Below are positions 1 to 64,000 of a stretch of 64,000 bases of DNA, piece by piece. Positions within the stretch are counted from its first letter, which is position 1. Each line of letters begins with the position of its first letter. The stretch is taken from contig NZ_JAQZAO010000017.1 of assembly GCF_028737315.1 (NCBI RefSeq), positions 1-64,000 of the forward strand. Direction: 5' to 3'. Source of the DNA: Actinomycetospora lemnae (GTDB lineage: Bacteria > Actinomycetota > Actinomycetes > Mycobacteriales > Pseudonocardiaceae). The notes under the pieces are model-generated. The model did no database searches and was not told where the DNA came from. It saw only the letters and a list, made by a program, of their open reading frames with translations. The translations under genes and the position numbers were made by a program.

Positions 1-10
1 GGAGAGACCG

Positions 11-202
11 ATGTCCATCACCCCCGAGGACCGCGACCCGTCCGGGACCGAGGTCGGCGAGACGCGCTACCGCGACGCCTTCGCGGTGGCCGACGAGCTG
101 GCCGTGCACGGCAGCGACTGCGTCTGCCCGCGCTGCGCCGCGCGCCTGCCCGGCCTGCTGACCGAGCTCGCGCGCGCCATCGAGAAGGACACCGTGGACT
201 GA
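11..202 (+). CDS. Small CxxC protein, unknown function
   Basis: This 63-residue hypothetical protein starts at an ATG preceded by GGAGAG at bases 1-6, a good ribosome binding site. It is acidic. Around residues 36-41 it carries a C-V-C-P-R-C cluster that could bind a metal such as zinc, followed by a short helix rich in Leu, Ala and Glu. It ends 26 bases before the IclR regulator on the same strand, so the two may be co-transcribed. No family is recognised, and anything upstream lies outside the window. Confidence 0.6.
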   Translation: MSITPEDRDPSGTEVGETRYRDAFAVADELAVHGSDCVCPRCAARLPGLLTELARAIEKDTVD

Positions 203-228
203 CCCCGCGGTCGGTCCACACCTCGATC

Positions 229-1005
229 ATGAGCACCTCGGGCACCGGCGCCTCCGCGGTCCAGTCCGTCGACCGCGCGGTCACCATCCTCGAGATGGTG
301 GCCGCGCGGGGCGAGGTCGGGATCACGGAGATCGCCGAGGGGCTCGACGTGCACAAGTCCACCGCCTCGCGGCTCGTCGCCGCCCTGCAGCACCGCCACC
401 TGCTCGAGCAGCTCTCCGACCGCGGCAAGTACGCGCTGAGCTTCGGCATCGTGCGCCTGGCGGCCGCGACGACGGGCCGGCTCGACATGGCCCGCCTCGG
501 CCAGCCCGTCTGCCAGCGCCTGGCCGAGGTCCTGGGCGAGACGGTCAACCTCGCGATCACCGACGGCGAGGCGGGCATCACCGTCGCGCAGGAATTCGGC
601 ACCGCCACGATCGCCTCCCAGAACTGGGTGGGGCGCCGCAGCCCCCTGCACGCCACGGCCGCGGGCAAGGTCCTGCTGGCCTGGGCGCCCGAGGACGAGC
701 GGCGCGCGGTGCTGCGCCGGCGCCTCGCGCGCTACACCGACGACACCATCACCGAGGTCGTCGCCCTGCGCACCGAGCTCGCGCGCGTGCTGGACGAGGG
801 CCACGCCCGCTCGTTCGAGGAGCTCGAGGTCGGTATGCACGCGGTCGCGGTGCCGGTGTTCGCCGCCGACGGCTCCGTGGCCTCGGCGCTCTCGGCGACC
901 GGCCCGGTCTACCGCCTCCCGCGCCGCCGCGCCCGCGCCATCGTCGCGGACCTGCGCGAGGGCGCGGCGGAGCTCTCGGCGAAGCTCGGCCACCGCGGGG
1001 AGTAG
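229..1005 (+). CDS. IclR family transcriptional regulator
   Basis: This 258-residue protein has the normal IclR length and layout. An N-terminal winged helix-turn-helix (about residues 10-70, with ITEIAEGLDVHKSTASRLV as the recognition part) is followed by a C-terminal effector domain (about 80-250). The ATG start has no obvious Shine-Dalgarno. It converges with purU (5-base gap) and lies beside the sdaA-purU and glycine/sarcosine genes, so control of that one-carbon catabolic set is a reasonable inference. The ligand cannot be read from sequence. Confidence 0.9.
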   Translation: MSTSGTGASAVQSVDRAVTILEMVAARGEVGITEIAEGLDVHKSTASRLVAALQHRHLLEQLSDRGKYALSFGIVRLAAATTGRLDMARLGQPVCQRLAEVLGETVNLAITDGEAGITVAQEFGTATIASQNWVGRRSPLHATAAGKVLLAWAPEDERRAVLRRRLARYTDDTITEVVALRTELARVLDEGHARSFEELEVGMHAVAVPVFAADGSVASALSATGPVYRLPRRRARAIVADLREGAAELSAKLGHRGE

Positions 1006-1009
1006 GCCC

Positions 1010-1876
1010 TCAGCGGAAGACCACCGTCCGGTGGCCGTCGACCAGCACCCGACGCTCGCAGTGCCACCGCACCGCGCGGGAGAGCGCGAGGGCCTCGGCG
1101 TCGCGGCCCACGGTCTGCAGGGCCCGGGGGTCGTAGGAGTGGTCGATGCGCACGACCTCCTGCTCGATGATCGGGCCCTCGTCGAGGTCGGCGGTGACGT
1201 AGTGCGCGGTGGCGCCGACGAACTTCACCCCGCGGTCGTAGGCCTGGTGGTAGGGCTTGGCGCCCGCGAAACCCGGCAGGAACGAGTGGTGGATGTTGAT
1301 CGCGCGCCCCCGCAGCGCCGCGCAGGTGCGGTCCGAGAGCACCTGCATGTAGCGGGCGAGCACCACCAGCTCGACGTCGAGCTCGTCGACGATCCGCAGC
1401 AGCTCGGCCTCCGCGTCCGGCTTCGTCGCCGGCGTCACCGGCACGTGGACGAAGGGCAGGCCCGCGGACTCGGCCATGGGGCGCAGGGTCTCGTGGTTGC
1501 TCACCACGCCGACGAGCTCGGCGCCGAGGCTGCCCGAGCGCCAGCGGAAGAGCAGGTCGTTGAGGCAGTGCCCCGACGTCGACACCATGACGAGGACCCG
1601 GGGCGCGGTCAGCCGGTGGAACGCGTGCTCCATGGCGAACGCCTCGGCGACCGGCGCGAAGGCGGCCGCGACGGCGTCGAGGTCCGTGCCCGCGGGCGCG
1701 GACACGCGCGTGCGCAGGAACAGGCGCCCGCTGACGGGGTCGTCGAACTGCTGGTGCTCGACGATGTCGGCGCCGTACGCGGCGAGGTGGCCGCTGACGG
1801 CGCGGACGATGCCCGCACGGTTCGGGCAGCTCAGGGTCAGGACGAACGAGTCGGACGAGTCGGACGAGTCGGTCAC
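1010..1876 (-). CDS. purU: Formyltetrahydrofolate deformylase
   Basis: PurU hydrolyses 10-formyl-tetrahydrofolate to formate and free folate. The 288-residue protein has an N-terminal ACT domain (about 10-85) and a formyltransferase-type catalytic domain. The catalytic Asn-His-Asp set is visible in NIHHSFLPGFAGAKPYHQA and in TADLDEGP. The GTG start sits 7 bases after GAGGAG, whose first bases overlap the sdaA stop codon, so it is translationally linked to sdaA. The first codons form a Ser-Asp tandem (SDSSDSSDS) from a 9-base DNA repeat. Next to sarcosine and dimethylglycine oxidases, its likely job is recycling folate overloaded with one-carbon units, as in Arthrobacter sarcosine clusters. 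Confidence 0.93.
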   Translation of the reverse strand: MTDSSDSSDSFVLTLSCPNRAGIVRAVSGHLAAYGADIVEHQQFDDPVSGRLFLRTRVSAPAGTDLDAVAAAFAPVAEAFAMEHAFHRLTAPRVLVMVSTSGHCLNDLLFRWRSGSLGAELVGVVSNHETLRPMAESAGLPFVHVPVTPATKPDAEAELLRIVDELDVELVVLARYMQVLSDRTCAALRGRAINIHHSFLPGFAGAKPYHQAYDRGVKFVGATAHYVTADLDEGPIIEQEVVRIDHSYDPRALQTVGRDAEALALSRAVRWHCERRVLVDGHRTVVFR

Positions 1877-1886
1877 GCGGCGCTCC

Positions 1887-3251
1887 TCAGCACTCCACGA
1901 CGGTGAGAGCCAGCCCGCCGCGGGCCGTCTCCTTGTACTTGACCTTCATGTCGGCGCCCGTCTCGCGCATCGTCCGGATCGCCTTGTCCAGCGAGACGTG
2001 GTGGACGCCGTCCCCGCGCACCGCCATGCGCGCTGCGGTGATCGCCTTGACCGACGCCACGGCGTTGCGCTCGATGCAGGGAATCTGCACGAGCCCGCCG
2101 ACGGGGTCGCAGGTCAGGCCGAGGTTGTGCTCGATCCCGATCTCGGCGGCGTTCTCGACCTGCTCGGGCGAGCCGCCGAGGAGCTCCGCGAAGCCGGCGG
2201 CGGCCATCGAGCACGCCGACCCGACCTCGCCCTGGCACCCGACCTCGGCACCCGAGATCGACGCGTTGCGCTTGAACAGCAGGCCGACCGCGCCGGCGGT
2301 GAGCAGGAAGCGCACGACGGCGTCGTCGTCGAACCCGGGCAGCGAGCGGGCGGCGTGGTGCAGCACCGCGGGCACGATCCCGGCCGCGCCGTTGGTCGGC
2401 GCCGTGACCACCCGCCCGCCCGCGGCGTTCTCCTCGTTCACGGCCAGCGCGTCGAGCGTGACCCGGTCCATGTCGGTGCACCCCGCGCCCTCCTCGTCGA
2501 GGCGGCGGCGCAGGTCGGGCGCGCGCCGGCGCACCCGCAGGCCGCCGGGCAGCACGCCCCCGGTGCGGCAGCCGCGCTCGACGCACTCGCGCATCACCGA
2601 CCACAGGTGCAGCAGGCCCGCCCGCGTCTCCTGCTCCGGGCGCCACGCCGCCTCGTTGGCGAGCACGACGTCGCTGATGCGCAGGCCGTGCGACCGCGCG
2701 ATCGCGACGAGCTCGTCGCCGCTGGTGAAGGGGTGGCGCTCGGGCGTCGCGTCCTCGCGCAGCACCGGCCCGCCGGTCTCGTCCTCGTCGAGGACGAAGC
2801 CGCCGCCCACCGAGTAGTACTCGCGGCGGGCGAGCTCCTGGCCGTCGGCGTCGACCGCCGTGAAGACCATGCCGTTGCTGTGGAACGGCAGGCGCTTCGT
2901 CCGGTGGAGCACGACGTCGTCGGCGACCGAGAACGCGATGACGTGCTTGCCGCCGAGCGCGACGCGGCCCTCGGCACGGGCCGCCGCGACGAGCGGCTCC
3001 GCCTCCACCGGGTCGACGAGGTGGGGCTGCTCGCCGCACAGGCCCAGGACGACGGCGCCGACGCTGCCGTGCCCGTGCCCGGTGGCCCCGAGCGAGCCGA
3101 ACAGCTCGGCACGGACACGCGCGACGCGGTGGAGCCGGTCGGTGTCGTGCAGCCGCGAGACGAAGAGGAACGCCGCCCGCATCGGGCCCACGGTGTGTGA
3201 GCTGGACGGGCCGATCCCCACCTTGAACAGGTCGAACACCGAGATGGCCAC
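1887..3251 (-). CDS. sdaA: L-serine ammonia-lyase, single-chain iron-sulfur type
   Basis: SdaA deaminates L-serine to pyruvate and ammonia using a [4Fe-4S] cluster. The 454-residue product has the family signature PSSSHTVGP at residues 15-23 and Cys-containing motifs [16 protein letters not shown] and [21 protein letters not shown] start at 3251 is chosen because it gives the family N-terminus [12 protein letters not shown] and lies 5 bases after GGGGG. A GTG at 3257 and a much longer upstream reading frame are also open. It is followed by purU after 10 bases. Pathway role: it removes serine made by GlyA from glycine and one-carbon units. The divergent GntR gene is its most likely regulator. 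Confidence 0.93.
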
Positions 3252-3277
3252 GGTCACCCCCGGGCGCTGGGAGAGCA

Positions 3278-3302
3278 ATTGATGTTGAACTAGTATATCA
3301 AT
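3278..3302. promoter_or_regulatory. Candidate GntR operator between sdaA and gntR
   Basis: An unusually AT-rich stretch in the divergent sdaA/gntR gap has ATTGAT (3278-3283) and ATCAAT (3297-3302) as an inverted repeat around the small palindrome ACTAGT (3289-3294). The 7-mer TATATCA at 3294-3300 recurs in opposite orientation in front of glyA (13351-13360). Binding by the adjacent FCD-type GntR protein is inference. Confidence 0.35.
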
Positions 3303-3350
3303 ATCGCACGCATAGGAGAAGAGCTGCTCCATCTGTTGTAGGCTCCGCCC

Positions 3351-4019
3351 GTGACGGTTCTCCCGGACGAGCAGGAGTCGAGCCCGCCGCTGTCGCTGTC
3401 CGAGCGCGCCTACCAGGCGATCCAGGACAAGCTGATCATGCTGGACATCCCACCCATGGCCCCGATCGACGAGGTCGCGCTGGTGGAGTCCCTGGGGGTG
3501 GGCCGCACGCCGGTCCGCGAGGCGCTCAAGCGGCTCGAGGTCGACCGGCTGGTCGTCTCGTACGCGCGCCGCGGCACGTTCGCCACCGCCGTCGACATCA
3601 CCGACCTGGCCTACATCTCCGACATCCGCGTGCAGCTCGAGCCCCTGGCCGCGCGCCGTGCCGCCGAGAACGCGGGCGAGGCGGTGCGCGCGGACCTGCG
3701 CGACCTCGCGGACGCCACCGAGGCGCTCGACGTGCCCGCGCTGACGCGCGACGAGCTCATGCGCTGGGACATGCGGGTGCACCGCGCGATCTACAGCGCC
3801 GCGGGCAACCCGCACCTCGAGGACACGCTCGTGCGCTACGACAACCTCGCGACGCGCATCTTCTGCCTGTTCCTCGACCGCATGCACGACTTCGTCTCCC
3901 ACGTCGAGGAGCACGCCGGCCTGCTGCGCACCATCGCCGACGGCGAGGCCGACGTCGCCGCCCGCCGCGCCCGCCAGCACGTGCTGGGCTTCGAGAAGGC
4001 GATCCGGGCGGTCATCTGA
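3351..4019 (+). CDS. GntR family regulator, FCD subfamily
   Basis: This 222-residue protein has an N-terminal GntR winged helix (about residues 15-85, including [15 protein letters not shown]) and an all-helical FCD ligand domain (about 90-215). It begins with GTG at 3351 and no strong Shine-Dalgarno. It is divergent from sdaA with about 100 bases between and ends against a terminator shared with the convergent sox operon. FCD regulators usually sense small organic acids or amino acids. Control of sdaA-purU and glyA-sox is inferred from position and from a shared AT-rich motif. Confidence 0.9.
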
Positions 4020-4027
4020 CGCACGCA

Positions 4028-4069
4028 CGTGAGCGGACTCCGGAGCTGTCGCGCCACAGTCCGCTCACG
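4028..4069. terminator. Bidirectional hairpin terminator
   Basis: A perfect 12-bp inverted repeat (left arm CGTGAGCGGACT at 4028-4039, right arm 4058-4069) with an 18-base loop lies between the convergent gntR and fchA-like genes. There is no U-tract, as is common in actinobacteria. It can end transcription from both sides. Confidence 0.7.
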
Positions 4070-4073
4070 GGGG

Positions 4074-4580
4074 TCAGCGGTGGATCTGCTCCCGGACCAC
4101 GGCGGTGACCTTGGCGGCGCGCAGGACGACGTCGTCGACGGGGTCGATCGCGAGGAGCAGCTCCTCGCGGTCGGCCGGGTCGGTGATCGCGACCAGGTGC
4201 GATTCGACGTCGACACGCGCCGTGCCCACCGCCGCGCGCAGCGCCTCCGCGGCGTTGGCGACGTCGGTGACCGACGCGCGGTCGCCCATCGGGCGCAGGG
4301 TCTCGGCGAGCGTCAGGGCGCGCTCGGCGACCTCGATGACGCGCACCGCCGCCCGGGCGCCGTCCGCCGGAGCGGCGCCCGGGCTCTGGGTGGCGAGCCC
4401 CAGCGCGACCTCGCGCAGCTCGTTCGCCGACTCCCCCGTGCGCCCGCCGACCGACGCCGCGGCCCGGGCGACGAACGCGGCCCCGAGCGCGGCGTGGAGG
4501 GCGGCGCCGGCCCGCCCGCCCGGGCCGCCGCCGGGGGCCGCGAAGGACTCGAGGACCTGTTCGACCGTCTGGCTGCGCAC
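4074..4580 (-). CDS. Cyclodeaminase/methenyl-THF cyclohydrolase-like protein
   Basis: This 168-residue protein resembles the FTCD_C/FchA family. It has the glycine-rich N-terminal element FAAPGGGPGG followed by alanine-rich helices (AGAALHAALGAAFVARAAA) and a C-terminal helical half. The GTG start at 4580 follows GGGAGG with good spacing and lies 50 bases after dmg, so it is the last gene of the glyA-sox-dmg operon. The likely reaction is opening 5,10-methenyl-THF to 10-formyl-THF, which PurU would deformylate. It is slightly shorter than usual, and the Gly-rich loop has G-P-G-G where many relatives have a Ser, so activity is not certain. Confidence 0.7.
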   Translation of the reverse strand: MRSQTVEQVLESFAAPGGGPGGRAGAALHAALGAAFVARAAASVGGRTGESANELREVALGLATQSPGAAPADGARAAVRVIEVAERALTLAETLRPMGDRASVTDVANAAEALRAAVGTARVDVESHLVAITDPADREELLLAIDPVDDVVLRAAKVTAVVREQIHR

Positions 4581-4630
4581 AACGCCTCCCACGGGGTCGT
4601 CCGGCGTCGCGTCTCCGGCCGCCGACGTCT

Positions 4631-7738
<3,108 letters not shown>

Positions 7739-7746
<8 letters not shown>

Positions 7747-10516
7747 CTCTGCGGGCTCCTTCGGGGTCGACGAGCACGGACTCGCCGATGCGGGCGGCCA
7801 CGAGCTCGTCGCCGACGGGCACGTGCACGACCTCGCCGAGCCGCTCCCGACCGCCCTTGACCAGGGCGAGCGCGAAGGGCCGGGCGAGCGCGGCGCTGTG
7901 GTAGCTGGACGTGACGTGCCCGAGCATCGGCACGGGCGCCGGGGGCAGCCGGCCGTCGTCGCAGTGCGCCACGATCTGGGAGCCCTCGGGCAGCCTGGTG
8001 GCGCCGTCGGTGGGCAGCAGGGAGACGAGCTGCTTGCGCAGCGGGTTGCGGTTCTCCGGGCGGGCGTAGGAGCGCTTCCCGACGAAGTCGTCCTTCTTCT
8101 TCGACACCGCCCAGGCCATGCCGAGGTCGTGGGGCGAGACGGTGCCGTCGGTGTCCTGGCCGATGATCGGGTAGCCCTTCTCGGCGCGCAGGACGTGCAT
8201 GGTCTCGGTGCCGTAGGGCGTGATGCCGTGGGGCGCCCCGGCCTCGACCAGCCGCTCCCACAGCGCCGGCGCGTACCAGGAGCTGACCGTGACCTCGAAC
8301 GCCAGCTCGCCGGAGAACGAGATGCGGGCCAGTCGCACCGGGACACCGTCGAGCGAGGTGTCCTGCCAGGTCATGAAGCCGAACGCCTCGTTCGAGACGT
8401 CGACGTCCGCGAACACCGTGCCGATGACGTCGCGCGAGCGGGGACCCGCGACGGCGGCGATCGACCACTGCTCGGTGACCGAGGTCAGCCGCACCCGCAG
8501 GTCGGGCCACTCGGTCTGGAGCCACTCCTCCATCCAGTCGAGGACGGCGGCGGCGTTGCCCGTGGTGGTCGTGACGAGGTAGCGGTCCTCGGCGAGGCGC
8601 AGCACCGTGCCGTCGTCGAAGACCATGCCGTCGTTGCCGCACATCACGCCGTAGCGGACGCGGCCGACCTTCAGGCTCGACATCAGGTTCGTGTAGAGCC
8701 GGTCGAGCAGCACCGGCGCGTCGGGGCCGCGGACGTCGATCTTGCCGAGCGTCGAGGCGTCCATGATCCCGACCGAGGTGCGCACCGCGGCGCACTCGCG
8801 CAGCACGGCGGCGGTCATGTCCTCGCCGGCCTGCGGGTAGTGCCGGGCGCGCTGCCACTGACCGACGTCCTCGAACTCGGCGCCCGCGGCCACGTGCCAG
8901 GCGTGCAGCGCCGTGGTGCGCACCGGGTCGAACAGGTCGCCACGCTCCCGGCCGGCGAGGGCGGCGAACGCCACCGGCGTGTAGGGCGGCCGGGCGGTCG
9001 TGGTGCCGACCTCCTGGATCGGCCGCCCGGTGAGCTCGGCGAGGATCCCGAGCGCGATGATCCCGGACGTCTTGCCCTGGTCATGGGCGGTGCCGATGGT
9101 CGTGTAGCGCTTGACGTGCTCGGGGTGGGTCATCCCGGCCCCGACCGCCCGCTCGACGTCGGCCACGGTGGCGTCGCGCGCGACGTCGACGAACTGCCGC
9201 GTCGGGTCGCCGGGGGTGCGCCAGAGCACCAGCGTCGGCTCCGGCCACTCCTCGGGCGGGGCGACGGGCGCGTCGGGGCCGCCGGCCTCGCGCAGGATGT
9301 CGGCCAGCGCGAAGGTGCCGTTGGCGGCGCCGACCACGGCGACGTCCGGCGGCAGCTCGCCGGGACGGAACGCGCCGATGACCGGGTCGTAGGCGAGCGA
9401 GCCGCCGACGTGGCTGGCCAGGTGCGCGGCGGGGTTCCAGCCGCCGCTGACCAGCAGCAGGTCGCAGGGGACCTCGCGGCGCTCAGAGCTCGTGAGGGCA
9501 CCGACGAGGGCGGCCGTCACGCGGTCCTCGCCGCGGGTGCCGTGGACGAGCGTGCCGGTCTCGACCGGGATGCCGCGGTCCTCGCAGCGCCGCCGCCCGG
9601 CCTGCGGCGCCCGCTCCCGGGCGTCGAGCACCCGGACGCGCGCGCCGGCGTCGGCGAGGTCGGTCGCGGCGGCGTAGGCGGCGTCGTCGCTGGTGAACAC
9701 GACGACCTCGCGGCCGGCGAGCACGCCGTGGCGGTGCAGGAGGTCCCGCGCGCTCGCGGCCAGCATGACGCCGGGCCGGTCGTTGTCCTCGACCACGACG
9801 GGGCGCTCGATGGCGCCCGCCGCGACCACCACCCGCCCGGCGCGGATGCGGTGCACGCGCTGGCGGGTGCGTGGCCCCATCTCGATGACACAGTCGCCGC
9901 GGCGCTCGAGGGCGAGGACGAAGCCGTCGTCGTAGTGCCCGAAGGCGGTGGTGCGCTGGAGGTGGACGACCCCGAGGGCCGCGAGCTCGGCGACGGTGTC
10001 GGCGACGAACTCCAGCGACGGCCGGCCGTCGATCGTCTCGGTGCCGGTGAGCGTGCCGCCGGCGGTGGGCCGGTCGTCGACGAGCACGACGCTGCGCCCC
10101 GCGCGGGCGGCGGTGCGGGCGGCCACGAGCCCCGCGGGCCCGGCGCCGACGACGAGCACGTCGCAGTGCGTGTGCCGGCGGTCGTAGCGGGCGGTGTCGG
10201 GGACCTCGGCGAGGCGGCCCTGCCCGTTCACCCCGCGCACGACGAGCCCGTCGGTCGCCTCGACCGTCGCGGCCAGCAGCATCGGCTCCGGGAACGGCTC
10301 CTCGACCTGGACCAGCCCGACCGGGTCCTCGGTCCACGCCGCGCCGATCCCGCGGGGCCGGCCGTACTTGACGCTGGTGTTCTGCGGCCGCGCGTCGTGG
10401 GCGAGCAGCACCGACGCGACGGTGTCGCCGGGGTGCCCGGTGTACGCGGTGCCGTCGACGGTCACCGTGACCGTGCGGCTGCGGTCGATGCGGCCGTATC
10501 CGTCGACGCGGCTCAT
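7739..10516 (-). CDS. soxA: Sarcosine oxidase alpha subunit
   Basis: SoxA (925 residues) is the large subunit of heterotetrameric sarcosine oxidase, which oxidises sarcosine to glycine and gives methylene-THF and hydrogen peroxide. It has an N-terminal ferredoxin-like fold (about 10-95) without cluster cysteines and a dinucleotide-binding domain starting at VVGAGPAGLVAARTAARAG (about 120). A C-terminal GcvT-like folate domain (about 540-925) contains GVMCGNDGMVFDDG and RAEKGYPIIGQDTDGT. The ATG overlaps the soxD stop by 4 bases. Length and domain order are normal for the family. Confidence 0.95.
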
Positions 10517-10773
10517 GAGGTCATCTCCGGCGGGCTGACGAAGCGGTGGGTGCGGGTGTCGCGGACGGCGGTGAACCAGCGGCGGCAGCCCGCGCTGTGG
10601 CTCCACCGCTCCGCGAACGGGCCCTTGGGGTTGTCGCGGAAGAAGACGAAGTGCGCCCACTGCTCGTCGGTCAGCGAGGCGGGGTGCTCGGGGTAGGCCA
10701 CGTGGGCCTGGCCGCCGTAGGAGAACTCGATCTCCTCGCGGGGGCCGCACCAGGGGCAGGCGATGAGTTGCAC
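10513..10773 (-). CDS. soxD: Sarcosine oxidase delta subunit
   Basis: SoxD (86 residues) is the zinc-binding small subunit of heterotetrameric sarcosine oxidase. Cys6 and Cys9 (ACPWCG) together with His59 and Cys63 (WSHSAGC) match the four known zinc ligands in spacing. It starts with ATG at 10773, 21 bases after the end of soxB, and its last bases overlap the start of soxA. Confidence 0.95.
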   Translation of the reverse strand: MQLIACPWCGPREEIEFSYGGQAHVAYPEHPASLTDEQWAHFVFFRDNPKGPFAERWSHSAGCRRWFTAVRDTRTHRFVSPPEMTS

Positions 10774-10794
10774 GAGAGCTCCCGGGGATCCGGC

Positions 10795-12042
10795 TCAGTG
10801 GGCCACGGCGGCGGCGCCGTGCTCGTCGACGAGGGCGCCGGTGACGAAGCGGTCGAGGCCGAACGGCGCGACGAGGGGGTGGGGGCGGCCGTGGGCGACG
10901 GTGTCGGCGAACGCCCAGCCCAGGCCCGGCGTGGCCTTGAAGCCGCCGGTGCCCCAGCCGCAGTTGAGGAAGACGTTCTCGTACGGCGTGTGCCCGACGA
11001 TCGGGCTCGCGTCCGGGGTGACGTCGACGATCCCGGCCCAGCTGCGCAGCAGGTGCGCGCGGGCGAAGACCGGGAAGAGCTCGACGGCCGCGGCCATCTG
11101 GCGCTCGATGACGTGGAACGCGCCGCGCTGGCCGTAGCCGTTGTAGCTGTCCACGCCGGCGCCCATGACGAGCTCGCCCTTGTGGGCCTGCGAGACGTAC
11201 ACGTGCACCGCGTTCGACATGACGATCGTCGGGTGCACGGGCTCGAGGAGCTCGGAGACCAGGGCCTGCAGCGGGTGCGACTGCAGCGGCGCGCGCACGC
11301 CGAGCATGTCCAGCAGCGTCGACGTGTGCCCGGCGGCGCAGAGGGCGACCGTGCCGGCGGCGATGGTGCCGCGCGTGGTGCGCACCCCGGTGACGCGGTC
11401 GGCGTCGGTGACGAAGCCGGTGACCTCGCAGTCCTGGATGATGTCGATGCTGGCCTCGCTCGCGCGGCGGGCGAAGCCCCAGGCCACGTAGTCGTGCTTG
11501 GCGATGCCCGCCCGCGGCTGGAACGTCGCGCCCTGCACCGGGTAGCGGATGTCCGACGAGACGTTGACGATCGGGCAGACCTTCGCCACCTCGTCGGGCC
11601 CGAGCCACTCGGCGTCGATCCCGTTGAGCTTGTTGGCCTCGACGCGGCGCACCGAGTCGCGGACGTCCTGCTCGGTGTGCGCGAGGTTGAGCACGCCGCG
11701 CTGGCTGAACAGGATCGGGTAGTCGAGGTCCTCCTCGAGCCCCTCCCAGAGCTTGAGCGCGTGCTCGTAGATGCCCGCGGACTCGTCCCACAGGTAGTTC
11801 GAGCGGATCAGGGTGGTGTTGCGGGCCATGTTGCCGCCCGCGAGCCAGCCCTTCTCGAGCACCGCGACGTTCGTGATGCCGTGGTTCTTCGCCAGGTAGT
11901 GCGCGGTGGCGAGGCCGTGGCCCCCACCGCCGACGACGACCACGTCGTAGGCCCGGCGCGGCTCGGCGTCGCGCCACAGGTGGTCGGGGTGCTCGGGCAG
12001 GTCGGCGCCCGGGGGCTTCGGTGCGGTGGTGCCTGCGGTCAT
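10795..12042 (-). CDS. soxB: Sarcosine oxidase beta subunit
   Basis: SoxB (415 residues) is the DAO-type catalytic subunit carrying FAD and covalent FMN. The Rossmann loop [20 protein letters not shown] lies at about 36-55. His183 in the [14 protein letters not shown] context corresponds to the histidine that attaches FMN in other tetrameric sarcosine oxidases. The C-terminal [16 protein letters not shown] is a family motif. The ATG at 12042 overlaps the glyA stop codon (ATGA), so it is coupled to glyA. Confidence 0.95.
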
Positions 12043-13328
12043 GCCGGCGTCTCCGTCTCGAGGGGGTGGCGGGCGGCGAGGGCGGCGACCCGCTCGGCGA
12101 GCGCGTCGATCTCGGCGTCGCCGACCTGCGGGCGCAGGGCGCGGGCGACGACGTCGGCGGCCTCGCGGAAGTCGTCGGCGTCGAACCCGCGGGCGGCGAG
12201 CGCGGCGGTGCCGATGCGCACCCCGGAGCTGACCATCGGCGGGCGGGGGTCGAACGGGACGGCGTTGCGGTTGACCGTGATCCCGACGCGACGCAGGCGC
12301 TCCTCGGCCTGCTTGCCGTCGAGCTCGGCATCGCGCAGGTCGACCAGGACGAGGTGGACGTCGGTGCCGCCGGAGACGACCCCGAGCCCGGGCTCGGCGA
12401 GCAGCCGCTCGGCGAGCAGGCGGGCACCGACCAGCGTGCGCTCCTGGCGCTCGGCGAACTCGGGCTCGGCCGCGAGCTTGAACGCGACGGCCTTGGCCGC
12501 GACGACGTGCTCGAGCGGGCCACCCTGCTGGCCGGGGAAGACGCTCGAGTTCAGCTTCTTCGCGAGGTCGCGGTCGCCGGACAGGATGATCCCGCCGCGC
12601 GGTCCGCCGAGGGTCTTGTGCGTCGTCGAGGTGACGACGTGCGCGTGCGGCACCGGCGAGGGGTGCAGCCCCGCGGCCACGAGGCCGGCGAAGTGCGCCA
12701 TGTCGACCATGAGGTAGGCGCCGACCTCGTCGGCGATCGCGCGGAACGCGGCGAAGTCCAGCTGGCGCGGGTAGGCCGACCAGCCGGCGACGATGAGCCT
12801 CGGGCGGCGCTCCTGGGCGAGCCGGCGGACCTCGTCCATGTCGACGCGCTGGTCCTCGGCGCGCACGTGGTAGGCCGCGACGTCGTAGAGGCGCCCCGAG
12901 AAGTTCAGGTGCATGCCGTGGGTGAGGTGGCCGCCGTGGGCGAGCGCGAGCCCGAGGATCGTGTCGCCCGGCTCGAGCAGGGCCGCCATCACCGCCGCGT
13001 TGGCCTGCGCGCCGGAGTGCGGCTGCACGTTGGCGTACGCGGCGCCGAACAGCGCGCAGATCCGGTCGATGGCGAGCTGCTCGATCACGTCGACGTGCTC
13101 GCAGCCGCCGTAGTAGCGCCGGCCGGGGTAGCCCTCGGCGTACTTGTTGGTCAGGACGGAGCCCTGCGCCTGGCGGACCGCGAGCGGAGCGACGTTCTCG
13201 CTCGCGATCATCTCGAGCGTCCGGTCCTGCCGGCGGACCTCGTGCTGCACCTGGGCGTGCACCTCGGGGTCGGCCTCGGCGAGCGTGCGGTCGAGCGCCC
13301 GGGCCGCGGGGTCGACTGTGATCGTCAT
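12039..13328 (-). CDS. glyA: Serine hydroxymethyltransferase
   Basis: GlyA (429 residues) interconverts glycine plus methylene-THF and serine. The PLP lysine is in [16 protein letters not shown] (about residue 235-250), and [11 protein letters not shown] and MIASENV are family signatures. It is the first gene of the glyA-soxBDAG-dmg-fchA-like operon. That placement suggests a catabolic copy that condenses sarcosine-derived glycine and one-carbon units to serine for SdaA. Confidence 0.95.
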
Positions 13329-13437
13329 CCGCGATCCTCATCGTAGCCAACTGATATATCTGACGGCGATGACTGTAGACAGGCACGTTCCGCAGGGTCA
13401 ACACTTGGGGCGCGCCGGAATCGGAGGAGGTCGCGGG
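13329..13437. promoter_or_regulatory. glyA operon upstream region
   Basis: This gap separates glyA (minus) from a divergent small gene (plus). It contains an AT-rich element CTGATATATC at 13351-13360 with the 8-bp palindrome GATATATC. On the minus strand it reads TATATCA, the same 7-mer found between sdaA and gntR. It may be the -10 region, the regulator site, or both. Confidence 0.35.
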
Positions 13438-13680
13438 ATGCGCGAGGGCACACAGGAGGGCTCGGTCGACACCGAGCTGTGGGCGGCCGGGTTCGAGATG
13501 GGCCGGCTGGACCAGCAGCTGGCCGCGCGGATCCTGCGCGACCAGAAGGTCGGGCTGACGATCCGCAGCGTCAACAGCGGCGAGGCCGCGGTGATCGCGC
13601 GGCGGTACGGCTACGAGCTGGACGTGAGTCCGGTCGAGGAGCCGGGACGCGTGTGGGCGGTGTTCTCGCCCGTGGCGTGA
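13438..13680 (+). CDS. Small conserved-type hypothetical protein
   Basis: This 80-residue soluble protein starts at an ATG with GGAGGAGG a few bases upstream, a much better start than the earlier in-frame codons. The sequence contains [33 protein letters not shown] and no membrane segment or Cys pair. It is divergent from glyA and convergent with the next small membrane gene. I do not recognise a family. Confidence 0.6.
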
Positions 13681-13687
13681 GCCCGCG

Positions 13688-13870
13688 TCACTCCTCGAGG
13701 GTCACGAACAGCGCGCTCATCGACGTCTCGCCGGGCAGGCCGCCGGACAGCGGGTGGCCGATGGCCAGCTCCATCCCGGTGACGACCAGCAGCGCGAGCA
13801 GGAAGATCCCCAGGGCGGCGACGACGTGACGACCCGGGCCCGGGGATGCGGAGCGCGCTCTCTTGGTCAC
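13688..13870 (-). CDS. Small single-pass membrane protein
   Basis: This 60-residue protein starts from a GTG at 13870. A basic N-terminus ([14 protein letters not shown]) is followed by one clear transmembrane helix ([20 protein letters not shown]). After that comes a short outer segment, [13 protein letters not shown], a motif I associate with small actinobacterial membrane proteins. It follows the DUF3817-type gene by 14 bases and probably belongs to the same transcript. Function unknown. Confidence 0.55.
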
Positions 13871-13884
13871 GGGGAGATAACGAC

Positions 13885-14148
13885 TCACCCGGACAGGCGA
13901 TACGGGCGCTCCCCGAGGAGGACGGCCGCCACCCAGCCCCCGACGCCGGGGACGAGGCTCAGCCCGGCGGCGCGTGACCGCCACCCGGCACGGGCCACCG
14001 TCAGCGCGATGGCGGCGAGGTACGCGGTGCCGTGGACGGGGCCGACGAGCGCGGCGACGCCGTCGAGGTGCACCGTCACGCGGTTCGCGATGAGGACCAC
14101 GAGGCTGACGAGCTCGACGGTGGCGGCGATCCGCAGCGGCACGCTCAC
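13885..14148 (-). CDS. DUF3817-like small membrane protein
   Basis: This 87-residue protein has about three hydrophobic helices (RIAATVELVSLVVLIANRV, VGPVHGTAYLAAIALTVA, GLSLVPGVGGWVAAVLLG). This is the pattern of DUF3817 integral membrane proteins, including the GPVHG turn. The GTG start at 14148 overlaps the previous gene's stop as GTGA. Third in a chain of GTGA-coupled frames read away from the marR promoter region. Function unknown. Confidence 0.7.
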   Translation of the reverse strand: MSVPLRIAATVELVSLVVLIANRVTVHLDGVAALVGPVHGTAYLAAIALTVARAGWRSRAAGLSLVPGVGGWVAAVLLGERPYRLSG

Positions 14149-14600
14149 ACCCCCGTGCTCGACCCGGGCCGCACGATCATCAGCACCGTCACCACCGCCC
14201 ACAGGAGGTTGAACACGCCGGTGGCGGCGGCGAGCCGACCGGTCGACGCGGCGAGGGCGTCGCGCGGGCCGGCGCCCTCCAGCAGCACCCGCTGGCGGGG
14301 CAGGACCATCCCCGCGAGCACCCCCGCTGCGGCGACGGTGAGCACGATCGACACCAGGACCCACGGCTCGGTGAGCACCCCCATCGACGACGCCGTCGCG
14401 AGCCCGAACACCGGGACGGCGATGCCGACGAGGGCGTACGTCCGGCAGATGCGGGCGAGCACGGGCAACCGCGCCGCCGCCCCGGGATCGTCGCCGAGGG
14501 CCCGGCGCGCCTCGGGCGGGAACATGCTGGCCGCCACGCAGACGGGGCCGATCGCCACGATCGCCACCAGGACGTGGACGGCGAGCAGGACCGCGCTCAC
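14145..14600 (-). CDS. Integral membrane protein, DUF2269-like
   Basis: This 151-residue protein has four predicted membrane helices. It begins SAVLLAVHVLVAIVAIGPV and contains MFPPEARRAL and a final GVFNLLWAVVTVLMIV. The layout is like DUF2269-type predicted membrane proteins. The GTG start at 14600 overlaps the stop of a 27-codon upstream frame (14597-14680) by 4 bases, and its own stop overlaps the next start. It is divergent from marR and probably repressed by it. Confidence 0.7.
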   Translation of the reverse strand: MSAVLLAVHVLVAIVAIGPVCVAASMFPPEARRALGDDPGAAARLPVLARICRTYALVGIAVPVFGLATASSMGVLTEPWVLVSIVLTVAAAGVLAGMVLPRQRVLLEGAGPRDALAASTGRLAAATGVFNLLWAVVTVLMIVRPGSSTGV

Positions 14601-14680
14601 GCGCCGGCCCCCGCCGCGCTGACGAGCAGGTCGAGGGGGTCGAAGCCGTCGACGAGCACGATCCGGACGTCCACGGGCAC
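14597..14680 (-). pseudogene. 27-codon leader or remnant of a DJ-1/PfpI-type gene
   Basis: The frame encodes VPVDVRIVLVDGFDPLDLLV and then a short alanine/glycine tail and a stop. The first 20 residues look like the N-terminal beta strand of DJ-1/PfpI/GlxA-type proteins (VDGFDPLDLL), but the frame ends abruptly. The stop TGA overlaps the GTG start of the downstream membrane gene. It may be a deletion scar that now works as a coupled leader cistron. That reading is inference. Confidence 0.4.
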
Positions 14681-14692
14681 CTCGCGATCGCT

Positions 14693-14734
14693 CTGTTCCA
14701 GTCTGCCTGAAACAGGTTACAGTCCGACTGCAAC
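14693..14734. promoter_or_regulatory. Tandem operator region for MarR regulator
   Basis: Two adjacent imperfect inverted repeats lie in the gap between the divergent membrane genes and marR. The first pairs CTGTTCCAG (14693-14701) with CTGAAACAG (14707-14715), one mismatch. The second pairs GTTACAGTC (14716-14724) with GACTGCAAC (14726-14734), one mismatch. The position just before the marR start, and the shape, suit autoregulatory MarR sites. Confidence 0.6.
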
Positions 14735-14756
14735 CCCGGCCAGTAGGGTGCTCGCC

Positions 14757-15182
14757 GTGACGTCCGGGGAGCCGCCGACCAGCCCCGCGTTCCTGCTGAT
14801 GGCCCTGGGTCGCCGCCTCCGCGAGCAGGTCGAGGAGGGCCTGCGGGCGGAGGGGATCGCGCTGCGGCACGTCTCGGCCCTCGGCCACCTCGCCCGGGAG
14901 CCGGGGCTGTCCTACAGCGAGCTCGCGCGGCGCGCCGGGGTCACCCCGCAGAGCATGCAGGCCACGCTGACCGCCCTGGAGCAGCGCGGGGCCGTGGCCC
15001 GCGGCACCGACCCCGGGCGGGGGCGCACCGCCGAGCTGCACGTCACCGAGGAGGGCGCACGCCTGCGGGAGGCCGGGATGCGGATCGTCGCCGACGTCGA
15101 CGCGCGGCTGCGCGAGCGGTGGGACGACGAGGAGCTCCGCGTGGTGACGGCGGCGCTCCTCGACGTGCTCCGGTCGCCGTGA
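14757..15182 (+). CDS. MarR family transcriptional regulator
   Basis: This 141-residue protein has a winged helix (about 40-110) containing LSYSELARRAGVTPQSMQATL and the wing TDPGRGRTAELHVTEEG, flanked by dimerisation helices. The start is GTG at 14757. It is divergent from the coupled membrane genes and overlaps the start of the next plus-strand gene by 4 bases. The inverted repeats just upstream are its probable operator. The ligand is unknown. Confidence 0.9.
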   Translation: MTSGEPPTSPAFLLMALGRRLREQVEEGLRAEGIALRHVSALGHLAREPGLSYSELARRAGVTPQSMQATLTALEQRGAVARGTDPGRGRTAELHVTEEGARLREAGMRIVADVDARLRERWDDEELRVVTAALLDVLRSP

Positions 15183-15619
15183 GCACCTCCTCCCGCGTCG
15201 GTGCGGTCCTGCGCACCGTCGCGCGCGTCGTGCTCGGCCTCGCGCTCATCGGTGCCGGGACGGCGCACCTCACGGTCGCCCGCGTCGCGTTCCGGGCGCA
15301 GGTGCCGTCGTGGTTCCCCGCCGACGCCGACCTCGTCGTGCTCGTCTCCGGGGTGGTGGAGATCGTCCTGGGGCTGGCGCTCCTCGTGCTCGCCCGCCGG
15401 CGCGTCGTCGTCGGCCTCGTCGTCGCCGCGTTCTTCGTCGTGATCTTCCCGGGCAACATCGCGCAGTTCGTCGAGCAGCGCCCCGCCTTCGGGCTCGGCA
15501 CCGACCGGGAGCGGGGCGTGCGGCTGCTCTACCAGCCGGTCCTCGTGGCGTGGGCGCTCTGGTCGACCGGGGCCTGGGGCCCGCTCGTGGCGTGGTTCCG
15601 GCGGCGTCGCCCGGGCTGA
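15179..15619 (+). CDS. DoxX-like membrane protein
   Basis: This 146-residue protein has four hydrophobic helices and the DoxX-like pattern near the start (LGLALIGAGTAHL) and in the middle (SGVVEIVLGLALLVLARRR, GNIAQFVEQ). The GTG start overlaps the marR stop (GTGA), so the two are co-translated. DoxX-like proteins are small membrane proteins of mostly unclear function, sometimes redox related. Confidence 0.75.
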   Translation: MSTSSRVGAVLRTVARVVLGLALIGAGTAHLTVARVAFRAQVPSWFPADADLVVLVSGVVEIVLGLALLVLARRRVVVGLVVAAFFVVIFPGNIAQFVEQRPAFGLGTDRERGVRLLYQPVLVAWALWSTGAWGPLVAWFRRRRPG

Positions 15620-15625
15620 CGCGCC

Positions 15626-16066
15626 TCAGCAGCCCTCGGCCAGCGCGGCGAGCCGGTCCAGGGAGGCCGCGAGGCGCTCGGTGGTCGTCGCGCGGGCGCG
15701 CACGAAGCGCCCCTCGTCGGTGAGGTGGGTCCAGTCGTAGGTGTGCGTCACCGCCGTCCGCCCCTCGGCGAGGGGCTCGAGCTCCCAGCGCCACACGTGT
15801 CCCGGCGGCTCGGCGCCCGGCTCGGCGGGACGCCAGGCGAGCCGGCGGCCCTCGTCGAACTCGACGACGTGGTTCTCCCGCTCCTCCCCCATCGTCAGCC
15901 GCACGGTGAAGACGTCGCCGACGGCCCGCACGCGCTGGCCCTCGACCGCCTCGGCGAGGTTGTCGTTGCCGTCCCACAGCGGCTGGCGCGCCGGGTCGGC
16001 GATCAACTCGAAGATCGTCGCCGCCGGCGCGGCGACCTCCCGGCGCGCGCTCACCACCCGTGACAT
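15626..16066 (-). CDS. SRPBCC (polyketide cyclase/dehydrase-like) family protein
   Basis: This 146-residue helix-grip protein has the N-terminal family pattern VSARREVAAPAATIFELIAD and the later HVWRWELEPLAEGRTAVTHTYDWT. Such proteins bind small hydrophobic ligands, and the function here cannot be assigned. The ATG overlaps the stop of the upstream XRE-cupin gene by one base (TGATG). It is therefore the last gene of the mgsABC-regulator unit. Confidence 0.85.
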   Translation of the reverse strand: MSRVVSARREVAAPAATIFELIADPARQPLWDGNDNLAEAVEGQRVRAVGDVFTVRLTMGEERENHVVEFDEGRRLAWRPAEPGAEPPGHVWRWELEPLAEGRTAVTHTYDWTHLTDEGRFVRARATTTERLAASLDRLAALAEGC

Positions 16067-16731
16067 CAGGCGTGCCCCGCCGCGTGCGCCGTGTCGTGGG
16101 AGCTGCCCTCGGGGTGCGAGTGCGCCACCACCGACAGGAAACGGATCGGCAGCGTCAGCAGCTCGCGGGGCCCGTGCGCGCCCTCCCCGTCGAGCTGCAG
16201 CGCGTCGCCCGGGTGGAGCGTGTAGCTCGCCGAGCCGTGCCCGTAGACCATCGAGCCCTCCAGCATGTACAGCAGCTCGGTGCCCGGGTGCTGGAACAGC
16301 GGGAACACCTCGCTGGACTCGGTGAGGTGCACGAGGTGCGCCTCCATGCGCTGGTGCGGGCCCCGCAGCCCGCCGAGCAGCGTGTAGTCGTGCCCGACGC
16401 GCGTCCCGCGCGCCACGATCCGCGCCCCGGCCCCCGCCGGCGTGTGCACCGCGTCGCCGGGACCGTCGGCGTCGCGGAAGAACGACGAGACGGGGACCTC
16501 GAGCGCCTCCGCGAGGCGGGCGATGCTCGTGAGGCTGCACGAAATCTGCGCGTTCTCGATCTTCGAGAGCGTCGCCTTCGCCATGCCGGCGCGGGCCGCG
16601 AGCTCGGCGACGGTGCGCCCGTCGAGGCGGCGCAGCTCGCGGACGCGCGCGGCGATGGCCCGTTCCAGCCGGCCGTGGTGGTCGGCCGGGGCGTCGACCT
16701 CACGCGCGGCCGGACCCTCCGGTCGCCCCAT
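16066..16731 (-). CDS. XRE family regulator with cupin domain
   Basis: This 221-residue regulator has an N-terminal helix-turn-helix (about 28-82, GMAKATLSKIENAQISCSL) and a C-terminal cupin (about 135-205, LFQHPGTELLYMLEGSMVYGH and LHPGDALQLDGEGAHGP). This fusion type often controls amine or amino-acid catabolism. It is encoded 33 bases after mgsC on the same strand, so it is probably the local regulator of the N-methylglutamate genes. The inducer is not visible from sequence. Confidence 0.9.
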   Translation of the reverse strand: MGRPEGPAAREVDAPADHHGRLERAIAARVRELRRLDGRTVAELAARAGMAKATLSKIENAQISCSLTSIARLAEALEVPVSSFFRDADGPGDAVHTPAGAGARIVARGTRVGHDYTLLGGLRGPHQRMEAHLVHLTESSEVFPLFQHPGTELLYMLEGSMVYGHGSASYTLHPGDALQLDGEGAHGPRELLTLPIRFLSVVAHSHPEGSSHDTAHAAGHA

Positions 16732-16764
16732 CAGATCAACGTATCGGGCCGGTGCACGCCGCCG

Positions 16765-18087
16765 TCAGCTCCCGATCCCGGGGATCCAGGACGTGCCCGC
16801 CAGCGGCACCCGGGCCATCGCGGCCGCCTCGATGGTCAGCGCGACGAGGTCCTCGGGCTCGAGGTGCTGGACGTGGGCCTTGCCGCAGGCCCGGGCCAGG
16901 GTCTGGGCCTCCATGGTCAGCACCCGCAGGTAGTTCGCGACACGGCGCCCGCCCTCGACGGGGTCGAGGCGGCCGGCGAGCTCGGGGTCCTGGGTGGTGA
17001 TCCCGGCGGGGTCGCGGCCGTCCTGGAAGTCGTCGTAGTAGCCCGCGGCCGACCCGATGGCCTCGTACTCCTCGGCGTACTGCGGGTCGTTGTCGCCCAG
17101 CGCGATGAGCGCCGCGGTCCCGATCGCCACCGCGTCGGCACCGAGCGCCATGGCCTTGGCGACGTCGGCGCCGGTGCGGATGCCGCCGGAGACGATGAGC
17201 TGGACCTTGCGGTGCATCCCGAGCTCGCGCAGCGCCTGCACGGCCTGCGGGATGGCCGCGAGGATCGGGATGCCGACGTGCTCGATGAACACCTCCTGGG
17301 TGGCGGCCGTGCCGCCCTGCATCCCGTCGACCACCACGACGTCCGCGCCGGCGGCGACGGCGAGCTTGACGTCGTAGTACGTGCGGGTCGCGCCGACCTT
17401 GACGTAGATCGGCTTCTCCCAGTCGGTGATCTCGCGCAGCTCACCGATCTTGATGGTCAGGTCGTCGGGGCCGGTCCAGTCGGGGTGCCGGCACGCGGAG
17501 CGCTGGTCGATGCCCGCCGGCAGGGTGCGCATCTCGGCGACCCGATCGGAGATCTTCTGGCCGAGCAGCATCCCGCCCCCGCCCGGCTTGGCGCCCTGCC
17601 CGAGCACCACCTCGATGGCGTCGGCGGCCCGCAGGTGGTCCGGGTTCATGCCGTAGCGGCTGGGCAGCAGCTGGTAGACCAGCGTCTTCGACTCGCCCCG
17701 CTCCTCGTCGGTCATGCCGCCGTCGCCGGTGGTCGTCGACGTGCCCACCTCGGAGGCACCCCGCCCGAGCGCCTCCTTGGCCTGCGCCGAGAGCGCACCG
17801 AAGCTCATGCCGGCGATGGTCACGGGGATGTCGAGGTGCAGCGGCCGCGTCGCGTGCCGGTCGCCGAGCACGACGTCGGTGTCGCAGCGCTCGCGGTAGC
17901 CCTCCAGCGGGTAGCGCGACATCGACGCGCCCAGGAACAGCAGGTCGTCGAAGTGCGGCACCGCCCGCTTGGCGCCCCACCCGCGGATGTCGTAGACGCC
18001 GGTGCGCGCGGCGTGCTGGATCGCGGCGATGGACGCGCGGTCGAACGTCGCCGACTCGCGCAGGCCCCGCTCCGAGGGATCCTTCAT
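16765..18087 (-). CDS. mgsC: N-methylglutamate synthase FMN subunit (GlxD-like)
   Basis: This 440-residue protein is homologous to the FMN-binding synthase domain of glutamate synthase. Visible core: MSFGALSAQAKEALGRGAS, KPGGGGMLLGQKISDRVAEM, VVVVDGMQGGTAATQEVF and SGGIRTGADVAKAMALGADA. In N-methylglutamate synthase this subunit transfers methylamine-derived nitrogen to glutamate. The Cys-rich [3Fe-4S] segment of GltB is missing before GITTQDPEL. It directly follows mgsB with no gap. GlxD of unknown role is the alternative name, and the nearby gmaS and mgdABCD favour MgsC. Confidence 0.85.
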   Translation of the reverse strand: MKDPSERGLRESATFDRASIAAIQHAARTGVYDIRGWGAKRAVPHFDDLLFLGASMSRYPLEGYRERCDTDVVLGDRHATRPLHLDIPVTIAGMSFGALSAQAKEALGRGASEVGTSTTTGDGGMTDEERGESKTLVYQLLPSRYGMNPDHLRAADAIEVVLGQGAKPGGGGMLLGQKISDRVAEMRTLPAGIDQRSACRHPDWTGPDDLTIKIGELREITDWEKPIYVKVGATRTYYDVKLAVAAGADVVVVDGMQGGTAATQEVFIEHVGIPILAAIPQAVQALRELGMHRKVQLIVSGGIRTGADVAKAMALGADAVAIGTAALIALGDNDPQYAEEYEAIGSAAGYYDDFQDGRDPAGITTQDPELAGRLDPVEGGRRVANYLRVLTMEAQTLARACGKAHVQHLEPEDLVALTIEAAAMARVPLAGTSWIPGIGS

Positions 18088-18819
18088 CTAGTACGTCCCC
18101 GAGTGCTCGCTGGTGAAGTGGTACAGACCCCGCGCCGAGCCGTAGCGGCGGAACTCGCCCGGGTCGTGGTCGAACCCCGCGGCTCTCAGCAGCTCGGCCA
18201 GCTCCGCGCGGTGCTCCTCGCGCATCTCCTTCTCGACGCAGTCCGCGCCCAGCGCCCCGACCGACCCGCGCACGTAGAGCCGTGCCTCGTAGATCGAGTC
18301 GCCCAGCCCGTCCCCGGCGTCGCCGCACACGACCAGGCGCCCGGCCTGGGCCATGAACGCGCTCATCGGGCCGACCGAGCCGCCGACGACGATGTCGATG
18401 CCCTTCATCGAGATCCCGCAGCGCATCGACGCCGACCCCTCGATGACCAGCAGCCCGCCGCGCCCCGTGGCCCCGGCCGACTGCGACGCGTCCCCGCGTA
18501 CCCGCACCGTGCCGGACATCATGTTCTCGGCGACGCCGTTGCCCGCCGACCCGTCGACCACGACGTGCGCCAGCTGGTTCATGCCGGCGCAGAAGTAGCC
18601 GGCGTGCCCGCGGACGTGGACGTCGATCTCGTCGTGGATGCCGGCGCCGATGGAGTGCGCGCCCTGCGGGTGGAGCACCTCGTAGGACGTCGCGGTGGGC
18701 GCGTGGAGCTCGGCGTTGAGCTGCCGCACCGTCGCGGAGGCGAGGTCGATCGTGACGGTGTGCACGGTGTGCACGGCGCTCTCGCGCGCGTCGGCCTCGG
18801 AGCGGCTCAGCGCTGCCAC
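18088..18819 (-). CDS. mgsB: N-methylglutamate synthase GXGXG subunit (GlxC-like)
   Basis: This 243-residue protein matches the C-terminal GXGXG beta-helix domain of glutamate synthase. It has repeated glycine turns such as HVRGHAGYFCAGMN, GSAGNGVAENMMSG, GATGRGGLLVIEG and GDAGDGLGDSIY. It is thought to be a structural partner in the synthase. The GTG at 18819 overlaps the mgsA end by 13 bases. A later GTG before HTVHTVTIDLASATV is also possible, so the start is uncertain. The stop abuts the mgsC start. Confidence 0.85.
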   Translation of the reverse strand: MAALSRSEADARESAVHTVHTVTIDLASATVRQLNAELHAPTATSYEVLHPQGAHSIGAGIHDEIDVHVRGHAGYFCAGMNQLAHVVVDGSAGNGVAENMMSGTVRVRGDASQSAGATGRGGLLVIEGSASMRCGISMKGIDIVVGGSVGPMSAFMAQAGRLVVCGDAGDGLGDSIYEARLYVRGSVGALGADCVEKEMREEHRAELAELLRAAGFDHDPGEFRRYGSARGLYHFTSEHSGTY

Positions 18820-19700
18820 GTGTACACCTTGCCGGGGTCGGGCTCGAAGATCCGGGCCTCGTCGATGCCGGGCAGGTCGGCCAGCGCCCGGAACTCCGAG
18901 GCCATCGCCACCCAGCGCGGGTGCTCGGCGATCACCGCGGGCTTGCAGGCGATCTCGTCGCGGACCACGGCGAAGCCGTCCGCGGTGGTGACGAGCAGCG
19001 TGTAGAAGCCGTCGAACGTCTCCCCCAGGCGCAGCAGCGCCTTCTCGAGGTCGTCGCCCTCGGCCAGGCACGCCGCGACGAACCGGGCTCCGACCTCGGA
19101 GTCGTTCTCCGAGTCGAACACGACGCCCTGGCGCGCCAGCTCGCGACGGATCGTGGCGTGGTTGGAGAACGAGCCGTTGTGCACCAGGCACTGGTCGGCG
19201 CCCACCGAGTACGGGTGGCAGCCCTCCGGGTTGATCGCCGACTCCGTCGCCATGCGGGTGTGGGCGAGGCCCTGCCAGCCGGTGACGTCGCGCAGCCCGT
19301 AGGTGCGGGCGAGGTCCTGCGGGTGGCCGGCCCCCTTGTAGACGACGAGGTCGGTGCCGCTGCCGACGACCAGCGCGCCGGGGGCGGCCGCGGCCACCGC
19401 CGCGATCAGCGCGTCGACCGCGACCGGAGCGGTCAGCACCGTCGTGTCCCCCGCCGCCTGCGTCGTGACCGCGGGCGTGCCCGGGAGCAGCCCGGCGACG
19501 GTCGTGGCGAGGTCGCCCGGCGCGCGCAGCACCGACACGGCCGCGTGACCCGGCGGGTTGCGCTCCTCGTCGCCGTAGACGGCGATGCCCACCGAGTCGG
19601 GCCCGCGCTCCGAGACCCCGCAGAGCATGTCGTCGAGCAGGCGCCCCAGCATCGGGTGCAGCGCGGGGTCGCGGAGGTGGAGACCGATGATGCCGCACAT
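18807..19700 (-). CDS. mgsA: N-methylglutamate synthase amidotransferase-like subunit (GlxB-like)
   Basis: This 297-residue class II (Ntn) glutamine amidotransferase-like protein starts MCGIIGLHL, so Cys2 becomes the nucleophile. That fixes the ATG at 19700. Other family features are LAHTRMATESAINPEGCHP and CLVHNGSFSNH. In the pathway it would release methylamine from gamma-glutamylmethylamide and deliver it to MgsBC. It is first in mgsA-B-C, with about 100 bases upstream before the permease operon end. Confidence 0.87.
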   Translation of the reverse strand: MCGIIGLHLRDPALHPMLGRLLDDMLCGVSERGPDSVGIAVYGDEERNPPGHAAVSVLRAPGDLATTVAGLLPGTPAVTTQAAGDTTVLTAPVAVDALIAAVAAAAPGALVVGSGTDLVVYKGAGHPQDLARTYGLRDVTGWQGLAHTRMATESAINPEGCHPYSVGADQCLVHNGSFSNHATIRRELARQGVVFDSENDSEVGARFVAACLAEGDDLEKALLRLGETFDGFYTLLVTTADGFAVVRDEIACKPAVIAEHPRWVAMASEFRALADLPGIDEARIFEPDPGKVYTWQR

Positions 19701-19776
19701 GGCGCTCTGCCTTCCTGCGTCGGAGGGGAGGACCGGGTCGAGCCGAGGGTCTTGAGGAGAAACTACGTTGCCCGCC

Positions 19777-19784
19777 ACGAAACG
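19777..19784. promoter_or_regulatory. Possible shared regulator half-site upstream of mgsA
   Basis: ACGAAACG at 19777-19784 lies in the 99-base gap before mgsA. The same 8-mer occurs at 24221-24228, between the GntR gene and gmaS, in both cases followed by a GTCGAC. A common binding site for the XRE-cupin regulator is possible but weakly supported. Confidence 0.25.
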
Positions 19785-19799
19785 TCGACCGTCGGACGA

Positions 19800-20096
19800 C
19801 TACCCCGTCGTCGTCCCCGCCGCCGAGCCCGCTGTCGTGTCGGACGCCGTGTCCGCGGCCGCCCGGCGCGACGCCCAGGTGTAGGCGTCCAGGACGCTCA
19901 CCGCGTAGACGAACAGGCCCCCGGCCAGACGGCCGACGAGGGACGTCTCCGGGCTCGTGAGCTGCCAGGTGATGACGCCGAGCAGCAGCGTGTAGAAGGC
20001 GAACATCAGGCCGCGGACCGGCAGGCGGGCGAGCACGTGCCCCATGCCGGGCAGGACGACGGCGACGAGGAGCACCAGCCAGGGCCGCACGCGCAT
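19800..20096 (-). CDS. Small membrane protein of the permease operon
   Basis: This 98-residue protein has two to three hydrophobic helices (WLVLLVAVVLPGMGHVLA, GLMFAFYTLLLGVITW, LAGGLFVYAVSVLDAYTWA) and a Thr/Ala-rich tail. The P-G-M-G-H turn resembles small TM2/DUF5683-type proteins. The ATG overlaps the stop of the gene before it by one base. Last gene of the six-gene membrane unit, followed by mgsA about 100 bases on. Function unknown. Confidence 0.65.
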   Translation of the reverse strand: MRVRPWLVLLVAVVLPGMGHVLARLPVRGLMFAFYTLLLGVITWQLTSPETSLVGRLAGGLFVYAVSVLDAYTWASRRAAADTASDTTAGSAAGTTTG

Positions 20097-20809
20097 CACG
20101 CCACCGTCCTCGTGCTCGTGCCCGCCGGCACCCGGTCCCCCACGGCGTCGCCCACCGCGGTGAGGACGTCGAGGGCCCGGCGCACGGCCGCGGCGTCGGC
20201 GCGCGTCCGGTCGAAGACCGCGCGGCGGGTGGTGCGGTAGCTCGCCTGGTCGCCCTCGGCGACGCGCAGGACGACGCGGACGCCGCGGCGCCCGATGCCC
20301 AGCTCCTTCGTCACGGGATCCGCCAGGAGGTCGGCGGCCGGGTCGAGGGCGCGGGCCAGCGCCGCCGGCGCGGGTGCCCGGTCCGCCCCGGCGCAGGAGA
20401 CCCGGGACGGCCGCGGGACGCCCGGGGGCGGCGGGAGCTCGTGGGGGAAGCCGGCGTCGGGCGAGAAGACCTCGCAGCCCTGCGGGCGCAGCAGGACGTT
20501 GACGGTGCCCGCGACCTCCAGCGGGCGCTCCACGAGGACCTCCACCCACAGCACGGGCAGCTTGCGCAGGGCCAGCGTGTCGACCAGCGCCCGCACCGTC
20601 ACCGGGCGGCCCTCCCACCGCCCGGTGAGCACCGGGTAGCCCCGCGACGGGTCACCGGACAGGCGCGCGTCGGCGAGCAGCGGCACGACCTCGTCGAACA
20701 GCTGCGCGCGCTCCGCGGCGTCGGCCCGGCGCGCACCACGGTGCAGCACGGTCAGCGCGACCGTGGCCGCCACGAGCACCAGCAGGACGCCGGCCGTCGT
20801 CGGCGACAC
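20096..20809 (-). CDS. Membrane-anchored protein of the permease operon, unknown
   Basis: This 237-residue protein has one N-terminal membrane helix (TTAGVLLVLVAATVALTVL) and a soluble remainder of mixed alpha/beta pattern. The latter includes RGYPVLTGRWEGRPVTVRAL and LPVLWVEVLVERPLEVAGTV, and probably lies in the cytoplasm. The GTG start is two bases after the permease stop. I recognise no family. Its fixed place between permease and mgsA suggests a role in amine uptake or enzyme anchoring, which is speculation. Confidence 0.65.
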   Translation of the reverse strand: MSPTTAGVLLVLVAATVALTVLHRGARRADAAERAQLFDEVVPLLADARLSGDPSRGYPVLTGRWEGRPVTVRALVDTLALRKLPVLWVEVLVERPLEVAGTVNVLLRPQGCEVFSPDAGFPHELPPPPGVPRPSRVSCAGADRAPAPAALARALDPAADLLADPVTKELGIGRRGVRVVLRVAEGDQASYRTTRRAVFDRTRADAAAVRRALDVLTAVGDAVGDRVPAGTSTRTVA

Positions 20810-20811
20810 CG

Positions 20812-22293
20812 TCAGTACCCCTGCGGCCGGGGCAGGTCCGCGGTGAACTGCGCGCCGCGGCGGACGAACTTGTAGCGGCGCACCACGAACCAGATCGAGG
20901 CGAGCAGGTAGAACGCCAGGATCGAGAGCAGGGCGATGCCGTACCCGAGGAACGTCGCGAAGAAGACGACGGCCGACAGGGCCAGCAGCGCGATCGCCGG
21001 CGCCGGGTGCAGCGGCAGCGTGTAGGCCCGGCGGATCGTCCCCAGCGGCCACAGCTTGCGGAACCTCATGAAGCTCGGCCCCATGAAGCTGTACATCAGC
21101 AGGCCCGACAGGATCGAGAACGTGATCACCGTCGAGAGCAGCGTCGGCTCGTCGAGCACCACGGGGAGCAGCGCGAACGCGATCGCCACCGGCACGAGGA
21201 ACACGATCGCCCGGAAGGGCGTGTGGTACCGCGGGTGCACCGCGCCGAACCACTCGGGCAGGTAGCGGTCGCGGCCCATCGAGAACCACGCCCGCGAGGC
21301 GTCGTTGATGCACCCGTTGGCCGACGCGAGCGTCGCGCACAGCGTCCCCAGCAGCAGGAGCACCACGAGGACGTCCTGCCCGGAGACGAGCGCGGCGTCG
21401 AACAGGGGTGTGATCGCCGTGCCCAGGTAGTGCCAGGGCAGGACGCCGGCACAGACGAACCAGGTCAGCGACGCCGCGATGATCAGCGTCATGATCCCCG
21501 CGAGGCTGCCCAGCGGCACCGACCGCGGCGCCGACCGGCACTCCTCGGCGGCCTGGGCCGTGCCCTCGATGCCGAGGTAGAACCACATGCCGAACTGGAA
21601 CGCGGCGATGACGCCGACCCAGCCGTAGGGCAGCGCGTTCGTCGCGTCGCCCGCGAGGCCCGCGAGGTCGAGCTCGGCCGTCGGCGACCAGGCCCGCAGG
21701 CCGATGAACAGGACCAGGATGGTCGCGAAGGCGAACCCGGTGATGACGAGGTTGAGCGTGAGCGACGCGAACACCCCGCGGTAGTTGAGGAACGCCAGCG
21801 CGAGGATCGCGAGCACCGCGAACGGGTAGGGCGAGAGCTCCTGCTCGCTGCCCAGCAGCCCGGACAGGGCGGTGAGCAGCGAGCTCAGCACGTTGGCGTT
21901 GGCGGCCTCGAGCATCGTGTACGCCAGCGTCAGGTACAGGCCCACGTTGAACGCCATGAGCGGCCCGACCGTGTGCTTGGCCTGGGCGTACTGCCCGCCG
22001 GCGGCCGGGATCGCCGAGGTCACCTCGGAGTTGATCATGACGATGCAGGTGTAGAGCAGGCCGACCACCCAGCAGGCGACCAGCGCGCCGTACATCCCGC
22101 CCTTCTCGACGGCGAAGTTCCAGCCCATGAACTCGCCGACGAGGACGATGCCCACGCCCAGCGCCCAGATGTGCATCGGGGCGAGCACCCGGCGCAGGGC
22201 CGGGCGCTCCGTGGTGGGCGGGCCCGCGGCGGGGGCGGCGGTCGTAGGGGCGGTGGTGGGCGCGGTGGTCGGGCGGTCCTCGGTGGCGCTCAT
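20812..22293 (-). CDS. APC superfamily amino acid/amine permease
   Basis: This 493-residue permease has about 12 membrane helices and an Ala/Thr/Pro-rich N-terminal tail. Characteristic segments are GVGIVLVGEFMGWNF (helix 1), AAGGQYAQAKHTVGP and GIEGTAQAAEECRSAPRSVP. They resemble ethanolamine-type permeases of the APC family. In a cluster for methylamine assimilation, the substrate may be methylamine, a related amine or glutamate. Its ATG overlaps the 60-residue gene's stop (ATGA). Confidence 0.88.
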   Translation of the reverse strand: MSATEDRPTTAPTTAPTTAAPAAGPPTTERPALRRVLAPMHIWALGVGIVLVGEFMGWNFAVEKGGMYGALVACWVVGLLYTCIVMINSEVTSAIPAAGGQYAQAKHTVGPLMAFNVGLYLTLAYTMLEAANANVLSSLLTALSGLLGSEQELSPYPFAVLAILALAFLNYRGVFASLTLNLVITGFAFATILVLFIGLRAWSPTAELDLAGLAGDATNALPYGWVGVIAAFQFGMWFYLGIEGTAQAAEECRSAPRSVPLGSLAGIMTLIIAASLTWFVCAGVLPWHYLGTAITPLFDAALVSGQDVLVVLLLLGTLCATLASANGCINDASRAWFSMGRDRYLPEWFGAVHPRYHTPFRAIVFLVPVAIAFALLPVVLDEPTLLSTVITFSILSGLLMYSFMGPSFMRFRKLWPLGTIRRAYTLPLHPAPAIALLALSAVVFFATFLGYGIALLSILAFYLLASIWFVVRRYKFVRRGAQFTADLPRPQGY

Positions 22294-22472
22294 GCCGACC
22301 TCACCCCTGCGTCGTCACCGGCGACCGGCGGGTCGTCCAGCGGATCCGGGGCGTTGACCAGCGTCGACTCGTCGTGCTGGCGACCCACCCGCAGCATGTC
22401 GGAGACCAGCCAGATCGCGAGGAGCCCGCTGAGCACCCACGCGACGAGCTCGACCACGGCCACCGTGCTCAT
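22290..22472 (-). CDS. 60-residue single-pass membrane protein
   Basis: A single transmembrane helix (VAVVELVAWVLSGLLAIWLV) is followed by an acidic, Pro-rich cytoplasmic tail (LVNAPDPLDDPPVAGDDAG). The ATG overlaps the previous stop by four bases and its own stop overlaps the permease start. The tight coupling suggests production in fixed ratio with the permease, perhaps as an accessory subunit. No family recognised. Confidence 0.65.
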   Translation of the reverse strand: MSTVAVVELVAWVLSGLLAIWLVSDMLRVGRQHDESTLVNAPDPLDDPPVAGDDAGVRSA

Positions 22473-22945
22473 GACGTCCTCCCCGGTTCCTCGTCGTGGT
22501 CGGGCGTGCGGGCGCCGAACCTCTCCTCGACGACCTCGCGGTACTCGCGGAACGAGACGCGGTAGACGAACGCGAGGTAGGCCGCGAGCAGGACCGCGGT
22601 GCCCACCAGCGCCAGGACGTCGATCGCGTACTTGTCCTCGCTCGGCTGGTTGGCCTCGACCCCGGCGGTGATCGTCTCGAGGTCGGCGACCCCGCTGTCG
22701 ATCATCTTCTGGTACTGCTCACGCTCGCCCGGGGTCAGCGGCAGCTCGGCCAGCGGCCGCGCCGGCGTGGTCGTCGTGTCCGTCGACTCGGTGAGGTAGG
22801 TCGTGGCGAACAGGGTCACGAAGATCAGCGCGAGGACGACGACGGCGTCGAGGAGCTGCCCCCGCACCGACTGCTTCGGCGGCTCGTAGTGCTCCTTGTG
22901 CTCACCGTGCTCACCGTGCTCCCGGGGCCCGCTCGGCGCGGTCAC
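22469..22945 (-). CDS. Two-helix membrane protein of the permease operon
   Basis: This 158-residue protein starts from GTG at 22945 (GTGA overlap with the gene before). The N-terminus is a His/Glu repeat (HGEHGEHKEHYEPPK) that might bind metal. It is followed by one helix (LLDAVVVLALIFVTLFATTYL), a 60-residue outer loop and a second helix (AIDVLALVGTAVLLAAYLAF). The tail ends FREYREVVEERFGA. Unknown function. Confidence 0.65.
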   Translation of the reverse strand: MTAPSGPREHGEHGEHKEHYEPPKQSVRGQLLDAVVVLALIFVTLFATTYLTESTDTTTTPARPLAELPLTPGEREQYQKMIDSGVADLETITAGVEANQPSEDKYAIDVLALVGTAVLLAAYLAFVYRVSFREYREVVEERFGARTPDHDEEPGRTS

Positions 22946-23241
22946 GACCTGCTCCCGCGCCGGGCCGCCCGGATGGCGTCCAGGTTCTCGATGTCGGGGC
23001 GGTAGACCTGCTCCTTCGCCAGCCGGTAGCGCCGGATCAGCGCGATCGCCGAGGCGGTGTTCAGGCCCCCCAGCGCCACCATCGCCACGCCGAGCACCAC
23101 GAGCAGCGCGGGACCCGGGACCGTCGGGGCGGCGGCGACGTAGACGAACACGAGCACCACCCACATGGCGACCGTGCTGCCGATCGCGAGGAGCCGGTCG
23201 CGGCGCAGCAGCGTCGCGATCCGGTCGTCGAGGCTTGCCAT
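22942..23241 (-). CDS. Two-helix membrane protein, first gene of permease operon
   Basis: This 99-residue protein has two helices (LLAIGSTVAMWVVLVFVYVA, ALLVVLGVAMVALGGLNTA) and a charged C-terminal tail (LAKEQVYRPDIENLDAIRAA). The ATG at 23241 is preferred over 23265 because GGAGG lies 7 bases upstream. It is the promoter-proximal gene of the operon, with a promoter and an inverted repeat about 120-180 bases upstream. No function known. Confidence 0.65.
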   Translation of the reverse strand: MASLDDRIATLLRRDRLLAIGSTVAMWVVLVFVYVAAAPTVPGPALLVVLGVAMVALGGLNTASAIALIRRYRLAKEQVYRPDIENLDAIRAARRGSRS

Positions 23242-23359
23242 CTGCGTGCCTCCGTTCGCGCGCACCGGCGAGCGGTCGGGGCGGGGGCGGCACCGTCACC
23301 ACGGACGGTCCACGCGAGCGTCACGACGTCGTGCGGTCGCTGGAAGACGGGCCTTGCAT

Positions 23360-23378
23360 TGGTCCGGTGGACGGACCA
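23360..23378. promoter_or_regulatory. Candidate operator of the permease operon
   Basis: A perfect inverted repeat, TGGTCCG (23360-23366) and CGGACCA (23372-23378) around GTGGA, lies just downstream of a good minus-strand promoter. TGGTC/GACCA half-sites are typical for FadR/LldR-type GntR proteins, and such a gene sits next door (23454-24182). Binding at this place would block transcription start. Confidence 0.5.
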
Positions 23379-23389
23379 TGGACGGGGCA

Positions 23390-23420
23390 ACGATAGGAGA
23401 CCCACGCCACACCGTGTCAA
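23390..23420 (-). promoter_or_regulatory. Promoter of the permease operon
   Basis: Read on the minus strand, TTGACA (23415-23420) is followed after 19 bases by TATCGT (23390-23395). CCTATC at 23392-23397 would give a 17-base spacer. This is a good vegetative-type promoter facing the 99-residue membrane gene, about 150 bases from its start, with the candidate operator immediately downstream. Confidence 0.5.
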
Positions 23421-23453
23421 GACCGCGTCAGATCCGCACGGAGCGGACAGCCC

Positions 23454-24182
23454 TCAGACCCGGGACCAGGCCACGTCGTCCGCGCCGTCCTCGGCGCCGA
23501 ACACGATGATCCTCAGTTGCCGCCGCGCCCCCTCCAGGTGCGCGCGCATCGCCGCCGACGCGGCCGCGGCGTCTCCGGCCGCGACCGCCTCGTAGATCGC
23601 CTGGTGGTCGCGCAGCGTCTCCTCGACCGGCTCGCGGAACGGGAGGAGGTCGCGGGGGCTGAACAGCTCGCCGCGGGCCGTCTCGACCGCCTCCTCGAGC
23701 CGCTCGTTGCCGGCGGCCCGCGCGAGGGCGACGTGGAAGCGGGAGTCGGCCTGGCGGAACGCGGTGCGCCCGATGACGTCGTGCAGCGCGAGCACCGCCT
23801 CGCGGACCGGGGCCAGCCCGGCCGCGGTGTGACGGCGCGCGGCCAGCGCCGCCGTCTCGGTCTCCAGGGCGATCCGGAAGTCGATGATGTCGTCCATCTC
23901 GCCGGCCTGGGCCCGCATCCGCGCCCGCCAGGCCTCGGCCGGGCGGTGCAGCTCGGTGACGTACGTGCCACCGGTGGAGCCGCGCCGGACCTCGACGTAG
24001 CCGTCCTCGCGGAGCTGGCGGATCGCCTCCCGCAGGCTGATCCGCGCGACGCCCAGCTGCTCGGCGAGCTCCCGCTCGGCGGGCAGGCGCTCGCCCGGGC
24101 TGACGTCGCCGCGGTGGATGCGCATGCGCAGGTGGTCCGCCACCGCCTGGGCCAGCGTGGTGGAGGAGACCTGCCGGGCCAT
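23454..24182 (-). CDS. GntR family regulator, FCD (FadR) subfamily
   Basis: This 242-residue protein has a GntR winged helix (about 10-80, LPAERELAEQLGVARISLREAIRQL) and an FCD domain (about 95-230). The FCD domain has the metal/ligand-type residues in DSRFHVALARAAGNERL and DHQAIYEAVAAGD. The ATG at 24182 is divergent from gmaS with 224 bases between, and the gene reads toward the permease operon. It is the natural candidate for control of gmaS-mgdABCD and of the permease promoter. Confidence 0.9.
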   Translation of the reverse strand: MARQVSSTTLAQAVADHLRMRIHRGDVSPGERLPAERELAEQLGVARISLREAIRQLREDGYVEVRRGSTGGTYVTELHRPAEAWRARMRAQAGEMDDIIDFRIALETETAALAARRHTAAGLAPVREAVLALHDVIGRTAFRQADSRFHVALARAAGNERLEEAVETARGELFSPRDLLPFREPVEETLRDHQAIYEAVAAGDAAAASAAMRAHLEGARRQLRIIVFGAEDGADDVAWSRV

Positions 24183-24406
24183 GGTCGGAGGCTACCCCGC
24201 GCGTCACGGTGCGTGTCCGGACGAAACGGCGTCGACGGTGCTCCGCGACCCGTGACGGGTGTGGCGGGGTTGACACCCTTCGGCGCGGGCGTGAATGGTT
24301 CTAAGTCCACACCTTGATCCGGCGGGAGCACGTCGACGCGACCGCCGCGGACGGGACACCGAGGGACCGACACGGTCGTCGGCCGTCACGACTCCGGGGA
24401 GGCGGC
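24183..24406. promoter_or_regulatory. Divergent gntR/gmaS control region
   Basis: This 224-base gap contains TTGACA on the plus strand (24270-24275), 17 bases before GAATGG (24293-24298), a possible gmaS promoter with a weak -10. Downstream is TGGTTCTAAGTCCA (24296-24309), a loose TGG/CCA inverted element. ACGAAACG at 24221-24228 repeats the mgsA upstream 8-mer. A GGGGAGG ribosome site is at 24396-24402. Confidence 0.35.
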
Positions 24407-25759
24407 ATGGGCGACGCGCGCAACGAGCTGCGGGAACGCGCCGAGGCGGACGGCATCGAGTTCTTCCTGGCGATGTTCGTGGACCTGCACGGCAAGCCCT
24501 GCGCGAAGGCGGTCCCGTCCTCGTCCTTCGACCTGCTCATGGACGGTGGCGCGGGGTTCGCGGGCTTCGCCGCCGGCGACCTCGGGCAGTCGCCCGCCGA
24601 CCCCGACGTGCTCGCGGTCCCGGACCCGGCGTCGTACACGAAGCTGCCGTGGAAGCCCGGCGTCGCGGTGCTGCACTGCGACCCGCACGTCGACGGGCGG
24701 CCCTGGCCCTACGCGCCGCGGGTGATCCTGCGCCGACAGCTCGACGAGCTCGCCGAGAAGCGCGGGTGGGTGTTCAACACCGGCACCGAGCTCGAGTACA
24801 GCCTGCTGCGCCGCCGCGCGGACGGGGGCCTCGAGCCCGCCGACCCGCACGACACCGCGGACAAGCCCTGCTACGAGGTCAAGGGCCTGACGCGCATGTG
24901 GGACCACCTCTCGACGGTGTCGCGTCACCTCAACACCCTGGAGTGGGGCAACTACGCGAACGACCACGAGGACGGCAACGGCCAGTTCGAGAACAACTGG
25001 CACTACGCCGACGCCCTCACCACGGCCGACCGCGCCATCTTCTTCCGCTACATGATCCACATGCTGGCGTACGACGCCGGCATGGTCGCGACGTTCATGC
25101 CCAAGCCGCTGAGCCACCTCACCGGCAACGGCATGCACATCCACCAGAGCCTCTGGACGCAGGACGGGCAGGCCCTGTTCGCGGACGACACCGACCCGCT
25201 CGGCATGTCCCGCACCGGCTACCACTACCTCGGTGGGCTGATCGAGCACGGCCGGGCGTCGGCCGGGATCATCTGCCCGACCGTCAACTCCTACAAGCGC
25301 ATCGGCGTCGGCGCCCCGACCTCGGGCTCGACGTGGGCGCCGGCCTACGTCGCCTACGGCGGCAACAACCGCTCGGTGATGCTGCGGGTGCCCGAGGGCG
25401 GGCGCGTGGAGCACCGCGGGGTCGACGGGTCGGCCAACCCCTACCTGGCCGCCACCGTGCTGCTCGCCGCCGGCCTCGACGGCATCGACCGGGAGATCGA
25501 CCCCGGCGCGTGCACCGACGACAACCTCTTCACCCTCGGCGCCGACGAGGTCCGCGCCCGCGGCATCAAGCACCTGCCCCGCACCCTGGACCGCGCGGTG
25601 GAGGAGCTCGTCGGCGACGACGTCCTGCGCGCGGCGCTGGGCAAGACCTCGGGCGGCGACTTCGTCGACTACTTCGCCGCGGTCAAGCAGCAGGAGTTCG
25701 ACGAGTACCACGCCTCGGTGTCCGACTGGGAAGTGCGGCGCTACCTGACCCAGGCGTGA
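24407..25759 (+). CDS. gmaS: Gamma-glutamylmethylamide synthetase (type III GS-like)
   Basis: GmaS joins methylamine to glutamate with ATP, the entry step of the N-methylglutamate pathway. The 450-residue glutamine-synthetase fold shows VDLHGKPCAKAVP, FAGFAAGDLGQSPADPD, NTGTELEYSLL (metal site), GNGMHIHQSLW and YGGNNRSVMLRVPEGG. The type III synthetase GlnT is the close alternative and sequence alone does not separate them with certainty. Adjacent mgdABCD and mgsABC strongly favour GmaS. The ATG start follows GGGGAGG. The mgdABCD genes follow on the same strand after 31 bases. Confidence 0.85.
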   Translation: MGDARNELRERAEADGIEFFLAMFVDLHGKPCAKAVPSSSFDLLMDGGAGFAGFAAGDLGQSPADPDVLAVPDPASYTKLPWKPGVAVLHCDPHVDGRPWPYAPRVILRRQLDELAEKRGWVFNTGTELEYSLLRRRADGGLEPADPHDTADKPCYEVKGLTRMWDHLSTVSRHLNTLEWGNYANDHEDGNGQFENNWHYADALTTADRAIFFRYMIHMLAYDAGMVATFMPKPLSHLTGNGMHIHQSLWTQDGQALFADDTDPLGMSRTGYHYLGGLIEHGRASAGIICPTVNSYKRIGVGAPTSGSTWAPAYVAYGGNNRSVMLRVPEGGRVEHRGVDGSANPYLAATVLLAAGLDGIDREIDPGACTDDNLFTLGADEVRARGIKHLPRTLDRAVEELVGDDVLRAALGKTSGGDFVDYFAAVKQQEFDEYHASVSDWEVRRYLTQA

Positions 25760-25790
25760 GACGCACCGAACCGTCGAGGAGGACGCCCCG

Positions 25791-27077
25791 GTGACCAGCA
25801 CGAACGGCAACGGGCACCGACCCGGGCGCCTGCGTGGCTACTCGGCGTGGAGCCTGTTGCGCCACGGGCTCGCCCGCGAGGAGTGGCCGCGGGCCTGGCA
25901 CGAGCGGGAGCTGCGCCCGAGCTACGACGCGGTGATCATCGGCGGTGGGGTGCACGGCCTGGCGACGGCCTACTACCTGGCCCGCGACCACGGCATGCGC
26001 GACGTCGCGGTGCTCGACCGGGCGTACATCGGCTCGGGCGGGTCGGGCCGCAACACCGCGATCCTGCGCTCGAACTACCTCACCCCCGAGGGCGTGCGGT
26101 TCTACGACCGGTCGGTGAAGCTCTACGAGCACCTCGCCGCGGACCTGAACTTCAACGTCATGTTCTCCCAGCGCGGGCACCTCACCCTCGCGCACAACGA
26201 CGCCTCGCTGCGCACGATGCACTGGCGCACCGAGGTCAACAAGCTCCAGGGCGTGGACTCCGAGGTCATCGGGCCGGACCGCATCAAGGAGCTCGTCCCC
26301 TACCTCGACACGAGCGAGGACACCCGCTACCCGATCCTCGGGGCGCTCTACCACCCGCCGGGCGGGATCGTGCGCCACGACGCCGTGGTCTGGGGCTACG
26401 CCCGCGGCGCGGACGCGCACGGGGTGCACATCCACCAGCAGACCGAGGTCACCGGCATCGACGTCGAGCGCGGCCGGGTCACCGGGGTGCAGACCACCCG
26501 CGGCCGGATCGCGACCCCGGTGGTGCTCAACGCCACCGCCGGCTGGGCCAGCCTGATCTCCGACATGGCCGGGGTGGCCATGCCCGTGCAGACCTCGCCG
26601 CTGCAGGCCGCGGTCACCGAACCGGTGCGCCCGTTCCTCGACACCGTCGTCGTCTCGGGCACCCTGCACGTCTACGTCAGCCAGACCGACCGCGGCGAGC
26701 TCGTCTTCGGCGCCTCGGTGGACCCGTTCGCGTCGTACTCGATGCGCGGGTCGCTGGAGTTCAGCGAGGGGATCGCCGGCCACGTCCTCGAGCTCATGCC
26801 CGCGCTGCACCGGATGCGGCTGCTGCGCCAGTGGGCCGGGCTCTGCGACATGACCCCGGACTACTCGCCGATCATGGGTCCGACGCCGGTCGAGGGCTTC
26901 TACGTCGACGTCGGCTGGGGCACCTACGGCTTCAAGGCCGGCCCCGTGTCCGGCGAGGCGATGGCCGCGTGCCTCGCCCACGGCAAACCACCCGAGATCA
27001 TCGCCGCCTTCGGCCTCGACCGCTTCGGCGACGGGCGGCTCGTCGGCGAGAAGGGAGCGGCCGCCGTGGGCCACTGA
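25791..27077 (+). CDS. mgdA: N-methylglutamate dehydrogenase subunit A (SoxB-like)
   Basis: This 428-residue SoxB-type flavoprotein has the Rossmann loop VIIGGGVHGLATAYYLARDHG (about 49-69) and His196 in GGIVRHDAVVWGYA, equivalent to the FMN-attaching histidine of SoxB. The C-terminal VDVGWGTYGFKAGPVSG is also conserved. It has a longer N-terminus than SoxB (RLRGYSAWSLLRHG). In the N-methylglutamate pathway this subunit oxidises N-methylglutamate to glutamate. The GTG start follows GAGGAGG. The order B-D-A-G equals mgdABCD. Confidence 0.87.
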   Translation: MTSTNGNGHRPGRLRGYSAWSLLRHGLAREEWPRAWHERELRPSYDAVIIGGGVHGLATAYYLARDHGMRDVAVLDRAYIGSGGSGRNTAILRSNYLTPEGVRFYDRSVKLYEHLAADLNFNVMFSQRGHLTLAHNDASLRTMHWRTEVNKLQGVDSEVIGPDRIKELVPYLDTSEDTRYPILGALYHPPGGIVRHDAVVWGYARGADAHGVHIHQQTEVTGIDVERGRVTGVQTTRGRIATPVVLNATAGWASLISDMAGVAMPVQTSPLQAAVTEPVRPFLDTVVVSGTLHVYVSQTDRGELVFGASVDPFASYSMRGSLEFSEGIAGHVLELMPALHRMRLLRQWAGLCDMTPDYSPIMGPTPVEGFYVDVGWGTYGFKAGPVSGEAMAACLAHGKPPEIIAAFGLDRFGDGRLVGEKGAAAVGH

Positions 27078-27126
27078 GCGCCCCGGCGTGCCCGTCCCTG
27101 CCCCGACCCTTCCCGAGGTGACCGCC

Positions 27127-27423
27127 ATGATGCTGCTCCCCTGCCCCTGGTGCGGGCCCCGCAACGCGACGGAGTTCCGGTTCGTCGGCGAGGCCGGACC
27201 GCGGCCGGACCCCGCGACCGTGACGCCCGAGCAGTGGCGCCACTACCTCTACGTCCACGCCAACCGGTGCGGCTGGTCGACGGAGACCTGGTACCACCGC
27301 GCCGGCTGTCGCCGGTACCTGTCGGTCGAGCGGCACACGCTCACCCACGAGATCCGCACGGTGCGGGACACGGCGACGGGGACGACGAGCGCGAGCACCG
27401 CGACCCCGGAGGCCGCCCGATGA
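27127..27423 (+). CDS. mgdB: N-methylglutamate dehydrogenase subunit B (SoxD-like)
   Basis: This 98-residue SoxD-type zinc protein has Cys6 and Cys9 (PCPWCG) and His57 and Cys61 (WYHRAGC) in the expected spacing, plus an extra Cys48. The C-terminus has a Thr/Ser/Ala extension beyond SoxD. The ATG at 27127 follows GAGGTGA (a second ATG is at 27130). The stop overlaps the mgdC start (ATGA). It is too diverged to be a simple duplicate of the soxD at 10.5 kb. Confidence 0.88.
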   Translation: MMLLPCPWCGPRNATEFRFVGEAGPRPDPATVTPEQWRHYLYVHANRCGWSTETWYHRAGCRRYLSVERHTLTHEIRTVRDTATGTTSASTATPEAAR

Positions 27424-30266
27424 GCCTGCTCCCCACGCCCCGGCGCCCCCGGGCCGCCCGACCCACCGACCGCGCCGACGCGGAGCGCCTGCCGCCGCGC
27501 GCGGGCGAGGTCATCGACCGCCGCCGCACGGTGGGCTTCCGCTGGAACGGCACCCCGTACACCGGCCACCCCGGCGACACGATCGTCTCGGCGCTCGCCG
27601 CGGCCGGGGAGCGCGTGTTCTCGCGCAGCTACAAGTACCACCGCCCGCGCGGCCTGCTGACCGCGAACTACCTCGACCCCGGCTGCATGGTCCAGGTCGG
27701 CGACGAGCCCAACGTCCGCGGCGCCCACCGGCTCCTCACCGACGGCATGGACGTGCGCTCGCAGAACACCTGGCCGTCGCTGAGGTTCGACGTCCGCGCC
27801 GTCAACGGGCTCGCGAGCCGCTTCCTCGCCACCGGCTTCTACTACAAGACCTTCATCAAGCCCGAGGTGCTCTGGCCGGCCTACGAGAAGGTGCTGCGCA
27901 CGTTCGTCCACGCCGGCGAGGTGCCGCCGGACAGCGCCCCCGGGCACTACGACAAGCGCTACGCCCACCCCGACGTCGTCGTCGCCGGCGGCGGACCGGC
28001 CGGCATGGCGGCCGCCGTCGCCGCCGCCCGGGCCGGCGCCACGGTGATGCTCGTCGAGGAGGAGCACCAGCTCGGCGGGCACCTGCGCTGGGGCGGCCCG
28101 GCCGAGCTCGCGCGCCTGGCGGAGCTGCGCGCGCTGGTCGCCGCCGAGCCCGCGATCGAGGTGCTCACCGACGCCGTCGTCGGCGCCCGCTTCGACGACA
28201 ACTGGATCCCCGTCGTCGCGCGCGGGATCCCCGGGATCGACGAGCGCCTGATCAAGGCCCGCGCGGGCGCGCTGGTGGTCGCGCCGGGGCTGGTGGAACG
28301 GCCCTACGTCTTCGCCGGCAACGACCTGCCCGGCGTCGTGCTGTCCACCGCGGTCCGGCGCCTGGTGAACCTCCACGCCGTGCGGCCCGGCCGCCGGGCG
28401 GTCGTGCTCACCGCCAACCCCGAGGGCGACGCCGCCGTCGCCGACCTCGAGTCCGCCGGCGTCGAGGTGGCCGAGGTCGTCGACGCCCGCCGCGGCGAGG
28501 GCGTCCGCGCCGCGCACGGGCGCTCCGGGCTGCGGGTCGTCGAGCTCGGCGACGGGCGCCGCGTGGAGGCCGACCTGCTCGTCACCGCCGTCGGCTGGAC
28601 CGCGCCGACGTCGCTGCTCAACCAGTCCGGGGACCGCCCGGTCTACGAGCCGCGGGCGGCGCGCTTCCTCCCCGACCCGACGCGGATGCCGGAGAACGTG
28701 CTGGCCGCCGGCGGGATCGCCGGCGACGGGGACGTCGACGCGCTGGTCGAGCACGCGGACGCCGTGGGCCGGGAGGCGGCGCGGCGGGCCGGCCGCAGCG
28801 CGGGGGCGGCCGTCACGGTCCCCGCGCTGCCCGTCGCGGACCACCCCGAGCTGTTCAGCGCCGGTACCGGCGGGTTCGTCGACTTCTCCGAGGACGTCTC
28901 GGCCAAGGACATCACCACCGCCGCGGCCGAGGGCTACGACTCCGTCGAGCTGGTCAAGCGCTACACGACGGCGACGATGGGCCCGGCTCAGGGCAAGCTC
29001 GAGACGGTCAACACCGTCGCCGTCCTCGCCGCGGCGACCGGGCGCACGATCGCCGAGACCGGCACGACCACGTGGCGCCCGATGTGGGCACCGGTGACCC
29101 TGGGCGCGCTGGCCGGGCGCAGCCACGAGCCGGTGCGGTACTCGCCGATGCAGCCCTGGCACGAGCGCCACGGCGCGGTGCCGCTCATCGCCGGGCAGTG
29201 GATCCGCCCCGAGCACTACGGCGACCCGGCCGGCGAGGTCACCGCGGTCCGCACCGGCGTCGGGATCATCGACGTCACGCCGATCGGGAAGCTCGACCTG
29301 CGCGGACCGGACGTCGCGAAGCTGCTCAACCTGCTCTACGTCAACAAGTGGTCGAAGCTCGGCGTCGGCAGGGTGCGCTACGGGGTCATGTGCGCCGAGG
29401 ACGGCGTCGTCATGGACGACGGCGTCACCGGCCGGCTCGGCGAGGACCACTACCTCATGTCCACGACCTCGTCGGGGGCGGCGACGGTGTGGGAGTGGGT
29501 CGAGAACTGGCTGCAGACCGCCCACCCCGAGTGGCGGGTGCACGTCACGCCGGTGACCACGGCCTACGCCAGCATCAACATCGCCGGTCCGCGCTCGCGG
29601 GAGCTGCTGGGCCGCCTCACCGACGTCGACCTCGACCCCGAGCGGTTCGGCTACATGCAGGTCCGCACCGGGCGCGTCGCCGGCGTCGACGACTGCGTGC
29701 TGTGGCGCATCGGGTTCACCGGGGAGCTGTCCTACGAGGTCCACGTGCCCGCCGGCTACGGCCTGCACGTCTGGGAACGGCTCATGGCCACCGGCGCCGA
29801 CCTCGGCGTGCGGCCGTTCGGGGTGGAGGCCCAGCGCATCCTGCGCCTGGAGAAGGGCCACGCCATCGTCGGGCAGGACACCGACGGGCTGACCCAGGGC
29901 TTCAGCGCCGGGCTCGACGGGCTGATCAAGCTCGACAAGGACGACTTCGTCGGGCTGCCGGAGCTGCGCTGGCAGCGCGAGCGCGACACCGCCCCGCGCC
30001 TGGTCGGGCTGCGCCCGCTCGACGCGACGGTCGTCCCGCCCGAGGCCAGCCAGATCCTCGACCGCGCCGGGGGCATCGCCGGGCGGGTGACCTCGAGCCG
30101 GATGTCCCCCACCCTCGGCCGCTCGATCGGGCTGGCCCAGCTCGACCGCGAGCTCGCCGAGGTCGGCACCCGCGTCACCGTCCGGCTGCCCGACGGCCGC
30201 GACGTCGCCGCCGAGGTCACCGACCCCGTCCACGTCGACCCCGAGGGGGCGAAGCTCCGTGGCTGA
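27420..30266 (+). CDS. mgdC: N-methylglutamate dehydrogenase subunit C (SoxA-like)
   Basis: This 948-residue SoxA-type protein has an N-terminal ferredoxin-like domain (about 35-120, TPYTGHPGDTIVSALAAAGE). An FAD/NAD domain begins at VVVAGGGPAGMAAAVAAARA (about 181), and a GcvT-like folate domain occupies about 560-945 (GVMCAEDGVVMDDG, RLEKGHAIVGQDTDGLTQG). It carries a longer N-terminus and the FFKPEVLWPAY-like segment TFIKPEVLWPAYEKVLRTF absent from the 7.7 kb SoxA. It probably passes the one-carbon unit to folate. Confidence 0.88.
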   Translation: MSLLPTPRRPRAARPTDRADAERLPPRAGEVIDRRRTVGFRWNGTPYTGHPGDTIVSALAAAGERVFSRSYKYHRPRGLLTANYLDPGCMVQVGDEPNVRGAHRLLTDGMDVRSQNTWPSLRFDVRAVNGLASRFLATGFYYKTFIKPEVLWPAYEKVLRTFVHAGEVPPDSAPGHYDKRYAHPDVVVAGGGPAGMAAAVAAARAGATVMLVEEEHQLGGHLRWGGPAELARLAELRALVAAEPAIEVLTDAVVGARFDDNWIPVVARGIPGIDERLIKARAGALVVAPGLVERPYVFAGNDLPGVVLSTAVRRLVNLHAVRPGRRAVVLTANPEGDAAVADLESAGVEVAEVVDARRGEGVRAAHGRSGLRVVELGDGRRVEADLLVTAVGWTAPTSLLNQSGDRPVYEPRAARFLPDPTRMPENVLAAGGIAGDGDVDALVEHADAVGREAARRAGRSAGAAVTVPALPVADHPELFSAGTGGFVDFSEDVSAKDITTAAAEGYDSVELVKRYTTATMGPAQGKLETVNTVAVLAAATGRTIAETGTTTWRPMWAPVTLGALAGRSHEPVRYSPMQPWHERHGAVPLIAGQWIRPEHYGDPAGEVTAVRTGVGIIDVTPIGKLDLRGPDVAKLLNLLYVNKWSKLGVGRVRYGVMCAEDGVVMDDGVTGRLGEDHYLMSTTSSGAATVWEWVENWLQTAHPEWRVHVTPVTTAYASINIAGPRSRELLGRLTDVDLDPERFGYMQVRTGRVAGVDDCVLWRIGFTGELSYEVHVPAGYGLHVWERLMATGADLGVRPFGVEAQRILRLEKGHAIVGQDTDGLTQGFSAGLDGLIKLDKDDFVGLPELRWQRERDTAPRLVGLRPLDATVVPPEASQILDRAGGIAGRVTSSRMSPTLGRSIGLAQLDRELAEVGTRVTVRLPDGRDVAAEVTDPVHVDPEGAKLRG

Positions 30267-30966
30267 ATCCCCGGCTGACGCCGTTGCTGCGCAGACCGCC
30301 GTCGCGCGCAGCCCGATCGCGGCCGCCGTGCCGACCGTCCGGGACGGCTGGGAGGTCGACGCGACGGTCGCCGTCGGGCCGCTCACGCTCTCGGACGAGA
30401 CGCCGCTGGCCAAGGTCGCCGTGCGCGCTCCCTTCGACGGCGCGGCGCGCGCCGCCCTCGGCGTGCGGTACGGCCGCACGGGGCGGGTCGACATCGGCGG
30501 CGACAGGGTGCTGATCGCTGGCGCCGGTCCGGGCGAGTGGCTGGCGCTCGGCGCCCCCGGCACGGGCTCGGCGCTCGTGGCGTCGCTCGAGGAGCTGCTC
30601 GCCGGCACCGGCGAGTTCACCTCGGTCCTCGACCTCACCCACGGCCGCGCCCTCGTCCGCCTCGAGGGCGCGGCCGCCCCGAGCGTCCTCGCCGGCGTCT
30701 GCGCGATCGACTTCTCCGACACCGTCACCCCCGACGGCACCGCGCTGCGGACGTCGGTCGCGGCGGTGGTCACCGACGTGGTCCGCGACGACCGCGGCAC
30801 GCAGCGCAGCGGAGCTGCCGCGACGGGCGCTGTGGGCGTGCCCTCCTTCCTGCTCCACTGCGAGCGGTCGTCGGGGCAGTACCTCGCCGACGCGCTGCTC
30901 GAGGCGGGCGCCGGGGCGGGGCTCGAGGTCACGGGGTTCCGCGGGCTCGAGCCGTCGCGTGGCTGA
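30259..30966 (+). CDS. mgdD: N-methylglutamate dehydrogenase subunit D (SoxG-like)
   Basis: This 235-residue SoxG-type protein has the folate-domain pattern RVDIGGDRVLIAGAGPGEWLA, SVLDLTHGRALVRLEG and FLLHCERSSGQYLADALLEA. The GTG at 30259 overlaps the mgdC end. It contains one copy of a dispersed short repeat (30796-30817), translated GTQRSGA, in the loop before PSFLLHCERS. The 3' end overlaps the remnant GNAT gene on the other strand by 38 bases. Fourth gene of mgdABCD. Confidence 0.82.
   Translation: MAESPADAVAAQTAVARSPIAAAVPTVRDGWEVDATVAVGPLTLSDETPLAKVAVRAPFDGAARAALGVRYGRTGRVDIGGDRVLIAGAGPGEWLALGAPGTGSALVASLEELLAGTGEFTSVLDLTHGRALVRLEGAAAPSVLAGVCAIDFSDTVTPDGTALRTSVAAVVTDVVRDDRGTQRSGAAATGAVGVPSFLLHCERSSGQYLADALLEAGAGAGLEVTGFRGLEPSRG
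30796..30817 (+). repeat. Dispersed short repeat, copy 1 (inside mgdD)
   Basis: A 22-base stretch containing AGCGCAGCGGAGCTG is identical at 21 of 22 positions to 37476-37497 inside ileS. A third, related copy is inverted in ilvB at 49468-49492. It is translated here as GTQRSGA. Confidence 0.65.
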
Positions 30967-31318
30967 GCTCCCGCACCATCCGCGACTCCGTGCTCTCCGG
31001 GTGGTTCGGCACCGGCTGGCGCTCGCCGCTCGGGACGAAGCCCAGGCGCGCGTAGCACCGGCGGGCGCGCTCGTTGCCGTCCACGACCCACAGCGCGAGC
31101 CGGTGGGCCCCCTGGCCCGCGGCCCACGCCACCACGGCGCCGACCAGCGCGTCCGCCACGCCCTGCCCGCGCCGGGCGGGGTCGACCCACATGGCCACGA
31201 GGTGGCGCCGGGCGGGATCGCCGGGCTCGGGCACGGCTCCACCCTGCCCGGTGACGGCGGGCACGCGGGCTTGAGTGTGCCGCGACGGCACGGGTTCGAC
31301 TGGTCGCCATGAGCACAC
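30929..31318 (-). pseudogene. 5'-truncated GNAT acetyltransferase
   Basis: The frame encodes the C-terminal half of a GNAT acetyltransferase. The acetyl-CoA loop VDPARRGQGVADALV and the final ALWVVDGNERARRCYARLGF with its FVPSGERQP tail are present. The N-terminal strands and helices expected before them are missing. The segment above about 31235 is non-homologous and runs into the start of the S9 peptidase gene, while the 3' end overlaps mgdD. A broken remnant is likely. A short expressed protein cannot be excluded. Confidence 0.5.
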
Positions 31319-33213
31319 CGACGCAGTCCCGCCCGCGCATCGTCGACGTCGAGGAGTTCTTCGCCGACCCCGAGTTCGCCCACGCGACGGTGTCGCCCGA
31401 CGGCACGCGGCTCGCCTACCTCGCGCCGCGCCACGGGCACCTGCAGGTCTGGGTCCGCGGGATCGACGAGGAGCACGCCGACGCCGTGTGCGTCACCCAC
31501 GACGCGCGCCGCGGCATCACCGACTACCACTGGACCGACGACCCGCGCTGGCTGCTGTACCTGCAGGACACCGACGGCAACGAGGACTGGCACCTCCACC
31601 GCGTCGACCTGACGGCGCCCGACCGGCCCGCCGTCGACCTGACGCCGCTGCCGGCCGGGTCCCGCGTCGCGGGCGTCGAGGTCCTGGCGGCCTTCCCCGG
31701 GCAGGTGCTCGTCACGATGAACCGGCGGCCGATGGTCTTCGACGTCTTCCGCGTCGAGGTCGCCACGGGCGAGACCACCCTGCACGTGGAGCAGCCGTCG
31801 CCGCGCCGCACCTACCTACCCGACCGGGAGGGCCGCCCGGCGTTCCTGTCCGAGCTCACCGACGACGGCGACTGGGAGTTCTCCGCCGTCGACGGCCCCG
31901 GGCGGACCCGCCTCCTGCTCCGCGTCGGCGGCCCGGAGCACCCGTTGGGCGTGTACCCGCAGCTCGTGACCCCGGACGGCACGGGCCTGCTGCTCGGCCT
32001 CTACCAGGACGGCGACGACCTGCGGCTCGTGCGCGTCGACCGGGACACCGGCACGCAGACCGTCGTCGGGGCCGTCGACGGGCAGAGCCTCGACACGATG
32101 GGCATGCACTCGCCCCTGCTGCCGCCCGTCGTCGTCGAGAGCGCGCGCACCCACGAGGTGATCGCCGCGCGCTTCGTCGGCGACCGGCCACGCGTCGAGG
32201 TGCTCGACCCGGCGTACGCGGAGGTGTTCGCCGCGCTCGAGCAGCTCTCCGACGGGGTGCTGCACTCCGTGTCGTCGGACGACGCGGAGCGCTGGTGGAT
32301 CGCGAGCTTCGTCCACGACCGCGCGCCCGGGATGACCTGGCTGCACGACCGGGTCACCGGCGAGAGCCGGCTGCTCTTCCGGTCGTTCACGCACATCGCC
32401 CCCGAGGAGCTGGCCGCCGTGACCCCGGTCCGGTTCCCGGCCCGCGACGGGCTGCCGCTGCACGGGTTCCTGACGCTGCCGGTCGGGGTGCCGCACGAGG
32501 ACCTGCCGCTGGTGCTCATCGTCCACGGCGGGCCGTGGGCGCACGACACGTGGCGCTACGACCCGGAGGCCCAGTTCCTGGCCAACCGCGGCTACGCCGT
32601 CCTGCACGTCAACTTCCGCGGCTCCACGGGCTACGGCCGCCGGCACCTCACCGCCGCGGTCGGCGAGCTCGCCGGCGCCATGCACGACGACCTGATCGAC
32701 GCCGCCCGCTGGGCCGTCACCGAGGGCTTCGCCGACCCCGACCGCATCGCGATCTACGGCGGCTCGTACGGGGGCTACGCCGCACTGGTCGGGGTCACGG
32801 TCACCCCCGACTTCTTCGCCGCGGCCGTCGACTACGTCGGCATCTCCGACCTCGCGAACTTCATGCGCACGCTGCCCGCGTTCGCCCGCCCCAACCTGGT
32901 CAACAACTGGTACCGCTACGTCGGCGACCCGGCGGACCCCGAGCAGGAGGCCGACATGCTGTCCCGCTCCCCCATCACGATGGTCGACCGGATCCGTACC
33001 CCGCTGCTCGTCGCGCAGGGCGCCAACGACGCCCGCGTGGTGCAGGCCGAGTCGGACAACATCGTGTCGTCGCTGCGGGCCCGCGGCGTGCCGGTGGAGT
33101 ACCTGGTCGCCGACGACGAGGGCCACGGGTTCGCGAACCCGGAGAACCGGTTCCGGCTCTACCGCGCGATGGAGGCGCACTTCGCCGAGCACCTCGGCGG
33201 ACGGGCCGGCTGA
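31309..33213 (+). CDS. S9 family serine peptidase (prolyl oligopeptidase-like)
   Basis: This 634-residue protein has an N-terminal seven-bladed propeller-like half (about 10-370) and a C-terminal alpha/beta-hydrolase (about 380-630). The catalytic triad is visible: Ser in YGGSYGGYAAL (about 486), Asp in QGANDARVV (about 573) and His in DEGHGF (about 605). LVLIVHGGPWAHD forms the oxyanion loop. No signal peptide is seen, so it is probably a cytoplasmic acylaminoacyl- or oligopeptidase. The start is ATG at 31309, and the length is normal. Confidence 0.93.
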   Translation: MSTPTQSRPRIVDVEEFFADPEFAHATVSPDGTRLAYLAPRHGHLQVWVRGIDEEHADAVCVTHDARRGITDYHWTDDPRWLLYLQDTDGNEDWHLHRVDLTAPDRPAVDLTPLPAGSRVAGVEVLAAFPGQVLVTMNRRPMVFDVFRVEVATGETTLHVEQPSPRRTYLPDREGRPAFLSELTDDGDWEFSAVDGPGRTRLLLRVGGPEHPLGVYPQLVTPDGTGLLLGLYQDGDDLRLVRVDRDTGTQTVVGAVDGQSLDTMGMHSPLLPPVVVESARTHEVIAARFVGDRPRVEVLDPAYAEVFAALEQLSDGVLHSVSSDDAERWWIASFVHDRAPGMTWLHDRVTGESRLLFRSFTHIAPEELAAVTPVRFPARDGLPLHGFLTLPVGVPHEDLPLVLIVHGGPWAHDTWRYDPEAQFLANRGYAVLHVNFRGSTGYGRRHLTAAVGELAGAMHDDLIDAARWAVTEGFADPDRIAIYGGSYGGYAALVGVTVTPDFFAAAVDYVGISDLANFMRTLPAFARPNLVNNWYRYVGDPADPEQEADMLSRSPITMVDRIRTPLLVAQGANDARVVQAESDNIVSSLRARGVPVEYLVADDEGHGFANPENRFRLYRAMEAHFAEHLGGRAG

Positions 33214-33256
33214 GCCGCTTGTCCGGCACGCCCGCGGCCTGTTCTGATCACCGCTC

Positions 33257-34204
33257 GTGGGGCACCCCAGCGCCGGCGCCGACCATCCCCGGGCCCGCAC
33301 CGCGTCGGGCCTCGCGATCGCGCTGCTCTCGGGGTTCTCCTTCGGGCTGGCCGGGCCGTTCGCCGCGTCGCTGATCGCGGTCGGGTGGTCGCCGCCGGCG
33401 GTGGCGCTGGCCAGGCTGGCGGGCGCGGCGGTCCTCCTCGCCGTGCCGCTGGCGCTCCTCCTGGCCCGCGGGTGGCGCCCGCGCGCCGGGCACGGGCGCG
33501 CCGTGGTGGTCTACGGGCTCGTCCCGCTCGCGGGCGCGCAGGTCTGCTACTTCAGCGCCGTCGGGCACCTGTCGGTCGGCGTCGCCCTGCTCATCGAGTA
33601 CACCGCGCCGGTCCTCCTGCTCGCCTGGACGTGGGCGCGCACCGCCGTCCGGCCCCGGCCCCTGACGCTGGCGGGTGCCGCGCTGGCCGTCGCGGGCCTG
33701 GTGCTCGTCCTCGACGTCGCGCGCGGGGCGGAGGTCGACGTCGTCGGCGTCCTGTGGGGCCTGGGCGCGGCGGTGTGCCTCGCGGCGTACTTCCGGCTCT
33801 CGGCCGCCGCCGGCGGGGCCGAGGGCCCGCCCGCCCTGGTGCTCACCGCGGGCGGGGCCGTCGTGGGCAGCGTGGTCGTCGCGCTGCTCGGGCTCGTCGG
33901 CCTGCTGCCGCTGACCGCGACGACCGCACCCATCGACCTCGGCGGCCGGGGTGCCCCGTGGTGGGTCGGCGTCCTGCTCGTCGCGGCCCTGTCCACCGCG
34001 CTGGCGTACCTCACCGGCATCGCCGCGGTCGGGCGGCTCGGCTCGCGGCTCGCGTCGTTCGTGGGGCTGAGCGAGGTCCTCTTCGCCGTGCTCGGCGCCT
34101 GGTGGCTGGTGTCCCAGGAGCCGACGGCGACGCAGGTCGCGGGCGGGGTGCTCGTCGTCGGGGCGGTCGCGCTGATCCGCTGGGCGGAGCCGCCCGGTCC
34201 CTAG
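33257..34204 (+). CDS. EamA/DMT family transporter
   Basis: This 315-residue membrane protein has about ten helices in two EamA halves. It contains the N-terminal FSFGLAGPFAASLI, the mid QVCYFSAVGHLSVGVALLIEYTAPVL and the second-half SLALAYLTG-like segment ALSTALAYLTGIAAVGRLGSRLA. The type usually exports amino acids or metabolites. The GTG start at 33257 lies 43 bases after the peptidase. It converges with the hydrolase gene, ending 4 bases inside it. Confidence 0.9.
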   Translation: MGHPSAGADHPRARTASGLAIALLSGFSFGLAGPFAASLIAVGWSPPAVALARLAGAAVLLAVPLALLLARGWRPRAGHGRAVVVYGLVPLAGAQVCYFSAVGHLSVGVALLIEYTAPVLLLAWTWARTAVRPRPLTLAGAALAVAGLVLVLDVARGAEVDVVGVLWGLGAAVCLAAYFRLSAAAGGAEGPPALVLTAGGAVVGSVVVALLGLVGLLPLTATTAPIDLGGRGAPWWVGVLLVAALSTALAYLTGIAAVGRLGSRLASFVGLSEVLFAVLGAWWLVSQEPTATQVAGGVLVVGAVALIRWAEPPGP

Positions 34205-34995
34205 GTCGGCGCGAGCCCGGTGAGCACCCCCACCAGCCGCGCGGGGTGCAGCTGGATCCCCACGTGCGAGGTGGGCACGTCCACCACGGCGAACGGCACC
34301 GCGAGCACCGCGTCGGCCTCGCGGACGAACCGGTCCTGCAGCGCCGGCGACATCGCGCGGTCCTCGGAGAGCCGCACGTAGGTGTGCGGCAGCAGGCCCC
34401 AGGCGCCCGGGTCGACACGCACGGCGTCCTCGTCGATCGCGAGGGCCTCGCGGACGTCCATCGCCGCGAGCAGCGCGAGCAGCTCGGCGCGGGTGCCGTC
34501 GGCGAGCAGCGCGTCCTGGAGCGCGTCGAGGGCCGTCGGGTCCTGGGTGTGCAGGTCGACCCGCAGCTCGCCGACCTCGGCCGGGTCGGCGGTCATGAGG
34601 CTCGGTGCGATCCGGTCGAGGGCCGACGGCCCGGTGTCGGCGAGGTAGGTCGACGGGCCGGCGGCGACGCAGCACCACGCGGAGACGTAGACGACGTGGT
34701 CGAGCAGCTCGGGCACGGCGTTCGCGACCGCGGTGACCGTCATCCCCCCGCGGCTGTGGCCCACGAGCACCACCGGGCCGTGCTCGCGCGCCGCGCGGAC
34801 GACCTCGACGACCGCGGCGACGTCGTCGGCGGTGGAGATCCCGGCCATACCGGTCGGTCGCGCGTCGAGCCCGTGGCCGGGCAGGTCGACGGCGACGGCC
34901 CGGTGGCCCCGCAGCGCGAGCGCGCGGGCGACCGGCCCCCAGTGCGAGGCGTTGGCGAACGCGCCGTGGACGAGGACGTAGGTGGTCGGTGACAT
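34201..34995 (-). CDS. Alpha/beta fold hydrolase
   Basis: This 264-residue protein begins SPTTYVLVHGAFANASHWGP (oxyanion HG motif) and has the nucleophile elbow VGHSRGG (Ser about 93). Near the end VPTSHVGIQLHPARLV contains the probable catalytic His. It resembles small esterases of the RutD/pheophytinase-like group, with unknown substrate. The ATG at 34995 follows GGGGAG. The longer frame start at 35043 lies within the tRNA terminator hairpin and is not used. Confidence 0.88.
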   Translation of the reverse strand: MSPTTYVLVHGAFANASHWGPVARALALRGHRAVAVDLPGHGLDARPTGMAGISTADDVAAVVEVVRAAREHGPVVLVGHSRGGMTVTAVANAVPELLDHVVYVSAWCCVAAGPSTYLADTGPSALDRIAPSLMTADPAEVGELRVDLHTQDPTALDALQDALLADGTRAELLALLAAMDVREALAIDEDAVRVDPGAWGLLPHTYVRLSEDRAMSPALQDRFVREADAVLAVPFAVVDVPTSHVGIQLHPARLVGVLTGLAPT

Positions 34996-35014
34996 CCCAC
35001 GCTCCCCACGGACG

Positions 35015-35052
35015 ACGAACGCGGCGCACCGAGGACGGTGCACCGCGTTCGT
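35015..35052 (-). terminator. Terminator after the tRNA-Gln/tRNA-Glu genes
   Basis: A strong hairpin has ACGAACGCGG (35015-35024) plus GCACC (35026-35030) pairing with GGTGC (35037-35041) plus CCGCGTTCGT (35043-35052). There is one C/A mismatch and a 6-base loop. It lies 5 bases beyond the tRNA-Glu 3' end on the minus strand. Confidence 0.65.
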
Positions 35053-35057
35053 GGACG

Positions 35058-35130
35058 TAGCCCCGAGGGGATTCGAACCCCCGCTACCGCCTTGAGAGGG
35101 CGGCGTCCTAGGCCGCTAGACGACGGGGCC
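35058..35130 (-). tRNA. tRNA-Glu (anticodon CTC)
   Basis: The 73-base minus-strand sequence folds into a standard cloverleaf. The acceptor GGCCCCG pairs with CGGGGCT (first pair G-U), the anticodon stem-loop is CCGCC-CTCTCAA-GGCGG with anticodon CTC, and the T arm contains GGTTCGAATCC. CCA is not encoded. Confidence 0.95.
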
Positions 35131-35178
35131 CTAGGAGAACGGCGACGACTCTAGATCACGGTCCGCCACCGCTCGCAG

Positions 35179-35250
35179 CTGGGGTACCAGGACTCGAACC
35201 TAGAACAACTGAACCAGAATCAGCCGTGTTGCCAATTACACCATACCCCA
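35179..35250 (-). tRNA. tRNA-Gln (anticodon CTG)
   Basis: The 72-base minus-strand tRNA has acceptor TGGGGTA pairing with TACCCCA and discriminator G, as expected for tRNA-Gln. The anticodon loop TTCTGGT gives CTG, and the T arm contains GGTTCGAGTCC. CCA is not encoded. The gatCAB genes for making Gln-tRNA from Glu-tRNA are in the same window (57.6-60.9 kb). Confidence 0.94.
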
Positions 35251-35426
35251 TGGCGATCACCGAGCGTGACGCATCGCCCTGCCCGCTGACGTCGACCAGT
35301 CTAGGACATGGCCGCACGGCGGTTCGACACCCCCCGGGACGGGCCCCGACCCGCAGGTCAGGACCGCGGTGTCCCGCCCGGTAGCCTGGCTGAGTTGGGC
35401 TACCGCACGACCAGGAAGATCGAGAC
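35251..35426. promoter_or_regulatory. ileS / tRNA-Gln divergent upstream region
   Basis: On the minus strand TAGACT (35298-35303) is a possible tRNA -10. On the plus strand TAGCCT (35382-35387) may be the ileS -10. GTAGCC (35381-35386) and GGCTAC (35398-35403) form a small hairpin before ileS. No T-box conserved sequence (GGTGGTACCGCG-type) is present, so the usual actinobacterial ileS T-box control is not seen here. Confidence 0.4.
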
Positions 35427-38400
35427 GTGAGCTCTCAGCCGTCCACCGGTACCGCGGGTCAGCCCGCGTTCGCACCCCTGCCCGCGAGCGTGGACCTGCC
35501 CGCGATCGAGCGCGAGGTCCTGGCCCGCTGGGCCGACCGTGACGTGTTCCGTCGCACCCTCGAGCGCACCGCCGGCGGCGAGCCGTGGATCTTCTACGAG
35601 GGCCCGCCCACCGCGAACGGCCAGCCCGGCACCCACCACGTCGAGGCCCGCGCGTTCAAGGACCTCTTCCCCCGGTTCAAGACCATGCGCGGCTACCACG
35701 TGCCGCGCCGCGCGGGGTGGGACTGCCACGGCCTGCCGGTCGAGCTCGCCGTCGAGAAGGAGCTCGGCTTCACCGGCAAGGGCGACATCGAGCAGTACGG
35801 CATCGCCGAGTTCAACGCCGCGTGCCGCGAGTCGGCGCTGCGCAACGTCTCGGCCTTCGCTGCGATGACCGAGCGCATGGGCTACTGGGTCGACCTCGAC
35901 GAGGCCTACCTGACGATGGCCCCGCGCTACGTCGAGAGCGTCTGGTGGTCGCTCAAGAAGATCTTCGACGACGGGCTGCTCGTCGAGGACCACCGCGTGA
36001 CGCCGTACTGCCCGCGCGACGAGACGCCGCTCTCGGACCACGAGGTCGCGCTCGGCTACGAGGACGACGTCGACCCCTCGGTCTACGTCCGCTTCCCGCT
36101 GACCGACGGGCCCTGGGTCGGGGCGGCCCTGCTGGTGTGGACGACGACGCCGTGGACCCTGCCGTCGAACACCGCCGTGGCCGTCGCGCGCGACATCACC
36201 TACGTCCGCGCGACCACGGCCGACGGTGACGACCTCGTCGTCGCCGAGGACCTCCTGCGGGTGCTGGGTGAGGACGCGCAGGTCACCGACCGCCTCGCCG
36301 GCGCGGACCTGCTCGGAAGCCACTACCGCCGCCCGCTCGAGATCATCGACCCCGAGCGCTTCGGAGACGCCCACCGCGTCGTGCACGGCGACCACGTCAC
36401 CACCGACGCCGGCACCGGCCTGGTGCACATGGCGCCCGCCTTCGGCGCCGAGGACCACCTCGTGGCCAAGGCCGAGGGCCTCGAGATGGTCAACCCGATC
36501 GGGCCGGACGGGCACTTCGACGCCGACGTCCCGCTCGTCGGCGGGATGTTCTTCAAGAGCGCCGACCCGACGCTGGTCGAGGAGCTGCGGGCGCGCGGCG
36601 TGCTGTGGCGCTCGGAGTCGTACGAGCACTCCTATCCGCACTGCTGGCGCTGCCACACCCCCCTGATCTACTACGCGCTCCCGTCGTGGTTCATCCGCAC
36701 CACCGCGATCCGCGACCGCCTGGTCGAGGAGAACGAGCGGACGAACTGGTATCCGCCGCACATCAAGCACGGCCGCTACGGCGGGTGGCTCGAGAACAAC
36801 GTCGACTGGGCGCTCTCGCGCAACCGCTACTGGGGCACGCCGCTGCCGATCTGGCGCAACGACGCCGACCCGTCGGAGATGGTGTGCGTCGGTTCGCTGG
36901 CCGAGCTCTCGCAGTGGGTGGGCGAGGACCTCGCCGAGCTCGACCCGCACCGCCCCTACGTCGACGACGTCACCTTCCCGGCGCCCAGCGGCACCGGCAC
37001 GATGCGCCGCGTCAGCGACGTCATCGACGTCTGGTACGACTCGGGCGCGATGCCGTTCGCCCAGTGGGGCGCGCCGCACCACCACGAGGCCGACTTCGCG
37101 CAGGCCTACCCCGCGCAGTACATCTGCGAGGCGATCGACCAGACCCGCGGCTGGTTCTACTCGCTGATGGCCGTGGGCACGCTGGTGTTCGACCGGTCGT
37201 CCTACGAGAACGTCGTGTGCCTCGGCCTGCTGCTCGACGAGCAGGGCCGCAAGATGTCGAAGCACCTGGGCAACGTGCTCGACCCGTTCGAGCTCTTCGA
37301 GTCCCACGGCGCCGACGCGGTGCGGTGGCTGATGCTGGCGCAGGGCTCGCCGTGGGTCGACCGGCGCGTCGGGCACGAGGCGCTGCGCGAGATCGTCCGC
37401 AAGGTCCTGCTGACCTACTGGAACACCGCGTCGTTCCTCGTCACGTACGCGAACGCGTCGGGGTGGCGGCCGTCGGGCACGGAGCGCAGCGGAGCTGGAC
37501 CATCGACCGGGGAGCCGGTGCGCAGCGACCACCCGATGGACCGCTGGGTGCTCGGCGAGCTGGCGACCTGCGTCCGCGAGGTCACCCGCGCGCTCGACGA
37601 CTTCGACTCCTCGAGCGCCGGCCGCGCGATCTCGTCGTTCGTCGACGGCCTGTCGAACTGGTACGTCCGGCGCTCGCGTCGGCGCTTCTGGAACGGCGAC
37701 ACCGCGGCGCTGGCGACGCTGCACCACTGCGTCGAGACGCTCTCGCGGCTCATGGCGCCGTTCATCCCGTTCACCACCGACCACCTGTGGACGCGGCTGC
37801 AGGGCGACGTCGTCGAGGGCGCGCCCGACTCGGTGCACCTCGCCGACTGGCCGGTCGTCGACGAGACGGCGATCGACCCGGTGCTCGCCGAGCGCATGAC
37901 GCTCGTGCAGCGCATCGTCGAGCTCGGCCGGTCGACCCGCGCCGCCAGCGGGGTGCGCACGCGCCAGCCGCTGTCGCGCGCGGTGGTGGCCGCCCCCGGG
38001 TTCGCCGACCTGGGCTCCGACGACGAGGGCAGGGGCCTGCTCGCCGAGATCGCCGAGGAGCTCAACGTCGGGCGCGTCGAGGCGGCGGGGTCAGACCTCG
38101 TCGAGGTCACCGTGAAGCCGAACTTCCGGGCGCTGGGCAAGCGCTTCGGGAAGCAGACGCCGGCCGTGGCCGAGGCCGTCAAGGCGTCGACGACCGCGCC
38201 GGTCGACGGGACGCTCACGGTGGTCGTCGACGGCGCCGAGGTCGCGCTCTCGGGCGACGAGATCGTCGTCGAGGAGAGCCCGCGCGAGGGCTGGGCGGTG
38301 CGGAGCGAGGGCGGGCTCTCGGTCGGTCTGGACACCGAGCTCACCGACGAGCTGCGCGCCGCGGGCCTCGCGCGCGACGTCGTGCGCGTCGTGCAGGAGG

Positions 38401-38627
38401 CGCGCAAGACCCGGGGGCTCGAGGTCTCCGACCGCATCGCGCTGACCTGGGCCGCCGAGCGCGCCGACGTCGCCGACGCCGTGCGCACCCACGCCGGCAC
38501 CATCGCCGAGGAGGTCCTCGCGGTCGAGATGACCGAGGGGGCCGTGAACGGGGACGCCGCCGCGCGTTCCGACGATCTCGCGCTGGCCGTCGCGATCGCC
38601 CCCGCCGCCGGCGCCGCGGGGGCGTGA
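35427..38627 (+). CDS. ileS: Isoleucyl-tRNA synthetase
   Basis: This class I synthetase charges tRNA-Ile. The 1066-residue protein has the HIGH-type motif in PTANGQPGTHHVEAR (about 57-71), an editing domain (about 190-410), KMSKHLGN (about 608-615), an anticodon-binding domain and a C-terminal extension. The GTG start at 35427 has no ideal Shine-Dalgarno. A non-conserved insert [15 protein letters not shown] (about residue 684-698) is encoded by a copy of a short dispersed DNA repeat. It lies just before HPMDRWVLGEL. Confidence 0.96.
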   Translation: MSSQPSTGTAGQPAFAPLPASVDLPAIEREVLARWADRDVFRRTLERTAGGEPWIFYEGPPTANGQPGTHHVEARAFKDLFPRFKTMRGYHVPRRAGWDCHGLPVELAVEKELGFTGKGDIEQYGIAEFNAACRESALRNVSAFAAMTERMGYWVDLDEAYLTMAPRYVESVWWSLKKIFDDGLLVEDHRVTPYCPRDETPLSDHEVALGYEDDVDPSVYVRFPLTDGPWVGAALLVWTTTPWTLPSNTAVAVARDITYVRATTADGDDLVVAEDLLRVLGEDAQVTDRLAGADLLGSHYRRPLEIIDPERFGDAHRVVHGDHVTTDAGTGLVHMAPAFGAEDHLVAKAEGLEMVNPIGPDGHFDADVPLVGGMFFKSADPTLVEELRARGVLWRSESYEHSYPHCWRCHTPLIYYALPSWFIRTTAIRDRLVEENERTNWYPPHIKHGRYGGWLENNVDWALSRNRYWGTPLPIWRNDADPSEMVCVGSLAELSQWVGEDLAELDPHRPYVDDVTFPAPSGTGTMRRVSDVIDVWYDSGAMPFAQWGAPHHHEADFAQAYPAQYICEAIDQTRGWFYSLMAVGTLVFDRSSYENVVCLGLLLDEQGRKMSKHLGNVLDPFELFESHGADAVRWLMLAQGSPWVDRRVGHEALREIVRKVLLTYWNTASFLVTYANASGWRPSGTERSGAGPSTGEPVRSDHPMDRWVLGELATCVREVTRALDDFDSSSAGRAISSFVDGLSNWYVRRSRRRFWNGDTAALATLHHCVETLSRLMAPFIPFTTDHLWTRLQGDVVEGAPDSVHLADWPVVDETAIDPVLAERMTLVQRIVELGRSTRAASGVRTRQPLSRAVVAAPGFADLGSDDEGRGLLAEIAEELNVGRVEAAGSDLVEVTVKPNFRALGKRFGKQTPAVAEAVKASTTAPVDGTLTVVVDGAEVALSGDEIVVEESPREGWAVRSEGGLSVGLDTELTDELRAAGLARDVVRVVQEARKTRGLEVSDRIALTWAAERADVADAVRTHAGTIAEEVLAVEMTEGAVNGDAAARSDDLALAVAIAPAAGAAGA
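37476..37507 (+). repeat. Dispersed short repeat, copy 2 (inside ileS)
   Basis: The left 22 bases match copy 1 in mgdD (21/22). The right 25 bases (37483-37507), including AGCGCAGCGGAGC and GGACCATCGAC, match the inverted copy in ilvB (24/25). It therefore links the two other copies and defines the full unit. Confidence 0.65.
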
Positions 38628-38640
38628 CGCGCGCGAGGGG

Positions 38641-39930
38641 TCAGCCGGCCGGCACCTCGTGCGTCGCCGCCGACCGGGCCGACCCCTCGCGCAGCCCGAA
38701 CACCGCGACGAGGCTGAGCAGCGACAGCGCGGTGACGTACAGCGCGATCGGCGTCGACGACCCCGTCGCGCCGAACAGGGCCGTGGCGACCAGCGGCGTC
38801 ACCGCCCCGCCGACCATGCCGCCGACCTGGTACGCGATGGAGATCCCGCTGTAGCGCACGCGCACCGGGAAGATCTCGGCGAACAGGCCGCCCTGGGCGC
38901 CGGCCATGATGCCCTGGACGATCGCCGCGACCGCGAACGCGAGCCCGGCGAGGGCCGCCGACCCCGTGTTGACCAGCGCGAACATCGGCAACGGCCAGAC
39001 GACGGCGGTCAGGGCACCGACGACGAACACCCGGCGCGAGCCGAACCGGTCGGAGAGCACGGCCGCGACGACGATCGTCGCCACCCACACGACCGTCGAC
39101 AGCATGATCAGCGTCAGCAGCGTCGTGCGCTCGTAGTCCAGCGCCGTCGTGCCGTAGCTCAGCATGTAGACGATCACCGTGTAGCCGACGGCCGGCGGCG
39201 CGATCGAGGCGAGGCTCGCGAGCGCCAGCACCTTCGGGTGGCGCCGGAGGAGGTCGGCGACCGGGACCGTGCTCGTCTCCCGGCGCTGCTTGACCTGCTC
39301 GAACTCCGGCGCGTCCTGCAGCCGGCTGCGCACGACGAAGCCGACGACCACGAGCACGACCGACAGCAGGAAGGGGATGCGCCAGCCCCACGACCGGAAC
39401 GACTCGTCGGGCAGGCCGGCGACGGCGAGGAAGGCGAGGTTCGAGGTGAGCACACCGATCGGCACGCCGAACTGGGCGAAGCTGCCGTAGACCGCGCGCC
39501 GGCGGCTCGACGCGTGCTCGGTGGCGATGAGCACGGCGCCGCCCCACTCCCCGCCGACCCCGAAGCCCTGCAGGAGGCGCAGCAGCACGAGCAGCAGCGG
39601 GGCCGCGATGCCGATCGCCGCGTACGTCGGGAGCACGCCGATGAGCGCGGTCGCCCCGCCGGTGAGCAGCAGCGTCAGCACGAGCATGGCCTTGCGGCCG
39701 ATGCGGTCGCCGAAGTGCCCGATCACCGCGGCGCCGAGCGGGCGCGCGACGAACCCGACCGCGAAGGTCCCGAACGCCGCGAGCGTGCCCGCCACGGAGG
39801 AGAACTGCGGGAAGAAGAGGCTCCCGAACACCAGCGCCGCGGCGGTGCCGAAGATGTAGTAGTCGTACCACTCGATCGACGTGCCGACGAAGCTCGCCGC
39901 GAAGATGCTCCTGCGCGAGGGACCGGCCAT
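38641..39930 (-). CDS. MFS transporter, metabolite:H+ symporter (MHS) family
   Basis: This 429-residue transporter has 12 helices and MHS hallmarks: FVGTSIEWYDYYIFGTAAAL at the start, GHFGDRIGRKAML between helices 2 and 3, and RLLQGFGVGGEWGGAVLIA. The family takes up carboxylates, shikimate, betaines or similar. It follows the CoA-transferase gene by 47 bases and probably imports that enzyme's organic acid. The ATG at 39930 gives the standard N-terminus. Confidence 0.92.
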   Translation of the reverse strand: MAGPSRRSIFAASFVGTSIEWYDYYIFGTAAALVFGSLFFPQFSSVAGTLAAFGTFAVGFVARPLGAAVIGHFGDRIGRKAMLVLTLLLTGGATALIGVLPTYAAIGIAAPLLLVLLRLLQGFGVGGEWGGAVLIATEHASSRRRAVYGSFAQFGVPIGVLTSNLAFLAVAGLPDESFRSWGWRIPFLLSVVLVVVGFVVRSRLQDAPEFEQVKQRRETSTVPVADLLRRHPKVLALASLASIAPPAVGYTVIVYMLSYGTTALDYERTTLLTLIMLSTVVWVATIVVAAVLSDRFGSRRVFVVGALTAVVWPLPMFALVNTGSAALAGLAFAVAAIVQGIMAGAQGGLFAEIFPVRVRYSGISIAYQVGGMVGGAVTPLVATALFGATGSSTPIALYVTALSLLSLVAVFGLREGSARSAATHEVPAG

Positions 39931-39977
39931 GGTCAGGCAGGGAAGCGCACCGGGGCACGCGCGGGCAACAGCGCGGC

Positions 39978-41132
39978 TCAGGTCTCCCGGAACTCGGAAA
40001 GGACCGCCTCGGTGTGCTCGCCGACGTCGGGGACCGCACCCATGCGCAGCTCGCGGCCGGCGAGCCCGATCGGCGGCACCAGCGCCGGGACCGCACCCGC
40101 CGGCGAGCCGACCGTGCGCCAGCGGTCGCGGGCGGCGTGCTGCGGGTGGGCGAGGACGCCGTCGTCGCCGACGAGGTCGCGCCGGCGGGCGTGCGCGATG
40201 CCGGCGCTCGCGAGGCGCCCGACGACCTCCTCGCCGTCGAGCGCGCCCAGCACGGCGTCGATGGCCGCGTGGAGCTCGTCGCGGTGCTCGAGGCGCGCGG
40301 AGCCGGTGGCGAAGCGGTCGTCGGTCGCGAGGGCCTCGTCGCCGAGGACCTCGGCGCAGAAGCGGTCCCACTCCCGCTCGTTCTGGATCGCGAGCACGAC
40401 CTCGGTGCCGTCGCCGGCGACGAACGTGCCGTAGGGCGCGATGGCGGGGTGGGAGGTGCCGGCGCGCCGGGGCGCGTGGCCGGCGCCCGCAGCGTAGGTC
40501 AGCGGGAAGCCCATCCACTCGCTCAGCGCGTCGAAGAGGCTGACCTCGATCGCCGTCCCCTCCCCCGTGCGCTCCCGCTCGTAGAGGGCGGCGAGGATGC
40601 CGGAGAACGCGTACATGCCGGCCCCGATGTCGGCGGCCGGGATGCCCGCCTTGGCCGGGTGCTCGGGCGTGCCGGTCATGGTCACCAGGCCCGTCTCGGC
40701 CTGGATGAGCAGGTCGTAGGCCTTGGCGTCGCGATAGGGACCCGACGAGCCGTAGCCCGAGATGCTGCAGTGCACGAGACGCGGGTGCTCCCGGCGCAGC
40801 TCCTCGGCGCCGAGCCCCAGGCGCTCCGCGGCGCCGGGCGCGAAGTTCTGCACGAACACGTCGGCACGGGCGAGGATCCGGCGCAGGGCGGCGAGCGCGT
40901 CGGGGTCCTTGAGGTCGAGCGTGACGCTCTCCTTGCCCCGGTTGAGCCAGACGAAGTGGCTGGACAGGCCGTGCACGACGGTGTCGTAGTCGCGGGCGAA
41001 GTCGCCGCGTCCCGGCCGTTCGACCTTGACGACGCGGGCGCCGAGGTCGGCGAGGTGGCGCGTCGCGAGCGGCGCGGCGACCGCCTGCTCGCAGGCCACC
41101 ACCAGGACGCCGTCCAGCGGGAGAGAGGTCAC
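39978..41132 (-). CDS. CaiB/BaiF family (class III) CoA-transferase
   Basis: This 384-residue class III CoA-transferase moves CoA between organic acids. Family features are LADLGARVVKVERPGRGDFAR, WLNRGKESVTLDLKDP, and the catalytic Asp in GIPAADIGAGMYAF (about 165). Substrates are not deducible. The GTG start at 41132 gives SLPLDGVLVVACEQAVAAPL. It forms a pair with the MHS transporter downstream. Confidence 0.92.
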   Translation of the reverse strand: MTSLPLDGVLVVACEQAVAAPLATRHLADLGARVVKVERPGRGDFARDYDTVVHGLSSHFVWLNRGKESVTLDLKDPDALAALRRILARADVFVQNFAPGAAERLGLGAEELRREHPRLVHCSISGYGSSGPYRDAKAYDLLIQAETGLVTMTGTPEHPAKAGIPAADIGAGMYAFSGILAALYERERTGEGTAIEVSLFDALSEWMGFPLTYAAGAGHAPRRAGTSHPAIAPYGTFVAGDGTEVVLAIQNEREWDRFCAEVLGDEALATDDRFATGSARLEHRDELHAAIDAVLGALDGEEVVGRLASAGIAHARRRDLVGDDGVLAHPQHAARDRWRTVGSPAGAVPALVPPIGLAGRELRMGAVPDVGEHTEAVLSEFRET

Positions 41133-41461
41133 GCGATGATCGTGCCCCGCGGGGCGCACCCTCGCTCGGTCCTGCTCGTCGTGACCCACGTCGTCTCGTT
41201 GCGCCGAACCGGTGGGCCCGGTCGTCCGAGTCATGCGCGTCCGGTCGACCTCCTGCGGGGGTGCGTTCGACCGCGAGACCGGTCCCACGTCGGCGACGTC
41301 GGCGACGTCGGCGACGTCGGCGACGTCGTCGTCGCGTCGCCCCGCTGAGCCGGCCCGGGAACTCCGTTCCTCCGGCGGTCGTTGACGGTCCGTGTTCGCC
41401 GAGGGGATGATCTCGGCGCGTTCCCGGCTGATCGAGCACCGAGCGTCACGAGGAGACCCCG
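41133..41461. other. 329-base intergenic region with 9-base tandem repeat
   Basis: The gap between the divergent CoA-transferase and AIM24 genes holds no convincing gene. At 41287-41322 the 9-mer ACGTCGGCG is repeated four times in a row, with a decayed fifth unit. On the plus strand TTGACG (41382-41387) with GATGAT (41406-41411) 18 bases on could be the AIM24 promoter. The rest shows nothing recognisable. Confidence 0.5.
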
Positions 41462-42202
41462 ATGCGCAGCAACCTGTTCGCCCCGGAGAACCAGGAGCAG
41501 GAGTCCGCCCAGCCGGGCCTGCGCCTGCAGAACTCGAAGATGCTCAAGATCGAGCTCAACGGTGAGTGCCTCGCCCGGCAGGGCTCGATGGTCGCGTTCC
41601 AAGGGCAGGTGCGGTTCGAGGCCAAGGGCTCCGGCGGCATCGGCCGGTTCCTCAAGCAGCAGCTCACCGGCGAGGGCGTGCCGCTGATGAAGGTCAGCGG
41701 GCGGGGCGACGTCTTCCTCGCCGACGCGGCGGCCGACGTGCACCTCATCGACCTCGAGGGCCCGCAGGACGCCCTGTCGATCAACGGCGCGAACGTGCTC
41801 GCCTTCGAGCCGACGCTGTCCTACGACATCCAGATGGTCCAGGGCGCGGCGTCGATGTCGGGCGCGGGCATGTTCAACTGCGTGTTCAGCGGGCAGGGCC
41901 GCCTGGCGATCACGTGCAAGGGCGCCCCCGTCGTGCTCAACGTCGACCAGCCCACCTACGCCGACCCGCAGGCCGCCGTCGCGTGGTCGGCGGGACTGCA
42001 GGTCGGCGTGCACCGCGCCGACCAGCTCGGCCTCGGCACCCTGCTCGGCCGCACCACGGGCGAGGCCTACACCATGGGCTTCCAGGGCCGCGGCTTCGTC
42101 ATCGTCCAGCCCAGCGAGGAGCCGCCGGCCGGCGCGCTCGGCGGCCACGGCAGCGGCCAGCAGTCGGGCAGCGGCGGGGTGCTGGGCGGGCTGTTCAGCT
42201 AG
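41462..42202 (+). CDS. AIM24 family protein
   Basis: This 246-residue protein matches the AIM24/TIM23-like beta-rich family. It shows QNSKMLKIELNGECLARQGS, GIGRFLKQQLTGEGVPLMKVSGRGDVFL-type glycine turns, DIQMVQGAASMSG, and a tail with TTGEAYTMGFQGRGFVIVQPSE followed by a Gly/Ser-rich end. The bacterial function is unknown. The ATG has GAGGAG 7 bases upstream. It converges with lysS (3-base gap). Confidence 0.9.
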   Translation: MRSNLFAPENQEQESAQPGLRLQNSKMLKIELNGECLARQGSMVAFQGQVRFEAKGSGGIGRFLKQQLTGEGVPLMKVSGRGDVFLADAAADVHLIDLEGPQDALSINGANVLAFEPTLSYDIQMVQGAASMSGAGMFNCVFSGQGRLAITCKGAPVVLNVDQPTYADPQAAVAWSAGLQVGVHRADQLGLGTLLGRTTGEAYTMGFQGRGFVIVQPSEEPPAGALGGHGSGQQSGSGGVLGGLFS

Positions 42203-42205
42203 CGG

Positions 42206-43864
42206 TCAGACCGCCAGCAGGTGGCGGACGCGCTCGGGGCCGGCGGCGAGGAGCAGCGTCGGGAGGCGCGGGCCGGTGTCGGCGCCGACCAGCAGCCGGT
42301 AGACGACCACGAAGAACCGGCGCTGGGCGGCCTTGAGCTCGTCGGTCGGCTTCACGTCCAGCGGCAGCCCGGCCTGCTTCTTCGGCACGCCGTAGACCAG
42401 CGTCGTCAGGCCGTCGAGCGACCAGTCGTCGGTGAGGTGGTCGCGCAACATGGCGACGGCCTCGCGGTCCTGGTCGTCGAGCGAGGCGAGCAGCTCGGTG
42501 TCCGGCTCCTCGCGCAGGCGCGTGTGGGCGTCGTCGGGCATGTAGCCCTCCACCCAGTGCGCGGCGCGGTCGAGGCGAGGGCGCGCGCCGTCGACGGTCG
42601 CGCCGAGCCCGGCGAGGATGCGCTCGAGCTGGGTCGCGTCGCCCGCCGTCACGTCGATCACCGAGGCCAGCGTCCGGTACGCGACGGGCTCCGCGGTGCG
42701 CGGGAGCTCGCGCTCGGCGGTGCTCACGGCCCGCACGTGGCCCGTCGTCTCGATGCCGCCCGCGGTGCCCGCGGCGACCTTGCGCTCGAGCGCGTCCCAC
42801 TCGTCGTACAGGCGGTGGATCTCCTGGTCGAACGCGACCTTGATCGCCTGGTTGGGCCGGCGGCGGGCGAACAGCCAGCGCAGCACCGGCACCTCGAGGA
42901 TCTCCAGGGCGTCGCCGGGCGTGGGCACCGAGCCCCGCGAGCTGGACATCTTGGCCTGCCCGGTGATCCCGACGAAGGCGTACATCGGGCCGATCGGCTG
43001 CTCGCCGCCGAAGACCTCGTCCACGATCAGTCCGCCGACCTGGTACGACGAGCCGGGCGAGGAGTGGTCGACGCCCGACGGCTCGAAGTGCACGCCCTCG
43101 TAGGCCCAGCGCATGGGCCAGTCGACCTTCCACACGAGCTTGCCGCGGGTGAACTCGCGCAGCGCCACCGTCTCGGAGAACCCGCACGCGCAGGTGTAGG
43201 TCATCGCGGTGGTGTCGTCGTCGTACGCGGTGATCGTCGTGTCGTCGCGGCCGCAGCCCCCGCAGTAGGGCTTGAACGGGTAGTACCCACGACCCGACGC
43301 GCCGTCCTCGTCGTCGTTCTCGGGCGCCTGGTTCTCCGGGCTGTCCTTCTTCTTCGTCCGGAACCGGCCGAGGATGGCGTCGATCCGGGCGCGCTCGCGC
43401 ATGGCCAGCAGCACCTGATCGCGGTACGCGCCCGAGGTGTACTGCTCGGTCTGGCTGATGCCGCGGTACGGGACGCCGAGGTCGGCGAGCGCCGCGATCA
43501 TCGGGGCCTTGAAGTGCTCGGCCCAGTTCGCGAACGGGCTGCCCATCGGCGCCGGGACCTCCGAGAGCGGCTTGCCGATGTGCTCTTCCCAGGACGGGTC
43601 GATGCCGGCGGGCACGCGGCGGAAACGGTCGTAGTCGTCCCACGAGATGAGGTGCTCGCAGTCGTGACCGCGGCGGCGGATCTCGTCGGCGACGAGGTGC
43701 GGGGTCATGACCTCGCGCAGGTTGCCCAGGTGGATCGGCCCGGACGGGCTCAGGCCCGACGCGCACACGATGGGTTGTCCCGGGCTGCGTCGCGCGGCGG
43801 CCTCGATCACCTCGTCGGCCATCCGCGACACCCAGTCCGGCTCCGGCCCCGACTCCTGCGCCAC
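42206..43864 (-). CDS. lysS: Class I lysyl-tRNA synthetase
   Basis: This 552-residue protein is the archaeal-type class I LysRS, not the usual bacterial class II enzyme. The HIGH-type motif is GLSPSGPIHLGN (about 34-45), followed by HLISWDDYDRFRRVP. A zinc-type Cys set is in YCGGCGRDD and CACGF, and the KMSKS-type motif is KMSSSRGS (about 300). The GTG at 43864 follows GGAAGGGG. It sits where related genomes carry gltX next to a FAH-family gene, but the sequence is clearly LysRS. Such enzymes occur in some actinobacteria. Confidence 0.93.
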   Translation of the reverse strand: MAQESGPEPDWVSRMADEVIEAAARRSPGQPIVCASGLSPSGPIHLGNLREVMTPHLVADEIRRRGHDCEHLISWDDYDRFRRVPAGIDPSWEEHIGKPLSEVPAPMGSPFANWAEHFKAPMIAALADLGVPYRGISQTEQYTSGAYRDQVLLAMRERARIDAILGRFRTKKKDSPENQAPENDDEDGASGRGYYPFKPYCGGCGRDDTTITAYDDDTTAMTYTCACGFSETVALREFTRGKLVWKVDWPMRWAYEGVHFEPSGVDHSSPGSSYQVGGLIVDEVFGGEQPIGPMYAFVGITGQAKMSSSRGSVPTPGDALEILEVPVLRWLFARRRPNQAIKVAFDQEIHRLYDEWDALERKVAAGTAGGIETTGHVRAVSTAERELPRTAEPVAYRTLASVIDVTAGDATQLERILAGLGATVDGARPRLDRAAHWVEGYMPDDAHTRLREEPDTELLASLDDQDREAVAMLRDHLTDDWSLDGLTTLVYGVPKKQAGLPLDVKPTDELKAAQRRFFVVVYRLLVGADTGPRLPTLLLAAGPERVRHLLAV

Positions 43865-43911
43865 CTGCGCGTTCCCCTTCCCTGGATCGGTCCCGTCCAG
43901 GGTACGGGGCC

Positions 43912-44703
43912 CTAGCGGGCCTGGACCGGGTTGGTCAGCGTGCCGATGCCCTCGACCGTCACGCTCACCTGCTGGCCCGCGCTCATCGGCCCGACGCCGG
44001 CCGGGGTGCCGGTGAGGATGACGTCGCCGGGCAGCAGCGTCATGACCCGAGAGATGTAGGCGATGAGCTCCTCGACGGGGTGGAGCAGCAGGTGGGTGCG
44101 CGACTCCTGGCGGACCTCGCCGTCGAGCTCGGTGCGGATCGCGAGGTCGCCCGGGTCGATCGTCGTCTCGATCCACGGCCCGAGCGGGCAGAACGAGTCG
44201 TAGCCCTTCGCGCGGGTCCACTGCCCGTCGGCCTGCTGCAGGTCGCGGGCGGTGACGTCGTTGGCGACGGTGTAGCCCAGCACGACGTCGCGGGCGCGGG
44301 CCTCGGGCACGTCGCGGCACGGCATGCCGATGACGACGGCGAGCTCGCCCTCGTAGTCGACGCGCTGCGAGTCCGGCGGCATCTGGATCGGCAGCCCCGG
44401 GCCGATGACGGTGGTCGAGGGCTTCATGAAGATCAGCGGCGCGGGCGGGGTCTCGCCGCCCATCTCGCTGACGTGGTCGGCGTAGTTCTTGCCGATGCAG
44501 ACGACCTTGGTCGGCAGGATCGGCGCGAGCAGCCGGACGTCGGCGAGCGGCCAGGTGCGCCCGGTGAAGGTGGGGTCGCCGAAGGGGTGCTCGGCGATCT
44601 CCGCGCACACGTCGCCGGCCTCGGGCTCACCACCGGCCGTGGTCGGCGACTGCAGGGCCGCGAAGGAGACACCGTCGGCGTGGGCGATCCGGGCGAGGCG
44701 CAC
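43912..44703 (-). CDS. Fumarylacetoacetate hydrolase family protein
   Basis: This 263-residue FAH-fold hydrolase/isomerase has the family segments VCIGKNYADHVSEMGGE, FMKPSTTVIGPG, VDYEGELAVVIG (metal Glu), GYTVANDVTARDLQ, KGYDSFCPLGPW and GDVILTGTPAGVGPM. Members act on acylpyruvates or on diketo acids from aromatic degradation. The exact substrate is not known, and this orthologue sits near leuB in several actinobacteria. GTG start. Confidence 0.92.
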   Translation of the reverse strand: MRLARIAHADGVSFAALQSPTTAGGEPEAGDVCAEIAEHPFGDPTFTGRTWPLADVRLLAPILPTKVVCIGKNYADHVSEMGGETPPAPLIFMKPSTTVIGPGLPIQMPPDSQRVDYEGELAVVIGMPCRDVPEARARDVVLGYTVANDVTARDLQQADGQWTRAKGYDSFCPLGPWIETTIDPGDLAIRTELDGEVRQESRTHLLLHPVEELIAYISRVMTLLPGDVILTGTPAGVGPMSAGQQVSVTVEGIGTLTNPVQAR

Positions 44704-44787
44704 GGCCGCGGACCCTATCCCCCGACGGCGCTCAGGGCGCGCCCGCGGCCACCGGCTCCTCCCCCTCGGGCGCTCGGGCCCGGGACG

Positions 44788-45834
44788 CTAGGCGGGGGTC
44801 CGGGTGCCCGCAGCCGAGGAGACGAGGGCGGCGAGGCGGTCGCCGACCGCGTGGGTACCGCCGGGGTTGGCGTGGTCGCGGGTGGCGAGGTCGAACGCCA
44901 CGGCCGCCTCGACGCGGCGCGCGAGCTCGGGCTCGCCGAGGTGGTCGAGCAGCAGCGCCACCGAGAGGATCGCCGCGGTGGGGTCGGCGATGCCCTTGCC
45001 CGCGATGTCGGGCGCCGAGCCGTGGACCGGCTCGAACATGCTCGGGTTGGCCCGTGACACATCGAGGTTGCCCGACGCCGCGAGCCCGATGCCCCCGGTG
45101 ACGGCCGCCGCGAGGTCGGTGAGGATGTCGCCGAACAGGTTGTCGGTGACGATCACGTCGTAGCGCGACGGGTCGGTGACCAGGTGGATCGTCGTCGAAT
45201 CGACGTGCTGGTAGTCGACCGAGACGTCCGGGTGCTCGAGCGAGACCTCCTCGACCACCCGCGACCACAGCGACCCGGCGTGGGTCAGCACGTTGGTCTT
45301 GTGCACCAGCGTCAGCTTGCGGCGCGGGCGGGCGGCCGCGCGGGCGAACGCGTCGCGCACGACCCGCTCGACGCCGAACGCGGTGTTCACGCTGACCTCA
45401 GTGGCGATCTCCTGCGGCGTGTCCTTGCGCAGCAGGCCCCCGGTGCCGGCGTACGGCCCCTCGGTGCCCTCGCGGACGACGACCAGGTCGATCTCGGCGT
45501 TGCCGGCCAGCGGCCCGCGCACGCCCGGGTAGAGCCGGGCGGGGCGCAGGTTGACGTGGTGGTCGAGCTCGAAGCGCAGGCGCAGCAGCAGCCCGCGCTC
45601 GAGGATGCCGCTGGGCACCGACGGGTCGCCGACCGCGCCGAGCAGGATCGCGTCGTGCTCGCGCAGCTCCGAGAGGACGGACTCCGGCAGCAGCTCCCCG
45701 GTGGAGTGCCACCGCGCGGCACCGAGGTCGTACTGGGTCGTCTCGACCGACGGGGCGACCTCGTCGAGCACCTTGAGCGCTTCGCCGATGACCTCGGGTC
45801 CGATGCCGTCGCCGGGCACCACCGCGAGTCGCAT
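44788..45834 (-). CDS. leuB: 3-isopropylmalate dehydrogenase
   Basis: LeuB oxidatively decarboxylates 3-isopropylmalate in leucine synthesis with NAD. The 348-residue protein shows [58 protein letters not shown] and [18 protein letters not shown], all family signatures. The ATG at 45834 lies 9 bases after GGAGG. A GTG two codons upstream is less well spaced. It follows serA on the same strand with a 198-base gap. Confidence 0.95.
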
Positions 45835-46032
45835 CCGCACCAACCTCCACGAGCGGGTCGCCCCGCGACGGGGTGACCGGGGCCGACCCGCGGAGACTAC
45901 TAGGCGTGTCGGTCGATCACGGAACCGGATCGCCGAATCGTAGGAATCCGGCCTCGGTCGGGGTTGCTGCGCCCGGCGGAGTTTGGCGACGCGACCGCTC
46001 CCCCGCCGGGAGCAACGTGATCACCCGAGTGA

Positions 46033-47628
46033 TCAGCCGAAGCTGATCAGCCGCGTCGTCCGCGCCTCGAGGGTCGTGCCGATCGGCTCCAGCACCTCGG
46101 GGGACACGGCCCGGTCGACGCGCAGCAGCATGATCGACGACGACCGGTCGCGCACCTGGGAGAGCTGGGCGGCCTCGATGTTGATGTCCGACTCGCCGAG
46201 CTTGGTGCCGACGGTGCCCATCGCGCCCGGGCGGTCGGAGTACTCGAACAGCAGGACGTGGCCCTCGGCGCGCAGGTCGAAGCTGCGGCCGTTGATCTCC
46301 ACGAGCTTCTCGACGAGGTCCTCGCCGGTGAGCGTGCCGGACACGGTGACGGCCTCGCCGTCGTCGCGCACGGCCCGCAGGGTCACCATGCTGCGGTGGT
46401 TGGGGCTCTCGGTGGCCGTCTCGATGGTGACGCTGACGCCCCGCTCCTCGGCCAGCGCCGGGGCGTTGACGAAGGTGACGGGCTCGTCGACGACCTCGCC
46501 GAACACCCCGCGCAGCGCCGCGAGCGAGAGCACCGAGACGTCCTCGTGGGCGAGCTCGCCGCGCACCAGCACCTGCAGCTCGCCCGGCGCGCCGACGAGG
46601 TCGGAGAGCAGGGTGCCGAGCTTCTGGGTGATGCCGAGCCACGGCCGGACCTCCTCGCCGACCGCGCCGCCCGAGACGTTGACGGCGTCGGGCACGAAGT
46701 CCCCGCGCAGCCCGGCGAGCACGGAGTGGGCGACGTCGGTGCCCGCGCGGTCCTGGGCCTCGGTGGTCGACGCGCCGAGGTGCGGGGTCACGGTGACCTG
46801 CGGCAGCTCGAACAGCGGCGACGAGGTCGTCGGCTCGGTGACGTAGACGTCGATGCCGGCGCCGGCGACGTGGCCGGAGCGCACGGCCTCGGCCAGCGCG
46901 TCCTCGTCGACCAGGCCGCCGCGCGCGGCGTTGACGATGATGACGCCGCGCTTGGTCTTCGCCAGCGCCTCCTTGCCGATGAGGCCCTGCGTCTCGGGCG
47001 TCTTCGGCAGGTGGATCGTCATCATGTCGGCGCGGGCGAGCAGCTCGTCGAGCTCGACGAGCTCGATGCCGAGCTGGGTGGCGCGGGACTGCGGCAGGTA
47101 CGGGTCGTAGGCGATGACGTGCGTGCCGAACGAGGCGATGCGCGACGCGAACAGCTGCCCGATCTTGCCCAGGCCGATGACGCCGACCGTCTTGCCCTGG
47201 ATCTCGACACCGGAGAGCTTGCTGCGCTCCCACTTGCCGGCCCGCAGGCTCGCGTCGGCCTGCGGGATGTGGCGCGCGGTGGCCAGCAGCAGCGCGATCG
47301 CGTGCTCGGCGGCGGAGACGATGTTGGACGTCGGCGCGTTGACGACCATGACGCCGTGGGACGTGGCCGCGGGCACCTCGACGTTGTCGAGCCCGACGCC
47401 GGCGCGCCCCACGATCTTCAGCTGCTTCGCGGCGTCGAAGACCTCGGCGTCGACCTGCGTCGCCGACCGCACGAGCAGCGCGTCGGCGTCGGCCACGGCC
47501 TCGAGCAGGGCCGCCCGGTCGGTGCCGTCGACGGAGCGGATCTCGACCTCGTCGCCGAACACCTCCAACGTCGACGGCGCGAGCTTCTCGGCCATCAGGA
47601 CGACGGGCTTGCTGGCGGCGGTGGTCAC
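46033..47628 (-). CDS. serA: D-3-phosphoglycerate dehydrogenase
   Basis: SerA starts serine synthesis from 3-phosphoglycerate. The 531-residue product is the long actinobacterial type. It has a substrate/NAD core (about 1-300, GKTVGVIGLGKIGQLFAS, NAARGGLVDEDAL, HLGASTTEAQ), an intervening ASB domain (about 320-450) and a C-terminal ACT domain (about 455-530, LLFEYSDRPGAMGTVGTKL) for serine feedback. The GTG start at 47628 follows GGGAGCG. A 14-bp palindrome lies in its upstream region. Confidence 0.96.
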   Translation of the reverse strand: MTTAASKPVVLMAEKLAPSTLEVFGDEVEIRSVDGTDRAALLEAVADADALLVRSATQVDAEVFDAAKQLKIVGRAGVGLDNVEVPAATSHGVMVVNAPTSNIVSAAEHAIALLLATARHIPQADASLRAGKWERSKLSGVEIQGKTVGVIGLGKIGQLFASRIASFGTHVIAYDPYLPQSRATQLGIELVELDELLARADMMTIHLPKTPETQGLIGKEALAKTKRGVIIVNAARGGLVDEDALAEAVRSGHVAGAGIDVYVTEPTTSSPLFELPQVTVTPHLGASTTEAQDRAGTDVAHSVLAGLRGDFVPDAVNVSGGAVGEEVRPWLGITQKLGTLLSDLVGAPGELQVLVRGELAHEDVSVLSLAALRGVFGEVVDEPVTFVNAPALAEERGVSVTIETATESPNHRSMVTLRAVRDDGEAVTVSGTLTGEDLVEKLVEINGRSFDLRAEGHVLLFEYSDRPGAMGTVGTKLGESDINIEAAQLSQVRDRSSSIMLLRVDRAVSPEVLEPIGTTLEARTTRLISFG

Positions 47629-47741
47629 GATGGTTTCGCTCCCCGGGGGTCGGCGGCTGGGTCGGGCACGCCGACGACCGTTGCACCTGCCCGATGACGC
47701 ACGCCGACGTGCTCGCGGGTCACTCTCCCGCACTCACGGGG

Positions 47742-47771
47742 ACCATACCGACCGCTCGTGAACCGGTTCAC
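47742..47771 (-). promoter_or_regulatory. Putative serA promoter with palindromic operator
   Basis: GTGAACCGGTTCAC at 47758-47771 is a perfect 14-bp palindrome. On the minus strand TGAACC (47765-47770) and TATGGT (47742-47747) are 17 bases apart and could be -35 and -10. The palindrome would then overlap the -35. It lies about 115-145 bases before the serA start. Confidence 0.45.
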
Positions 47772-47793
47772 AGGCCGGGCCGAGGGGCGCGAC

Positions 47794-47850
47794 CCGGAGC
47801 GAACGGGGACTTCGCGCGCGTAGAAGCGGCGAGATACCCGTTCGCTCCGG
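47794..47850 (-). terminator. Terminator downstream of ilvC
   Basis: Perfect 14-bp inverted repeat: CCGGAGCGAACGGG (47794-47807) with its complement at 47837-47850 around a 29-base loop. It lies 13 bases after the ilvC stop and ends the ilvBNC transcript before serA. No U-tract. Confidence 0.7.
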
Positions 47851-47862
47851 ACTCGGCGAGCC

Positions 47863-49449
<1,587 letters not shown>

Positions 49450-49453
<4 letters not shown>

Positions 49454-51459
49454 CGGACCGGCTCCTCGTCGATGGTCCGGCTCCGCTGCGCTGCGCGTCC
49501 TTCGCCGTCGACGGGACGGTCGGCCCGCGAGACCTCCTCGGCCTGCACGGCCTCGGGGTCGTCGAACAGCGGGCGGATGTCCCGCGCGGCCATGATCTGG
49601 TCGTTGCCGGTGCCGGCGGCGACCATCGGCCACACCTGCGCGTCCGCACCGACGGTGAAGTCGATGACGACGGGCCGGTCGGTGATCGCCATGGCCTGGT
49701 TGATGACGCGGTCGACGTCGTCCTTCGACTCGCAGCGCAGCCCCTCGCAGCCGAGCGCCTGCGCGAGCAGGACGAAGTCGGGCACGCGGTGCTTGTGCGT
49801 GCCGAGCTCGGTGTTCGAGTAGCGCTCGTCGTAGAACAGGGTCTGCCACTGGCGGACCATGCCGAGATTGCCGTTGTTGATGACCGCGACCTTGATCGGG
49901 ATGCCCTCGATCGCGCAGGTGGCGAGCTCCTGGTTGGTCATCTGGAAGCAGCCGTCGCCGTCGATGCACCACACGGTGGTGTCGGGGCAGCCGACCTTCG
50001 CGCCCATGGCCGCCGGCACCCCGTAGCCCATGGTCCCGGCGCCGCCGGAGTTGAGCCAGGTGCGGGGCTTCTCGTAGGCGATGAACTGCGCGGCCCACAT
50101 CTGGTGCTGGCCCACGCCCGCCGCGTAGATCGCGTCGGGGCCGGCGATGGCACCGATCCGCTCGATGACGTACTCGGGCGAGAGGGTGCCGTCGGCCGGG
50201 TCGTCGTAGCCGAGCGGGAACGTCTGCCGCCAGCTCTCGAGCTGCTCCCACCACCCGCGCAGCTGCTCGTGCCGGGTGTCGCGGTCGACCGCGGAGCTGC
50301 GCAGCGCGGCGGTCAGCTCGGTGACGACCTCGCGGGCGTCGCCGACGATCGGGACGTCCGCGGGGCGGTTCTTGCCGATCTCGGCCGGGTCGATGTCCGC
50401 GTGGATCACCTTCGCGCCCGGGGCGAACGTCGACAGGTCGCCGGTGACGCGGTCGTCGAAGCGGGCCCCGAGGGCGATGAGCAGGTCGGCCTTCTGCATC
50501 GCCGCCACGGCGGCGACGGTGCCGTGCATGCCCGGCATCCCCAGGTTCTGGCGGTGGCCGTCGGGGAAGGCGCCGCGGGCCATGAGGGTGGTGACCACGG
50601 GCGCGCCGGTCTCGTCGGCGAGGTCGAGGAGCTCGGTGGAGGCCTCGGCCTTGATCACACCGCCGCCGACGTAGAGGACGGGACGACGCGCCTCGCCGAT
50701 CAGGCGGGCGGCCTCCCGGATCTGCTTGCTGTGCGGCCGGGTGGTCGGCCGGTAGCCGGGCAGCCGGGTCTCGACCGGCCAGCTGAAGGTGGTCTGCGCC
50801 TGCAGGACGTCCTTGGGCAGGTCGACCAGGACCGGGCCGGGACGCCCGGTGGCGGCGATGTGGAACGCCTCGGCGATCGCGCGCGGGATGTCCGCGGGGT
50901 CGGTCACCAGCATGTTGTGCTTGGTGATCGGCATCGTGATGCCGCAGATGTCGGCTTCCTGGAACGCGTCGGTCCCGATGAGCTTGCGGCCCACCTGCCC
51001 GGTGATCGCGACGAGCGGCACCGAGTCGAGCATCGCGTCCGCGAGCGGGGTGACGAGGTTCGTCGCGCCCGGCCCCGAGGTCGCGATGCAGACGCCCACC
51101 CGGCCCGTCGCCTGGGCGTAGCCGGTGGCGGCGTGGCCCGCGCCCTGCTCGTGGCGCACGAGGATGTGGCGCACGAGCCGCGAGTCGAACAGCGGGTCGT
51201 AGGCGGGGAGGATCGCCCCGCCCGGGATGCCGAAGACCACGTCGCACCCGACGGCCTCGAGCGAGCGGACGAGCGACTGCGCGCCGGTCGCGGGCTCGGG
51301 GTCGACGCGGGTGGGACGCGGGGCGTCCGGCGCGACGGGGGTCTGCAGCACGGTGTCCTGCTGCTCGGTCGGGGCGCCGGCACGCGGTGCGGGTCGCCGC
51401 GTGCCGTTCGCCGCCGGCCCCGGGGTGCCGGGGGCCGCGGTCGGTCTGGCTTGGGTCAT
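49450..51459 (-). CDS. ilvB: Acetolactate synthase large subunit
   Basis: This TPP enzyme performs the first common step of branched-chain amino-acid synthesis. The 669-residue protein has an extra Pro/Ala-rich N-terminal tail (about 1-60) before the PYR domain ([38 protein letters not shown]), a central FAD-binding domain, and the TPP motif [16 protein letters not shown]. The C-terminal tail [18 protein letters not shown] lies beyond the conserved end and is encoded by a copy of the dispersed repeat. It is preceded by an attenuator leader. Confidence 0.96.
49468..49492 (-). repeat. Dispersed short repeat, copy 3 (3' end of ilvB)
   Basis: On the minus strand this 25-base stretch matches 37483-37507 in ileS at 24 of 25 positions. 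It is read in a different frame, giving AQRSRTID instead of RSGAGPST. Confidence 0.65.
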
Positions 51460-51510
51460 CGGGTGTCTGCCTCGGGAGGGTCGCCGGGTGCGTCACGGGG
51501 GGCCGGACAT

Positions 51511-51544
51511 GAAAAAGCCCCCACCGCCTCGAGGCGGAGAGGGC
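51511..51544 (-). terminator. ilvB attenuator terminator
   Basis: Minus-strand hairpin around the palindrome CCGCCTCGAGGCGG (51523-51536), extended by CCCTCT/GGGGG-type pairing and followed directly by TTTTTC. It is a true U-tract terminator, unusual in this window, placed between the leader peptide and ilvB. Confidence 0.8.
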
Positions 51545-51545
51545 A

Positions 51546-51601
51546 GGCGCGTCAGCAGGTTCTCGCGGCGGGCTCGTCGGCCCGTCAGGCGCTGACGCGC
51601 C
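51546..51601 (-). promoter_or_regulatory. ilvB leader upstream hairpin
   Basis: Perfect 11-bp inverted repeat GGCGCGTCAGC (51546-51556) and GCTGACGCGCC (51591-51601). The right arm overlaps the end of the leader peptide frame, so ribosome position could decide whether this hairpin forms ahead of the terminator. Confidence 0.6.
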
Positions 51602-51632
51602 CCGGGAGTACGAGAATTCGCCGCTGGATCAC
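51585..51632 (-). CDS. ilvBNC leader peptide
   Basis: A 15-codon frame from GTG encodes MIQRRILVLPGRVSA and a TGA stop. The run Ile-Leu-Val-Leu is what a branched-chain amino-acid attenuator needs to sense all three end products. Five bases after a -10 box plus the usual gap put the GTG at the likely transcript start, so it is probably translated as a leaderless frame. Confidence 0.7.
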   Translation of the reverse strand: MIQRRILVLPGRVSA

Positions 51633-51639
51633 GACCGCG

Positions 51640-51669
51640 AGGGTAGGTGGCCGGTCGACGGATCGTCAA
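51640..51669 (-). promoter_or_regulatory. ilvBNC promoter
   Basis: On the minus strand TTGACG (51664-51669) and TACCCT (51640-51645) are separated by 18 bases. The leader-peptide GTG begins 7 bases after the -10, near the expected +1. Confidence 0.65.
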
Positions 51670-51707
51670 ACCGGGTCCCCCTGCTGCGCCGGTGGCACCA
51701 TCGACGT

Positions 51708-52304
51708 GTGACGAGCGAGCAGACCAGCGAGGAGACGAGGGACGCCACGGAGCGGCCCGCCCCGGCGGGGCCCGCCACCTTCCGGCCGGTGCCGCTGCCG
51801 GCGCTGGTGGCCGTGGGGTTCGTCGCCCTCGGGCTCTCCCCGATCGCGTTCCAGGGCGGCGCGTGGTTCCTCGTGTTCCTGGCCCCGCTCGTGCTCGCCC
51901 TCTGGGTCGTCCGCACGCGCACCGTCGTCGACGGCGACGCGCTGCGGGTGCTGCTGGCGTGGGGCACGCGCCGTGTCGGCTGGGACGAGGTGGCGACGCT
52001 GCGCGTCGTCGCCCGCGGGTGGGTGCGCGCCGTCCGCCGCGACGACACCGAGGTCGCACTGGTGGGGGTGCGCACGCGCGACCTGGGCCGGATCGCGGCG
52101 GCCAGCGGCGGGCGCATCGACATGCCGACCCCGGAGGAGGTCGCGGAGGCGCGCGACCACCAGCGCGAGCTCGAGGCCACCCGGCTGCGCATCGCCCGGC
52201 TCCGGGAGCGGCAGGCGGAGCAGGCGGCCGGGCAGGGTGCCGGCCAGGGTGCTGGGCAGGGTGCTGACCCGGACCCCGCCGGGGCGCCCGACGAGCGGGC
52301 GTAG
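51708..52304 (+). CDS. PH-domain-type membrane protein
   Basis: This 198-residue protein has two N-terminal helices (LPALVAVGFVALGLSPIAF, WFLVFLAPLVLALWVVRT). After them comes a small bacterial PH-like domain (TVVDGDALRVLLAWGTRRVGWDE, VRAVRRDDTEVALVGVRT) and a coiled, charged tail ending in a 4-residue repeat (GAGQ units). It sits divergent from ilvB, like the small Rv3004-type gene in mycobacteria. GTG start. Function unknown. Confidence 0.75.
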   Translation: MTSEQTSEETRDATERPAPAGPATFRPVPLPALVAVGFVALGLSPIAFQGGAWFLVFLAPLVLALWVVRTRTVVDGDALRVLLAWGTRRVGWDEVATLRVVARGWVRAVRRDDTEVALVGVRTRDLGRIAAASGGRIDMPTPEEVAEARDHQRELEATRLRIARLRERQAEQAAGQGAGQGAGQGADPDPAGAPDERA

Positions 52305-52348
52305 CCTCGCCGTCAGCCCACCACTGATCCACCCCTGAGAGGTCAGCC

Positions 52349-54190
52349 GTGCCGCCGCTGCGCTCGCGCGTCACCACCCAGGGCCGCAACGCCGCCGGGG
52401 CCCGGGCCCTCTGGCGCGCCACCGGCCTCACCGACTCCGACTTCGGCAAGCCGCTCGTCGCGATCGCCAACTCCTACACCCAGTTCGTGCCCGGCCACGT
52501 GCACCTCAAGGAGCTGGGCGAGCTCGTGGCGGGCGCGGTGCGCGAGGCCGGCGGGATCGCGCGCGAGTTCCACACGATCGCCGTGGACGACGGCATCGCG
52601 ATGGGCCACGGCGGGATGCTGCACTCGCTGCCCAGCCGCGAGGTGATCGCCGACGCGGTCGAGCACATGGTCCAGGGTCACGCCGTCGACGCGCTGGTGT
52701 GCATCTCGAACTGCGACAAGATCACCCCGGGCATGCTCAACGCGGCGATGCGGCTGAACATCCCCACGGTGTTCGTCTCGGGCGGGCCGATGGAGGCCGG
52801 CAAGGCCGTGGTCGTCGACGGCGTCGCGCAGGCGCCGACCGACCTCATCACCGCGATCTCCGCGTCGGCGTCGTCGCAGGTCAGTGACGAGGGGCTGACC
52901 GAGGTCGAGCGCTCGGCGTGCCCGACGTGCGGGTCGTGCTCGGGCATGTTCACCGCCAACTCGATGAACTGCCTCACCGAGGCGCTCGGTCTGTCGCTGC
53001 CCGGCAACGGCTCGACGCTGGCGACGCACGCCGCGCGCCGCGAGCTCTTCCTGCAGGCCGGGCGCACGGTCGTCGACCTCGCCCGCCGGTACTACGAGCA
53101 GGACGACGACGCGGTGCTGCCGCGCAACGTCGCGTCGAAGCAGGCGTTCGAGAACGCGATGGCGCTCGACGTCGCGATGGGCGGCTCGACCAACACCGTC
53201 CTGCACATCCTCGCCGCCGCCCACGAGGCCGAGCTGGACTTCACGCTCGCCGACATCGACGCGGTCAGCCGGCGCGTGCCGTGCGTGTCGAAGGTCGCCC
53301 CGAACTCCAGCCACCACATGGAGGACGTGCACCGCGCCGGCGGCATCCCCGCGATCCTCGGCGAGCTCGACCGCGCCGGCCTGCTGCACCGCGACGTCCA
53401 CGCGGTGCACGCCCCGTCGCTCGCGGAGTGGCTGGGCACCTGGGACATCCGGGGCGGCTCGCCCTCCGCCGAGGCCGTCGAGCTCTTCCACGCCGCGCCC
53501 GGCGGGGTCCGCACCGTCGAGCCGTTCTCGACGACCAACCGCTGGTCGTCGCTCGACACCGACGGCGCCGGCGGCGTGATCCGCGACGTCGCGCACGCCT
53601 TCTCGGCCGACGGCGGGCTCGCGGTGCTGCGCGGCAACCTCTCCCCCGACGGCGCGGTGATCAAGAGCGCCGGGCTGCCGGAGGACGGGCGGTTCTTCCG
53701 CGGCCCGGCGCGGGTGGTCGAGAGCCAGGAGGAGGCCGTCTCGGTCATCCTCGGCAAGCAGGTGCAGCCCGGCGACGTGCTCGTCGTGCGCTACGAGGGC
53801 CCCTCCGGCGGCCCCGGGATGCAGGAGATGCTGCACCCGACCGCGTTCCTCAAGGGCGCGGGCCTGGGCGCGGTGTGCGCGCTGGTCACCGACGGGCGCT
53901 TCTCGGGCGGGTCGTCGGGCATCAGCGTCGGCCACGTCTCGCCCGAGGCCGCGGCCGGCGGCGCCATCGGGCTGGTGCAGGACGGCGACGAGATCCTCCT
54001 CGACGTCGACAGCCGGCGCATCGAGCTGCTGGTCGACGACGACGTGCTCGCCGAGCGCCGCGCCAAGATGGACGCCTCCGAGCGCCCCTGGCAGCCCGCC
54101 GTCGAGCGCCACCGGAACCTCACCAGCGCGCTGCGCGCCTACGCCAAGCTCGTGACCTCCGGCGCGACGGGCGCGGTCCGCAGCATCTGA
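52349..54190 (+). CDS. ilvD: Dihydroxy-acid dehydratase
   Basis: IlvD dehydrates dihydroxy-isovalerate and -methylvalerate to the keto acids. The 613-residue protein shows the iron-sulfur and active-site cysteines in [15 protein letters not shown] and [36 protein letters not shown], and [17 protein letters not shown] near the end. The GTG start at 52349 follows GAGAGG. It is next to ilvBNC on the opposite strand and shares the branched-chain pathway. Confidence 0.96.
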
Positions 54191-54203
54191 CGCCGTCCCC
54201 GGT

Positions 54204-54234
54204 GACGGGGCCCGCGCCCGGCGCGGGTCCCGTC
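54204..54234. terminator. Terminator between ilvD and a small gene
   Basis: A 13-bp stem, GACGGGGCCCGCG (54204-54216) with CGCGGGTCCCGTC (54222-54234) and a 5-base loop, contains a single G-U-type mismatch. It lies 14 bases after ilvD and can serve the convergent small gene too. Confidence 0.7.
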
Positions 54235-54250
54235 GCCGACGTCACCGACC

Positions 54251-54433
54251 TCAGCGCGGCGGGTGCCGCAGGGACGCCGCGCGCAGGGCGTCGGCGATCC
54301 GGCGGCACTCGTCGCGGGTGAGCACGGCGGTCTGCCGTCCCAGTGTCAGGACCGCGAACGGGTCCTCGTCCTCGACGTGCACGGACACGATCTCCTCGCC
54401 CGCGCCCGTGCTGATGCTCGTCGTCGCTGTCAT
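54251..54433 (-). CDS. Small hypothetical protein
   Basis: This 60-residue protein starts with ATG at 54433 (the frame is open back to 54460). It has EEIVSVHVEDEDPFAVLTLG followed by a predicted helix RDECRRIADALRAA. No membrane helix or motif is seen. It lies about 60 bases downstream of a strong AT-rich inverted repeat. No family recognised. Confidence 0.5.
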   Translation of the reverse strand: MTATTSISTGAGEEIVSVHVEDEDPFAVLTLGRQTAVLTRDECRRIADALRAASLRHPPR

Positions 54434-54491
54434 GGCCGGCTCCGCTCCACCGTCGTCCACGTCGGGAGTGCGTGGGCGCTGCTGTCCGTTC

Positions 54492-54523
54492 TACATACTT
54501 GCGTGTTATCTCGCAAGTATGTA
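54492..54523. promoter_or_regulatory. AT-rich 12-bp inverted repeat
   Basis: TACATACTTGCG (54492-54503) and CGCAAGTATGTA (54512-54523) form a perfect 12-bp inverted repeat with an 8-base loop. It lies between the hydroxyacid dehydrogenase (40 bases downstream of its stop) and the 60-residue gene (about 60 bases upstream of its start). The AT content and exact symmetry suggest a regulator operator. A terminator role is also possible. Confidence 0.55.
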
Positions 54524-54562
54524 ACCGACGCGAGTCATCGCCGAAGCGCCCGACGGCGGTGC

Positions 54563-55492
54563 TCAGTACCCGTTGACCACCAGGTTCGGCGGGTCCTCGC
54601 CGCGGGCGACGGCCTCCAGCTGGGTGCGCACGACGCGGTAGGCGCGCTCCAGGTGCCCGGGGACGCTCCCGCCGACGTGCGGGGTGATGAGGAGGTTCGG
54701 CGCCGACCAGAGCGGGTGGTCGGCGGGCAGGGGCTCGGGGTCGACGACGTCGACGACGGCGCGCAGGCGCTCGGCGCGCAGCTCCGCGAGCAGGGCGTCG
54801 GTGTCGACGACGGGCCCGCGCGCGGCGTTGACCAGCAGCGCGCCGTCGGGCATCGCCGCGAGGAAGTCGGCGTCCGCGAGCCCGCGCGTCTCGTCGGTGA
54901 GGGGCACGAGCAGGACGACGACGTCGTGGTCTCCCAGGAGGTCGGGCAGCTCCGAGGTGGCGTGCACCCCGTCGCGGGCCCGGCGCCCGACGCGCGTGAT
55001 GGTGCCGACGTCGAAGGTCTCGAGCCGGCGGGCGGTCTGCTCGGCGAGGTCGCCCGCGCCCACGAGCAGCACGCGCTTGCCGGTGAGGGTGTCGGTGATG
55101 TGTTGGTCCCACCGGCCCTCGTCCTGCGCGCGGACGAACACCGGGATCTCACGCAGCACCGCGAGCGTCGCGGCGAGCACCCACTCGGCGGTGACGCCGC
55201 CGTGGGCGCCCTGGCAGTCGGAGAGCGCGACGCCGTCGGGCAGGCGCCCGACCCACATCTCCGCGCCGGCCGAGAGCAGCTGCACCAGCCGCAGCCGCGG
55301 GCACCGTTCCACCAGCTTCAACGCATCGGTCGTGGCCAGGAAGCCGGGGATGAGCACGGCGGCCCGGTCGGCGGCGTCGGGCAGCGCGTCGGCCTGCTCG
55401 TCGTAGCGCACGAGCTCGAGGCCCTCGATGTCGGCGAGCGCGGCCTCGCCCTCGGGGTGCGGGACGAGGACGGTCACGGGTTCCTGGGCCAC
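54563..55492 (-). CDS. D-isomer specific 2-hydroxyacid dehydrogenase
   Basis: This 309-residue protein has the NAD-binding motif VLLVGAGDLAEQTARRLE (about 140) and the catalytic region NAARGPVVDTDALLAEL, DPEPLPADHPLW and ITPHVGGSVPG (catalytic His). It belongs to the D-hydroxyacid/phosphoglycerate dehydrogenase family. The substrate is unknown, and glyoxylate/hydroxypyruvate-type reduction is possible. A GTG at 55492 is chosen because the longer start at 55567 would abut the divergent lipoprotein gene. Confidence 0.9.
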   Translation of the reverse strand: MAQEPVTVLVPHPEGEAALADIEGLELVRYDEQADALPDAADRAAVLIPGFLATTDALKLVERCPRLRLVQLLSAGAEMWVGRLPDGVALSDCQGAHGGVTAEWVLAATLAVLREIPVFVRAQDEGRWDQHITDTLTGKRVLLVGAGDLAEQTARRLETFDVGTITRVGRRARDGVHATSELPDLLGDHDVVVLLVPLTDETRGLADADFLAAMPDGALLVNAARGPVVDTDALLAELRAERLRAVVDVVDPEPLPADHPLWSAPNLLITPHVGGSVPGHLERAYRVVRTQLEAVARGEDPPNLVVNGY

Positions 55493-55569
55493 GGTGCGCG
55501 GAGGGTAGTCCACCGGACGGCACCCCGTCTCACGGCCGGCACAGTCGCGGACGCCTACTGTGTCCACCC

Positions 55570-56739
55570 GTGCCCGTGTCCGTCTCCCGCGCGAGGATCC
55601 TCGCGGCCCTGACGGTGCTGGCTGCGCTGCTGGCAGGGTGCGCGCAGTTCCCGGACGCCGGCCAGGCGCCGTGGCGCGAGCGCCCGGACCTCGGCGCCGA
55701 ACGCGCCCCGCAGCCCCAGCTGCCCGAGACCGGCGAGCCCACGCCCGCCCCGAACTCCGGCGGGCCGTCGGTGCCGCCGCCGTGCGTCGACCCGGACCCG
55801 CAGGTCGTCGCCACCTGCCTCGCGCCGCTCTCGGCCGTCGTGACCCTGCCCGGCGGACAGGCGGCGCTGGTGGCCGAGCGCACCACCGGGCGCATCCTGC
55901 GCGTCGCCCCCGACGAGCCGCCGGAGCCGGTGGCGACCGTGCCCGTCGACGCGGCCGGGGACGGCGGGCTCACCGGTCTCACGCTCTCCCCCACCTACGC
56001 CGAGGACCAGCTCCTGTACGCCTACGCCACCACGGGCGGCGGCAACGCCGTGGTGCGCATCGCCCCCGGCGACGTCCCGAAGACCGTGCTGGGCGGCATC
56101 CCGCGCGGGGCCTCGGGCAACCGGGGCGCGGTCGGCGTCGAGCCCGACGGCACGCTGCTGGTCGCGACCGGCGACGGCGGCGACCGGGCCGCGGCGACCT
56201 CGCCGACCTCGCTCGCGGGCAAGCTCCTGCGCATCGACCCGTTCGGGCGCCCCGCGCCGGGCACGCCGGACCCGGCCTCGCCGGTCGTCGGCAGCGGGCT
56301 GCACGCGCCCGGCGACGTCTGCGCCGACCCCGCGACCGGCGTCAGCTGGGTGACCGACCGTGCCGGTCCCCGTGACGTGCTCGTCGCCGTGCGCCCGGGC
56401 GAGGCGCCCGGCCCGGGGGCGGCAGCCGCACCCGCGTGGACCTGGCCGGAGCGGCCGGGCGTGGCCGGGTGCGCGGGGCTGCCCGGGACGCTCGTCGTCG
56501 GGCTGGAGGGCGCGAGCGCGATGTTCGTGCTGCGGCCGACGCCGCAGGGCTCGTTCGTCGGCACCCCGCAGTCGGTGCTGGCCGGCACCTATGGGCGGAT
56601 CACGGCCACGGACGTCGCCTCCGACGGCCTCATCTGGTTCACGACGGCCAACAAGGGCGGCGGAGGCCCGGTGACGCCGACCGACGACCGCGTCGTGCGC
56701 ATCCGGCCGCCGTCGGGCGGGGCGAGCGGGGCGGACTAG
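55570..56739 (+). CDS. Lipoprotein, PQQ-type sugar dehydrogenase-like (LppZ-like)
   Basis: This 389-residue exported lipoprotein has a basic N-terminus, hydrophobic stretch and lipobox LLAGC (Cys24). A Pro-rich linker and a beta-propeller of the glucose/sorbosone dehydrogenase type follow, with GGLTGLTLSPTYAEDQLLY, GTLLVATGDGGDRAAATSPT and SLAGKLLRIDPFGRP. It corresponds in place and type to mycobacterial LppZ between ilvB and gatB. Enzymatic activity is not shown for that group. GTG start. Confidence 0.87.
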   Translation: MPVSVSRARILAALTVLAALLAGCAQFPDAGQAPWRERPDLGAERAPQPQLPETGEPTPAPNSGGPSVPPPCVDPDPQVVATCLAPLSAVVTLPGGQAALVAERTTGRILRVAPDEPPEPVATVPVDAAGDGGLTGLTLSPTYAEDQLLYAYATTGGGNAVVRIAPGDVPKTVLGGIPRGASGNRGAVGVEPDGTLLVATGDGGDRAAATSPTSLAGKLLRIDPFGRPAPGTPDPASPVVGSGLHAPGDVCADPATGVSWVTDRAGPRDVLVAVRPGEAPGPGAAAAPAWTWPERPGVAGCAGLPGTLVVGLEGASAMFVLRPTPQGSFVGTPQSVLAGTYGRITATDVASDGLIWFTTANKGGGGPVTPTDDRVVRIRPPSGGASGAD

Positions 56740-56818
56740 CGGCCCGCGCCGGTGATCGAAGTACCGATACGGACACTCAACGTCTGCGACGGCACTTCGC
56801 TGACACGGCCCGGACGCA

Positions 56819-56863
56819 CCGCGGCCCCGCTCCTCCGGGTGGGCCGGGGGAACGGGGCCGCGG
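56819..56863. terminator. Bidirectional terminator
   Basis: Perfect 11-bp inverted repeat CCGCGGCCCCG (56819-56829) and its complement at 56853-56863 with a 23-base loop. It lies between the convergent lipoprotein and secreted-protein genes. Confidence 0.6.
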
Positions 56864-56901
56864 GCTCGCCCGATCTGGGGAGCGGACCGGGCGGGGTGCG
56901 C

Positions 56902-57390
56902 TCAGCCGAAGGAGAGCACGCTCGAGCCCTGCGCGAGGGCCTCGTCGAGCTGGGCGGCGCCGGCGCCGGTGGCGTCGTGCACCTGGCCCGTGATCTCCGA
57001 GACGGAACCGGAGACCTCCTGCTCGCCGTCGGTCAGCGAGCTGCCGACGGGGACGCCCGCGTCGTTGAGGTGCGTCTGCAGGTCGGAGGTCCCCGCCGAA
57101 GCGATGCGGTTGACCCCGTGCTGGACCTCGGAGGCGTGGCCGCCCACGAACTCCTCGCCACCCTTGACGGTGGTCGGGACGTCGGTCTCGGGCAGCTCCG
57201 CCACGCTGTCGGCGGTGCCGGACACGACGTCGGTGACCGTGCTCGACGTGTTGTCCCAACTCGGCGCCTCGTCGGCGAACGCGAACGACGCCGTCCCGCC
57301 GGTCAGGGCGAGCGCGGCGGCGGCGGTCAGCGCGCCCCGGCCGGCGACCTTGCCGACCGTGCTGGTCTGACGGGCACGGTGTGCACCCAT
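56902..57390 (-). CDS. Secreted protein, unknown function
   Basis: This 162-residue protein has a signal peptide: basic start GAHRARQTSTVGKVAGR, hydrophobic ALTAAAALALTGGTASFAFA, and probable cleavage after residue 39. The mature part is small, acidic and low in hydrophobic residues (TDVVSGTADSVAELPETDV, EITGQVHDATGAGAAQLDEA), with no cysteines. It looks like the short cell-envelope proteins of actinobacteria. The ATG at 57390 has GGAGGG upstream. No family assigned. Confidence 0.75.
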   Translation of the reverse strand: MGAHRARQTSTVGKVAGRGALTAAAALALTGGTASFAFADEAPSWDNTSSTVTDVVSGTADSVAELPETDVPTTVKGGEEFVGGHASEVQHGVNRIASAGTSDLQTHLNDAGVPVGSSLTDGEQEVSGSVSEITGQVHDATGAGAAQLDEALAQGSSVLSFG

Positions 57391-57573
57391 GCGACCCTCC
57401 TGTACTTCGTTCGCACTCGGGGGGAGGACCGGACGGTCGTACAGCAGCGATCCACTGTGACGCCCGGTCGAGAAGCCGCTACACGCTGCTCCCTTAATCC
57501 CCCAACGGAGGGAACTCGTCCGGGTTACGGGTAGATCACGGAAAACACGATCGAGGTCGACGTGCGGGGTCGC

Positions 57574-59094
57574 TCAGCGACAGCGTTCGAGCACCAGCTC
57601 CTGCACGCGAGCGGCGTCCGCCTGACCGCGGGTGGCCTTCATCACGGCGCCGACGATCGCGCCGGCGGCCTTGGTCTTCCCCGCGCGGATCTTCTCGGCG
57701 ATGTCGGGCTGCGCCGCGAGCGCCTCGTCGACCGCGGTGGTCAGCGCGCTCTCGTCGCTGACCACCGCGAGACCACGGCCCGCCACCACGTCGTCGGGCT
57801 CGCCCTCGCCCGCCAGCACCCCGTCGACGACCTGGCGCGCCAGCTTGTTGGTCAGCGTGCCCTCGGCGACGAGCGCCACCACGCGCGCGACCTGCGCGGG
57901 CGTGATCGCGAGCTCCGGCAGCGTCACCCCGGCGGTGTTCGCCTGCTGCGCGAGGTAGGACACCCACCAGGAGCGGGCGGCCTCCGGCGGCGCGCCGGCG
58001 TCGACGGTGTCGGCGACGAGGTCGAGCGCGTCGGCGTTGACGAGGTCACGCAGCTCCTCGTCGGACAGGCCCCACTCGGTCTGGATACGGGCACGCCGCT
58101 CCCACGGGCGCTCGGGCAGGCCCGCGCGCAATGTCTCCACCCAGTCGCGCGACGGCTCGAGCGGCGGGAGGTCGGGCTCCGGGAAGAAGCGGTAGTCCGC
58201 GAACGTCTCCTTCGGGCGCCCCGGCGACGTCGTGCCCGACTGCTCGTCGAAGTGCCGCGTCTCCTGGCGGATCGACCCGCCCGAGAGCAGGACACCCGCG
58301 TGGCGCCCCATCTCGTAGCGCACGGCACGCTCCACCGAGCGCAGCGAGTTCACGTTCTTGGTCTCGGTGCGGGTGCCGAACGTCGAGGAGCCCTTGGGCA
58401 TGAGCGAGACGTTGGCGTCGCAGCGCATCGAGCCCTGGTCCATGCGCACGTCGGAGACGCCGAGCCCGCGCAGCACGTCGCGCAGCGCGGTCACGTAGGC
58501 CCGCGCGACCTCGGGCGCCCGCACGCCCGCCCCGAGGATCGGCTTCGTGACGATCTCGATGAGCGGGACGCCGGAGCGGTTGTAGTCGAGCAGCGAGTGG
58601 TCGGCGCCGTGGATGCGCCCGGTGGCCCCGCCGATGTGCAGGGACTTGCCGGTGTCCTCCTCCATGTGCGCGCGCTCGATCTCCACGCGCCAGGTGGAGC
58701 CGTCGTCGAGCGGCACGTCGAGGTAGCCGTCGAAGACGATCGGGTCCTCGTACTGGGAGATCTGGAAGTTCTTCGGCATGTCCGGGTAGAAGTAGTTCTT
58801 CCGGGCGAAGCCGGAGCGCTCCCGCACGTGGCAGTTCAGCGCCAGGCCGATCTTGATCGCGGACTCGACGGCGGTGCCGTTGAGACGCGGCAGCGAGCCG
58901 GGCAGGCCCAGGCAGACCGGGCAGACGTTGGTGTTGGGCTCGGCGCCGAAGCGGTTGGCGCAGCCGCAGAACATCTTGGTCGCGGTGTTGAGCTCCACGT
59001 GCACCTCGAGACCCAGGACGGGGTCGAAGTGCTCGCAGACCTCCTCCACCGTGTACGGGGCGGACTCGACGCCGGGGTTGGTCACTGCCGTCAT
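57574..59094 (-). CDS. gatB: Aspartyl/glutamyl-tRNA amidotransferase subunit B
   Basis: GatB (506 residues) is the kinase/tRNA-binding part of the enzyme that converts Glu-tRNA-Gln (and Asp-tRNA-Asn) to the amide. It shows [33 protein letters not shown] (zinc Cys pairs), [28 protein letters not shown] and a C-terminal YqeY-like tail ([17 protein letters not shown]). The ATG overlaps the gatA stop. It is the last gene of gatC-A-B. Confidence 0.96.
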
Positions 59095-60623
59095 CGCGAC
59101 GTCTCCAGGGCACGCAGTTCCGGGATGCGGGGGGCGGTGTCGACCGAGGCGCGGGCGACCTCGTAGGCCGCGGCCACCCGGTAGGCACGGTCGTCGGCGA
59201 GCGCCGGGGCCATGACCTGCAGGCCGACGGGCAGCCCGTCGTCGGCCGAGCGCCCGCACGGCACCGACAGGGCCGCGTTGCCGGCCAGGTTCGACGGGAT
59301 CGTGCAGAGGTCGGCGAGGTACATGGCCAGCGGGTCGTCCACCCGCTCGCCGATGGCGAACGCGGTGGTCGGCGTCGTCGGCGAGATGAGCACGTCGCAG
59401 GTCTCGAACGCGGCGGTGAAGTCGCGGACGATGAGCGTGCGCGCCTTCTGCGCCTTGCCGTAGAGCGCGTCGTACGAGCCGGCCGACAGCGCGTGGGTGC
59501 CGATCATGATGCGGCGCTTCACCTCGGCGCCGAAGCCGGCCTCGCGCGTCAGCGACATGACCTCGTCGCTCGCTCGCTCGCCGTCGTCGCCGACCCGCAG
59601 GCCGTAGCGCATGGCGTCGAAGCGGGCGAGGTTGCTCGACGCCTCGCTGGGGGCGATGAGGTAGTAGGCCGGCAGCGCGTAGGCGAACGACGGGCACGAG
59701 ACCTCGACGACCTCGGCGCCCAGCTCGCCGAGCAGCCGCACCGCGTCGGTGAACGCCGCGAGCACGCCGGGCTGGTAGCCCTCGCCGGAGAACTGGGTGA
59801 CGACGCCGATGCGCACGCCGGCGAGGTCGCCGCGGGCGCCCGCCTCCGCGGCCTCGACCACGGGCGGCAGGGGCGCGCCGACCGAGGTCTGGTCGTTCTT
59901 GTCCTGCCCGCCGATGACCTCGTGCAGCAGCGCGGCGTCGAGCACCGAGCGCGCGCACGGGCCGATCTGGTCCAGCGACGACGAGAACGCCACGAGCCCG
60001 TAGCGCGAGACCGTGCCGTAGGTCGGCTTGACCCCGACGGTGCCGGTGACCGCGCCGGGCTGGCGGATCGAGCCGCCGGTGTCCGACCCGAGCGCGAGCG
60101 GTGCCTCGCCCGCCGCGACCGCCGACGACGAGCCGCCGCCGGAGCCGCCGGGGATGCGCGTGAGGTCCCACGGGTTGCGGCTGGGGCCGAACGCGGAGTT
60201 CTCGGTCGAGCTGCCCATGGCGAACTCGTCGAGGTTGGTCTTGCCCAGCGGCACCAGGCCCGCGGCGCGCAGCCGGGCCACGACGGTGGCGTCGTACGGC
60301 GGGCGCCAGCCCTCGAGGATGCGCGACGCGCACGTCGTCGGCATGTCGGTGGTGGTGAGGTTGTCCTTGAGCGCGATCGGGACCCCCGCCAGCGGGGAGG
60401 CGGGCGTGCCCTCGGCGATCGCGCGGTCGGCGGCCTCGGCGGCGGCGAGCGCGCCGTCGGCGTCGATGTGCAGGAACGCGTGCACGCCGCTCTCGGCGGG
60501 CCCGTCCACGGCCTCGATGCGCTCCAGGTGCGCGCGCGTGACCTCGACCGACGACACCTCGCGGGCGTGGATGCGCCGGGCGAGCTCGGCGGCGTCCAGG
60601 GAGATCAGCTCGGACCCCGTCAT
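59091..60623 (-). CDS. gatA: Aspartyl/glutamyl-tRNA amidotransferase subunit A
   Basis: GatA (510 residues) is the amidase subunit that releases ammonia from glutamine. The Ser-cis-Ser-Lys triad is visible: Lys in [11 protein letters not shown], cis-Ser/Ser in [15 protein letters not shown] and [12 protein letters not shown]. The ATG at 60623 overlaps the gatC stop by one base (TGATG). The presence of a tRNA-Gln gene and no glutaminyl-tRNA synthetase in the window fits the indirect route. Confidence 0.96.
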
Positions 60624-60919
60624 CACAGCTCCTCCCCCAGGATGCGCGGCACGCGGAAGCGGCCCTCCTCGGCGGCGGGCGCGCCGGCGAGCGCGACGTC
60701 CCGCGGCAGCGACGGCTCGGTCTCGTCCGGGCGCAGCACGTTCGTCTGCGGCACCACCTGCGCGGTCGGCGGGACGTCGTCGGGGATCTCGCCGACCTTC
60801 GACACCGTGTCGACGATGGCGTCGATCTGTCCCGAGAACAGGTCCAGCTCGGCGTCGGAGACGGCGAGCCGGGCCAGCCGGGCGAGGTGGGCGACGTCGT
60901 CGCGGGTGATGTCGGACAT
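60623..60919 (-). CDS. gatC: Aspartyl/glutamyl-tRNA amidotransferase subunit C
   Basis: GatC (98 residues) is the small subunit that stabilises GatA. It starts [20 protein letters not shown] and has [12 protein letters not shown] and the C-terminal [20 protein letters not shown], all usual. ATG at 60919 with GGAGG upstream. First gene of gatCAB. Confidence 0.95.
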
Positions 60920-61099
60920 GGTCCTCCGGGTCGTGCGTCTTCTCGGTGGTCGGGCTCCGGTCCGCGTCGACTCCCGGGAGCGCGAACACCCAGTCTAGGA
61001 CCGGGCGCGATCGGGTTCCCGGCGGTCATGCCTGATCATCGCTCGCCCGCGCGGGGGTGGGCCTGGGAGGATGCGCCGGTTCCGGAGTCGAGGAGGGTC

Positions 61100-61759
61100 G
61101 TGACCTACCTGCTGCGCGTGGTGCTGCCCGACCGTCCGGGCATGCTCGGGGCACTCGCCTCGGCACTCGGCGCCGAGGGCGCGGACATCCTGTCCGTCGA
61201 CGTCGTCGAACGCGGGGCCGGATCGGCGGTGGACGACCTCGTCGTCGACATGCCGAGCTCGCGGCCGCCGGACGTGCTCATCACGGCCGCGGAGGCGGTC
61301 AACGGCGTCGTCGTGGAGTCGGTGCGGCCGTTCGCGGGCGCGCTCGACACCACCCGGGAGCTGGAGCTCGTCGAGGCGATCGCCGCGCGACCCGAGGACG
61401 GCGTGTCCCTGCTGGCCGAGGGCGTGCCGCGGCTGTTCCGGTCGGCCTGGGCGCTGGTCACCGAGAGCACCGGCGACGGCGCGCGCGTGCGCCGGGTCGC
61501 GGCGAGCGACGCCGCCCCCGAGACCGAGGCCGTCGAGCTGTCCTGGCTGCCGCTGGACAAGGCGACGGTGCTCGACCCCGCCGGCGGCCACACGGTGCCC
61601 GACGCCTGGACCGACCTCGACACCGAGCTCGCCGCCGCCCCGCTCGGACGCCCGGAGCGCGCCGTCGTCGTCGGCCGCCCCGGGGGTCCCGCCTTCCGGC
61701 CGTCCGAGCTCGCCCGCCTCTCCCACCTGGCCGGGATCGTCGCGACGATCACCGGCTAG
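61100..61759 (+). CDS. ACT domain-containing protein
   Basis: This 219-residue protein has an N-terminal ACT domain (TYLLRVVLPDRPGMLGALAS, GADILSVDVVERGAG) and a C-terminal domain of unknown role. It sits divergent from gatC, as the Rv3013 protein does in mycobacteria. ACT domains bind amino acids, so a sensor function is plausible. The GTG at 61100 is only 3 bases after AGGAGG, and an upstream ATG at 61028 is also in frame, so the start is uncertain. Confidence 0.85.
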   Translation: MTYLLRVVLPDRPGMLGALASALGAEGADILSVDVVERGAGSAVDDLVVDMPSSRPPDVLITAAEAVNGVVVESVRPFAGALDTTRELELVEAIAARPEDGVSLLAEGVPRLFRSAWALVTESTGDGARVRRVAASDAAPETEAVELSWLPLDKATVLDPAGGHTVPDAWTDLDTELAAAPLGRPERAVVVGRPGGPAFRPSELARLSHLAGIVATITG

Positions 61760-61775
61760 GGCCGGCGGTGACCGG

Positions 61776-63167
61776 TCAGGTCGCCGGGAGGATGTTCGTG
61801 TTCCGGTGGAAGACGTTCTCCGGGTCGTACTGCGCCTTGATCCGCTGCAGGCGCGCGTACTTGTCCCCGTAGGCGCTCGGCACGCGGTGGGCGTCGTCGC
61901 CGCCCATGCCGTTGATGTACGCGCCCCGGCCCATCGCGTGCGGCGCGAGGGCGTCGAACAAGCCCCGCACCCAGGCGCGCTCGACCGGGTGCGACTCCTC
62001 GTCCGGGGTCATTCCGATGATGAACACAGCCAGCCGTGGTGAGCGCCCGCCGCTGAACGCGGTGGCGGCGTCCTCGGGGGTGCAGTAGGCACCGGAGAGC
62101 GTGTAGAGGTGCACGACCGACATCGGCGAGGGCATTGCGCCGGCGTGCTCCACGAGGACCTCGAGGGCCCCCTCGGAGATGTCCTCGAGGTAGAGGGACT
62201 TCTCGTAGGCGTACACACCCCACGCGTAGGCCTCGTCGAACATCTGCTGCAACGCCGTGAACGGCATGGGCGTGACCATCTCGAACAGCGGCGGGAGGGC
62301 GCCCCGTACGCGCTCGACCACTGCGCGGTGGCTCTCCTCGGTGCCGAAGCCGACCACGACGAGCGCGAAGCCCTTACGGAAGTGGTGCTCCTCGGGGACG
62401 AAAGGCGCGGGCGGCGCGTGGAGGGCGACAGTCTGGAAGCTGATGTCCGCGGGCAGGTCGGGGATGGTGTTCCGGGCGACGCGCAGCGCATCGGGCGCCT
62501 GGTCCATTCCGTAGAAGAGCAGCGCGAACTCGATCTGCGGGCCCACGGGATGGAGAGCGAACTCGAACGACGTGACGATGCCGAAATTGCCGCCGCCACC
62601 GCGGATCGCCCAGAAGAGATCCGGGTTCTCGTCCGCGGCCACGCGCACGATCCGGCCGTCGGCGAGGACCATCTGCGCCGCGAGGAGGTTGTCGAGCGTC
62701 AGTCCGCCCTGGCGGGTCAGCCAGCCCATCCCGCCACCGAGCGCGATGCCGGCGATCCCTGTGTGCCCGATCTCGCCGCTCGGGAGCGCGAGCCCGTGGA
62801 TCTGCGTCGCCGCGTCGACGTCGCGCAGCAGGGCGCCCGCAGCCACGGTCGCGCGGCGGGCCTCCGCGTCCACCTGGACCGCGTTCATCCGGCTCAGGTC
62901 GATGACGATCCCGGCGTCCCCGACGCACGCCCCCGAGGTGGAGTGGGCGCCGCTGCGCACCGAGATCTCGAGTGACGCCTCGCGCGCGAAGGTCACCGCG
63001 GCCGCCACGTCGTCGGTGGAGGTGCAGTACGCGACGACGGCGGGGCGGCGATCGATGTCGGCGTTCCACACCCGCCGGGCCTCGTCGTAGCCCGGATCGT
63101 CGGGCGTGACGACCGTGCCGGTCATCGCGGTGCGGAGTTCGTCGAGTCGGGACAGGACCTGGGTCAT
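61776..63167 (-). CDS. FAD-binding oxidoreductase, berberine bridge type
   Basis: This 463-residue flavoenzyme has a PCMH-type FAD domain with the FAD-attaching His75 in VRSGAHSTSG. The usual second attachment Cys is absent, since the segment reads GGMGWLTRQGGLTLDNLL where bicovalent enzymes have Cys before DNL. A substrate domain and a C-terminal BBE segment (ARLQRIKAQYDPENVFHRN) follow. The substrate is unknown. Such enzymes oxidise alcohols, sugars or alkaloid-like compounds. ATG at 63167, convergent with the ACT gene. Confidence 0.92.
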   Translation of the reverse strand: MTQVLSRLDELRTAMTGTVVTPDDPGYDEARRVWNADIDRRPAVVAYCTSTDDVAAAVTFAREASLEISVRSGAHSTSGACVGDAGIVIDLSRMNAVQVDAEARRATVAAGALLRDVDAATQIHGLALPSGEIGHTGIAGIALGGGMGWLTRQGGLTLDNLLAAQMVLADGRIVRVAADENPDLFWAIRGGGGNFGIVTSFEFALHPVGPQIEFALLFYGMDQAPDALRVARNTIPDLPADISFQTVALHAPPAPFVPEEHHFRKGFALVVVGFGTEESHRAVVERVRGALPPLFEMVTPMPFTALQQMFDEAYAWGVYAYEKSLYLEDISEGALEVLVEHAGAMPSPMSVVHLYTLSGAYCTPEDAATAFSGGRSPRLAVFIIGMTPDEESHPVERAWVRGLFDALAPHAMGRGAYINGMGGDDAHRVPSAYGDKYARLQRIKAQYDPENVFHRNTNILPAT

Positions 63168-63261
63168 GGGTGGCCTCCGTTCGGCGCCGGAGGGACGACG
63201 GTAGAAGGCTCTCCGTAGTCTCGTAGTGCCCTGAAAGGGTGGTTATCTGCGCCATTCTCGA

Positions 63262-63276
63262 AATTGAACGTCAATT
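63262..63276. promoter_or_regulatory. Small inverted repeat upstream of the flavoenzyme
   Basis: AATTGA (63262-63267) and TCAATT (63271-63276) around ACG form an AT-rich inverted repeat about 95 bases before the flavoenzyme start. On the minus strand it contains TTGACG. It may be an operator or -35. No good -10 at the right distance is seen. Confidence 0.3.
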
Positions 63277-63373
63277 CGATGACGCTTTGTGTATTTCCGT
63301 CTCCGAAGGGCGCCCGGGACGCCGCAGGGTGTGCGATCAGGCGCGGAGTGGCATCTGCCCGAGGACAGGAGCG

Positions 63374-64000
63374 TCAGCGGCGGTGCTCGGCGCGCGAGCC
63401 CGGCCACAGGCCCGACGAGCGCAGCCCGCCACCGCGCGCGCCGCCGTTGCGGCGCCGCTCGTAGCGCCCGCCGACGTCGTGGCCCAGCGCGTAGCGCACG
63501 AGCTCTTCGTTGCCCGTCGCGAGCCAGGTGCCGTCGGGGCCCTTGAGCGTGTCCTCGAAGCCGATGCGGGTGTCGAGGTTGTTGCGCTTGGCGTACTCGA
63601 GCACCGGCCAGGCGCCCGCCTCCTCGCCGTGCAGGAGGATCGGCGCCGGCACGGGTCCCAGCGCCTTGAGGATGCGCACGGCCTCGGCGACGGCGGTGTC
63701 CGGGTCGGTGACGGTGACCTCGGCGAGCACCCGCACCGTGCCGCGCGGAAGGCCGGCCTGCTTGAGCTGCACGGCGTCGCCCGTGGTCCACACCCCCAGC
63801 TCGACGCCGATGTCCACCGCGTCGAGGGCCGCGCAGACCCGCTGCCAGCCGCGCTCGTGCACGTTCACCGACGCGACGTCCGGGCGGGCGTGGCGGGGCA
63901 GGCGGCCCCACTGGCCGATGATCTCGGTGCGTTTGAGGGGGTCCGGCTCGACCCAGCGCGCGGTGGTGACGCCGATCTCGAGCTCGGGCGCCTCGCGACG
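63374..64000 (-). CDS. BKACE (3-keto-5-aminohexanoate cleavage-type) protein, partial
   Basis: The gene runs off the window, so only the last 208 codons are present. Visible features are a TIM-barrel pattern with LEIGVTTARWVEPDPLKR, VASVNVHERGW, GVELGVWTTGDAVQLKQAG, PAPILLHGEEAGAWPVLEYA and TRIGFEDTLKGPDGTWL. These match BKACE enzymes, which cleave beta-keto acids with acetyl-CoA. The tail after YALGHDVGGRYE is Arg/Gly-rich (RRNGGARGGG and onward) and atypical. The true start is beyond base 64000. Confidence 0.85.
   Translation of the reverse strand, partial: RREAPELEIGVTTARWVEPDPLKRTEIIGQWGRLPRHARPDVASVNVHERGWQRVCAALDAVDIGVELGVWTTGDAVQLKQAGLPRGTVRVLAEVTVTDPDTAVAEAVRILKALGPVPAPILLHGEEAGAWPVLEYAKRNNLDTRIGFEDTLKGPDGTWLATGNEELVRYALGHDVGGRYERRRNGGARGGGLRSSGLWPGSRAEHRR

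What the first reader, a model, noticed from the sequence alone, without database searches (positions are those of the whole stretch)
16765..30966. Complete N-methylglutamate pathway for methylamine in an actinobacterium
gmaS, mgsABC and mgdABCD homologues lie together (18-31 kb), with an XRE-cupin regulator, a GntR regulator and a permease operon. The set would convert methylamine to gamma-glutamylmethylamide, then N-methylglutamate, then glutamate plus methylene-THF. The pathway is best described in Proteobacteria; finding the whole set next to a choline-derived sarcosine/dimethylglycine island in a high-GC actinobacterium is noteworthy. The individual homologies are seen directly; the pathway assignment rests on co-occurrence of all eight subunits.
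Basis: partly seen in the sequence, partly recalled or inferred. Interest (0 to 1): 0.75.

Follow-up and report, generated by a model that had tools for sequence, protein, structure and literature searches.

The report
Methylamine-recycling gene cluster in Actinomycetospora
This soil actinobacterium carries what looks like a complete gene set for taking nitrogen from methylamine, a route known mainly from Proteobacteria, and the set has been pieced together from two different versions of the pathway.

Summary
In detail: gmaS, mgsABC and a sarcosine-oxidase-like mgdABCD lie together with XRE-cupin and GntR regulators and a permease operon. The window is from Actinomycetospora.

The methylamine reading is the most likely one but untested. 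GmaS keeps 22 of 23 mapped residues of the solved Rhodovulum enzyme. MgdABCD lies outside the actinobacterial sarcosine-oxidase clade. gmaS, mgsABC and mgd are linked in 37 of 80 named loci chosen by gmaS. McTaggart 2015 already reported gmaS-mgsABC in two mycobacteria.

Against: of seven genomes found with this Mgd type without selecting on gmaS, only one has gmaS. Several of the others carry it beside betaine- and folate-type genes. The clade alone does not fix the substrate.

New points: the cluster is a mosaic, gmaS-mgd of one lineage and mgsABC of another (AU p=1e-4 and 6e-6). Most class-draw gmaS-mgsABC loci have a single-subunit FAD enzyme (DAO) instead. In 11 family genomes, 6 have DAO, 5 Mgd, none both, none neither.

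Verdict: new variant of a known kind.

The parts
16066..16731 (-). XRE-cupin regulator (PuuR-like HTH + Cupin_2)
   Evidence: Pfam HTH_31, Cupin_2; homologues beside mgs in proteobacterial clusters at 39-49%
16765..18087 (-). mgsC: FMN glutamate-synthase-like subunit of N-methylglutamate synthase
   Evidence: PF01645 306 bits; nested in the common actinobacterial clade
18088..18819 (-). mgsB: GXGXG subunit
   Evidence: PF01493; abuts mgsC (0 bp)
18807..19700 (-). mgsA: class II glutamine amidotransferase subunit
   Evidence: amidotransferase families; Cys2 in 32 of 32 aligned rows
19800..20099 (-). U1, small membrane protein of the permease operon
   Evidence: two hydrophobic stretches; conserved order in relatives
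20096..20809 (-). U2, unknown protein of the permease operon
   Evidence: no Pfam or NCBIfam match; conserved order
20812..22293 (-). APC-family permease, candidate methylamine importer
   Evidence: AA_permease_2; best NCBIfam match ethanolamine permease TIGR00908, 196.5 bits, below cut-off 381.75
22287..22466 (-). small membrane ORF of about 58 aa in the permease operon
   Evidence: conserved at this place in 14 loci
22469..22945 (-). tm158, small membrane protein
   Evidence: two hydrophobic stretches; found in 1 of 200 genomes of the order, the own one
22942..23265 (-). tm107, small membrane protein
23454..24182 (-). GntR-family regulator, divergent from gmaS
   Evidence: NanR/LldR-like matches; beside the cluster in many Pseudonocardiaceae loci
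24407..25759 (+). gmaS: gamma-glutamylmethylamide synthetase
   Evidence: TIGR03105 590.6 bits; best solved relatives 9qur and 7cql; 22 of 23 active-site residues
25791..27077 (+). mgdA: SoxB-like beta subunit, presumed N-methylglutamate dehydrogenase
   Evidence: TIGR01373 527 bits; His196, Lys382, Arg93 conserved; Tyr379 clade-specific
27118..27423 (+). mgdB: SoxD-like delta subunit
   Evidence: PF04267; Cys9, Cys12, His60, Cys64 in 19 of 21 rows
27420..30266 (+). mgdC: SoxA-like alpha subunit with folate-binding GCV_T domain
   Evidence: PF01571 220.7 bits, SO_alpha_A3; trees
30328..30966 (+). mgdD: SoxG-like gamma subunit
   Evidence: TIGR01375 52 bits

Best explanation
A complete N-methylglutamate (NMG) pathway for methylamine, most likely used as a nitrogen source. 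The APC permease imports methylamine (inferred). GmaS uses ATP to join it to glutamate, giving gamma-glutamylmethylamide. MgsABC converts that to N-methylglutamate; by analogy with glutamate synthase, the class II amidotransferase MgsA releases methylamine and the FMN subunit MgsC reduces the adduct (inferred). MgdABCD, a four-subunit flavoenzyme built like heterotetrameric sarcosine oxidase, oxidises the N-methyl group onto tetrahydrofolate and regenerates glutamate; it may also act on other N-methyl amino acids. The C1 unit leaves as methylene-THF and can end as formate through FolD and PurU. The cluster is a mosaic: an mgsABC-cupin unit of the type common in Pseudonocardiaceae is combined with a gmaS-mgdABCD unit of a separate actinobacterial lineage. 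Shown here: genes, linkage, clades, residues. Inferred: every enzymatic step and the transport.
For: (1) Gene content. (2) GmaS: 22 of 23 RhGmaS residues identical, including catalytic D186, E195, R322 and the GmaS-type A52 and W310 where glutamine synthetases have Asp and Glu (against PMC7948447). Other GS homologues of this genome score 328 bits or less against TIGR03105, versus 590. (3) The own genome has two SoxB-like places at E<=1e-80, with all 36 candidates scored: one with glyA, sdaA and purU, the sarcosine context, the other with gmaS. They fall in separate clades (each SH-aLRT 100). (4) gmaS+mgsABC+mgd linked in 37 of 80 named loci (loci chosen by gmaS). (5) purU and folD near mgdD in eight loci each, fhs in five and fchA-like in three of the relatives (one or two examples of folD, fhs, fchA profiled). 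purU or folD also in named proteobacterial clusters L171, L206, L207, L209, L213. (6) L171 joins glnT-mgsABC-soxBDAG to dimethylamine monooxygenase genes, whose product is methylamine. (7) Mosaic: one clade for MgsC of mgd-linked rows rejected, p=6.4e-6; window GmaS with the common clade rejected, p=1.05e-4. (8) No RuMP Hps over cut-off, which fits nitrogen use rather than that assimilation route.
Against: Of seven genomes, the own one aside, found with Mgd-clade subunits without selecting on gmaS (G102, G108, G127; G403, G405, G506, G512), only G127 has a TIGR03105 match at E<=1e-110; five of the other six are 80-86% complete, but G102 is 99%. Their proteins are interspersed in the actinobacterial Mgd clade and have the same Tyr379. 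Neighbours include glycine betaine transport, a GbcA-like oxygenase, a DMSP-demethylase-like GcvT protein and fhs, so these enzymes may act on sarcosine. The permease's best named family is ethanolamine permease, below cut-off. M. smegmatis expresses a glnT-mgsABC set in nitrogen starvation but does not grow on methylamine (PMC4222082). The GmaS residues are nearly the same in common-type rows. Gln175 of RhGmaS, part of the amine pocket, is Ala here and in all 31 rows of the two main actinobacterial groups. A. straminea (L087, nearest) and A. cinnamomea (L091) lack the permease operon at this place. The genome also has a copper amine oxidase. No expression, growth or enzyme data were found.
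Confidence: 0.73

Rival explanations
1. The gmaS-linked SoxBDAG is mainly a second sarcosine (or betaine-derived N-methyl amino acid) dehydrogenase that happens to sit beside a gmaS-mgsABC set; the NMG route is incomplete or uses another last enzyme.
For: Subunit architecture of heterotetrameric sarcosine oxidase with invariant His196, Lys382, Arg93. The same clade occurs without gmaS in six genomes, several with betaine- or folate-type neighbours. The window also holds a choline/betaine-type island.
Against: A canonical sarcosine set already lies about 13 kb away with glyA, sdaA and purU. Repeated linkage of this tetramer to gmaS and mgs across distant genera, and its replacement by a DAO in the same gene context. 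The window's GmaS and Mgd both group with gmaS-mgd loci.
Confidence: 0.15
2. The cluster assimilates another amine, most likely ethanolamine or ethylamine: the GS-like enzyme makes the gamma-glutamyl amide, MgsABC makes an N-alkylglutamate, and the SoxBDAG-like enzyme cleaves it.
For: Permease best match is ethanolamine permease. RhGmaS also takes ethylamine (Km 58 uM against 27 uM for methylamine; PMC7948447). Streptomyces uses a gamma-glutamylethanolamide synthetase (PMC6529630, seen in search listing only). M. smegmatis, which expresses a glnT-mgsABC set, grows on ethanolamine but not methylamine.
Against: The folate-binding MgdC and neighbouring purU/folD/fhs in relatives fit a one-carbon product, which only an N-methyl group gives. 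Same architecture beside dimethylamine monooxygenase in L171. In the class draw the listed hits below the TIGR03105 cut-off score about 344-441 bits against 590 here (list cut short).
Confidence: 0.09
3. The genes are a relic or non-functional mosaic: mgsABC of one lineage does not work with gmaS-mgd of another.
For: Statistically supported discordance.
Against: Open reading frames, and the arrangement persists in several Actinomycetospora species and in P. endophytica; other mixed arrangements in five further Pseudonocardia loci.
Confidence: 0.03

Closest known systems
N-methylglutamate pathway of Proteobacteria (gmaS, mgsABC, mgdABCD; Methyloversatilis universalis FAM5, PMC5023235, passages read)
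   Same: Same eight subunits; fetched proteobacterial clusters share the XRE-cupin regulator type and purU/folD context
   Different: Actinobacterial Mgd and GmaS form their own groups; mgsABC and gmaS are in divergent operons here; extra GntR regulator and permease module
gmaS-mgsABC of methylamine-using Mycobacterium sp. 141 and 155 (PMC5023230, passages and section 3.3.1 read)
   Same: gmaS and mgsABC together in an actinobacterium
   Different: There the candidate mgdABCD is at another place and has about 50% homologues in Arthrobacter; here mgd is linked and outside the actinobacterial sarcosine-oxidase clade
Heterotetrameric sarcosine oxidase SoxBDAG (1vrq, 2gag)
   Same: Four-subunit layout, folate domain, conserved His and Lys of the beta subunit
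   Different: Different clade, Tyr379 for Gly, linked to gmaS not glyA
glnT-mgsABC-DAO cluster common in Actinobacteria (compare MSMEG_6259-6263 of M. smegmatis, PMC4222082 and PMC4617892, passages read)
   Same: mgsABC and cupin regulator of the window belong to this lineage
   Different: Has a single-subunit FAD enzyme in place of mgdABCD and a different GmaS clade

Membership tests
N-methylglutamate pathway | gmaS, mgsABC and mgdABCD-like genes all encoded and linked | tested here: met
   conserved in relatives
N-methylglutamate pathway | methylamine supports growth or nitrogen supply, and needs gmaS | not testable with these tools
   no phenotype data for this organism seen in the listing
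GmaS | type III GS family above curated cut-off | tested here: met
   590.6 vs 469.6 bits
GmaS | catalytic Asp177, Glu186, Arg312; Ala at Asp50' site; Trp at Glu-flap site (RhGmaS numbering) | tested here: met
   nearly the same in common-type rows, so not specific
GmaS | full amine pocket Tyr147, Gln175, Asp177, Glu179, Glu186, Asn188, Lys30' | tested here: inconclusive
   6 of 7 met; Gln175 is Ala
N-methylglutamate synthase | three subunits: class II amidotransferase, GXGXG, FMN glutamate-synthase-like | tested here: met
N-methylglutamate dehydrogenase | SoxBDAG-like enzyme whose clade is tied to gmaS | tested here: inconclusive
   linked in gmaS-chosen loci, but six of seven other genomes with this clade lack gmaS
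Sarcosine oxidase (heterotetrameric) | membership of the actinobacterial SoxA/SoxB clade | tested here: not met
   separate clades, each SH-aLRT 100
Sarcosine oxidase (heterotetrameric) | activity on sarcosine | not testable with these tools
   betaine-type neighbours of gmaS-less kin keep this open

The most novel reading that the evidence does not exclude
Actinobacteria use two interchangeable terminal enzymes of different architecture for the NMG pathway: a folate-linked four-subunit MgdABCD, whose clade also serves betaine/sarcosine demethylation, and a single-subunit sarcosine-oxidase-like FAD enzyme (DAO) that would release formaldehyde. In the window's lineage the gmaS and DAO of a common-type cluster were displaced by a foreign gmaS-mgdABCD module while mgsABC and the cupin regulator stayed. 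The DAO, beside gmaS-mgsABC in 30 of 40 class-draw loci, would be an undescribed N-methylglutamate oxidase.
Probability: 0.4. Interest if true: 0.7.

Novelty: new variant of a known kind. Interest (0 to 1): 0.5.

Why it matters
gmaS is in use as a marker for methylamine users (abstract of PMC7948447), with knowledge drawn mostly from Proteobacteria. This cluster, shared by soil Pseudonocardiaceae, freshwater actinobacterial MAGs and Acidimicrobiia, points to a group of possible methylamine users that may go uncounted. The exchange of terminal enzymes offers a direct test of what the widespread glnT-mgsABC-DAO cluster of mycobacteria and other actinobacteria does; I found no assigned function for it in the papers I saw.

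Tried and rejected
Rejected or withdrawn: (a) that Mgd-clade membership by itself marks an N-methylglutamate dehydrogenase. (b) That alphaproteobacterial Mgd proves several origins of Mgd: my first reading, drawn with a midpoint root. In one search all 12 Sox rows are on one side (SH-aLRT 88), but with more rows the proteobacterial Sox rows are not; the question is open. (c) That formaldehyde dehydrogenase commonly accompanies the DAO: found beside only two cluster loci (L170, L058; a third hit, L189, is a sarcosine locus). (d) GmaS versus GlnT as a test: one family.

Flaws in my runs: the gene caller read antisense frames in several high-GC loci and was replaced. The outgroup row was junk and one outgroup row (L003) was antisense; the GmaS test was repeated without outgroup. 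Trees are quick searches. 'Both' for L106 is a hit 41% like the divergent L170 enzyme and 29% like the main DAO.

Searches that gave little: searches returned mostly unrelated papers. Structure prediction was not used.
Full report
Setting. The window is part of one contig of a 6.06 Mb, 30-contig genome. Its gmaS is 97% identical to that of Actinomycetospora straminea and 83-94% to eight other Actinomycetospora records.

Naming. In my scripts these bore the labels mgdB, mgdD, mgdA and mgdG. The letter-to-subunit mapping is recalled, not taken from a call.

Anatomy. Two divergent transcription units face away from a 224-bp gap. To the right: gmaS, mgdA, mgdB, mgdC, mgdD, with gaps of 31, 40, -4 and 61 bp. 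To the left: GntR; then tm107, tm158, a 58-aa ORF, the APC permease, U2 and U1, tightly packed; then mgsA, mgsB, mgsC and the XRE-cupin gene. MgsA begins Met-Cys, and Cys2 is kept in 32 of 32 rows, as a class II amidotransferase nucleophile would be. The presumed zinc ligands of the SoxD-like subunit (Cys9, Cys12, His60, Cys64) are kept in 19 of 21 rows (the roles are recalled).

GmaS. The two best solved relatives are 9qur ('glutamate--methylamine ligase') and 7cql; I take 7cql as the Rhodovulum sp. 12E13 enzyme because its aligned sequence gives every published residue at its published number. The residues come from PMC7948447, of which I read the abstract, the sections on characterisation, ligand binding and catalytic residues, and passages of two more. 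The window protein matches at 22 of 23 mapped residues: all three catalytic ones, and Ala and Trp at the two places where glutamine synthetases have Asp and Glu. The one difference, Gln175 to Ala184, is shared by all 31 rows of the two main actinobacterial groups (16 mgd-linked, 15 common type). The catalytic sites are the same in both groups bar one common-type row, so they do not tell the two apart.

MgdABCD. The own genome has two SoxA-like matches at E<=1e-100 and two SoxB-like ones at E<=1e-80, all in the window. In a 67-row alpha-subunit tree the 34 gmaS-linked actinobacterial proteins and four class-draw rows form one clade (SH-aLRT 100), apart from a clade of actinobacterial SoxA that holds the window's other copy (100). 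The 34 rows came from the window and loci chosen by gmaS. In a 40-row alpha+beta tree each of these is one clade at 100: 16 actinobacterial Mgd rows, 7 alphaproteobacterial Mgd rows, 3 rows from Paraburkholderia and Acidithiobacillus caldus; all 12 Sox rows are on one side of a branch (88). The window's nearest proteobacterial kin is the Paraburkholderia/Acidithiobacillus group, together with L178 and L179, which have no gmaS in the stretch. Three rows lacking one subunit were dropped before that tree. His196, Lys382, Arg93 and Tyr96 of the beta subunit are kept in all 40 rows, apart from one Sox row with a gap at 93. Residue 379 is Tyr in 16 of 16 actinobacterial Mgd rows, Trp in the 3+2 related proteobacterial rows, and Gly in 12 of 12 Sox and 7 of 7 alphaproteobacterial Mgd rows.

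The same clade without gmaS. Only G127 has a TIGR03105 match at E<=1e-110. G102 is 99% complete; the other five are 80-86%. The six rows with both subunits (from G102, G108 twice, G403, G506, G512; G405 was too short) are interspersed in the actinobacterial clade, with Tyr379 in all 7 beta subunits, and in this larger tree the proteobacterial Sox rows no longer stand with the actinobacterial ones. In the stretches: glycine betaine binding proteins (L265, L270), a ProV-like ATPase (L265), a GbcA-like oxygenase below cut-off (L270), a DMSP-demethylase-like GcvT protein and a homocysteine methyltransferase (L266), a DMGDH-like protein (L268) and formate-THF ligase (L266 profiled, L268 by similarity). 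L267 and L271 are short contigs, and L269 showed nothing telling. So the clade is used in at least one other setting, probably N-demethylation in betaine breakdown, and clade membership does not prove an N-methylglutamate dehydrogenase. The case for that step in the window rests on its position after gmaS, the repeated linkage, and the presence of a separate sarcosine set.

Distribution. In a class-wide draw, 45 of 394 genomes have TIGR03105 over its cut-off. I fetched the 47 over-cut-off places other than the window's own and 5 below. By the thresholds, 40 of these 52 stretches have gmaS and all three mgs genes: 30 with a linked DAO, 4 with linked mgd, 6 with neither. Of 80 named loci (the best 80 of at least 503, chosen for similarity to the window's GmaS), 65 have gmaS and all mgs genes. 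Of those, 36 have mgd, 1 mgd plus a doubtful DAO, 2 DAO, and 26 neither within the stretch held, which is often cut by a contig end; four more of the 80 have mgd with fewer mgs genes. In the order, a beta subunit 76-100% identical is found in 5 of 150 genomes, the own one included; the other listed matches are sarcosine-type at 45-51%. The mgd-bearing loci include Actinomycetospora, Pseudonocardia, Planosporangium, Tamaricihabitans, Acidimicrobiia and freshwater actinobacterial MAGs, and one MAG labelled Chloroflexi (L116), which may be misbinned.

Context in relatives. Near mgdD of the named loci are purU (8 loci), folD (8), formate-THF ligase (5) and a methenyl-THF cyclohydrolase-like gene (3) (examples of folD, fhs and fchA identified; purU by similarity to the window's). 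In the window purU lies with the sarcosine set (1010-1876). An ammonium-transporter family occurs in 12 of 132 loci, next to gmaS in common-type ones such as L035. Named proteobacterial loci show the same logic: Sphingobium (L207) and A. caldus (L209) carry mgd, mgs, glnT, purU and folD, and Rhizobium (L171) adds dimethylamine monooxygenase.

Mosaic. The window's mgsABC nests inside the clade of common-type clusters (SH-aLRT 99 for a 24-row group of Pseudonocardiaceae and family f20), and its cupin regulator likewise (95 for a 20-row group), whereas its gmaS and mgd belong with the mgd-linked lineage (GmaS rows of that lineage on one side at 87/90, not significant). Holding the MgsC of 12 mgd-linked rows together is rejected (p=6.4e-6). 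Holding the window's GmaS group with the common type is rejected (p=1.05e-4). The groups were chosen after seeing identities, so these p values are optimistic. In P. dioxanivorans, P. sulfidoxydans, P. spinosispora, P. eucalypti and a Pseudonocardia MAG, MgsA is of the old type but MgsC of the common type, a breakpoint inside the operon.

Terminal-enzyme exchange. Four genomes of the window's own genus carry the common-type cluster gmaS-mgsABC-DAO-cupin. I searched whole genomes of 11 of the 12 gmaS-bearing family genomes (G650 was left out, because its stretch had no mgs genes). DAO (65-72% identity) is in 6, Mgd (75-100%) in 5, none has both and none neither; one of the 5, G640, is a partial match at a contig end. 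Weaker DAO-family matches at 34-37% in G550, G573 and G640 were not counted. Kinship makes these 11 fewer than 11 independent cases. This pattern, with the shared mgsABC, is what one expects if DAO and MgdABCD do the same step. DAO belongs to the FAD-dependent oxidoreductase family, nearest 1y56_B and SoxB among solved chains, and the one profiled in Pfam has no folate domain, so free formaldehyde would be the product (inference).

Counter-evidence. M. smegmatis expresses a type III GS-mgsABC set under GlnR control in nitrogen starvation and grows on ethanolamine but not on methylamine (PMC4222082, passages and one section). Either the common cluster has another substrate, or uptake or expression fails there. 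This weakens the exchange idea more than the assignment of the mgd-type cluster. That its cluster is of the common type is inferred from the gene order given there, not checked.

Prior art. PMC5023230 (passages and section 3.3.1 read) proposed the NMG pathway in two methylamine-using mycobacteria with mgd at another place. Searches in open PMC text listed no paper that I recognised as reporting the linked actinobacterial cluster, the mosaic or the DAO. Most listed papers were not opened; PMC11446756, which holds the terms, was not read, and subscription journals are mostly not covered.

Physiology. No RuMP hexulose-phosphate synthase over cut-off, one copper amine oxidase, one mycothiol-dependent formaldehyde dehydrogenase over cut-off. 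This fits methylamine as nitrogen and perhaps energy source. Serine-cycle genes were not searched.

Score. The finding is real, but the pathway is known, the actinobacterial half was partly reported in 2015, the last enzyme's substrate is not fixed by its clade, and function is untested. The modular exchange lifts it above ordinary.

Noticed in passing
L265, L266, L268, L270 (genomes G102, G108, G506, G512): Mgd-clade heterotetramers without gmaS, beside glycine betaine transport, GbcA-like, DMSP-demethylase-like GcvT, DMGDH-like or formate-THF ligase genes; probably a betaine/sarcosine demethylation cluster that uses the same enzyme clade.
   Followed up: partly
window 1010-13328: Canonical dimethylglycine/sarcosine island: purU, sdaA, dimethylglycine dehydrogenase-like gene, soxGADB and glyA; its soxA falls in the actinobacterial sarcosine oxidase clade.
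   Followed up: partly
window 19800-23265: Six-gene permease operon with five small or unknown partners; tm158 was found in 1 of 200 genomes of the order (the own one) but beside gmaS in 15 of 80 named loci. Candidate multi-component amine importer.
   Followed up: partly
L100:153-2545, L104, L249: A second, divergent GS (29-31% to GmaS), in L100 and L104 with an mgsA-like gene (mgsB-like too in L104), and a cupin regulator beside the cluster; perhaps a system for another amine.
   Followed up: no
L170:14336-16562: On a Streptomyces plasmid the gmaS-mgsABC set is followed by a different FAD oxidoreductase (30% to the main DAO) and a mycothiol-dependent formaldehyde dehydrogenase.
   Followed up: partly
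L169: The linear plasmid of Candidatus Mycobacterium methanotrophicum carries a common-type gmaS-mgsABC-DAO set among integrase and transposase genes.
   Followed up: no
L114:8056-9657: In some actinobacterial MAG loci an APC permease (best match trimethylamine N-oxide permease, below cut-off) with a Usp-family gene stands beside gmaS, in place of the window's permease operon.
   Followed up: no
window 42206-43864: Looks like a class I lysyl-tRNA synthetase (recalled from the N-terminal sequence, not searched).
   Followed up: no
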